Positions 1 to 41,174 of a stretch of DNA of 41,174 nt are shown here, piece by piece. Position 1 is the stretch's first letter; each line of letters opens with the position of its first letter. Source of the stretch: Chrysophaeum taylorii (taxonomy: Eukaryota > Sar > Pelagophyceae > Pelagomonadales > Pelagomonadaceae); NCBI GenBank assembly GCA_029834535.1, contig JAQMWT010000648.1, forward strand, positions 1-41,174, written 5' to 3'. The notes under the pieces are model-generated. The model searched no databases. It worked only from the letters and a program-made list of their open reading frames with translations, and was not told where the DNA came from. The position numbers and the translations under genes are program-made.

Positions 1-86
1 GCCCAGAAATAACAGGTGAGCGTTGGAACGATAACGGTTGAATGTGGTGGTGATGGTTCGTCAGCCTCATCAGCCATGCCTTCTCA

Positions 87-1208
87 TCAAATGATGATAG
101 CGGGTCTGATCGGCATCCCTTGTGGTTTCGGCTTGTGGTGGTTGGTTGATGGCTGATTGACCTGTGAAGATAGCGAGGACAGTAACGCTGGTGGTAACGC
201 CGAGATGGCAGCAGTAAAGAAGTTAGGCACAATATCCGAGGGATTACCCTGCGTGTTGTAGCCACCCATTCTGTAGTAGGTAAAGAGTCGCCGTTGGGGT
301 GTACAGTAGCAAAGTATGATGTGTGGCTCTCACGTAGTTTAACGATCTTCGGTCGAGGATAGATGGTGCTCCTCGCAATAAATGATGTCTCTCTGCGAAC
401 ATCGTTCTTCGTTTAGGCGTCACTATTGTCCTCATAGATGTCGTTCAGAATGTCAGCGGATTGCTCTTGTCTCAAATAACTTGGTGATGTTCGGTCGTAG
501 CTGCCGTGATATTCATTATTCGTCCATGCTTGCGAGTTCACCACGCCTGTTTTGCATTTAAGGTGTGCTTCGTTTGATCTAATAATTTCATGTTAGATCG
601 AGAGGACCGGTCGAAAGTGCGAGGGTAAATTGGACGGTCATGGGACTGTCCAGCAGTTTTCTTGGTGACGTGAGAATCACCAGAACGATAATACGATAGG
701 TCGCTGCGAGAGAAAGGCTGGCGAGCATCGTTAGAGTTACGCAAGCGTCTAGCGTTAAACGTGGAGATGTTCCAGGTTGAGCAGCCAATGGACGCGAGTG
801 TGTTTGCAGTTTGAGTCCGACCTTGTCTGATAGGTCCAGCGTGTTTGTCAGTAGTACTTCGGCTTTGGTTGTGGTCAATCCTGCAACATAAGGTTGCCAA
901 TAAACAGGGCGTTCTAAGCGTCTTTTGTTCGACCCATTTGATACTACACTATATAAGTCTAATGCGCATTCTAAGATATAGCTAGGGTTGGTAGGGTGAC
1001 ACAGTCGTTCAGCGTGTGGCACATGCCGAGATGAAGATCGAGTTTCATACACATAACACCAATCTACCCAACCACGATCGTAACGATTGTTGCTGGTATT
1101 ATCGGCATAATGCCGATGTATCTCTTCATAAATTTTTATACAAAGAGCACCAAAGTCGAATTGAAGGTCAGTCTCTTCCTGGTTAAGTTGGTAAGAGATT
1201 TGCCTAAA
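87..1208 (-). pseudogene. Gag C-terminal region of element D (frameshifted)
   Basis: This continues the gag-like protein whose N-terminal part lies at 1211-2041. After a frameshift near 1215 an open frame runs from 1208 to about 840. It is rich in Tyr, Asn and charged residues and then holds a Cys/His-containing stretch (RLCHPTNPSYILEC near 1000). It then shifts frame again into a Ser/Arg-rich segment (538-840) and a third frame that passes an in-frame TAA at 413-415. The mix of a helical N-part, a Cys/His patch and a basic tail resembles an LTR-retroelement gag, but no canonical CCHC knuckle is seen. The frames near the left edge are uncertain. Protease and pol would lie outside the window. 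Confidence 0.4.
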
Positions 1209-1210
1209 TG

Positions 1211-2041
1211 CTAGGCAGCTTCGAATACCATTACATGGACATACCAGTTAGGATTATAAACAGCAGAGTTAAACTGCTGTTTCAGGTAGGACACATCAGT
1301 AGTCGTAACAGACTCGTAGTGACTAAAGGCAATGAGCATAATGGCTCGAGCCTTGTTGGGTAAATAACTTTTGTTATACACTTCATTGATGGCGGGCCAG
1401 GCCGCAAGTGCTGGTTTTCCAACACTTTCGAGATTGAAGTAAGTATGCAAGAATGTAGCATACGTGTTCTGATAAGTGTGCCAGTCAGCAGCAGTTAACG
1501 AAAACATGGTAACAGGGGCACGAACACGGGTGTCAAAAGCTAATGCTTTCGGGTGCGCGCGATTTAAGATTCGTTCCTCTTCTAAGAAACGGAGATTGAT
1601 TTCAGGGCATAATGCCTTGACTTCATTGTCGTAACAGACAGTAGCTAGCTGAGCTACTCCTGCGTCAGGTAAGTTGGGGGAAGCTTCATTGGTGAAGTGC
1701 CATTCCTGATACTCAGGGGGCAATTCATCAACAGCTAAACGGAGATCAGCAGCCCGATCGGTCTTCCATTCCAGGAAAACGCGATCGAGAATTTGATTCC
1801 GGAGGATCTCGTAGTCCTTGCATGACCGTGTGTATGCTTCGTACGAGTCGTACTCGAGGAAGGCATCGGCACGACTGGACCGTAATAATTGCGTGATCTG
1901 TTTAATTTGCAAGGATAACTTGCGGGTCTGAAGCTGAAATCGATTTCCTTCGTTAAGAAACTCAACTACAGGAGCCTCGAGCTTCAATACATCCGCACCT
2001 GTGATCGCCTTGGGTGCGGCTCGTGCTGCGTGTTCTGCCAT
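1211..2041 (-). CDS. Gag-like protein of LTR element D, N-terminal part
   Basis: An open frame of about 276 codons starts at the ATG at 2041; a GTG at 2131 is also open but has weaker context. It is mostly helical with a basic amphipathic stretch (FQLQTRKLSLQIKQITQLL) and ends at a TAG at 1211-1213, where the protein appears to continue in another frame. I do not recognise a named family. The gag call rests on position: it is the first large ORF downstream of an LTR and primer site on the same strand (2564-2876). Some other single-gene element could also fit. Confidence 0.5.
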   Translation of the reverse strand: MAEHAARAAPKAITGADVLKLEAPVVEFLNEGNRFQLQTRKLSLQIKQITQLLRSSRADAFLEYDSYEAYTRSCKDYEILRNQILDRVFLEWKTDRAADLRLAVDELPPEYQEWHFTNEASPNLPDAGVAQLATVCYDNEVKALCPEINLRFLEEERILNRAHPKALAFDTRVRAPVTMFSLTAADWHTYQNTYATFLHTYFNLESVGKPALAAWPAINEVYNKSYLPNKARAIMLIAFSHYESVTTTDVSYLKQQFNSAVYNPNWYVHVMVFEAA

Positions 2042-2563
2042 GGCAGTTGACGGGGAACCTGTAGGTTCAGTCACGCAGTTGACACTGTCTAGACATTCCA
2101 AGAGGGTCTGTCTATCGGTGTCTATGTACACTCATGCGTTCTCGATGGAAGGATGTCTATTTGACAACTGTGCAAGCTGTGAGTCCAGAGTAGTGTCGCT
2201 AAGCGTAGTCACTCATGGCAGCTGGTTATTTTGGCGCTCTCAAGGAGCTTGTTAGGTGCATTGCCATGGAATGTACGAGTGGACGTACCCAAAATATTCC
2301 ATAACATGTGTGCAAGAGTGCAGGTTAGCCAACTTACACACACATCAACATTAACCTGACAATACGATAATATGAACAGGTGCACACAAGGTTACACGAT
2401 CACGTGTGCAAAATATGCTATATACAGCCCAATGGTAATGGCGTTATATTAACAAGCGTGTTTGCGTGGCGAGGCTGGACCGGCGCGGTAACAGTCCAAA
2501 ACCCATAGGTTACGTGCACGCGTTGACACATGGTTTCTCAGGGACCCGCCTGGGCCCATAACC
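2042..2563 (-). other. 5' leader of element D with candidate primer-binding site
   Basis: There is no convincing ORF here. Reading on the minus strand from the LTR edge, five bases precede TGGGCCCAGGCGGGTCCC (from 2558 down), which starts with TGG as a primer-binding site complementary to a tRNA CCA end should. The rest of the roughly 520 bases up to the gag ATG is leader sequence with no further feature I can support. Confidence 0.35.
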
Positions 2564-2876
2564 TGCAGAGCATTTAGCATGCAGTGGTAAGTCACCTGGG
2601 AAACCATCCCGTCTCATCATGAACGTCTGGAAGGTTAATTCGGGGAATGAAAGGTTATGTTCCCTATATCCTCAGAACACGACAGGCGGCATCTAGAACT
2701 ACACGAGAAAGGATAAGTGTATAGTGCTACATACCTCGGGACTCGCTAGACCATGATGATGAGCTTGAGCACAAATCAGAGGACTAGTTGACTGTGTAGA
2801 AAGGAAGAAGAAAGGTAAGGGAGAGATCACGCTCTCAACGGACGGACAAGGGTAAGAGGCAGCAGATTTCTCTGCA
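2564..2876 (-). repeat. 5' LTR of element D
   Basis: This 313-bp segment has short inverted ends: on the minus strand it begins TGCAGAG and ends CTCTGCA. Its outer edge falls exactly where the RT of element A loses homology to the RT of element B (2877), which marks the insertion point. Its length is close to the 320-bp LTRs of A and B. The partner LTR would lie left of the window, so identity between LTRs and a target duplication cannot be checked. Confidence 0.6.
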
Positions 2877-3961
2877 AAAACTTGCAAATGTCGGTGGAGT
2901 TCATCCGATCCCATCATAATATCGTCGATAAACGCGACCAAGTCCTTATACATCCATGTGGGCAAATCGCTAGCCATCTGCTTACGAAAGTGAGCTCCTG
3001 CTGTTTTTACCCCTAGAGGCAAGCGCAAGAAACTATGGGCTCCAAGTGGACTTACCATCGCAACGGCGTCCTGAGCAGCGGCGTCCAAACGTAGGTTATG
3101 ATAACCCCATCGAATATCAATGCACGTCCGCCAACGGCGCATGGCAAGAAAAGCCAAAGCATCACCTTGACGAATATTCGGCCAACTGTCATTGACCAGC
3201 TGATCATTGAGCTGACGCAAGTCAACTGCAGCACGAAAAGCTTTCGACGTCCCGGCCTCTGCTCCCTTCTTAGGCAGCATCAGTACAGGGAATCCCCACG
3301 GAGAGTTCGCCGGTCGGATGACTCCATCGCGACACCACTCAGTGATCTGCTTTCTGAGACACTCGAGCTTTGCTGGCGTCAACCTATAAGGCGTCATCTT
3401 GATCGGTCGTGGGTTTGCGTCTTTAAATCGTAGAGAAACCGGTGGCGAGTCCACGGGTCTCATAATCGGATCAAAGAAAGCCCACGCGTATTGCACGCAG
3501 TGGCTCAACATCATCTTCGCATCATCATCCAGATGCGGGTTGTCGGGAATTCCCAGATCTCGAACAACCTTTTCGACTTCTTCCTTCGTCGGAATTGCGA
3601 CTTTCATCGCATCATTGTCCTTGACGTGCTCGGGAGTCTGCGGTAACGGTACACCGTCCGCATCGCGCGGCGCATCCTTCCATGGCACATCGAACTTTTC
3701 TTCGTATTTGAACCTCACCTCAGGGTGGCTCTTATTGATCTTTTCACCTTTGACGCGCACATTCGGCTCGCTCCTTACTTTCGGCTCCTGTTCAGGTTCA
3801 GGATCCGGCGGAACGTCCACTTTTGATTGTCGGGAGGGGGGCAGCAGAAGAAGTATGAGCCGTCCCCGGCGCATCTGTTGGAAGCGGAAGCATAGGGGCT
3901 TCTGGCGGTTCCCATTTAGTGGGATCCTGGAGATCATCTTTTGACACCCACTTAACGACAC
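2877..3961 (-). pseudogene. Reverse transcriptase of element A (truncated)
   Basis: This is a Ty3/Gypsy RNA-dependent DNA polymerase. Visible motifs are the proline-rich entry (RPANSPWGFPVLMLPKKG), AVDLRQLN, the LPLGVKTAGAHF block and the catalytic YxDD-type motif AFIDDIMM around 2925-2950. The frame is shifted by one against the upstream MTase. In B the same junction is read through in one frame, so A carries an indel in the C-run near 3830. Homology with B ends at 2877, where the LTR of D begins, so thumb, RNase H and integrase are missing. Confidence 0.9.
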
Positions 3962-5003
3962 GAGTACGCGTATTTAACAGCGGAATCTGTACGTGACGAA
4001 AGGTGGTGTCGGAGATTCGCAAATACTGCTCAAAGGATCGATCTGTCGGGCTCAACGCGGTCGGCAGGACTTCGCCACTTTGGCGGAAACCTCTGGTCAC
4101 GGAGTTGTGCAGATCGACTGCTAAAATCGCAAGAGTGTCTGGAGGGACGACAGACGCTAAATGTTTGAACGAATCTGTCTTAGACAAGCTAGCCCAATCA
4201 TGGTCCACCGGCATCGTGAGCAACTCGGCCGTCATCTCGAGAGTCAAAGGCGGAGTGTCCGAGCGATGCGGTCCCAAACGAAGAGGAACTCGCGTAACGG
4301 TGTAAGCCGTATCTGTTGCTTCTCGGGACGAGCCGAGATTATTCAGCTGGAGCAGGTGGCGTTCATGAGCATAACCTAAAGCTGCAGCAAATTTTTGTTG
4401 CATGTTCACACATGTCTTCGGAGCCTCTTGCAAGTGCAGTGGGTGACTGGAAACCAACAATCGCACGCGAGAGCTCATCAGAGTGGGCGTGATATCATGA
4501 AAATTGACGACGTACACGTAAGGGTGTAAGCGCGCTATATAAGAAATAATGGACGCCTCCTGTTCAATCAGCCACATCATGAAGCCAGCCATTTTGCACA
4601 GCTTCATCGTCCAGTTAGTGGCCGTAACACCCTCGCCAACATCTCTGGATGTCAAGTTGCAGAGTGCTGAATGAACGCAGGGTGGAGACGCTATACACAT
4701 CGACGATGACCATTCCGCTTCAGGCAAATAAGCCTTGATCAATCGGAGGGTCGAGTCATATCGTCCGCAGAGCGTGTGCTGAACCACAGGTATCTTCGGA
4801 AAATTCTTCTGATGAACCTTGTTGGCAGCTGTTGAAGAGTCAAGAGCAAGGACGACTCGAAACGACGTCCCGCACAACTCGTTCGCTCGTTGCAGTCCTA
4901 AAGTACTTCCTCCGGCGCCGCTAAAGAGCATCACAACCTTGCGATACGTGATCGGCACCCAGTGGACCTTTTCAAACCTTCGGCGAATCTCGCCTTCTGT
5001 AAC
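3798..5003 (-). CDS. C5-cytosine DNA methyltransferase domain, element A
   Basis: This is a retrotransposon-encoded DNA (cytosine-5) methyltransferase. In order it has motif I FSGAGGSTLG (AdoMet binding), motif II ALDSS, motif IV ASPPC with the catalytic Cys (4677-4691), motif VI as LIEQE (the Glu of ENV kept, Asn-Val replaced), motif VIII SSRVR, then a target-recognition segment. Motif IX is PLTLEMTAELLTMP and motif X is VVPPDTLA. The spacing between VI and VIII is short. All expected core motifs are present, so an active fold is plausible. It lies between protease/linker and RT in the gag-pol order. The frame is opened by a TAA at 5004-5006 where B has GAA. Activity and sequence preference cannot be read from this. 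Confidence 0.85.
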   Translation of the reverse strand, partial: VTEGEIRRRFEKVHWVPITYRKVVMLFSGAGGSTLGLQRANELCGTSFRVVLALDSSTAANKVHQKNFPKIPVVQHTLCGRYDSTLRLIKAYLPEAEWSSSMCIASPPCVHSALCNLTSRDVGEGVTATNWTMKLCKMAGFMMWLIEQEASIISYIARLHPYVYVVNFHDITPTLMSSRVRLLVSSHPLHLQEAPKTCVNMQQKFAAALGYAHERHLLQLNNLGSSREATDTAYTVTRVPLRLGPHRSDTPPLTLEMTAELLTMPVDHDWASLSKTDSFKHLASVVPPDTLAILAVDLHNSVTRGFRQSGEVLPTALSPTDRSFEQYLRISDTTFRHVQIPLLNTRTRVVKWVSKDDLQDPTKWEPPEAPMLPLPTDAPGTAHTSSAAPLPTIKSGRSAGS

Positions 5004-5618
5004 TTATCGGCATTTCTTTTCCTCCTCGTCAGTTCGTCGGTCGAAATCGTCGTTACCGAGCGATTCTTGACGAGAATTCTTCTTCTTATCAGCAGAAGGA
5101 GACGGCTTCTGCACCGAGCTCAAAAGCATAAGTTCAGGAGCCGCATTGCCTTGAGTAAGATGGCCTGCGACTGAAACAGTGAATGATAGGTTAGCCTTGT
5201 TAGATTCGGCTTCACCATCCTTCGTTATATCGTCGACCGTCTCCGCATTCAGCTCGTCATCAAAAGGAACAATAGCGCCCAAAGCGAGGACTTCACCTTG
5301 AGTAATCACGGTCGGCACATCCTGGGTAGAGGACATCGCCACTGGAGCTGCGAACTTATCATGATCCTCAGGAGAAGAACACATTCCATCGACAACCCCG
5401 AGTTGCTCGTACCCAGAGGACGTAGCAACGAAAACTTACCCGGTTTCCATGGGCTCTGAAAGAGCGACTGGCACGCAGTATGTGCGTCCAGGCTCGACCT
5501 TCATCGTGCGCGCAGCATAGGCTATCACTTCATAGGCATCGCTGTTCGAACTTCGAGAAGGCGTAACTGGAGGGACTCCCCAAGTCGTCGAAGCTCCCGC
5601 TCGTTTCGGCGGTGGACG
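5004..5618 (-). CDS. Linker between protease and MTase, element A
   Basis: This acidic segment joins the retropepsin to the MTase in one frame interrupted by TAG 5619-5621, TAA 5436-5438 and TAA 5004-5006. Part of it aligns with the linker of element C: the stretch METG, stop, VF in A matches LEKGQVF in C, so the TAA falls on a glutamine codon (CAA) there. The final part, with a Lys/Glu-rich run (DRRTDEEEKKCR), is shared with B just before the MTase. No enzyme motif is seen. Confidence 0.6.
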
Positions 5619-6123
5619 CTAGAGGTTTTCAATCACGCACAAGCGAGCGTAGACTCGGCTCTCAACTGTGCTCAGGCTCTTTTGCATCGCATGGTGCTGT
5701 TGCTCATAAACCTGAACTACCACGGGATTGCGCTCGTCATAAGTTGTTATGAACGTCAAAATCGGAGAATCGACTCGTCGATCCTGCACCTTTAACTTCT
5801 TGCGCCCATAGGCGACTTGTGTGCGGAGAAACGCAATGCGATTTCGCGGGTAGTCCACTATGGCTCCCAACACCCGAATATCGCGCGCTACCAGCAAAAA
5901 ATATATGATTAGTATCGGCCACAATAGCAACAACTGGAACGGCCACGTCGTCCGCAAGCGCAATCCGCAATGCGACCCATTTGTGGATAGTCGTCTTGTT
6001 CAATCCTGATCCGCACAGGGTGCGCTCGACTGGAGGATCGCCCCGATCAAGGATGATGCTATCCTTTGCCAGTTTTTCGACCATCCCACGACAAATATAG
6101 GAGACATCAGCCATTCCATCCAC
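5619..6123 (-). pseudogene. Retropepsin-like protease of element A
   Basis: This is an aspartic-protease-like domain of the gag-pol polyprotein. The active-site region reads GVDGMADVSYI instead of the usual D-(S/T)-G-A, and the flap/C-terminal region shows RVLGAIVDYPRNRI, matching the ILG block of retropepsins. The same unusual DGMAD core occurs in element C. The frame shifts at a T-run near 5895 and the ORF stops at TAG 5619-5621. It lies between gag and the MTase linker. Confidence 0.6.
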
Positions 6124-6125
6124 GC

Positions 6126-7315
6126 CTAAGTCGTAGCGAACTTCGGCCCTTCTCGTCGCCTATAAATATGACCACCTATAAACGCAAGTGTAGGGTCCAA
6201 ACAACCGATGGTGATGAGGTATTGCTCGATCTTTTCCCCATCGCTCGGCGAAAGTGCAGTGTGATGACATCGTAACTCCGGTTTCGTATCGCCCGGCATC
6301 TGCATCGTCACCGCTGCCATATCTGGCGTTCCACATCTCGCCTCTGAATCTATATTGGCGCTCGCCGCTTCGGCTGCTTCCTCATTCCCCAGTTTCGCTG
6401 ACAACAAATTCTGACACTTCTCAATCGGAGGCACATATACTTCCTCCTTTGTCTCTTCTAGCAATCGTCGTTTCTCGTCCATCAAATCGGACATTCCCGT
6501 TAACTTTTCCTCCATCGGCGCCGCTGTGGTCTGCTCTGCTGCGACCAAAACTGTATCGGCTAAAACATCGGCTATAACGGTCTCGGGGGGGGGGAAAAGA
6601 AGACGTCGTCCCCGACGTCAACTCAAGAGGTCTTACGCCATCATCGTGAACTGCCCTGCAAGACATGCACATTGACGAATGGGGGGACACTGGAATCTGC
6701 GGGATGGGTTCGTCGGTCTCCGAATCTGAGTCTTCCCAGTAGTGCGAAGAATCCAAAGTAGCATCTGATATTGCTTCCACATACGATGTAGAAGGCCACC
6801 GAACGATCCGAGCGTCGATGGTATTTTGCTCCTGTTGCAAACGATGGCTGCTCGTCACAGCGACATCCGCAACATCATCGGAGACTCGGGCGGGGCGCGC
6901 CGTCGGGTAAACGACAACTCCCGACGATGGCGGCGCGTCGCATAAAGATTGGAACGCGAAAGTTGCGCTCGAATGTCCCGAACTATCCTGATATCGGCCT
7001 CCATCATATTCGTCATCGTGATGTCGATGACGTCGGCGCCGGCGCGAATAGCGACTAGAGCTTCGGCGACGGCGGGGACTCGGGCTGGTTTGAGGAGTAT
7101 GGGCCTTTCGATCAGGGCTCTGGCTTCGATGTCGGCGCGACGATCGTCTAGAAGGCGATCGTCCGTCTCGCTGTCGTGTAGAAGACGACTTTCTATCCTT
7201 GATGCCTCTGACCTCGCTCACCATGGTCGCCATTGTGGTTCCAAGATCGGTGAGGGCCGTTTGAATTTCATTAGAAGGCTCCGATCCGCGCGTGGCGTTC
7301 GCATGAGATGCATCA
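6126..7315 (-). pseudogene. Gag C-terminal, Arg/Ser-rich region of element A
   Basis: This continues gag after a one-base frameshift at 7316. It has a long Arg/Ser-rich tract (for example SPSPRRRRSSSRYSRRRR near 7050), typical of RNA-binding tails, followed by acidic and proline-rich linker. A G-run at 6586-6595 causes a second frameshift into the segment leading to the protease. No CCHC knuckle is visible in this part. Confidence 0.5.
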
Positions 7316-8218
7316 TCACGCTTCGCCCAATCGGAACGCGATATGGGTTGCTTCTTCTGCTTGCGAATACGCTCCCCACATCGCACAGTAATAACGATCC
7401 GGGTCGCGGTTGCAAACCACGCGATTTCCGTGTTCATCTTCATCATGAGTGGTCCGGAAGAATCCGCAGTCATTGCACGTCCTCTTGCACCACAAAAAAG
7501 GATCTCGTAAGATCGGCGGATCCGTATTCCCAGACGGTTTATCCGCATCTTGCTTGGCTTGTTGGTCGGAGCCCATAGCTCGACCTCCCCGCCCTCGCGG
7601 CGGTTTATTCGATTTCGGATTAGGAGGGCCTTGGTCCGTCTCCTCCTCCATCAACTTTCGTAAGTCGTTCTCGAGCCGCGTGATAAGCGCCACCATCGAC
7701 TTAAAAGTCAAGTAACTATCAGGATGTCCGCTCCTCATAGTCCGCACACGGGTCCTCAACTCCTTGGATGTCAACCCACTGATAAGCTGGTCGAGGATAT
7801 CGACATCATCCATCGTGCGGCTGGACACGGAACAAAACACCAGGGCTTCCGATTGGAATCTGGTACAATACGTCTGGACGTGCCGCTCCCCAGACTTCTT
7901 CGGAACTGAAGCCTGGATGACCTTCCGCAGCTTGTCGAGCAGCTCCTGCGGCGTGCTCGGAGGTCGGCAAGTCGATCTAAAGTAATCCAGAATTAAATCG
8001 CAGTACGTCTTATTAAGACGACGGATGCGACGAACCGAGACTCTATGCTCTTCATCGTCAGCATCCAATTTCAAGTAAAACGACGGACCGTGCGGTAGCT
8101 CATCGCAGAGCTCCTCGTATTCCTGCACGTGTTCCTCAAAAATTGGTGCAACGGTGTCCCGTAGATGCACCGATAATAAGTAACGTAATTTAAAAATGCC
8201 CGTGGGTAGCGATCCCAC
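7316..8218 (-). CDS. Gag core of element A
   Basis: This is a helical capsid-like gag of about 300 residues starting at a GTG or just downstream. Its N-terminal block LRDTVAPIFEEHVQEYEEL is repeated in element E at 40880-40950, showing that A and E share a gag family. The C-terminal part holds a Cys/His cluster (CKRTCNDCGFF, then H and C) that may replace the usual zinc knuckle. It ends at a TGA caused by a one-base shift, and coding continues in the neighbouring frame. The long acidic coiled-coil N-terminus present in E is missing here. Confidence 0.7.
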   Translation of the reverse strand: MGSLPTGIFKLRYLLSVHLRDTVAPIFEEHVQEYEELCDELPHGPSFYLKLDADDEEHRVSVRRIRRLNKTYCDLILDYFRSTCRPPSTPQELLDKLRKVIQASVPKKSGERHVQTYCTRFQSEALVFCSVSSRTMDDVDILDQLISGLTSKELRTRVRTMRSGHPDSYLTFKSMVALITRLENDLRKLMEEETDQGPPNPKSNKPPRGRGGRAMGSDQQAKQDADKPSGNTDPPILRDPFLWCKRTCNDCGFFRTTHDEDEHGNRVVCNRDPDRYYCAMWGAYSQAEEATHIAFRLGEA

Positions 8219-8463
8219 TCGCTAAACAGCTTCCACCGTTCAGCTATACCAAATCAATTCCCGGGAGAATGCGCTGCGATTTCCAACTCGCACGCGTGTT
8301 CGTCGTCACTCGGAACGCACGAACACAAACAACGTTCGCGTATATTCTCAACGCAAACCGGTCCACTGGAACTCCGCGTGCTTGATCAGTTTACACGTAC
8401 AAATCCGGACCACGTAATACAATACGTACGGCAACACTCGCTCGTCGGCGACCGATGAAGTCG

Positions 8464-8485
8464 CACGATCTCGTGTACTCCACCA
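8464..8485 (-). promoter_or_regulatory. tRNA primer-binding site of element A
   Basis: Two bases inside the LTR edge the minus strand reads TGGTGGAGTACACGAGATCG. The same site in element E reads TGGTGGAGGATATGAGATTC at the same place. A TGG start, the position just after the LTR and conservation between two elements support a primer-binding site. Confidence 0.55.
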
Positions 8486-8487
8486 CG

Positions 8488-8809
8488 TATGGCGGCACAG
8501 AAAAACCACTCCTGACCCCCGGGTGACTAAGGGGGTACTCACCGACTCGTCCTAGACCTCACTGAACGAGGAAAACACGGACTCGGGGTCGGATATGCTC
8601 GCCACACACCTTGCTCGCGCTCACCAAGCCTCTCAACAAGATGGAGAGATGGTATATTATAGCAAGAATGCTACAAGAATACTGCAAGAATGCTTCTCAC
8701 AAGAGAGAGGTATGATGTCACTAGGAAGGTAGGGAAAGGCGTCCCGTTGAACGGGTATTAAGCCTCGAGAAAGGAGGGTAAGCCTTAGCGGTCAGGAGTT
8801 GCCGCCGCA
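8488..8809 (-). repeat. 5' LTR of element A
   Basis: This 322-bp LTR starts on the minus strand with TGCGGCGGCAACTCCTGACC and ends GCCGCCATA. The plus-strand LTR at 24015-24335 (element B) is clearly the same sequence. The related LTR of E (39149-39487) shows the intact inverted ends TGTGGCG/CGCCACA. It is followed by the primer site and leader (8219-8463) before gag. Confidence 0.75.
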
Positions 8810-9177
8810 GAGACGTTGAGTGTGCCGACTTTGATCTGATTGATGGGGGGGCGCAGCGACCCCGGGGCGGAGCCGAGGCTCCGCTCTTTGCGGCACCTCT
8901 CGAGAAGCCATAGTTTCATGGCGTGACGGCGGCCAGCCGGTTGGCAGCCGGAACGTTCGCAGTGGGGCGGGGTATGGCCGGGGGGCGAAGACGGTAGGTT
9001 ATCGACGAGTTGGTTGTCAGTCACATCGCGGTCTCCTCGTCGCATGGCGACAAGCTTGATGGTCACTCTCCGCCGACCGACCTTTCGGCGCTCCTCGTCT
9101 ACAGGCCCGTGATTCGGGACTGGCACCTGTCGGTCCGGCCTGGCTCCCATGCTCGGGAGAGGTCTGAAGTTAGTTAG
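8810..9177 (-). other. GC-rich flank of element A; possible C-terminal tail of the 552-aa ORF
   Basis: After the TAA at 9178-9180 the same frame stays open for about 120 codons, through 9150-8785, and only closes inside the LTR of A. This may be the original C-terminus of the upstream protein if the TAA is read as sense, or chance openness in GC-rich DNA. No motif was recognised. Confidence 0.25.
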
Positions 9178-10836
9178 TTAGTTACGGCGGGCAGCGCACT
9201 TGACACCTCGGGCGCGATCGTCGTGAATCTCGACCTCGGACTTTGAATCCTTGCGCTTGGAGCCGACGACAGTCGCCAGCACCTCAACGAGGCGGCGGCG
9301 GAAGTTCATGAGGAGGGAGCACTCCTTGACGTGCTGGAAGGTGGTCCTAATATGCTTCGAGATAAACTTCGCGAGGTTCGAGTTTGTGTACTCGACGAAG
9401 ACGTCGTTTGTGTGCTTGGCGATGAAGCCCATGACCCGGAGGATGTCGCGGCGGTCCTTGCCAGTGCCATCGCCGTAGAAGCGATAGAGCGCCGGGCCAA
9501 GGACCGAAAGCAGCCAATGGGGCAAGCGGGCGAGCTTCCACGCCTTACCGTTGACATAATAGACGATGAGGCAGATGAAGATGCCGAGGGACAGGAAAAT
9601 GGGGACGACGTCGCCGTCTATGATCCACGAGCGGAAGGGAGCGATCATGATGGTGAGCTCGTTTTCGTGGAAGTTCCAGAGATACAGGAAGCCCGGCGAG
9701 TGCCTGCAGGCCCACTCCAGCGGCTCTTGATCATTCCGCGGTGCTTGTCTGCGGCACCTCTCAAAGGCCTCGACTGCCAGCGCCAGCACGTCACCGCGCG
9801 TGTCCTCGAAGTCCCAGACGGCGAAGAGAAAGAACGAAATAAACTGGAGCCGCGAGTACTGGCACTTGATAGTCCGCTTGGTCTTGCCACTAAGGCCGCC
9901 CGTGTTCAGTTCCGCAGGCGGGGCCGGGGCCAGGGCCGGGGCTTGGGCAGCTGGATCTGGGGTGGCGGCAGCAGGGGGCTCCTCGGCTGGGACCGGAGTC
10001 TCAGCCACCGGCGCCGAAATGCCAGGAGAGGTCATCGGCTCGTCGTCTTCGTCGTCTTCTTCGATTGCACGGCGCTGCTTGTTTATCACCAGCACGGCCG
10101 CGTACATGAACTCCTCCGTGCTGCAGTCGAGGCGTCGGGATGATGAGCCGAGGGCTTCGTCCGTCGCCGAATCGTCGCTTTCGTCTCGCTGGTCGTCGAC
10201 CACGAAGGGCGTCTGGAGCAGCTCTTCTTCTTCGTCCTCTACTTCGTCCTCATCGGGCGGTGCCTCGAGGCCCAGCTCCTGTTGCATGAGCGGCTCGGCG
10301 GCCGCCTGGTCGTAGACGCCGCTGGTTTCCTCCTCGACCTCCTCCTTGGGCGTGCCGAGGCGGGCCTCCAGCTCGGCAGCGCGCTCGGGCTCGGCCAAGA
10401 TCTTGACGGCGACGTCGATGCGGTAGTTGAGCTGCACGAAGACGGGCGCCCAGATCTGCAAGCAGTCGAGCGGGTCGCACAGCGAGGACTCGAGGAGGTG
10501 CTTCTGGAGATGGAAAACGGCGAGGCAGGCGATGACGTTCTTGCAGCCCTCGTAGTCGAGAACAGTGTACAGGTCATAGAGCAAGGCCGGCTCTGGGTCA
10601 ACGACGACGCGGTCCAGGGAAGGGAGATTGACTGCAACGTGGATCTTCGTAGAGACAGAAATTTCGATGTCACCTTGGCGGAGTCCTTGTCGCAGTGGTA
10701 GAAGTGCTTGTCCTCTGTGCGTCCTGTCTCCTTCGACGCAGGGACAGCACTTGACAGTATCAGGTGACGGGCTTCTTGAGCGTGTACGTAGTGTGTTGGC
10801 GATATAGAGAGGGGGGGGGTGGTGGGGGGGGGTCAT
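9178..10836 (-). CDS. Hypothetical protein, possible C-terminal half of a DUF6589-like protein
   Basis: This is a 552-codon open frame. The first roughly 60 codons lie inside a TA-flanked repeat (10652-10861), so the true start is uncertain. The body has a helical segment (LYDLYTVLDYEGCKNVIACL), an acidic linker with Glu/Asp runs, a Pro/Ala-rich spacer, and a C-terminal part with a hydrophobic, possibly membrane or core, helix (VPIFLSLGIFICLIVYYV). I do not recognise it with confidence. It sits downstream of the DUF6589-like ORF (13199-14299) on the same strand and could be its separated continuation. Confidence 0.45.
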   Translation of the reverse strand: MTPPHHPPPLYIANTLRTRSRSPSPDTVKCCPCVEGDRTHRGQALLPLRQGLRQGDIEISVSTKIHVAVNLPSLDRVVVDPEPALLYDLYTVLDYEGCKNVIACLAVFHLQKHLLESSLCDPLDCLQIWAPVFVQLNYRIDVAVKILAEPERAAELEARLGTPKEEVEEETSGVYDQAAAEPLMQQELGLEAPPDEDEVEDEEEELLQTPFVVDDQRDESDDSATDEALGSSSRRLDCSTEEFMYAAVLVINKQRRAIEEDDEDDEPMTSPGISAPVAETPVPAEEPPAAATPDPAAQAPALAPAPPAELNTGGLSGKTKRTIKCQYSRLQFISFFLFAVWDFEDTRGDVLALAVEAFERCRRQAPRNDQEPLEWACRHSPGFLYLWNFHENELTIMIAPFRSWIIDGDVVPIFLSLGIFICLIVYYVNGKAWKLARLPHWLLSVLGPALYRFYGDGTGKDRRDILRVMGFIAKHTNDVFVEYTNSNLAKFISKHIRTTFQHVKECSLLMNFRRRLVEVLATVVGSKRKDSKSEVEIHDDRARGVKCAARRN

Positions 10837-10861
10837 AGCGGAAAATGAAATTTTCGTTCTC
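10652..10861. mobile_element. TA-flanked MITE-like repeat, copy 2
   Basis: This 210-bp element is flanked by TA at 10650-10651 and 10862-10863. It has imperfect inverted ends: GAGACAGAAATTTCG on the left and, on the other strand from the right, GAGAACGAAAATTTC. A near-identical copy lies at 12985-13199, also with TA on both sides. TA duplications and short inverted ends fit a Tc1/mariner-type MITE. Confidence 0.6.
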
Positions 10862-11032
10862 TACGCCCTCACAGAGCGAACTCGGGCGAGTGGAGCTCTG
10901 GACCAAGAAAGGTCGACGAAGGAAAAGAGCGGACGGCGGGGAAGTAGCCGAAGAGGTTGTGGTCGTGAGAAGTGGGTTTGGTGGCGGGCGACGGAGGCGT
11001 CCAGAGAGGCTGGATGAGGCCGAAAGGCTGGT

Positions 11033-12505
11033 TCATGGGGGGTGGATGATGCGGGTGGTGAGGTGTTGGAGGGTGGATTCGGCTAGAAGAAGGCATGGAG
11101 GGGTGTAGGTGGTAAGGGGGCCGGGTCCGTTGTGTGGAAAAAGGGAATTTTTGAGTGGGGAGTCGGCGTATAATGGAGGTGGGTCACATGGTGGATGCGA
11201 AGGAATGCGGTCGGGAGGGGCCTTGGGGAAAGAAGTGTCGTGTGCGGGAGGAATGAGATGGTGTGAGGAGTCCGGCGTTCCGCGTCCGGGGCCGGAAAAG
11301 TCGAAGAGGGGTGGGTCGTGAGAGAGGTTGAGCGGGTTGACGCCCTCAGAAGAGGAACGTGGGTCTGAAGGGAGAGTCGGAGCGACAGTGGGTGTTGGAG
11401 CGAAAGGGGTCGGCGGTGAAGGAACAACTTGCGGCTGTGGTGCCGGTGGGGATATGGTGTCGGTGCATGGGGGTGTACCAGGGTCGCAACCGTATATGGA
11501 GTAAGTGTGGGGGGTGATACGAGGAGCATCCGGGTGGATAGGCGGCGGAAGGGAGTTGAGGATTTGCCGAAGAACAGCGTCTTGGGCTCGTTGGGTGTCG
11601 TGGAGGATCGCGAAGGAGGTTTATTGGGCGGAAAGGTGAGCTTCTGCTTGGGCGAGATCGGATTTGGTTTCGTCGTGAGCACGGGCTTCGGCGTCAAGGC
11701 GGGCGTGGGCGCGGGCGAGTGCGGTTTGAGTTGCGATCAAGGCGTCGTAGAGAACTTCGGGGTTCATAGAGGAGGGAGGAAGGGTGGTGTTGTCGGAGAA
11801 GTTGCCAGGGCCGTCACAACCATAGGTGGCGTAGTTGCGCGGGTGGAGGCGTTGGTCTTCGGAGAGGAGTGTGCCGTGTACCGGGGTAATAATGGCAGTG
11901 GTGTCGGAGATGGGGACTTGAGTGTGGAGTGGTGGTGGTGTGTTCGACATCGGTGGCGAGGAAAGCGAACAGGGTGACGGGGATGGGGTGGTGCCTGGAG
12001 AGGCAGAGGAAGGTGGGGTACTGGGTGGCGTGACGACCGGGATGGTCGGTGGGACGATCGGGACGGTCGGTGTGGTGACCGGGGTGGTCGTGGCTTTGGG
12101 TGGTGTGACCGGAGTGGTCAGGGGTGTTGATGGTGCAGAAGCGGCGGCTATAGTTGGAGGAGCTAGCGGGACGGTCGGAGGGGAGGTTCTGCTGTAAATG
12201 GCGGCGTACTGTTTGTCCTCCTGCTGGTATAGCTGCTGAAGCATGGCTCGGTTGGCGGCTGCGGCAGCTTCGAACTGCAGTGGGGTTTGTAGCTGCTTGT
12301 ATAGCTGCTTAGACAGATCGAGGTGGGCTTCTACGAGGGCACGGTGGGCGGCGTAGTTCGCGGCGATTGCGTCGAGTTGATCGTCGTCGAGATCTGCTTC
12401 GTCGTCGTCGTCGAGATCGGCGTCGTCGGCGGCATGGTCGGCGGCGAAATCGTCTTCTAGTGGTGCGATCGCTTGGTGCGGGTCTTGGTCTTGCGTGCGC
12501 GACAT
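11033..12505 (-). CDS. Hypothetical proline-rich coiled-coil protein (one in-frame TAA)
   Basis: Starting at an ATG (12505), the frame runs 294 codons to a TAA at 11621-11623. It then continues without interruption for about 195 more codons to a TGA at 11033-11035. The two halves share an internal motif (YATYGCDGPGNF and YSIYGCDPGTPPC), which argues that both are one protein. The order is an acidic N-terminus with Asp repeats, a Gln/Ala-rich helical region, a Thr/Pro-rich linker, a coiled coil, then a long proline-rich tail. The family is unknown; a gag-like role is possible but unproven. Confidence 0.5.
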
Positions 12506-12816
12506 CTTGTGCGGCGAGTCGCGGGACGTGGTTGCGTGGTTGGGGTCTGTGGGTCTTGACTTGTGAACGTGCTAGGGGTGGGGTCCGGGGTGGTGGGTGA
12601 AGGTGTACTCGCTGGAGCGGGTGCAGGAGGGGCTCCGCCGGTAAAAGCGGCGAGCTCGTTCTGCAGCTGCCGAAGTTCGTCGGCGTGGATGGCGTGATCT
12701 TGCTTCAGTTGATCAATAGGCCGAGCGTGATCTTGCTCCAGGTCATCGATATCACGGGTGTGATCTTGCTTCAGTTGATCGAGTTCTCGTCGCATATCTT
12801 GGTTGCCGCGAGACAT
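12457..12816 (-). CDS. Short coiled-coil ORF upstream of the proline-rich protein
   Basis: This ATG-started ORF of 119 codons has a regular repeat of a QLKQDHxxDxDxLEQDH type (12700-12810), then a proline-rich tail. The sequence around its start (AAGATGTC, CGCGGC context) resembles that around the start at 12505, suggesting a local duplication of the 5' end or an upstream exon. It overlaps the next ORF in another frame, so only one may be used. Confidence 0.35.
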   Translation of the reverse strand: MSRGNQDMRRELDQLKQDHTRDIDDLEQDHARPIDQLKQDHAIHADELRQLQNELAAFTGGAPPAPAPASTPSPTTPDPTPSTFTSQDPQTPTTQPRPATRRTRCRARKTKTRTKRSHH

Positions 12817-12984
12817 CTTGGGCGATGATGATGACGTGGTTGGGATCTTGGCGTGACTTGAGTTGGGGGGGTGGCGTCGAAGTGAACTTCGATAGCATGT
12901 CGAGGTTGGGACGTCGAACTAGCGATGGTCTCCGAGTAACGCGAGATTAAAGGACTCCGCTACTGTGAGAAGGGCCCAAACCTA
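12817..12984. other. Spacer with no supported feature
   Basis: This short stretch between the coiled-coil ORF and the second TA-flanked repeat shows no gene or repeat I can support. It may be the leader of the ORF at 12816. Confidence 0.3.
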
Positions 12985-13199
12985 GAGACAGAAAATTTGA
13001 TGTCATCTTGGCGGAGTCCTTGTCGCAGTGGAAGAAGTGCTTGTCCTCTGTGCGTCCCGTCTCCTTCGACGCAGGGACAGCACTTGACAGTATCAGGTGA
13101 CGGGCTTCTTGAGCGTGTACGTCGTGTGTTAGCGATATGGAGAGGGGGGGGAGGGTGTGGTGGTGGGGGGGTCATGGCGAAAATGAAATTTTCGTTCTC
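12985..13199. mobile_element. TA-flanked MITE-like repeat, copy 1
   Basis: This 215-bp element is flanked by TA at 12983-12984 and 13200-13201. It is nearly identical to copy 2 (10652-10861) and in the same orientation. It sits at the 3' end of the DUF6589-like ORF, whose stop codon overlaps the TA. Confidence 0.6.
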
Positions 13200-14299
13200 T
13201 ACTTCGCTATGGCAACCATGATGATGCTCCTGAGATCTTTCAGCGAGCTGGACATGGCCTCGAGCGATGGCAGCACTATCCGGTCGCGGAGCCGGGCCGG
13301 GCCCTCCGTTGGGTCGCGCTTCGAGAAGGTCTGGCGGCCGAAGATGTCGATGCCGCTCGTGTCGAGGTGCATGGTTGGGCCGCGCGGAAGGATCGAGGTA
13401 TTGTACTTGGTGAAGAAAGCCTTGATGCGTGTCGTGAAGTTGGGCGCGTTGACGGGCTCCATCGCCAGCAGCCGATTCGGGTCGCTCGACAGCTGGCACT
13501 CGCAGCCGGGATCGGTGGGGATCGGCCAGGCGCGCATGGTGATGCTGTAAATCGAGCGAGTGAACGGCGATCCGTCAGGGTGGCGCTCGAACTGGAGGAA
13601 CGCCTTGTTATCAAAGATGACCATGATGCCGGCAGCGCTGCCGGCGCAAGCGCCGAGAAAGTTGAGCCATTGTTGTTCGATGCGCCCGGCGATGGCTTTC
13701 TTCCACCGGCGTACCGTCTGGTAGCTCGAGATGATACCGCATGCGGAGAAGAACCCCTGGGCTGTCTGGCTTAGGTGGCCGGAGAAGATGGCCATATTGC
13801 TTATGAGGAAGCCAAAATGTGTGACAAGGCGGCCGCCGCGGTTGATCGTGACGTTTATGGCGAAAAGTGTCATGATGCGGAGGTCGAGCTTCGTCCGAAT
13901 CTGGGCGAGGGCCGACTGGAAGGAAGAGAAAGGAACCTCGGGGTACCTATACTCCCCCGCTAAAGCGCCCTTGTCGAGCGTCTTGTATTCGAGGCGGATG
14001 CTCTCGCCCCCCCGGCGGATCGCGGACTCTATTCGCTTGACGACTTTGCCCCGCGCCTTCGAGGTGACAGAGGCCGAGTGCACAGCGAGGACTGTCGCGA
14101 CGTCCTCGTCGAGTCCGCGGGCTATGTTCATGGCTTCGCTCAGGTCGAAGTCGCGGGGCATGCCGAGGTTGTCGACATAGTTTTCCACGGCTGTCTTGGC
14201 AGCGCAGGAGAGGCTGGTCGTGATCGCCTTCAGCCCCAATATTACCTGGGAAACCACGATCTCTCGAGGAGCCTCCTTCCTGGCCTCTAGCTGCGCCAC
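13199..14299 (-). CDS. DUF6589-like protein (tentative)
   Basis: This 366-codon frame shows the layout of the DUF6589 family, known mainly from fungal genomes and often repeated there. It has a helical N-part, a segment ACGIISSYQTVRRWKKAI, then IMVIFDNKAF, where the Asp-Asn core is typical, and then a conserved beta-rich stretch. The N-terminal coiled coil lies in the upstream ORF (14307-15068) one frame over. Correcting a single base near 14310 joins the two through a continuous coiled coil. It ends at a TAG where a TA-flanked repeat inserted. The family match is from memory of its pattern only. Confidence 0.45.
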   Translation of the reverse strand: MAQLEARKEAPREIVVSQVILGLKAITTSLSCAAKTAVENYVDNLGMPRDFDLSEAMNIARGLDEDVATVLAVHSASVTSKARGKVVKRIESAIRRGGESIRLEYKTLDKGALAGEYRYPEVPFSSFQSALAQIRTKLDLRIMTLFAINVTINRGGRLVTHFGFLISNMAIFSGHLSQTAQGFFSACGIISSYQTVRRWKKAIAGRIEQQWLNFLGACAGSAAGIMVIFDNKAFLQFERHPDGSPFTRSIYSITMRAWPIPTDPGCECQLSSDPNRLLAMEPVNAPNFTTRIKAFFTKYNTSILPRGPTMHLDTSGIDIFGRQTFSKRDPTEGPARLRDRIVLPSLEAMSSSLKDLRSIIMVAIAK

Positions 14300-14306
14300 C
14301 TCCTGC

Positions 14307-15068
14307 TCAAGCTCCCTTTCTGCGAAACAGCCTTAGTGACTCAATGCGCGCGAAGTCTCGGGTAGCGAGGTAGTCGCCGTAGTGGGCAACAGCAGTGTCG
14401 ATGACCGCGTTGAGATGACGCAGCTTCTCGTCGATCTGGGCTCGTTGCGCGGCGATCTGGGCTTGCTGCGCAGCGATCTGGGCTTGCTTCTTGTCGATCT
14501 GCGCTTGCTTCTCGTCGAACTGGGCTCGTTGCGTGGCGATATGGGCTCGTTGCGCGGCCATCTGGGCTCGCTGCTTGTTGATGATAGCGGCGTTGATGAC
14601 GACAAACACGCGCTGCTTGTCGATGGTGGCGTCGCGTTCCTCGAAGGCGGCGATGATGAACCGCGCGTTGTAGAGCTCATTGCGGAAGTCGACAGTGGTT
14701 GCCTCGACATCAGAGAGCGCCGTTTGAGTCTCGGAGAGCTCATTTTTGACACGTTCTAGATCCGCGGTCAGGCACTCGTTAGCGTCCTTCAGGAGCTGGT
14801 TGTCCCTGACCAGGCGCGATATGTCGCCGGTAGGGATCTTGCCCATCTTGAGGACGGCGTTGGGGTCACGAGCAGGCGCCGGCGCCGGTGCATCCTTCTG
14901 CGGTCCCTTGGCCGGCGTCGGGTGCGCGCGCCGTTTCTCTCCTGGCATTGCCGTTGGCGGAGGATCTTCCTGTATCGGCGCCGGAGAGCCGGTCCGGAGA
15001 GCCGGTGCTTGTAGAGGCTGACGTCGGGAGTCCGGAGCGTCTGGTTCTCCGGTCGCCGCCGAGATCAC
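14307..15068 (-). CDS. Coiled-coil N-terminal part of the DUF6589-like gene
   Basis: This has a Pro/Ala-rich, basic N-terminus followed by a long coiled coil. The coil includes near-perfect repeats of the type AQIAAQRAQIDEK and QIDKKQAQI (about 14400-14600). The end (LRLFRRKGA, then TGA) is one frame off from the next ORF, whose first residues continue the coil, so an indel split one gene. The role is unknown; the coil suggests oligomerisation. Confidence 0.45.
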   Translation of the reverse strand: MISAATGEPDAPDSRRQPLQAPALRTGSPAPIQEDPPPTAMPGEKRRAHPTPAKGPQKDAPAPAPARDPNAVLKMGKIPTGDISRLVRDNQLLKDANECLTADLERVKNELSETQTALSDVEATTVDFRNELYNARFIIAAFEERDATIDKQRVFVVINAAIINKQRAQMAAQRAHIATQRAQFDEKQAQIDKKQAQIAAQQAQIAAQRAQIDEKLRHLNAVIDTAVAHYGDYLATRDFARIESLRLFRRKGA

Positions 15069-15109
15069 CCCCCAGGGCGGCGGGTTGGAATAGTCCCAGA
15101 GGTGGCTAT

Positions 15110-16188
15110 CCTTACTACTAATCGACAGATGTTTGTCTGTCTGTCTGTTTGTTTGCTTGTTTGTTTGTTTGTCTGTAAATGTCGACTGCTAAGAGGGGGG
15201 TGTTTGTTTGTTTGTCCCTCGATTTAGGGTAAGGATCATGTAGGCCCGCGAGCCAGCCATTGATCCTCGAAGCCGTCTACGGCGACCTCGCAGACTATTT
15301 CCACGACCCGCGGCGGCTCTTTCAGCGCACCATTCTCACGCCCCGTCGAAACGATGTTGTCGATGCTGACAACGCGCGCATGACCGCGGCCTTTTTTTCC
15401 CAGAGACGAGGCGTCGGAGTTCTTTTCGGCTGACTAGGTTGGGTCGGAAGACGACGCCTCGCTCTTTACAGTCGAGCTTTCGACTCCCTGACAACCAACG
15501 GCATGCTGACTTTGATCGCGAGCTTAAAGTCTTCGCAACCTCGACCCGTCGCACGGCCACTGCAACGGTACCAGATACATGATCGATCGTGTCGTGTCAC
15601 CGAGGCTCCTCCAACCTGTATCCCTTAAGGCCCGCCGACGCCAAACGATCAACAAGAGCCAGGGCCAGACGCCCCGCGAGGTCGGCGTCCTCTTGCCCAA
15701 GCCCGTCTTCTGTCACGTCCAGCTCTACGTGGCTCTCTGTCGATCGGCAACCCCGAGGATATGCTCGTCTGAGTCGACGACTCCACCCTACCCCACACGT
15801 GCTGCGCAATACCGATAAGCCCCCTCCCGGCGTCTACACGCGCACTGTAAGTGAACTTACTGGGACCAGGTGAACTTACTGGGGTTCGAGATTGGGACTA
15901 GGTGAACTGAGTGACCAGGTGAACTTACTGGGACCAGCTGAACTTACTGGGGTTTTTAGAGTAAACTCAAGGGTTGGCGGCGCGTGCGGATCAAAGCAGC
16001 TTGGATTGGCGGGGGTGAGAGCGACGAGCTCAAAGGAGTGGGCGTGAGCACGAGTGGGTTTACGCCGAACTTACTGGGGTTAGAGATTTGGACTAGGTGA
16101 ACTTACTGACCAGCTGAGCTTACTGGGACAAGGTGAACTTACTGGGGTTAGAAATTGGGACTAGGTGAACTTGCTGGCCTGCACTTGT
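15110..16188 (+). mobile_element. Helitron-type non-autonomous element, copy 1
   Basis: This about 1.08-kb repeat starts CCTTACTACTAATCGACAG and ends GGCCTGCACTTGT, ends shared with copies 2 and 3. A TGTY-type microsatellite follows the start. The middle encodes a broken C-terminal part of a Helitron PIF1-like helicase: ILTPRRNDVVDADN, the SEDDASL block, NLDP...CNGTR and INKSQGQT...LYVAL. Frameshifts and a TAG (15436-15438) are shared with the other copies. The 3' third consists of GAACTTACTGGG repeats. No Rep domain is present. Confidence 0.7.
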
Positions 16189-16189
16189 A

Positions 16190-16300
16190 GCGGTATAAAA
16201 GTGTGTATGGGCGGCTTCTGCGGATTAGCCTATTTGGACCATACACTTCTCGCTACATAAAGCTGTAGTAACCGCCACAGTGGCAGCCGCGCTGGTGGTC
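16190..16300. repeat. 111-bp direct repeat, copy a
   Basis: Positions 16190-16300 and 16591-16701 are near-identical direct repeats. Copy a is directly followed by a partial second duplication of its TCGCTACATAAAGCTGTAG part near 16300-16330. The end of Helitron copy 1 abuts this repeat. Confidence 0.75.
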
Positions 16301-16548
16301 TCGCTACATAAAGCTGTAGTAACCGCCGCAGGCGCCCCCTTTTAAAGAAAGGACGCCGACCCCGGCGGCATTCTCAGATTCGATCGCTCACCACAGGTGC
16401 TACCATGGCGCCGCCTCGGCGTAAATTTGGAGGCTATTTCGTCCCGGCCAGAAACGTATTCCTCGCGGACGTGTTCGTCAATTCTTGACGGTCTGGACAC
16501 TGGGAACAGTAAGAAAATCGAGACATATAAGTCAGTGGTAGATTTGAA
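16301..16548. other. Spacer with a 27-codon ORF in strong start context
   Basis: A TTTTAAAG box near 16338 precedes CTACCATGGCG at about 16402, which opens a 27-codon frame ending in TGA. This could be a first exon or nothing. No domain can be recognised. The rest shows no feature. Confidence 0.2.
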
Positions 16549-17055
16549 TCAGGGACCCTGAGTTCGGTCGCGAATCCTCCGCCATCTACAGCGGTACAAA
16601 AGTGTGTATGGGCGGCTTCTCCGGATTAGCCTATTTGGACCGTACACTTCTCGATACATAAAGCTGTAGTAACCGCCACAGTGGCAGCCGCGCTGGTGGT
16701 CCTTGGCATCGGCGTCGGCTGGCAATGTGCACGCGCAGCCGCCGCGTCTAGGAGGCCGACCCTGGAACTTGGCAGGGTTGCTGTTGTAGCCCCAGTACCT
16801 GATTCCATCACGGGCTTGGTAGTTGTGCCGCTTGATGGTGTCACTGGGTGCATTACTAAAAGCCTGGTTGAGCTCAATGCGAGAGACGGATTCTGGCAGG
16901 TGCTCGGAGACAAGGGGCGCGAAGTCCCAATCAGCGACCCAGCGTCCCCCAGTGCAGACTTGCGACGCGGCCTCGCGGATACGGTCATTACAGCTCTTCG
17001 CAGCCATGCTGACAGGCCGTGTGGCGACGCGTCCCGTGGGTCGTCCGCCTTCCAC
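16549..17055 (-). CDS. Cys-rich hypothetical protein fragment
   Basis: This 168-codon ORF ends in TGA. It contains a Cys cluster (CACTLPADADAKDHQRGCHC) followed by a Tyr-rich segment that is duplicated, without its frame, in the 111-bp repeat at 16190-16300. No family was recognised. It may be a host gene piece caught between transposons. Confidence 0.35.
   Translation of the reverse strand: MEGGRPTGRVATRPVSMAAKSCNDRIREAASQVCTGGRWVADWDFAPLVSEHLPESVSRIELNQAFSNAPSDTIKRHNYQARDGIRYWGYNSNPAKFQGRPPRRGGCACTLPADADAKDHQRGCHCGGYYSFMYREVYGPNRLIRRSRPYTLLYRCRWRRIRDRTQGP
16591..16701. repeat. 111-bp direct repeat, copy b
   Basis: This is the second copy of the repeat at 16190-16300. It lies inside the Cys-rich ORF and is probably the source copy, because the ORF frame is intact here. 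Confidence 0.75.
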
Positions 17056-17318
17056 TCCCCACCGTGGTAAAACGACTAAACCGTCGGATGAGGTATCCTA
17101 ACGCCGATAGAGACGAAGTGCACCCCAGTGGAGCACCACTGCAGCGCGCTCCTGCACCCCGCGAAGCTGGTGTTCGGCGTCGAACATTTGCTTTAGCGTT
17201 TTACGGCCGTTTCATGGCCGTTTTGTGGGGCTACATTCCGTTTCAACGACTTTATTTCTCGATTATCTGAAAACTTAGTAGTAATTATTGAATTTGGGCC
17301 GGCGCGGCAGGGCCTTTG
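17056..17318. other. Spacer, nothing supported
   Basis: These 263 bases lie between the Cys-rich ORF and the Copia LTR. I see no gene, repeat or regulatory site that I can support. Confidence 0.4.
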
Positions 17319-17421
17319 TGTTGGTAGATTGGTTCCGGTACCTCGGACAGCGTGCCCGGTACCATGTACCGGAACATGACAGTACTTACCCCTAACCTGC
17401 TCAATCATCATTCCATCAACA
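17319..17421 (+). repeat. Copia-type 5' LTR of element B
   Basis: This candidate 103-bp LTR starts TGTTGG and ends CAACA, the usual Copia ends. It is directly followed by a primer site. It is short, like the 96-bp LTRs of the Copia element further right. There is no partner copy in the window, so the call rests on ends and primer site. Confidence 0.5.
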
Positions 17422-17437
17422 TGGTAGCAGGTGTTCG
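17422..17437 (+). promoter_or_regulatory. Primer-binding site of the Copia part of B
   Basis: The sequence TGGTAGCAGGTGTTCG starts directly after the LTR. The Copia element at 33551-37868 has TGGCAGCAGTGTTCG at the same place, which supports both sites. Confidence 0.5.
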
Positions 17438-17737
17438 TTCAGCATCGAACGAGTGCTGAGTGTTCGTGAGAGCTACGGGCATCGGATCGTTTTTCCGTCC
17501 TTCACGAACGTACTGTACGTGACTGCTTACGTGTCGGTTCGCAATTTTGTTTACGTGTCGCGACGATCTCATTGTCGCATTCTGACGTTGAATCAACGTT
17601 GAAGTGTCATTGATTCAGCTTCATCATCGTGGTCACCGCTTTTCGAGCCTGGCCTTCATCCACGTTGTGTATCTACGTGACACAGATCATACGTCTTCGA
17701 AATACACTCTGTGTATTACTCTTTTGTCGGATTAGAC

Positions 17738-18927
17738 ATGGCAACTCGCACTACGCGTGGACTCACCATGAAGGATGGGCATCCTGTTTGTGAAATGCCC
17801 CCGTTAACTCCAGGCAAGCAAGGCCACGGCCGTGATGGTTGGCCTGTCTGTAAGCATCGTATGGTCGCGTTTATGGAACAAAACGACGTCGATCATCTGA
17901 CTCTCAAACTCGAGTATGATGATGATGACCCTGTTCATCGTCGTCTGTATCGTCCGGAGAATACGGAACTCTCGGAAGCTCAAGAGCAATACGCGCATGC
18001 TCAACGTGAGTGGTTTTCGGCAGTTGCATATTTACTGCATGCTTCTTACCCACATTGCAAAAGTGCTATGGCTCGTTGCCAAGTTTGGAAGATCGCTGAG
18101 TTATGGGAACATCTGGAAGGCTCGTTTGAAGGCTCAACGTGTGCTTGCTATCAAAAGCGCGCTGTATCAGCTTCCTGCCCCCAACGGTTTTGAGGAGCTC
18201 GATAAAATCCTCACCGAAGTTGATCATTATGTTCTTCTTGTACGTGATTATGCTGCGCAATCCGATGTGCCTTTCAGTGATCAAGAAATTCGGGAATATA
18301 TCCTTAGCAAAATCACTCATGCAAGTTTCGCATATGTAGTCCAAGCTGCTGATGCTTCTTATTCGGATTTACGTTCGCTCCGGAATTACTTAGATACCCA
18401 AGCGAGCAACTATTTGCTTCACCATCCGAACCCGACCACCAACAATACGACGTTATATCCATTCTCTACTGCCTCATCTCCGGTCACCAACTATACTGCT
18501 CGCGGACGTTCCTACTATCGTGGACGTGGCCGCGGCCGTGACCATGATTCTCCCGGCCGAGGTCGCTGGCGAGGCAGAGAACGTCCGTTTTTGCGTGGAC
18601 GTGGACGTAGCCGTGGTCGTGGACGTGGTGGGCGTGATGACCGTTCGCGCCACCACGATCGTCACCATGATTAACAGCAGTTACTGATTCGGTTCAACCC
18701 GCGTGACACCCGATTCGATTCCGTCGAATGTGACGCCTGTCACAACTTGGGGCACTTCGCCGCATACTGCCCATTCCGTTCCCAACGCCAGCACTCTCGT
18801 CGTGACCATCAAAATCATCATGTGTATGGACCATCGCCGTATGGTACGCCACCATATGCGCCCTTCGTTGCTGTTCCCGCTGCTCAACCTGTTCAGCAGC
18901 AACCGAATCCTTCGTTCATGATGGTGC
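17738..18927 (+). CDS. Copia-type Gag of element B with RG tail and CCHC knuckle
   Basis: It starts at ATG 17738. The first 130 codons and the rest are in different frames, with a shift near 18135. The helical core resembles the UBN2/Copia gag layout (WEHLEGSFEGS; SDQEIREYILSKI). It is followed by an Arg-Gly-rich tail (18499-18665) and a CCHC knuckle, C-x2-C-x4-H-x4-C, at 18729-18770 (CDACHNLGHFAAYC). A TAA at 18672-18674 lies between RG tail and knuckle in the same frame and precedes two CAG codons. Gag would package RNA; the knuckle binds nucleic acid. Confidence 0.7.
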
Positions 18928-20200
18928 CCAGTGTTCAGAAGGCGTCTCCTTCTGCCGATAAGAAGAAGAGTTCTCGTCAAGAATCGCTCGGTAACGACTA
19001 TTTCGACCGACGAACTGACGAGGAGGAAAAGAAATGCCGAGAAGTTGCAAAATGCGAGATTCGCCGAAGGTTTGAAAAGGTCCACTGGGTGCCGGTCACG
19101 TATCGCAAGGTTGTGATGCTCTTCAGCGGCGCCGGAGGAAGTACTTTAGGACTGCAACGAGCGAACGAGTTTTGCGGGACATCGTTTCGAGTCGTCCTTG
19201 CTCTTGACTCGTCAACAGCTGCCAACAAGGTTCACCAGCAGAATTTTCCGAAGATACCTGTGGTCAAGCACACGTTCTGTGGACGATATGACTCAACCCT
19301 CCGGTTGATCAAGGCTTATTTGCCTGAAGCGGAATGGTCATCGTCGATGTGTATAGCGTCTCCGCCCTGCGTTCATTCCGCACTCTGCAACTTGACATCC
19401 AGAGATGTTGGCAAGGGTGTTACGGCCACTAACTGGACGATGAAGTTGTGCAAGATGGCTGGCTTCATGATGTGGCTGATTGAACAGGAGGCGTCCATTA
19501 TTTCGTATATAGCACGTTTACACCCTTGCGTGTACGTCGTCAATTTTCATGATATCACACCTACTCTGACGAGCTCTCGCGTGCGATTGTTGGTTTCCAT
19601 TCACCCACTGCACTTGCAAGAGGCTCCGAAGACATGTGTGAACATGCAACAAAAATTTGCTGCAGCTTTAGGTTATGTTCATGAACGCCACCTTCTCCAG
19701 CTGAATAATCTTGGCTCGTCCCGAGAAGCAACAGATACGGCTTACACCGTTACGCGGGTTCCTCTTCGTTTGGGACCGCATCGCTCGGACACTCAGCCTT
19801 TAACTCTCAAGATGACGGCCGAGTTGCTCACGATGCCGGTGGATCATGATTGGGCTAGCTTGTCTAAGACAGATTCGCTCAAACATTTAGCATCTGTCGT
19901 CCCTCCATACACTCTTGCGATTCTAGCTGTCGATCTGCACAACTCCGTGACCAGAGGTTTCCGCCAAAGTGGTGAAGTCCTGCCGACCGCGTTGAGCCCG
20001 ACAGATCGATCCTTTGAGCAGTATTTGCGAATCTCCGACACCACCTTTCGTCACGTAGAGATTCCGCTGTTAAATACGCGTACTCGTGTCGTTAAGTGGG
20101 TGTCAAAGGATGATCTCCAGGATCCCACTAAATGGGAAACGCCAGAAGTTCCTATGCTTCCGCTTCCAACTGATGCGCCGGGGACGGCTCATGCTTTTTC
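18928..20200 (+). CDS. C5-cytosine DNA methyltransferase domain, element B
   Basis: This is a complete DNA (cytosine-5) methyltransferase domain in frame with gag upstream and RT downstream. It has motif I FSGAGGSTLG near 19120-19150, motif II ALDSS, motif IV ASPPC at 19356-19370 with the catalytic Cys, motif VI LIEQE near 19479, motif VIII SSRVR at 19572-19586, motif IX LTLKMTAELLTMP near 19800 and motif X VVPPYTLA at 19896-19919. There are no internal stops across about 400 codons. The length is normal for a single-domain bacterial-type or plant-type MTase core; no PWWP, BAH or CXXC domain is attached. It would methylate DNA, possibly the element's own cDNA. It is close to A and distant from C. 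Confidence 0.85.
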
Positions 20201-22250
20201 TGCTGGGCCCCCCCGACAATCAAAAGTGGACGTTCCGCCGGATCCTGAACCTGAACAGGAGCCGAAAGTGAGGAGCGAGCCGAATGTGCGCGTCAAAGGT
20301 GAAAAGATCAATAAGAGCCACCCAGAGGTGAGGTTCAAATACGAAGAAAAGTTCGATGTGCCTTGGAAGGATGCACCGCGCGATGCGGACGGTGTACCGT
20401 TACCGCAGATTCCCGAGCACGTCAAGGACAATGATTCGATGAAAGTCGTAATTCCGACGAAGGAAGAAGTTGAGAAGGTTGTTCGAGATCTAGGAATTCC
20501 CGACAACCCGCATCTGGATGATGATGCGAAGATGATGTTGAGCCACTGCGTGCAATACGCGTGGGCTTTCTTTGATCCGATTATGAGACCCGTGGACTAG
20601 CCACCGGCTTCTTTACGCATTAAAGACGCAGACCCACGACCGATCAAGATGACGCCTTATAGGTTGACGCCAGCAAAGCTCGAGTGTCTCAGAAAGCAGA
20701 TCACTGAGTGGTGTCGCGATGGAGTCATCCGACCGGCGAACTCTCCGTGGGGATTTCCTGTACTGATGCTGCCTAAGAAGGGAGCCGAGGCCGGGACGTC
20801 GAATGCTTTTCGTGCTGCCGTTGACTTGCGTCAGCTCAATGATCAGCTAGTCAATGACAGTTGGCCGAATATTCGTCAAGATGATGCTTTGGCTTTTCTT
20901 GCCATGCGCCGTTGGCGGACGTGCATTGATATTCGATGGGGTTATCATAACTTACGTTTGGACGCCGCTGCTCAAGACGCTGTTACTATGGTTAGTCCAC
21001 TTGGAGCCCATAGTTTCTTGCGCTTACCTCTAGGAGTAAAAACAGCAGGAGCTCTCTTTTGTAAGCAGATGGCTTGCGATTTGTCCACATGGACGTATAA
21101 GGACTTGGTCGCGTTTGTCGACGATATTATGATGGGATCGGATGAACTCCATCGACATTTACAAGTTTCGATTGAAGTGGTGTGCCATTTAGCACAGCGA
21201 GGATATAATGGACGAACTTCGAAGTTCCACCTCCTCAAGGATGAAATCGAGTTTTTGGGACATATTTCGACTCCGGAAGGCTTGAAGCCGAATCCCAAGA
21301 CGTTAGAAGCGTTGCAGCAGATGCCGATTCCCGGTACGTAGCCCAATACGTCCCCGAAGACCCAGATTCGATCTTTCATTGGTATGAGCAACTATTGCCG
21401 CCGATATGTGAAGAATTATTCGAAGATTGTTGAGCCGCTTAGGCGATTGTGTCTTGAAGGCGTTAAGTTTGAGTGGACGGCTGAGTGCCAAAAGGCATGG
21501 GACACGATCATCGAAACTTTGGTGGATTATCGTGGAGTTTATCATCCTGACTACGATCTTCCTTTTCAGATCCGCTCGGATGCTTCCAAGGATGGTCTGG
21601 GTGCGTATCTTTTTCAGCTCGTGGAAATCAAGGACGAAACCGGCAAGGTGACACGAGAGGAACGAGTAATTGAGTATTGGAGCCGAGCTGTGCCGAAAGA
21701 GATGCGGAACTATGAGCCTCGCCGGCTAGAGCTCCTGGCAGTTATTCTTTCTCTTGAGCATTTCCGCTCTTATATTGAAGGTCACAAGACGATCCTTGAA
21801 ACAGATCATCGCAACTTGACGTTTTTACGAAAGGCGAAGCACTCGTCTGGGCAGTTGGCTCGATGGGCGATGCGGCTCGCCAATTTTGATCCTGAATTGG
21901 GTTACAAGCCAGGGAAGTCGCCGGGAATGAGCATCCCTGACTGTCTCTCTCGCAATCCTGTAGATCATGTCATCGAGACGGACGAGTTTGGTGAGCCCTT
22001 GAACCACGCGTATCTAGCGTGCCAAGAACTCCCTCGTTCTGTTGATGATGAAGGAGTACCTTTACCTGGGTGCAATGTCATTCTGTCGTTTGTTACGACT
22101 GAGCTGCCTGTGGAGGAAGAGGAGGAAGACCTCGATGATCCGATGCAATTGGTCACGTTTCATGCTACGAAACAACGTCAGAAGCTACGACTTCAGACCC
22201 AACCTAGTATTTTCCGTGATGCCGATGACTACCAAGAGTACATCGACCAG
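20201..22250 (+). CDS. Reverse transcriptase and RNase H of element B
   Basis: This is a Ty3/Gypsy RT followed by RNase H. RT motifs are RPANSPWGFPVLMLPKKG, AVDLRQLN, CIDIRWGYHNL, LPLGVKTAGALF and the catalytic FVDDIMM near 21114. RNase H shows SDASKDGLGAYLF (first Asp) near 21580, the Glu-containing RRLELLAV and the TDHRNL block. The frame carries TAG at 20598-20600 (A has Ser TCG there) and TAG at 21339-21341, in the connection before RSFIGMSNYCRRYV. There are no frameshifts. Confidence 0.85.
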
Positions 22251-23984
22251 ATTCCAGATAATTTGACTTTGGAAGAGATAGCCAAAGAGCAGATCACTGA
22301 TGCTACTTGCGAGGACATTCGCAATCGCATGGCTCAGGGCCATTCTCTTCGTCGGTACGGAGCCAATTATCGCTATCGAGTGGTGAAAGGAGTTCTCTAC
22401 CGTGCCGCACCCGACTTGCACCCGATGATAGTCGCACCCCGAACTTCACGGACGCGCATCATCCGATTGTACCATGACACACCTCTCAATGGTGGTCATA
22501 TGGGTCGTCAAAGTACAGTGCAGTCGATACTTGAACGTTTTTGGTGGCCTCATATGTCTAATGAGGTGGGTGCTTACATTGCTGGTTGCATAGTGTGCAA
22601 GAAAGCTCGTACGCCTGAACCAAAGAGAGCAGGTCTGCTTCAGCAACCGGTGTATGATGGTGATTGTGTCGTACTTTGTATGGATTTGTTTGGACCTTTG
22701 CCCAGTGCTGGTCCCGAGACATATCTCATCGTCTTTTTTGATCCATTTTCTCATTTCTTGATTCTTGACGTACTACAACATAAGACTGCTGAGTCAATCC
22801 TCGAGTCTTTTGTCGCGAATATATTACTCAAAGGTTATATACCTCAGAGGATTCGTACCGACAATGGGAAAGAGTTCGTCAACAAGTTGATGGAAGAGGT
22901 TTGTCATCTTTTCAATGTTCGGTAGAGTACCACGATTCCGTATCATGCTCGGGCTAATCCTGCGGAAAGGGTCAACCGCTTTATCGAGGCTTTCCTCCGT
23001 GCGTGCCTTCAGAACCGCAAGATCGCGGAATGGCCCGAATTCGCGGAGTACATTGCTTTCTGTTATAATCGCAAATTTATTCCGGGGACTCAGATCTCAC
23101 CTTTCATGCTTCGTCTTAACCGGCAGCCTTTATTGCCAACCGATTACACGATCATGGATCTTGATGTCCGCCGCCAGCCGAAAACTCGCTCCGATGTTGT
23201 GGCAGAGACTCGCGAGAGGCTGAAGTTCTATACCACTACGGTGAACGAAGCTCGTGAGAAGGCTCTTCGTAAACAACGTCTCGCCTATAATGCGGACCAT
23301 GTTGATGTGGAGTATGAAGAAGGTTCACATGTTCTGCTCTACATCCCTTTTCTTCAGAACAAGCTTCGACCGGAATGGCGCGGTCCATTCGTTATTTTGG
23401 AACGCTTGTCCCCGGTCACTTGCAGGATTGAGTCTCTTGATTATCCTCCCGAACGCCGTTGTGTTCATGTTAGTCAGATTACCCCTGTGATGGTTTCTCC
23501 AGTGGTCGATCGAGCTGTGCCCAAGCCCAAGGAGACCTTTCGGGATGATTACAAGCATGGTATGTTCGTTATCTTTCGGATTCCGGATAATAAACGGTCC
23601 GATTGGCGAAAGAAGATTTATGTCGCTGAAGTTTATGAACCCTAAGATTTTGTGAATGACCGAGTCGCTCTGCATTTCTATGCTGATCTCGGTCCCCATG
23701 ACAAGGTTTCTTATTACAAGCCTACTTCACATCTCTCTACTCGCAAGCTTAAGCCGGAATACAAGGACGTGGACGGTCGCAGTTTCACCGACAAGACCAA
23801 GGTCAACAACAGTACCACTCCTTGTGTCACCGACTTCGCCCCGCATGAGATCGATGTGTTGATTCCTAAGTTCACTTTACGTGGTGGACGCGTTCCTGAA
23901 CCTGTCGTTGAACGTGCCTACAAGAAGATTCGTTCTCGAGATGCTCATTCAGCCACGGCTCGTGCTTCTCGCCGGACTCGATGA
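22251..23984 (+). CDS. Integrase with GPY/F motif and extra C-terminal domain, element B
   Basis: This is a retroviral-type integrase. The HHCC zinc finger is at about 22470-22600 (H-x-H spacing in HDTPLNGGH, then CIVCKKA). The catalytic core has CMDLFGPLP, RTDNGKEFV and NPAERVNR with the Glu. A GPY/F module follows (RPEWRGPFVI near 23370). Beyond it lies an extra domain of about 150 residues (23540-23984) with YVAEVYEP and VALHFYADL, which I cannot name; it reads across TAA 23643-23645. A TAG at 22923-22925 precedes STTIPYH, where related integrases often have Gln. The frame ends at TGA 23982-23984. Confidence 0.8.
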
Positions 23985-24014
23985 GGGCAGCTCGTGTTCT
24001 CACCAGGGGAGTCC

Positions 24015-24335
24015 TGTGGCGGTAACTCCTGACCGCTAAGGCTTACCCCCCCTCTCTCGAGGCTTGATGCCCGTTCAACGGGACATTTTCCCGATCTTTT
24101 TAGTGACATCACACCTCTCTTTTGTGAGAAGCATTCTGGCTGTATTCTTGTAGTTTCCTTGCTATCATATTCCATCTCTCCATCTTGTTGAGAGGCTTGG
24201 TGAGCGTGAGCAACGTGTGTAGCGAGCTTATCCGACCCCGCGTCCGTGTTTTCCTCGTCCAGTGAGGTCTAGGACGAGTCGGTGAGTACCCCCTTTGTCA
24301 CCCGGGGGTCGGGAAGGTTTTTCTGTGCCGCCATG
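24015..24335 (+). repeat. 3' LTR of element B (Gypsy type)
   Basis: This 321-bp LTR starts TGTGGCGGTAACTCCTGACC and is homologous to the LTR of A (8488-8809). A short purine tract (CAGGGGAG) lies just upstream as a weak polypurine-tract candidate. The 5' end of B has no matching LTR, because that end is Copia-derived. Confidence 0.75.
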
Positions 24336-24463
24336 CGAGTTTCTTGGCCTTGAATTTCTTGTTTATGCCGAGCTTCGTACGCTTGAGCTTGCTGTTGCAT
24401 GTCTATTTTGAAACGAACTTCTTGTTCTTTCATCTCCTCCTGGAGTTCTTGGTTCGTCGGCAT
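24336..24463 (-). CDS. Start of a coiled-coil gag, element G (truncated)
   Basis: An ATG at 24463 on the minus strand opens a Gln/Glu-rich coiled coil (NQELQEEMKEQEVRFKIDM) cut at 24336 by the LTR of B. It lies downstream of a short LTR (24569-24656), so it is probably the gag N-terminus of that element. Confidence 0.45.
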
Positions 24464-24568
24464 TTTGCTTGGGTTCAGGAACGTCAGTGAGCTTGACTTG
24501 TCTGGAAATCCTGGGGCTCTGCTGATACCGGGACTGGTGCCCAATACCTAGAGAACAGTAATCACAAC

Positions 24569-24656
24569 TGTGTTACCCTTCAGCAGAGCGTGAGAACAGT
24601 GGTAGTCTGTCCTCGAATCTGTCTCTTAATCGAGGACAGCCGGTGTGAATAACACA
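24569..24656 (-). repeat. Short 5' LTR of element G
   Basis: This 88-bp segment has perfect inverted ends, TGTGTTA and TAACACA. Its outer edge is exactly where the RT of element C stops (after FDLRKR), marking an insertion into C. No TGG primer site was found right after it, so the LTR call is moderate. Confidence 0.45.
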
Positions 24657-25531
24657 GCGTTTTCTTAAATCAAAGGTGGTAAAGTTAAGTGAACTAACCC
24701 TAGAATAGGGGGTACTAACCCTAGTTCAGATTTTCTATCTCTAATCATCCTTGAGCAATGCATTGAAGCGCCGCAGGTCGACAGCGCCCTGTACGCATTG
24801 GAAGTGCCAGGCTCCGCACCTTTCATAGGCAACATCAAAATAGGGAAACCCCACGGAGAATTCGCGGGACGAATAACTCCGTCTCGGGTCCATTCTTCAA
24901 TCTGCATCCGCAAGCATTCGATCTTTTCCTTCGACAACCGATATGGGGAGAGTTTGACGGGAGTCGGGTTCTCTTCTTTGAACCGGAGCGTCATTTCAGG
25001 TGAATCAACAGGTCTCATCACATCGTCGAAAAATGCCCACGAACACGAGATTATATGCTTCATCATCAGCTTCTTGTCATCATCTAAAGCAGGATGCTCT
25101 GTAATACCCAACTCAGTCATCACCTCGTCGACCTGCGCGACGGTCGGAGGGATGACCTGTATGCTCTCCTGATCCGCTAAATGAGGAGGCATCACCTGTA
25201 AAGGTTGACCATGTTCGTCGTGAGGCGCGCCCGCCCACGGAACGTCGTGCTTATTAAAATACGCAGGTCGCTCCTTCGCGGTGCCTTCTTCTTCAGCAGT
25301 TGCGGAGGGCTGGTCGTTGGCTTGGTTGCTCTGCATAACTGCAGTGGCGACGGTGCCTGCCCCCTGCAAAAGATTGAGCCGTCCCAGGCGATGTAACCGA
25401 AGGTGGTGGCGGGGTGGTGGGGGCAGCAGCTGATGGTGCAGGACTCGCAGGAGAGTAGAGGTCATCGGGCGAGATCCATGACTCACTTCGAGTGGCAGGG
25501 TCGAGTGCTGGAATGCGCGACTCGACAGCAA
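24657..25531 (-). pseudogene. Reverse transcriptase of element C (truncated)
   Basis: The N-terminal and fingers region of a Gypsy RT is clear: RPVDSPEMTLRFKEENPTP and RPANSPWGFPILMLPMKG. After a frameshift comes VDLRRFNALLKDD. The stretch behind it holds two TAG and one TGA codon in frame, then FTTFDLRK, and ends at 24657 against the LTR of G. The catalytic YxDD part is absent. Confidence 0.75.
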
Positions 25532-26251
25532 AAGGTAAAAACCGTAGAATATGGTGATCGGGTTGGGCTATCGTAGTCGTCGCAATATTCCGCTACTTAC
25601 CCAAATTTCGAAGTGAAGGGTCAAACGAATTGTGCACTGCTAGCGCGACCTGCGTCATAGTCGCGGGTGGCACCATACTGCCAAGCATCTTCATAGCTGC
25701 TGTCTCTGATACTTTCTCACCCCATTGCCACGTAGCAGGAAGGGCCATAATTTCCTGGTGCATTTGCAGCGTGAGTGGACGGGTGTTCGAGAAATGAGGT
25801 CCCATCTGCAATTTGTTGCGCGTCACTGTGAAGGCAGGGCCTATAGCCGGGCGCGTAGATGAGAAGCTACTTACTATAATAAGCGGGCGACCACCTGTAA
25901 ATCCCAACGCTGGCCCAAAACGGTCCCGTAAATTCGGTGGTACACGCTATAATAACGGCAGTTCCAAGCGAACATTGCAAGCAAGTAGGCGCGTGCGCGA
26001 GCACAGCAATTCTGGTGTGATACTATAAAAGTCGACAATGCGCGGCACATGAAATTGGTGATGCACAAAAGGGATCACTGATGGTGCCTGCTCGAGCGTC
26101 CATCGTCCAATTGCATAAGGTGCGTTGCGGAAATGACGCAGGATCCAAGAAGTAATAGTAGTGCCCTTGCGTGCGTCCCTGTAGTGCAAATTGGCAGTCG
26201 ACCCATAGATACACGGCGGACTTGCGCGAAAATAAGAATGCTTCCAAAAAC
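25532..26251 (-). pseudogene. C5-cytosine methyltransferase of element C, 3' part
   Basis: Downstream of the Helitron insertion the MTase continues with motif IV ASPPC (26211-26225), motif VI as TLEQAP, motif VIII CSRTRLLAC and motif IX RPLTLQMHQEIMALP. Motif X is MVPPATM, followed by VHNSF and SWISPDDL as in A and B (WVSKDDL). The frame passes TAG 25947-25949, which aligns with Gln (CAA) in A and B (HLQEAP), and TAG 25593-25595. The core motifs are kept even though overall similarity to A/B is low. Confidence 0.75.
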
Positions 26252-27306
26252 CCTAACTACTAATCGACAGATGTTTGTCTGTTTGTCTGTCTGTTTGTTT
26301 GTTTGTCTTTAAATGTCGACTGCTTGTTTGTCCCTCGATATAGGGTAAGGATCAGGTTGGCCCGCGAGCCAGACAGTGATCCTCCAAGCCGTCTACCGCG
26401 ACCTCGCAGACTATTTCCACGACCCGCGGCGGCTTTTTCGGCGCGCCATTCTCACGCCCCTTCGAAACGATGTTGTCGATGCTGACAACGCGCGCATGAC
26501 CGCGGCCTTTTTTTCCCGGAGACGAGGCGTCGGAGTTCTTTTCGGCCGACTAGGTTGGGTCGGAAGACGACGCCTCGCTCTCAAGAGTCGAGTCTTGAAC
26601 TCCCTGACAACCAACGGCATGCTGACTTTGATCGCGAGCTTAAAGTCTTCGCAACCTCGACCCGTCGCACGGCCACTGCAACGGTACCAGATACATGATC
26701 GATCGTGTCGTTGTCACCGAGGCTCCTCCAACCTGTATCCCTTAAGGCCCGCCTACGCCAAACGATCAACAAGAGCCAGGACCAGACGCCCCGCGAGGTC
26801 CGCGTCCTCTTGCCCACAAGCCCGTCTTCTGTCACGTCCAGCTCTACGTGGCTCTCTGTCGATCGGCAACCCCGAGAATATGCTCTTCTGAGTCGACGAC
26901 TCCGCCCTACCCCACACGTGCTCCGCAATACCGATAAGCCCCCTCCCGGCGTCTACACGCGCAATGTAGGTGAACTTACTGGGACCAGGTGAACTTACTG
27001 GGGTTTGAGATTGGGACTAGGTGAATATAGTGACCAGGTGAACTTACTGGGACCAGGTGAATTTACTGGGGGTTTTAGAGTAAACTCAAAGATTAGCGGC
27101 GTGTGCGGATCAAAGCAGCTTAGATTGGCGGAGGCGAGAGCGACGAGCTCGATGGAGTGGTGTGAGCACGAGTGGGCTTGCGCCAAACTTACTGGGGTTA
27201 GAGATTTGGACTAGGTGAACTTACTGACCAGGTGGACTTACTGGGACAAGGTGAACTTACTGGGGTTAGAGATTGGGACTAGGTGAACTTACTGGCCTGC
27301 ACTTGT
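26252..27306 (+). mobile_element. Helitron-type non-autonomous element, copy 2
   Basis: This 1055-bp copy has the same ends as copy 1 (CCTAACTACTAATCGACAG to GCCTGCACTTGT). It carries the same helicase relic with the same T-run frameshift and TAG (26551-26553). It sits inside the MTase gene of C. Removing it rejoins the two MTase parts in frame without any target duplication, as expected for Helitron transposition. The 3' part is built of GAACTTACTGGG repeats. Confidence 0.75.
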
Positions 27307-27556
27307 CTGAATGTAAATACGACAACACCAAGTCGCATGTACGACGATTAGATTTCCCCAACTCATGCAAGACATAGGGAATCTTCGGAAAATTGAGCTC
27401 AAAGGTGGCTCGGGCTTGCGGACAAGCATCCAAAGCCAGGACATTGCGGAATGAACTGCCATATAGCTCATTGCATCGCCGGATACCCAACGTTGATCCT
27501 CCAGCGCCAGCAAAATAGACGACGACAAAGGTGTTGGTGATGGGTATCCAAACCAA
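27307..27556 (-). pseudogene. C5-cytosine methyltransferase of element C, 5' part
   Basis: This N-terminal MTase piece has motif I FAGAGGSTLG (27485-27514), ALDACPQARATFELNFPKIP (motif II region) and a segment ending LSYLHS. It matches RLIKAYLPE of B just before motif IV. Helitron copy 2 interrupts it here. The frame is shifted by one against the linker upstream. Confidence 0.75.
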
Positions 27557-27566
27557 GGAGGCGTGC

Positions 27567-28229
27567 TTAGATAGCAGCTCCTAAGCGGTCGCCTCCATCT
27601 CCATTTCTGGTGTTTTTTCCCACTTCTTCATCTGGAGGTGGCTCAGGAGGAGGTCTGTCACTCAAGACATCCTCCTCGACTTCATTCTCGTCAACAGCAG
27701 CCGTGAGAGTCGCGTGACAAACGTCCTCAGTAGCTCCTAGCTGCATGTTGACACATCCTTCATGCGACATGATCTCGCCTTCGACCACCGGGACTTCGGG
27801 GTCGATACCAATGGGTTCTTCACCAATGTGCTCCACGGCCACATGAACTACGTTGGGCTCGTCGGAGCAATACGATGAATAGGAGCCAGGTACGTGGCGG
27901 AGATCTGGGAGGAGTGACCGATGAGGTCGGAATACTTGACCCTTTTCCAGCGGCGCATCGCACTCCATCTCCAATAAGTACGGTTGGCTCGGAAGAAGAA
28001 ATCGAGTACTCGTCACGTACGCGAAATGAGGGATGATATCTTCCTCGTCTGCAGGGCATTTAAGTTGGTCTTCCGCTTTTTCAGCAGTCTGATCACCGCG
28101 ATGAGCATGATGGTGATTCGCTCTGGCACGAATAGAGCGCAGCAGGCTGTCATAACTCCACGGTTTACCAACTGGCGTCCAAGTTTGGATATTCCCGTCT
28201 TGTATAGCGAGCTTAGCTGTCGGAAACAT
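27567..28229 (-). CDS. Linker between protease and MTase, element C
   Basis: This 220-codon acidic segment follows the protease in the same frame after a TAG (28230-28232) and ends in TAA 27567-27569. The stretch LEKGQVFRPH aligns with the linker of A. The C-terminal part is Glu/Asp/Pro-rich. No catalytic motif is seen. Confidence 0.55.
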   Translation of the reverse strand: MFPTAKLAIQDGNIQTWTPVGKPWSYDSLLRSIRARANHHHAHRGDQTAEKAEDQLKCPADEEDIIPHFAYVTSTRFLLPSQPYLLEMECDAPLEKGQVFRPHRSLLPDLRHVPGSYSSYCSDEPNVVHVAVEHIGEEPIGIDPEVPVVEGEIMSHEGCVNMQLGATEDVCHATLTAAVDENEVEEDVLSDRPPPEPPPDEEVGKNTRNGDGGDRLGAAI

Positions 28230-29137
28230 CTACACTACCTGCGGAGTCGCATCGAATGCATCATTATAAAGGACAACTCGATGCTGGTCTTGTGGCGATG
28301 CGGAAGTCCGATTCTCGAGAACTCCGATGGTCACTTCAGAACGCCGGAAAATAACTCTCTCTGTTACATAATCCAAAATCGTACCCAAGAGTCGTAATTC
28401 TCGTGCTCCCAATAGTAACTGCCCATTAGTTTGACCAACAAAGAACATGAGCAGTATGGATGTCATTGGCACCAAGGAGATCCGGAGAATGACCCATTCT
28501 CGAATAGCAGCTCCCGAACCTCCTGACCATTCAGAGTGCGAATCGTAGGGAGTGGCTGACGATAGATGATTTTGCCGTCACGATCAAGTTTGCGATACAA
28601 GCGGTGATCGATGTAGGGGGAATCAGCCATGCCATCAAAACCGGCAGCGATGATGGAATATTTCGAACCATCTAGCGAAGAGACAGCCACAGGCACATAC
28701 GTCAAAGAGGCGGATCTCGAGCCATCGTACCTCACGGCTTTATTTTCACGATGGTCGGGATCCTGAGTGGTATTCAACGCAGTCTGAGGGCAGAAACTCT
28801 CGAAATCCGAGGAGATGGAAGGGTGAGCGGCGTAACGCTCGGCGCAGTCGTCCCTCGGTGGCACTATATCCATAGCAACCAAGGTATCTTGTCCCACACG
28901 AACGATCGTATATCCCAATCCGCCATGATTATCTTCGTCTTCCGAGGGAACTCTGGGTGCAACTCCGGTCACTTCGGTACTTTGCCCCTGCTCCTCCACC
29001 CACGCATCTTCAGTGATGACCAAAAAGGAAGGAGGTTCCATGGGCTCACCAGGGGAATAGCCTTCTGCAGAGAAGCTATCGTCATCGCCTCCAACATCGT
29101 CATCGTCATCGTCACCGTCATACACGTTGCCCTCCAT
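28230..29137 (-). pseudogene. Retropepsin-like protease of element C
   Basis: An acidic N-terminal linker precedes the active-site region AAGFDGMADSPYI, then LLLGARELRLLGTILDY as the second conserved block. The DGMAD core matches that of A. A frameshift near 28470 separates the two halves. Upstream it joins gag through a TAG at 29147-29149 in the same frame, an arrangement also known for gag-stop-pol readthrough. Confidence 0.55.
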
Positions 29138-29146
29138 GAGCTCAGA

Positions 29147-29870
29147 CTACTGCACAGGGCAGAAGCCCGCTCGCTTAGCGTCATCCTGGACTTCACCAAG
29201 CACTTCAAGCCACTGAGCGGCGACACCATCATTACGCTGGCTAGGGTTTGCTCTCTGCGGCTGTTGCCCTCTAACCGTTGGAGCAGTCTGGTGTGCTTGA
29301 CGAAGCAAGTTCATCGTGTTGAGAGCCGTAGTCAGATCCTCCAGGCGCACCGAGGTCTGAGCGGTCCGCTGCACTGCGGGCTGCCTTCGGACCACCTGCT
29401 GTTGAGTGCCTGCAACCAAACGCTGTTGAGTGCCTGCAACCAGCCGCTGTTGACCTGCACCTGGAACCTGTCCTGCTGTGTGGACCATCTGCGGCTGTTG
29501 CACAACGCGCGGCGCTAGCTGAGTCACTGAAGCCTGTTCTGCTGCAGCTAAAAGCGCCCGTCGGTATTGCTCCTGTCCCTCTGGCGTTGCTGGAAAACCC
29601 GCATTCGTCAACGTCTGAGCAGCACGTCTCTTCCTCGAGGGATTGTCCGCCACAGGCCACACACCGTTGTCGTGGAAAAAACTACCATGCCGGCCGCAAC
29701 TAAGGCACGTCGTAGTTGCTTGACGCGTATTGGTATCTATCCCTTGTGGTAGCCAGGTTCCAAATCCCGAGTCAGTAACATAACCAACCCGTTGTACTGA
29801 CTGCAACTGCTGCATCTGCTGCTGCTGCTCTCTCCTCATCCGTGGTGCGCGCTCCTTTCCCTTCTCCTTC
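29147..29870 (-). CDS. Gag C-terminal part of element C with Cys/His motif
   Basis: This is a Gln-rich segment with CLSCGRHGSFFH (C-x2-C-x3-H) as a probable zinc knuckle variant and repeats of LVAGTQQR. It continues the gag of 31092-32532. Deleting the Harbinger-type insert with one TTA copy joins EEAIK to KEKGKERAPRMRRE in frame. Confidence 0.65.
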
Positions 29871-29873
29871 TTA

Positions 29874-31088
29874 GGCCCGTTCTCCACCAGATCAAAGTTG
29901 CAAAATTTGCTAAGTCCCTTTTTTTGCAACTTTGCGCACCCGTTCTCCACCGGGGAGGGCAAAGTTAAAAGCGAAATGGTCAAATCTGCTAAGTACTTCG
30001 ATGACGGCGAGCGGAAGAGGAGGCTCGAGCGGAAAAGGATGCTCGAGGCCGTCTCACGAGTTGTAAACGTCATCGCCTCATTGCGCTCGTGGATTGCGAC
30101 GAGCGGGTCGCAGCGGCACGCCGCGGGCCCACGCCGCTGCCGGTTGTCCACCTAAACCCTGTGTGTCCGCCAAAACGTGCGAGCGCATAGCTTTAAGCTA
30201 CACATTTTTTCTGTCGGGAACGGGAGTTCAGAGGGGCGCAGAGGTCAAGCGGGCGCATATGGGCGCGCAGGTCGGCAAACTTTTCTTGATCGTGGTGGCG
30301 CTGGCGACATGGCCAGGGCTGGGGAACGGAGTGATATCGGTTAGATCCTCGAGGTTGTCGTCCTTGCTAAGGAAGAGGTTCGTGTCGAGCTGGCGTCGAG
30401 CGTGTTGAAGGTAGCGGCCGCCTTTTTCCAGAACCAGTTGGTGTCCTCAGCTTCCGGCTCGGCCCGCGTCGCCGTCAGGTCCCGCAAGAGAAAGTCGGTC
30501 CCCAGCTTGACAAAGTCGTAGACCATCCGCGGGTGGCTGTGCTGGCGGGTCCAGCGCTGAGTCGCAGGAGGTGGGGGCTAATCCGGGCTGATCTGAGAGT
30601 GCGACGGCTGCGTCCGTACAGGCACGGCAGGAACACCGAGCGCAGCTGGTCCCCGTATGACCGTGTACGCGGTGTCGGCGCCGGCTTCGTTCCAGTCGTC
30701 GTCCTCGTCGTTCGGCGATTCGTGCCTCGCCAGCCAGTCAACCAATGCCTGCCAGTTCCAATTCAAGTCGCGCAGCGCCGCCTTTCCGAGAATTTTAGCC
30801 CGCCGCCCTATCTCCGTCTTCAAGGAAGTGTTGTCGGGGCACGTACCACGCGGATACCAGGCCTGCTTGGTCATGGGGGTCCACCCGGGCGCGATCGACC
30901 GCAACGCCGACCGCTTCTGCTCTTCCGACACCCCTCGAGCCATCAACTTGGCGTTTGAAACAACTTCGATCGAGTTTGAGGGGTGCCTGGCTAGGGCTCG
31001 AAAATAAGGGCCTGAAAATCAAAGTTGACAAAATCGAACTTGGCAAATCCTCCAACTTTGATTATTTGAAGCCGGTAGAGAACGGCTC
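29874..31088. mobile_element. PIF/Harbinger-type element in gag of C
   Basis: This 1215-bp insert is flanked by the 3-bp duplication TTA (29871-29873 and 31089-31091). Its imperfect inverted ends are GGCCCGTTCTCCACC and GAGCCGTTCTCTACC, continuing inward as ATCAAAGTTG...ATTTGC(T/C)AAGT on both sides. TWA duplications and G-rich ends are typical of PIF/Harbinger and Tourist elements. Precise removal restores the gag frame of C, which confirms the boundaries. No DDE transposase is visible. Confidence 0.75.
30245..30943 (-). CDS. Hypothetical ORF inside the Harbinger-type element
   Basis: This frame of about 230 codons runs from ATG 30943 (MARGVSEEQKRSALRSIAPG) to TGA 30245, passing TAG 30578-30580 and TAA 30341-30343. 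It has Trp-rich helical parts (LRDLNWNWQALVDWLARH and EDTNWFWKK). PIF/Harbinger elements often encode a second, Myb-like protein, but I cannot confirm that here. Confidence 0.4.
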
Positions 31089-31091
31089 TTA

Positions 31092-32532
31092 ATCGCCTCT
31101 TCGATGTTGGCAGTAGGGTTGGCTTCCAAAATCTTGGAGATCTGGATGGTCAATTGAATGACATCATTGAGCGTGAGAGTATATGCTTTCATATGGGGTG
31201 AGGCCTGAGCAAGTTCGACACTCGTCCGCCAGCGCTAAGAATTGAGCCCCGCAATGAAGTGCGAACGGAACGCAGCAGGATCAGTATCGCGACCTGACAT
31301 TGCTCGGCACCGGCCGAATTTCTGCACCCACCGCGCAATGTACTTGTTCGATGACAAATTCCGTTGCCGTAAATTGAACCATTCACGTTCAAGCTCATCA
31401 ACCGTAGCCCGAGGTGGGCAAGGAAGCTTCGTCTTCTCTTGCATAACATCCAAACAGTCCTCATCATGCTGCCGCAGCTCTTTTATGTGACTGTTCCTTC
31501 CTTGTATTTCCCCCACATCTGCGGCCGTTCGGCTTCCCATTTGCGATAAGCTTCCATAGGGGCAAGTTGATACTCGCCTCCGATCACGTTCATCGCGATC
31601 GAAGGCCTGTCAATTCTGCCTTCCATCATACGCCGCAATTGCATCCACCACGCGTCCGCCTCCTCCCGGTCCTTAGTAATTTGCCCACTGAGATTCGAAA
31701 ACGTGATACGAGTCATACCAGCAGCTCCCTTCTTGATCTGAAGTATCTCTCCTTCGTTACGAGGACGTGCTGAACCGGGGTCAGTATGATGCAGCGGGAT
31801 AGGCTCCGGTTGACTTCGCGGTGGCTGATCGTCGGTCAGTGCCGATACAGCGTCATCTTCTTCGGGCGTAACACGCGTAGCATCCGGAGAGGCTGGCCGT
31901 GCCTCTCGAGCATGCGCCCGCGTGGATTCCTCCACCATTCGTCGAAGTCGATCGTTGTCGATCCGTTGCCGCTCCACTTCTGAGCGTTGTTGTTGCGCGT
32001 CGCGGCGGGTGCGCTCAATATCAAGTAGGACTTGCTCGAGCTGCGACTGGTACATCTCGAATCGTTCGTTGATGGCCTGCAGAATCTCGGGGTCGGTATC
32101 CACTCGAAAATCTGCCGCTCTCGTATTCGCGGATGGTGGCCTAGGAGGCGCACTCTCCTCTGGTCCACGCATCGCAGTAGTGACTCCGGGGTCCGCTCGA
32201 GATGACTCCGTAGCATTCATCGCACGTTGGTAGGCTCGTGCGTACGGGAACGTCGGCTCACCCGGTCTTGAAGTTGCGTCTGGCGCAACCGTAGCCCCCC
32301 CTTCGCCGGCGCGTGGACCCGGAAGGATGACCACGCTTGGGGGGCTATCGAGGCTATCGGACGATCTTGCCTCTCTTCTTATGCCGCTTTCCTCGGCTTC
32401 CGGCCGCTGGAAGGGCGAAATGAACCGTGTTCTTCCAATAGACGCAAATGGAGTCCCTGCACTGAATCGTTGCAGACGCTCCTGTGCGTCCCGAAACCAG
32501 TGCGGTCGTTCTGTCATTGGCCTTTCTGCCAT
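31092..32532 (-). CDS. Gag of element C
   Basis: It starts at ATG 32532 (MAERPMTERPHWF). Next comes a Pro-rich N-part, a coiled coil (YQSQLEQVLLDIERTRRD) and the retrotransposon gag core (EADAWWMQLRRMM; LEREWFNLRQRNLSSNKYIA; FRSHFIAGLNS). A frameshift near 31500 separates two frames. A TAG at 31235-31237 falls inside the conserved gag core, with clear continuation (RWRTSVELAQASPHMKAYTL) behind it. It ends at the Harbinger-type insertion. Confidence 0.7.
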
Positions 32533-32954
32533 GACCGCGCTTTGCCCGGATATGAGGTTAATCCGAACGCTCACAACTCGCTTGTTGCACTCTTTTTCGT
32601 CAGACGACAAATTGCTGGCAGCCGTCTGACTGCGCGCTGTACCGGTGCGCTGGACTCACGAAGTCTTTGCCTTGCGCGCGAAGACTATGGACGGCCTTCG
32701 CGGCGCTGTCGCTCGCCGTCAGGGAGGTGGTCTGCCTCGCGCGAGCTAGGTTAGGTCTTACTCTTTCTTTGCCTGGTTGGGTCTTACGATGCTTTGCCTG
32801 GTTGAGTCGTAGTGACTCCGCTCCCCGTTCGATCCGAATCACGTAAAATGAACCCCGCGGCTGTATCCGTGATCCCCTGGATCTTCACCCACAAATGCGT
32901 TGGCTTCGCGTTCACTCGACCGTTACGAACCGACTCGCCGCCGAAAAACAGGAG
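32533..32954 (-). other. 5' leader of element C
   Basis: This is leader sequence between primer site and gag ATG, with a TTGCCTGGTTG-type short repeat near 32765-32805. The gag frame is open upstream of the ATG, so an earlier non-ATG start is possible. Nothing else is supported. Confidence 0.4.
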
Positions 32955-33000
32955 ATCGATAGTCCGGGAGTTGGACTATCGATTCCCGTTTCTGAGACCA
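32955..33000 (-). promoter_or_regulatory. Primer-binding site and hairpin of element C
   Basis: One base inside the LTR the minus strand reads TGGTCTCAGAAACGGGAATC (32979-33000). Its complement looks like a tRNA 3' end with T-arm, TCGATTCCCG and ACCA. The inner part overlaps a perfect 11-bp inverted repeat, ATCGATAGTCC and GGACTATCGAT, with a 7-base loop (32955-32983), which would hide or present the primer site in RNA. Confidence 0.6.
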
Positions 33001-33001
33001 C

Positions 33002-33099
33002 TGTAGTGGTTTTCTCTCTCAGACACCCGCCCCTCTTGGCCGGACCAGAGGCCTCAACAACCCTTCCTCCCAACCCGAACCGCGGGTGAAACCACCACA
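33002..33099 (-). repeat. 5' LTR of element C
   Basis: This 98-bp LTR has ends TGTGGTGG and CCACTACA on the minus strand, next to a convincing primer site. It is very short for Gypsy. The 3' LTR is lost, so it cannot be compared. Confidence 0.55.
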
Positions 33100-33339
33100 C
33101 GCCCGATTTCAGCGTAAACACTCACGCCATCTCGGAAAATCGGATAATCAAATGAGGGTAATAGCAAGAAGACAGCAAGAAAACAGCCCAAATGCCTGGT
33201 ACATTGATTTCAGTGGAAGCGCAGGTGAGGGTGTCAAGGTGGCACTCCCCCCATACTTGCAAGGTCAGTACCAGGGCAACAATCAGGGTGAGTCAGGTGG
33301 CAGGCAGGCAAGTGGGGGGGTGGGCGTTACTACCACAAC
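33100..33339. other. Spacer, nothing supported
   Basis: This stretch between the LTR of C and a Helitron fragment is rich in CAGG/AAGG-type simple sequence near 33270-33325. I see no gene or repeat end that I can support. Confidence 0.35.
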
Positions 33340-33460
33340 GCCGAACTTACTGGGGTTAGAGATTGGGACTAGGTGAACTTAGTGACCAGGTGAACTGGGA
33401 CCAGGTGAACTTACTGGGGTTAGAGACTGGGACTAGGTGAGCTTGCTGGCCCGCACTTGT
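33340..33460 (+). mobile_element. 3' end fragment of a Helitron-type element
   Basis: This fragment consists of the GAACTTACTGGGG repeat block and the terminal GCCCGCACTTGT shared with copies 1-3; the 5' part is missing. It lies about 60 bp before the start of copy 3, so two copies landed close together or a tandem copy was deleted. Confidence 0.65.
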
Positions 33461-33550
33461 TTAGTTCAAACAGAAAGAACGAAGATAAAGAAAAAAGATA
33501 AGCCGTAAGTACCTAAGTCCTTACTACTAATCGACAGATGTTTATCTGTC

Positions 33551-33646
33551 TGTTACGAAAGGAATGAGGCGTTAGACTAGCGATAAGAGAAAGACGTAAG
33601 GATACTGGATACGTGGTGCAGGGGTAAGTGTCATAGCTTCCTCACA
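33551..33646 (-). repeat. 3' LTR of the Copia element
   Basis: This 96-bp repeat reads TGTTACGAAAGG to CTCACA on the plus strand and has the same sequence as 37773-37868 apart from two substitutions. The CTGTC duplication lies outside. Next to it, inside the element, a roughly 50-bp unit (CCTCACACAGGTGCTGG plus a purine run) is repeated twice at 33638-33745. Confidence 0.9.
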
Positions 33647-33819
33647 CAGGTGCTGGAAAAGAAGGAAAAGGAAAAAGGGGTAAGTGAGGTCCTCACACAG
33701 GTGCTGGAAAAAGAAAGAAAAAGGAAAAAGGGGTAAGTGAGACGCTCACAGAGGAGAAGCTTTGAGGAAGACGTCACAGAGGCGTTGTGGCAAGAAAACA
33801 GCAGAGATCAGGGCGAAGA

Positions 33820-36597
33820 TCACGAAGTGAGGTAAAGAGCACGAAGCCGGAGGAAGGAAGGAGCTTCCGTACTGCGGGTGAAAATGTCGCTAAGATTGTG
33901 AAGGCGGGGTATGTGTTTGAGATCAATGATGTGGTTGCGATGATATTCGGCGGTACTGTAAAAGCGAATGTCTATATGGCGGGTGCGCCGTGTGAGACAT
34001 TGGAGACGAACTTGGGTGACGGTGGTGCTATTATCAACATACATTGGGACCGTGTGACGAGGGAGATCAAAGTCATCAAAAAGTTTGAGAAGCCAAGAGA
34101 GCTCAGCAGTAGCAGCGTAAAGAGCGAGCAATTCAGCTTCAAAAGAAGAGCGAGCAAGTAAGTATTGCGAGCGGGAGCAGTAGGCTATCATAGAGCCAGC
34201 AAGGAGAAAACAAAAACCAGTTGTAGAGTGGCGGTCATCAGGGTCGTCGGCCCAGCTGGAGTCGGAATAACCACAGAGATGGAGGGTAGAATCGCGACCA
34301 AGAATAAGGGCAAGATCCTGAGTACCGTTGAGATAACGCAGAGTGTGGGATAAAGCGTGCCAGTGGGGTTTACCAGGATTGTGGGAAAAACGCGCACACT
34401 GATTGACGGACCAAGTGATATCAGGGCGAGTCATGATGGAAATGAAGAGGACACAGCCAACAATACGGCGAAAAGGGATGCATGCCATGAAAATGTGATC
34501 TGGAGAACCAGGAGTAGGACAATCAGCCGCAGAAAGATGAAGACCTTTGGGGGCGGGAGTGAGTTCGGGTTTACTGTTGATGAAGCGATGTTCGGTAAGG
34601 ATTTCACGGATAGCATGGGATTGGTCAAGAGTGAGGGTTCTCCGAGGGCGATCACGCGTAATGCGAAGACCAACGTAAGAGGTGAGATCAAGTTCATTGA
34701 CGTCAGTGAAAGCGCGGAAACGGAGGAAAAAGACTTGGTAATGGCCAATGCGATGACGAGGGTGCGCCACAAGAAGATCATCAACGACCAGAACGAGACG
34801 TAGAAGGACGGTAGAATTGAGCACGAGCTTGTAATGGCAAGTGTCACCAGATCCGCGGACGAAGCCACAATCATTGAGAAGGAAGCATTCCAAATAAAGC
34901 CACCAATTACGACAAGCTTGTTTGCAACCATACCAAGAGCGACGGAGCTTGTAAACGATTTTGGAACTATCGGTGGGTTGGCGAGGAGCATAGCCTTCGG
35001 GTGGCCAGACATAGATGTCTTCGTCAATGGGAGCTTGAATAAAAGCGGAGCTGACATCCAACTTGTGCAAATCCCAGTCATGAACAGCGACAAAGGTTAG
35101 AAAGAAACGGATCGTGACGATGTTGGCAACCGGTGAGTAGGTGTCATGATAATCAATGCCGTGAACCTGGGTGTAACCGCGGACAACGAGGCGAGCCTTG
35201 TACGATTGGAAGCGGCCAGAGTCATACTTCTTGCCGAGGATCCACTTGAGGGTACAAATGTTGCCAGAAAACGTCGAAGGAAGGCGAATAACATCCCAGC
35301 AACCAAGCTGACCAAGAGAGCTGTATTCTTTAGCGATGGCTTGCAACCAGCCAGGACGCTCAGGATTGGTCGGAGCTAAAGCTTCACGTAAATGGGTGGA
35401 AGTAATAGTGTTTTCGTCAAGGTGGGAATATTGTGAAATTTCTTCGGAAGCAGAGTAATAAACGTGTGCATGGGGATCAACAAGGGTGTTAGCTAAACAA
35501 AGGGGAAGGAAGACATAATGAACTAACAAACGAAAGCTAACAGAAGAGACATACAAAGAGTTACAGGGGGAAACAGAAGCGACAGAGGAAACAGAGTCAA
35601 CATCGTGACAGGAGGAAACAGAATGGCCCGTATCGACATTGTGACAGGATGAAACAGAATGGCCCGTATCGACATTGTGACAGGATGAAACAGAATGGCC
35701 CGTAAAAAAGTTTGTTGGTTGTTGTAACGCGCGTTGGTCGACTTTGCGCGGTCGGCCCCGTTTGGCACGACGTAATGGTGCACGTTTCGTATCGTCCGGT
35801 AACAGTGTATTCAGTGACGGTTGAGTTGTTTCAGGGGTGATCAGTCCCGATAAGGCCGGCTCCGGAGCATCAAAAACAGAAGACATTGGGGCCAAGGCCG
35901 AAGATAAACGAGGGTCGTAATAAAACAAGTCAGGAAAACGAGAATCCACTAGAGACGGAGGAAGGGGTTGAGTGGACAGTGACTTACGCAGAGCGAAATT
36001 TTCGTCAAAAACAACATCAATCGAGGTGTGGATGACAGGACCTGTGGGGCGTTGAAGTAATATGCGATATCCAGGGCCTGCAGAGGGATACCCAATGAAG
36101 ATACCGGTTATAGCTTTGGTAGGCCATTTGTCGCCAGTAAGAATTGCAGCAGGACAGCCCCAAACACGAAGAAAATCGACACGCGGGAGTGTTTCATGTA
36201 GCATTTCACATGGCGTCATATATCCAGGATTAGAGGCATTTGGCATACGCTCAGAGATGAAGTCAGCCGTTTCCATGGCCCAACGCCAAAAATCAGGTGG
36301 ACGCGAGCTTCGCTCGTCATACTCGAATAGACTGCGGTAGAAGTTGGCGACAGTGGCAAAACAGTTGTGGCACGTAAGAACGTCGCAGATAGCTTGCAGA
36401 TAGCGTCGCAGTGGCACGTAAGAACATTGCAGATAGCGTCGCGGGTGCTGAGCACGGAATTCACGTCGATAGCAAAACCGAATTTTAAAGGTCAGAAAAG
36501 CGGCGAAAAAGTGCGTGAAGGAGAACCACAAATCACACAGCAAAGAAGCGTCTGTCCAGGATCCCGAAGATGAGCGATCCAACCACATAGGAAGCAC
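33820..36597 (-). CDS. Copia polyprotein: integrase C-end, RT, RNase H
   Basis: This 925-codon uninterrupted frame ends in TGA. The N-terminal about 110 residues are not integrase-like. Then comes the integrase C-terminal part (NPGYMTPCEMLHETLP; LRVWGCPA), a Ser/Val-rich stretch with 12-residue repeats, and Copia RT (KARLVVRGYTQVHGIDY; LDVSSAFIQA; LVVDDLLVA as catalytic motif). RNase H (SDSSWADDPDDRHSTTGF; SSFEAELLAL) and the C-end DIFTRS follow. The integrase catalytic core and protease are missing upstream. It is the best-preserved ORF in the window and has no in-frame TAA/TAG. Confidence 0.9.
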   Translation of the reverse strand: MLPMWLDRSSSGSWTDASLLCDLWFSFTHFFAAFLTFKIRFCYRREFRAQHPRRYLQCSYVPLRRYLQAICDVLTCHNCFATVANFYRSLFEYDERSSRPPDFWRWAMETADFISERMPNASNPGYMTPCEMLHETLPRVDFLRVWGCPAAILTGDKWPTKAITGIFIGYPSAGPGYRILLQRPTGPVIHTSIDVVFDENFALRKSLSTQPLPPSLVDSRFPDLFYYDPRLSSALAPMSSVFDAPEPALSGLITPETTQPSLNTLLPDDTKRAPLRRAKRGRPRKVDQRALQQPTNFFTGHSVSSCHNVDTGHSVSSCHNVDTGHSVSSCHDVDSVSSVASVSPCNSLYVSSVSFRLLVHYVFLPLCLANTLVDPHAHVYYSASEEISQYSHLDENTITSTHLREALAPTNPERPGWLQAIAKEYSSLGQLGCWDVIRLPSTFSGNICTLKWILGKKYDSGRFQSYKARLVVRGYTQVHGIDYHDTYSPVANIVTIRFFLTFVAVHDWDLHKLDVSSAFIQAPIDEDIYVWPPEGYAPRQPTDSSKIVYKLRRSWYGCKQACRNWWLYLECFLLNDCGFVRGSGDTCHYKLVLNSTVLLRLVLVVDDLLVAHPRHRIGHYQVFFLRFRAFTDVNELDLTSYVGLRITRDRPRRTLTLDQSHAIREILTEHRFINSKPELTPAPKGLHLSAADCPTPGSPDHIFMACIPFRRIVGCVLFISIMTRPDITWSVNQCARFSHNPGKPHWHALSHTLRYLNGTQDLALILGRDSTLHLCGYSDSSWADDPDDRHSTTGFCFLLAGSMIAYCSRSQYLLARSSFEAELLALYAATAELSWLLKLFDDFDLPRHTVPMYVDNSTTVTQVRLQCLTRRTRHIDIRFYSTAEYHRNHIIDLKHIPRLHNLSDIFTRSTEAPSFLRLRALYLTS
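35598..35706 (-). repeat. 36-bp in-frame tandem repeat in the Copia ORF
   Basis: Three copies of a 36-bp unit encode GHSVSSCHNVDT in tandem, just upstream of the RT. The unit length is a multiple of three, so the frame is kept. Confidence 0.8.
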
Positions 36598-36696
36598 GAA
36601 AACTGCGCACGCGAAAAATTGACAGGCACGGCTTAGTTGTGGCAGGTGAAATGCGCGATGGAACGTGATTCGCTGGTTTTACCAAAACCGACAAGC

Positions 36697-36923
36697 ACAA
36701 CGAGGAGTGGATCGACGAATAGCTGAAAATGCACAACGGGGAGTGGAGCAACGAATAGGCGAAATACAGAACGAGAAGGGGAGAAACGACGAGGTGGAAA
36801 GACAGAACGAGGAGAGGAGCAACGCCGAGGGGAGAATAGAGAACGAGGGGTGGAGCAACGACGAGGTGAAAATACAGAACGAGGGGTTGAGCAACGAATA
36901 GCGGAAAATACAGAACGAGGCGC
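36697..36923. repeat. 36-bp minisatellite in the Copia interior
   Basis: About six degenerate copies of a 36-bp unit (AGAACGAGGGGTGGAGCAAC core) lie where protease and integrase would be expected. The repeat seems to replace coding sequence. Confidence 0.75.
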
Positions 36924-36937
36924 CTGTGCAATGGGAG

Positions 36938-37757
36938 CTAAAAACAAAAAAAACGAGGGGCTTCCGTGGGATGGGGTTGTTGATGTGCTTGCATCAGCTT
37001 GGAAGAGTCTGGTGGCTGACGACGCGGTGGATAGCGCGGCGGAAGTAGTTGTGCATGCCATCGAAATTGGTTGTTGTTGAGCTTCTCAAGGGTACAACCA
37101 CATTCATCGGTACGAAACGCGAGACGATAAAACAAAGCCAGTAAGGCTTGAAGCACGATGCACGTAGTCAAATGCGAGGACACACTCGAGGGTGCTTGAA
37201 GCACGATGCACGTAGTCAAATGCGAGGACACATTCGAGGGTGCGTCGGATCAGGTACAATGCCGAGCAACTTGAACTCCGGTGATAGGTAAAATGCCGAG
37301 CAACTTGTATACTCCGATGATGAACTTGTTGAGGAAGTTCGCTACGCGATCCCCACGGCCCATGTAGACATCGGTAATGCGCTTGTAAAGTCGCGTGAAG
37401 TTCATGTCGCGGTTGTCATGTTGTTCGCGTGAAGTTCATGTCGCGGTTTTCATGGATATCAACGTTGTTGCTTGACGCGAAAGTCTTCTTCAGAGCAGCG
37501 AGATGCTGAGATGCTAGTCCAAGGATCGTTGGTCGAGATAATGTGATCGCCGGTAGAGATGATCATGTTCGCGAGACGACGTGGCCAGTGGTGGAAAAGA
37601 TGTCGCGCACCGCTGAGGGCATCAAGTTTGTGCGAAAGTTTGCTAGCTTGAATTTCGATCGAGGACATGATAGACGACAACGAACCGAACACGTAGCAAT
37701 GAACTGAAGCCGAGGAGGAGTCGCCGCGAAGGCAAGCACAGGTTCGATCGAAACGAA
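36938..37757 (-). pseudogene. Copia gag remnant
   Basis: From about 37690 a short ORF (SKLSHKLDALSGARHLFHHW) resembles the start of a Copia gag, with the Trp at the usual place. Later pieces (RLYKRITDVYMGRGDRVANF) look like gag helices in other frames. Two 48-bp direct repeats (37146-37193, 37194-37241) and a smaller duplication near 37400-37450 break it further. Confidence 0.5.
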
Positions 37758-37772
37758 CGAACACTGCTGCCA
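37758..37772 (-). promoter_or_regulatory. Primer-binding site of the Copia element
   Basis: Directly inside the 5' LTR the minus strand reads TGGCAGCAGTGTTCG, closely matching the site at 17422-17437 in element B. Confidence 0.6.
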
Positions 37773-37868
37773 TGTTACGAATGGAATGAGGCGTTAGACT
37801 AGCGATAAGAGAAAGACGCAAGGATACTGGATACGTGGTGCAGGGGTAAGTGTCATAGCTTCCTCACA
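37773..37868 (-). repeat. 5' LTR of the Copia element
   Basis: This is the partner of 33551-33646, 96 bp with two differences. It is followed outside by the target duplication CTGTC. Confidence 0.9.
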
Positions 37869-38799
37869 CTGTCTGTCTGTTTGTTTGTCTGTCCCCCGAT
37901 TTAGGGTAAGGATCAGGTAGGCCCGCGAGCCAGACTGTGATCCTCCAAGCCGTATACGGCGACCTCGCAGACTGTTTCCACGACCCGCGGCGGCTCTTTC
38001 AGCGCTCCATTCTCACGCCCCGTCGAAACGATGTTGTCGATGCTGACAACGCGCGCATGACCGCGGCCTTTTTTTCCCGGAGACGAGGCGTCGGAGTTCT
38101 TTTCGGCCGACTAGGTTGGGTCGGAAGACGACGCCTCGCTCTTTACAGTCGAGTTTTCAACTCCCGGACAACCAACGGCATGCTGACTTTGATCGCGAGC
38201 TTAAAGTTTTCGCAACCTCGACCCGTCGCACGGCCACTGCAACGGTACCAGATACATGATCGATCGTGTCGTGTCACCAAGGCTCCTCCAACCTGTATCC
38301 CCTAAGGCCCGCCGACGCCAAACGATCACCAAGAGCCAGGGCCAGACGCCCCGCGAGGTCGGCGTCCTCTTGGCGAAGCCCGTCTTCTGCCACGTCCAGC
38401 TCTACGTGGCTCTCTGTCGATCGGCAACCCCGAGGATATCCTCTTCTGGGTCGACGACTCCACCCTACCCCACACGTGCTGCGCAATACCGATAAGCCCC
38501 CTCCCGGCGTCTACACGCGCACTGTAAGTGAACTTACTGGGGCCAGGTGAACTTACTGGGGTTTTTAGAGTAAACTCAAGGGTTGGCGGCGCGTGCGGAT
38601 CAAAGCAGCTTGGATTGGCGGGGGTGAGAGCGACGAGCTCAAAGGAGTGGGCGTGAGTACGAGTGGGTTTACGCCGATCTTACTGGGGTTAGAGATTTGG
38701 ACTAGGTGAACTAACTGACCAGGTGAACTTACTGGGACCAGACCTGAACTTACTAGGGTTAGAGATTGGGACTAGGTGAACTTACTGGCCTGCACTTGT

Positions 38800-39148
38800 C
38801 TTGCTTGAAAGAGAAGTTACCTATAGGACGCAAGACTGCTCATGACGTCTTCCGGTTTTTCTCGCGGTAAACCGCGTCGTGGCTCGCCCCTTCGTGGAGA
38901 GCGACGGCGGACCCCCGCGCGGCCCGGGATGACGAGATAAACCGTCCGGCGCTCGGCGAGGCGGGAGATCGTGCCGGAAAACGAAAGAGGCGCAAGTTCC
39001 TTTGAAAAGGAACTGGTACTCGAGCGTCCTCGCCCAGGAGTGGAATGGCGAAGAGAAAGTGTACAAGCGCGCTGTTGATGCGTTGAAGCGCTTATGGCGT
39101 GTTCGAGACGATGGCTTTCTCGAGCGTGAACGTGCGGTCCGTCGCGAC
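38800..39148. other. Spacer upstream of element E, nothing firm
   Basis: An open plus-strand stretch (NWYSSVLAQEWNGEEKVYKR, 39002-39150) runs into the LTR of E. It may be the end of some coding sequence, but I recognise no domain and make no call. Confidence 0.25.
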
Positions 39149-39487
39149 TGTGGCGGCAACTCCCGCCTCCTAAGGCTTACCCCTCTTCTAGCCCCCCCCC
39201 CTTATCAGGGGCACCCTACTCCGTTCTGATGATGTCAGTGTTCTCTATGACATCATCTTCCTTTTCCGTGACATGCGTCACCCTGATTTCTGATTTTCGA
39301 TATATCCTTGATCATAAAGCAACAGCCGGTCCTCAAGTTGAGAGGACCAGGCACGGGAGTTGTTTGTGGTCGGGTGGCGGGAGAACGGCCATCCTCGTCC
39401 AGTGACCCCACCAAGGGCACGGACACGAGCGGCGAGCCAGGATTCGAAGGCACGCCAGGTAGCCCCTAAAATTCTCCTTACGCCACA
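39149..39487 (+). repeat. 5' LTR of element E
   Basis: This 339-bp LTR has inverted ends TGTGGCG and CGCCACA. The first about 40 bp resemble the LTRs of A and B (TGTGGCGGCAACTCC, CTAAGGCTTACC). It is followed by a primer site shared with A. Confidence 0.7.
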
Positions 39488-39489
39488 GG

Positions 39490-39511
39490 TGGTGGAGGAT
39501 ATGAGATTCGA
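39490..39511 (+). promoter_or_regulatory. Primer-binding site of element E
   Basis: The sequence TGGTGGAGGATATGAGATTC begins two bases after the LTR. Its complement ends ATCCTCCACCA and contains TCGAATCTC, like the T-arm and acceptor end of a tRNA. The same site occurs in A. Confidence 0.6.
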
Positions 39512-41054
39512 GCGACTATATCGGTCGCAACGAACTAGTGCATCTTGCATTCTCTACACGGTCCGGACAAGCCGTGCGCGCCCTGATCAAGCGCGCCGAC
39601 AAGGAATTCCAGGAGGACCATTGCCGTGGGAAAGTTCCCCGGCCGGATACGTTAGTCGTCGGAAGTGACGACGCGCGATTCGGTGCTAACCGACGCGCAA
39701 CCCGGGTACCGCTGCCGCAGGCGAGCGGAGTGAGATCGCAACTCACGGATAAGGCATTGTTTGCCGGGCAGAGACGAGTTCTGCCGCCCACCGTACTGAT
39801 AGATTTGTCGGTGGAAGACGCACGCAACGACGATATTACGCGTGTCGTGGACGATTAGAAGTTCCAGAGTCGAAGGAGCACGAGAACGACGACGACTCAA
39901 CCATTTTGGACCCGCTCTGATCTCGGCCGACTAGAACGAGCCAGAGCCGAGATGGAAGACGATGATGCTGCCGTCGAGCAGCTACGATATGAAGAACCGC
40001 AAAGCCGTCAGGATGAGACGAACGAGCGGAATGACGATGATGATAATGATGACGATGAAGAAGAGCACGAAACATAAGTTGACGAGGAAGATGAGCTTGA
40101 CTACAACGACGGCAAGCCCACGGAGAGACCGACGGGAGGACGATCGACAGCTCCGTCAACGCGTGCAGAACCCCCGGACGCAACGATAATGAATGAGTTC
40201 TATGTGGCTCACTTGCGGGCATTACGCGAAGATAACGAACGTGCGCAAGAACGACTTTTAAAACAAATAGGGGAAGAGAACGAACGAAAAGAACGGCGAC
40301 AACGGAAGGAGAAAGAAGAACTAATAGAGCGACTGCGTCGGGCCAACGACGAACGAAAAGAACTGCTACAACGGAAGGAGAAAGAAGAACTAATAGAGCA
40401 ACTGCGTCGGGCAAACGCTCGAGCAGACGCCTTCCAAGAGCAAGTAAGCTAGTCGTTGACCCGTGAAAGAGACGAGTTGCGTACGCCGAGTCGATCAAGG
40501 CGAGCGAGCAGCCCGGAGTCCCGAACTGAGGAAGAGCCGCCGACTACACGATCACGCGCGAAAGCTAGGAAGCCGCGCTATGACGACGATGATGAAGAAG
40601 AAAAGGAGGAGACGCGTGGCGCCGGAAAGATCGACACCCAAGAGTTCTTGATGGGTTTTGCGGATCGACTCGCCAGCGCGTTAGCTAAACACGATCGCAA
40701 CAAGGAGCGGCGATCAACCTCTGGATTAAAAACCGAAACTTTTAAACTGGTTCTCGATGGACGCGATCAGGACCAGTTTCGATTTAGATGCGGGCGCGTG
40801 ATGAGTACGTTAGCCGAAGACCATTTCAGCTTGGGAGAAACTCCGATACGCCGTCGATATGCGCCCGCGACCTGCGCGACACAGTCGCACCGATTTTTCG
40901 AGAACACTTAAAGAAGTATGAAGACCTGTGTAAAGACCTCGATCACCCAGCGTCTTCTATTTACGTCAGGATATCGACGATGAGGAGTACGGTTCCGTGG
41001 TACGACGGATACGACGATTTGAACGAGAAGTATGTATATTGCCTCAGATTTTGA
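39505..41054 (+). CDS. Gag of element E with acidic coiled-coil N-terminus
   Basis: One frame runs from about 39505 to 40860. It passes TAG 39856-39858, TAA 40075-40077 and TAG 40450-40452, and then shifts by one base near 40860 into LRDTVAPIFREHLKKYEDL, the block shared with gag of A. The N-terminal half is acidic (Asp/Glu runs near 40030-40070). It then forms a Glu/Arg coiled coil in which a segment with RKEKEELIE is repeated (40310-40410). The coil continues across the TAG (FQEQVS, stop, SLTRERDEL). The start codon is unclear because no ATG is found early in the frame. Confidence 0.6.
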
Positions 41055-41174
41055 CATATTCCGAGAGAGTTGTCGCCTGCCGGTGACGGCAGAGGAATCA
41101 TTACGAAAGTTACAAGCACGACCAAGCGACCGTTCCGAAAACGATTAGGGAGAACGTCCAGGCAAGACGTATTG

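Follow-up and report, generated by a model that had tools for sequence, protein, structure and literature searches.

Ty3/Gypsy retrotransposons with a conserved cytosine methyltransferase domain that may act on their own cDNA

Two families of Ty3/Gypsy retrotransposons carry a C5 cytosine methyltransferase (MTase) domain that follows the protease region and precedes the reverse transcriptase (RT). One family has it at 108 or more places, the other at about 139, in the 70.8-Mb genome of a probable marine alga. Selection on this domain is purifying. We suggest that the elements encode a Gag-Pol polyprotein whose MTase probably acts inside the particle and methylates the cDNA of the same element. 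The window, i.e. the whole stretch of 41,174 nucleotides that was analysed, contains the following features.

2877..8814, minus strand: element A, Gypsy, with 5' LTR (8489-8814), gag and protease region in several frames, MTase, and RT cut at 2877
3933..5072, minus strand: MTase domain of A, 95% identical in protein to that of B (tblastn); PF00145 25.2 bits, frame 3798-5003
17386..18939, plus strand: foreign sequence joined to B where a native gag and protease would be expected, recognised by genome matches
18926..24334, plus strand: element B, with MTase, RT, RNase H, integrase and 3' LTR (24011-24334); Pfam RVT_1, RT_RNaseH, Integrase_H2C2 and rve
18975..20114, plus strand: MTase domain of B, open; PF00145 23.1 bits, PADLOC C5-MTase models to 4.1e-10
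24744..32107, minus strand: element C, Gypsy, second family, with gag, protease region, split MTase and start of RT; three-piece match to copy L055, 91-94%
25461..26246, minus strand: MTase piece 2 of C, motifs IV-X, two stops; 34% identical to B over 266 columns (tblastn)
26321..27306, plus strand: repeat of about 1 kb inside the MTase of C; other copies at 15201-16188 and 37878-38801
27314..27580, minus strand: MTase piece 1 of C, motifs I-II; 45% identical to B over 89 columns (tblastn)
39149..40589, plus strand: fourth element, B2 subfamily, start only, with LTR (39149-39488) and gag

Elements A and B belong to one family and C to a different one; a preliminary description of the window had likewise counted three copies from two families. 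None of the three is complete. Element A, which is 94.9% identical to copy L039 over 5333 columns (8191-2877) and has an LTR matching that of B (24334-24011) at 89.6%, is truncated in the RT and has one TAA immediately ahead of the MTase domain, upstream of motif I. The pol of element B contains three in-frame TAG codons, at 20598, 21339 and 22923. A reassignment of TAG was ruled out, since a single frame spans MTase through RNase H in copy L040. The LTR of B has at least 41 matches in the genome, with 40 of 428 candidates scored. Up to 18939, the sequence is part of another repeat and not of element B. Its stretch 18200-18930 has 12 genome matches, itself included, and in three other copies read with their flanks (L064, L065 and L066) the match ends at 18939 without entering the MTase. 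A zinc-knuckle-like stretch was seen by eye within 17386..18939. Element C is interrupted by the repeat of about 1 kb, which separates MTase motif II from motif IV, and by a further insertion at about 29873-31087, and its RT is truncated near 24744. The fourth element is 94.9% identical to L040 and its LTR part 93.8% to L041; its MTase would fall outside the window.

The assignment to Ty3/Gypsy is based on the domain order RVT_1, RT_RNaseH, H2C2, rve in B and on the LTRs at the 5' end of A and the 3' end of B. RNase H, H2C2 and the rve integrase are of the Gypsy type, and the SymbioLINE arrangement, a DNMT in the ORF1 of a LINE, is not the one found. The protease was identified by eye alone, from a DGMA motif; Pfam protease and gag models gave no match above cut-off in these elements.

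In A and B the MTase blocks follow each other in the order I (FSGAGG), II, IV (SPPC), VI, VIII (RxRLL), IX and X (VPP), in the usual motif naming of C5-MTases. The preliminary description had seen a complete-looking MTase with these motifs, inside the gag-pol order, in all three elements. The full domain and the motif order stand for A and B. The completeness does not hold for C, with its insertion and two stops, and the gag-pol order does not hold for B, which lacks a native gag and protease. Motif VI of bacterial C5-MTases is ENV, and here it reads EQ, with Gln in place of the Asn in all three diverged types (those of B, of C and of the polyprotein P0121 described below).

The Pfam model PF00145 has a curated cut-off of 22 bits, and its match to the frames of A and B covers motifs I-II only. 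Among whole proteins, L056 and L055 score above the cut-off (31.5 bits each), and L040 (19.7), L039 (21.9) and P0121 (13.2) below it. The match site is motifs I-II in the type of B and IX-X in the type of C, and the two types can be aligned end to end. All 11 members of the domain alignment match PF00145 at E <= 0.1, the best at 2e-10, which bears out the expectation of a PF00145 domain. Bacterial C5-MTase models of PADLOC match to 1.2e-12 and DNA methyltransferases of PHROGs to 3.7e-12; NCBIfam dcm gives 18-22 bits, far under its cut-off of 100.65. Searches of PDB sequences place a bacterial C5-MTase first and DNMT2 enzymes next (E 0.054-0.061), and DNMT3 is absent from the 9 matches of this search and the 2 of another. 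The predicted structures are of low confidence (mean pLDDT 34 and 42), and Foldseek with such a low-confidence model retrieved DNMT1, many DNMT3 chains and other methyltransferases at TM of about 0.3. Judged by best matches, the Gypsy MTase appears closest in sequence to bacterial and DNMT2-like C5-MTases.

The domain is not confined to the window. For the first type, all 108 scored places match and 80 of them are without a stop. In rows from family members the MTase lies directly before the RT in 44 of 47, a count in which three rows were skipped for lack of a usable match and three loci occur twice. In L040 and L056 gag, protease, MTase and RT are in one frame, which in L040 extends through RNase H; the C5-MTase is thus inside a Gypsy Pol polyprotein. 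Between subfamilies, dN/dS is 0.065 and 0.086 for the MTase and 0.039 and 0.045 for the RT. The catalytic Cys of motif IV is invariant (31/31 and 12/12, together 43/43 rows), the Glu of motif VI is present in 30/31 and 12/12 rows, and there is almost no variation in the glycines of motif I, the arginines of motif VIII and the prolines of motif X. The earlier idea of a successful strategy fits these copy numbers and the purifying selection, and the preliminary observation was largely right. That the MTase is there by local chance, as a fragment of a host gene or as a set of meaningless decayed copies, is next to impossible: the three elements of the window are all broken, but the matching places of the first type, the about 139 of the second and the relative P0121 in another source refute it.

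A protein search with the MTase of L056 gave P0121 as the sole match. This 2086-aa Gypsy polyprotein, from public contigs (sources lgn and ena), has a homologous MTase over 297 columns (hhalign E 1.5e-38), with the EQ motif VI, and RT, RNase H and integrase follow it. In the MTase the identity is 32-34%, and the SPPC of the host's copies is replaced by SPSC. Since a homologous MTase occupies the same place in a polyprotein from other contigs, its capture by Gypsy elements looks old. A search with the MTase of B, among candidates of about 353-1122 aa, gave nothing at E <= 0.001. Scans by a few short patterns found no relatives of the Gypsy or Copia MTase in IMG/VR and GTDB contigs, and none of P0121 in IMG/VR.

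In the same genome a further C5-MTase (LPC, ENV) occurs in Copia elements, where protease and integrase flank it. A comparison of this domain with PDB sequences found no C5-MTase, and the Gypsy and Copia profiles did not match each other; as the alignments are shallow, a distant common origin may remain. We think it fairly probable that a Gypsy lineage acquired, in a single ancient event, a C5-MTase of a so far undescribed lineage whose motif VI reads EQ, that this MTase co-diverged with the RT across organisms, and that Copia independently captured a second, unrelated-looking C5-MTase, giving two LTR superfamilies with such domains at hundreds of places in a 71-Mb genome. Such repeated capture points to some use of the enzyme during reverse transcription or for the survival of the cDNA.

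The MTase would most likely act within the particle and modify the cDNA of its own element. In brief, the domain would be produced together with Pol, packaged, and would methylate the newly made cDNA, or an RNA:DNA intermediate, ahead of integration. The methyl mark could be a self label or a shield against attack on unmethylated cytosines, and would be transient or lost after integration. Element copies show no depletion in CpG ratios, and singleton mutations among them no C-to-T excess at CG, CHG or CHH; both count against lasting 5mC in the copies, and deamination decay of copies was ruled out by the singletons. The host genome has a DNMT5-type gene, whose enzyme could maintain CG marks. 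Against modification of cDNA speak the EQ in place of EN, the dcm and PF00145 scores that stay below cut-off, and this lack of a footprint despite the DNMT5-type gene. In its favour are the profile matches to C5-MTases, the conserved Cys and Glu, the low dN/dS, the place before the RT, also in P0121, and the single frames of L040 and L056; in addition, published DIRS-borne DNMT3 domains are described as methylating CG in yeast (PMC5890265).

If the domain were instead an RNA m5C methyltransferase, with the primer tRNA or the packaged genomic RNA as its substrate, this would account for the absent DNA footprint. DNMT2 enzymes come second among the PDB matches, and with hhalign the Gypsy profile matches the host DNMT2-like protein (P 0.0011) and gives no match to the DNMT5-type protein. 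However, the DNMT2 matches are weak and limited to motifs I-II, the best models are bacterial DNA-modifying enzymes, and we regard this role as unlikely. Less likely again is that the domain has lost its methylating activity and is retained as a portion of Pol that binds nucleic acid or serves in folding. The Asn to Gln change in all three types and the SPSC of P0121 would agree with it, but the near-invariant catalytic and motif residues would be needless for a mere scaffold. Slightly less probable still is action in trans on host chromatin, changing silencing or the state of insertion sites; the many copies and the host's own DNMT5-type gene would fit, whereas per-copy selection favours action in cis and the two host gene loci measured show no CpG depletion.

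Hosts commonly silence transposons by cytosine methylation, and transposons that keep a cytosine methylase are therefore a paradox; to our knowledge, few cases of such a methylase under selection have been published. The present case would extend this rare phenomenon to a new host group and to an apparently different enzyme lineage, whose active-site motif is altered. The host is a probable ochrophyte, the capture looks old enough for another source to share it, Copia seems to have made a capture in parallel, and repeated capture gives independent families in which the role of the enzyme can be tested. The best profile matches, bacterial type II C5-MTases and the DruM and DrmMII methylases (PADLOC), match at the domain's two ends and are free-standing, whereas the domain here is part of a retroelement polyprotein.

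SymbioDIRS-Dnmt3 and SymbioLINE-Dnmt of Symbiodinium are likewise C5-MTase-bearing retroelements in hundreds of copies, as described in PMC5890265, where the SymbioLINE enzymes form an orphan lineage. They belong to the DIRS and LINE classes rather than to LTR Gypsy, and SymbioLINE copies are described as CG-depleted, whereas the Gypsy elements here are not. KnitGypsy-Dnmt3 of Klebsormidium nitens (de Mendoza et al. 2018, PMC5890265) has, by its published description, an MTase clustering with DNMT3 and Ka/Ks < 0.2. Like our elements it is an LTR Gypsy retrotransposon whose Pol polyprotein includes the C5-MTase, and selection is purifying in both (0.065-0.086 between subfamilies here). It appears to differ from them in its DNMT3, compared with bacterial or DNMT2-like best matches and the EQ motif here, and the host here is ochrophyte-like.

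The methyltransferase (MTase) domain of the Gypsy elements is, judging from profile matches and alignments, a divergent C5-cytosine methyltransferase. Elements A (minus strand) and B (plus strand), which form one family, carry the same domain (95% identical), and element C, of a second family, carries a relative of it in two pieces. PF00145 was matched over its cut-off in A and B at motifs I-II, and in the C-type locus L056 at motifs IX-X; as the A/B-type and C-type domains align end to end (38-39% identity), both domain ends are tied to C5-MTases. Some copies are below the Pfam cut-off (L040, 19.7 bits; L039, 21.9 bits), and the NCBIfam dcm model gave 18-22 bits, far under its cut-off. Bacterial C5-MTase models from PADLOC gave stronger matches than PF00145 (to 1.2e-12), with the best match in some cases near the front of the domain and in others near the back, and DNA methyltransferases in PHROGs matched to 3.7e-12. 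Motif VI of C5-MTases usually reads E-N-V. The catalytic Glu reported in the preliminary description is present here, in a motif that reads E-Q and not E-N-V.

The same description had given all three elements a complete-looking MTase between protease and RT. This stands for the presence of the domain in A and B, but in C it is split by a repeat of approximately 1 kb and contains two stops. Nor are the elements intact. In A the RT is cut, the gag and protease region are spread over several frames, and there is a TAA ahead of motif I; B lacks its native gag and protease, the sequence up to position 18939 being another repeat. Window positions 18200-18930 have 12 genome matches including themselves, nine of them nearly full length, and in three other copies read with their flanks the match ends at 18939. 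The 1 kb repeat, with internal tandem units, is found at 15201-16188, 26321-27306 and 37878-38801, one copy lying inside the MTase of C. The region 9178-15188 is GC-rich (about 60%) with long frames and a strong GC skew near 11-13 kb; no Pfam family was over cut-off in its tested frames.

Searching the assembly (70.8 Mb, 697 contigs), in which the window is contig C648 (1-41174), with the MTase of B gave matches at all 108 places scored among 1094 first-look candidates. B itself is one of them, no E value is weaker than 2.2e-195, and the count is a lower bound. Eighty are without an internal stop and 28 contain one; 57 belong to B's subfamily, B1 (identity 83% or more), and 51 to B2 (75-78%). 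A piece of C's MTase matched all 150 places scored among 593 candidates, including ten B-type (39-42%) and one doubtful (49%), so that C-type places number at least about 139, some being two pieces of one copy. The position ahead of RT recurs in other family members, with RT 436-876 bases downstream on the same strand in 44 of 47 rows (three rows were skipped, three loci are counted twice, and the contigs of L018 and L019 seem to be duplicates). In L040 and L056 the gag, protease region, MTase and RT share one frame, the protease being assigned by eye.

Approximately 90 bases past the MTase, among L010-L042, there is a run of 5-11 C that differs in length between copies. This run, between MTase and RT, was seen in 24 of the 34 rows tried and alters the RT frame relative to the MTase; it is either a slippage site, a mutation hotspot or a sequencing error. 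Retroelement proteases usually contain DTG or DSG. In L040, L041, L055 and L056 the Gypsy protease region shows, by eye, a DGMA motif (VDGMAD, LDGMAD), and this region gave no Pfam protease match in these four loci.

Selection constrains the MTase almost as tightly as the RT. By the Nei-Gojobori method, dN/dS of the MTase was 0.065 between B1 and B2 (62 pairs) and 0.086 between the C-type subfamilies C1 and C2 (12 pairs), against 0.039 (46 pairs) and 0.045 (10 pairs) for RT, ratios that are rough because dS between subfamilies is 1.4-2.1. Within B1 the MTase value was 0.247 (463 of 465 pairs, those without synonymous difference being dropped), and within C1 0.270 (65 of 66 pairs). Active-site residues are almost invariant across copies; the exception is L031, with Lys in place of the motif VI Glu.

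P0121, a Gypsy polyprotein of 2086 aa from other public contigs (10 members on 9 contigs; lgn and ena sources), also carries an MTase, followed by RT, RNase H and integrase. This MTase is homologous, matching at E 1.3e-37 with 32% identity over 80% of the query. MTase identity is 38% between B2 and C2 and 32% from P0121 to either; for RT it is 61% and 42-44%. The order of relatedness is thus the same, as expected if the MTase entered the Gypsy lineage once and then stayed, which for three lineages is suggestive and not proof. In the joint alignment that includes P0121, no sequence departs from EQ in motif VI, the Cys, R.RL or VPP. Searched with this alignment, PDB gave nine sequence matches at E <= 10, of which eight are C5-MTases: the bacterial enzyme 3g7u (E 0.0031, the only significant one), DNMT2 enzymes (from 0.054 upwards), a second bacterial enzyme and M.HaeIII, with no DNMT3 among the nine. 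Foldseek placed DNMT1 first (4.1e-5) and gave many DNMT3 chains besides, at TM about 0.3; the model had a mean pLDDT of 42 and this carries little weight.

Six of the eight PF00145 loci fetched (L003-L008) are of a kind other than the Gypsy MTase. In two long stretches, L057 and L058, such a domain lies inside a Copia element, in the order protease-like motif (by eye), C5-MTase, integrase.

Copia elements with a C5-MTase: L057 (positions 2597-7999), L058, L004 and L008; contigs C96, C314, C120 and C564.

One 1801-aa frame of L057 encodes the protease-like motif, a C5-MTase with LPC and ENV (PF00145, 32.2 bits), a weakly matching integrase (0.0055) and RVT_2 (1.3e-17). The genome holds at least 137 matches to the Copia MTase (132 scored among 637 candidates). 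No match was found between the Copia and Gypsy MTase profiles, and we suggest that the Copia domain is a second capture, apart from the Gypsy one. The window has a Copia element of its own (33551-37869, minus strand, about 4.3 kb, RVT_2, 97-base terminal repeats 98% alike), whose tested frame did not match PF00145.

Since the MTase sits in Pol and is under selection nearly as strict as that on RT, the best reading is that it would modify the element's own nucleic acid within the particle. The profile matches favor DNA as the putative substrate; RNA is a serious rival. We found no sign of lasting 5mC in CG, CHG or CHH from CpG ratios or from singletons of B1 and C1 copies. CpG observed/expected was 0.94-1.63 along the window and 0.98-1.31 in eight element loci; the two host gene loci measured gave 1.26 and 1.44. 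Singleton C-to-T changes per kb were 4.83 (CG), 4.83 (CHG) and 5.33 (CHH) in 28 B1 copies (A-to-G 4.80), and 7.49, 7.11 and 6.57 in 11 C1 copies (A-to-G 8.38). The missing footprint would be compatible with cDNA methylation that is only transient, with RNA as the methylated substrate, or with efficient repair.

The host itself encodes a DNMT2-like protein (L001; PF00145 69.6 bits, named from motifs by eye) and, at L062:468-6725 on contig C621, a frame of 2086 aa that combines PF00145 and SNF2 domains in a DNMT5 layout, from which CG methylation in the host is probable. DNMT5 is placed in pelagophytes in the parts available of PMC9998398 and PMC3145265. The rbcL gene is in contig C697. Among the 120 matches listed from 8000 scored rbcL relatives, Pelagococcus subviridis has 93% identity and the nearest full-length sequences have 97%. 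The host is probably a pelagophyte or a close ochrophyte relative.

In the accessible portions of the open-licence literature we recognised no earlier report of these MTase elements in pelagophytes. PMC6338049 mentions, in the section available, stramenopile elements encoding a methylase, with proposed antiviral roles, and an excerpt of PMC12477816 describes a brown-algal DNA transposon with a 4mC/6mA-type methylase. Orphan DNMTs are described in an excerpt of PMC12344493, which cites de Mendoza et al. 2018, yet has 'LTR Copia and DIRS'. As far as the accessible text of de Mendoza et al. 2018 (PMC5890265) goes, DNMTs are borne in Symbiodinium by LINE and DIRS elements, the DIRS-borne domains giving CG methylation in yeast, its Copia elements are without DNMT, and a Gypsy element carries Dnmt3 in Klebsormidium.
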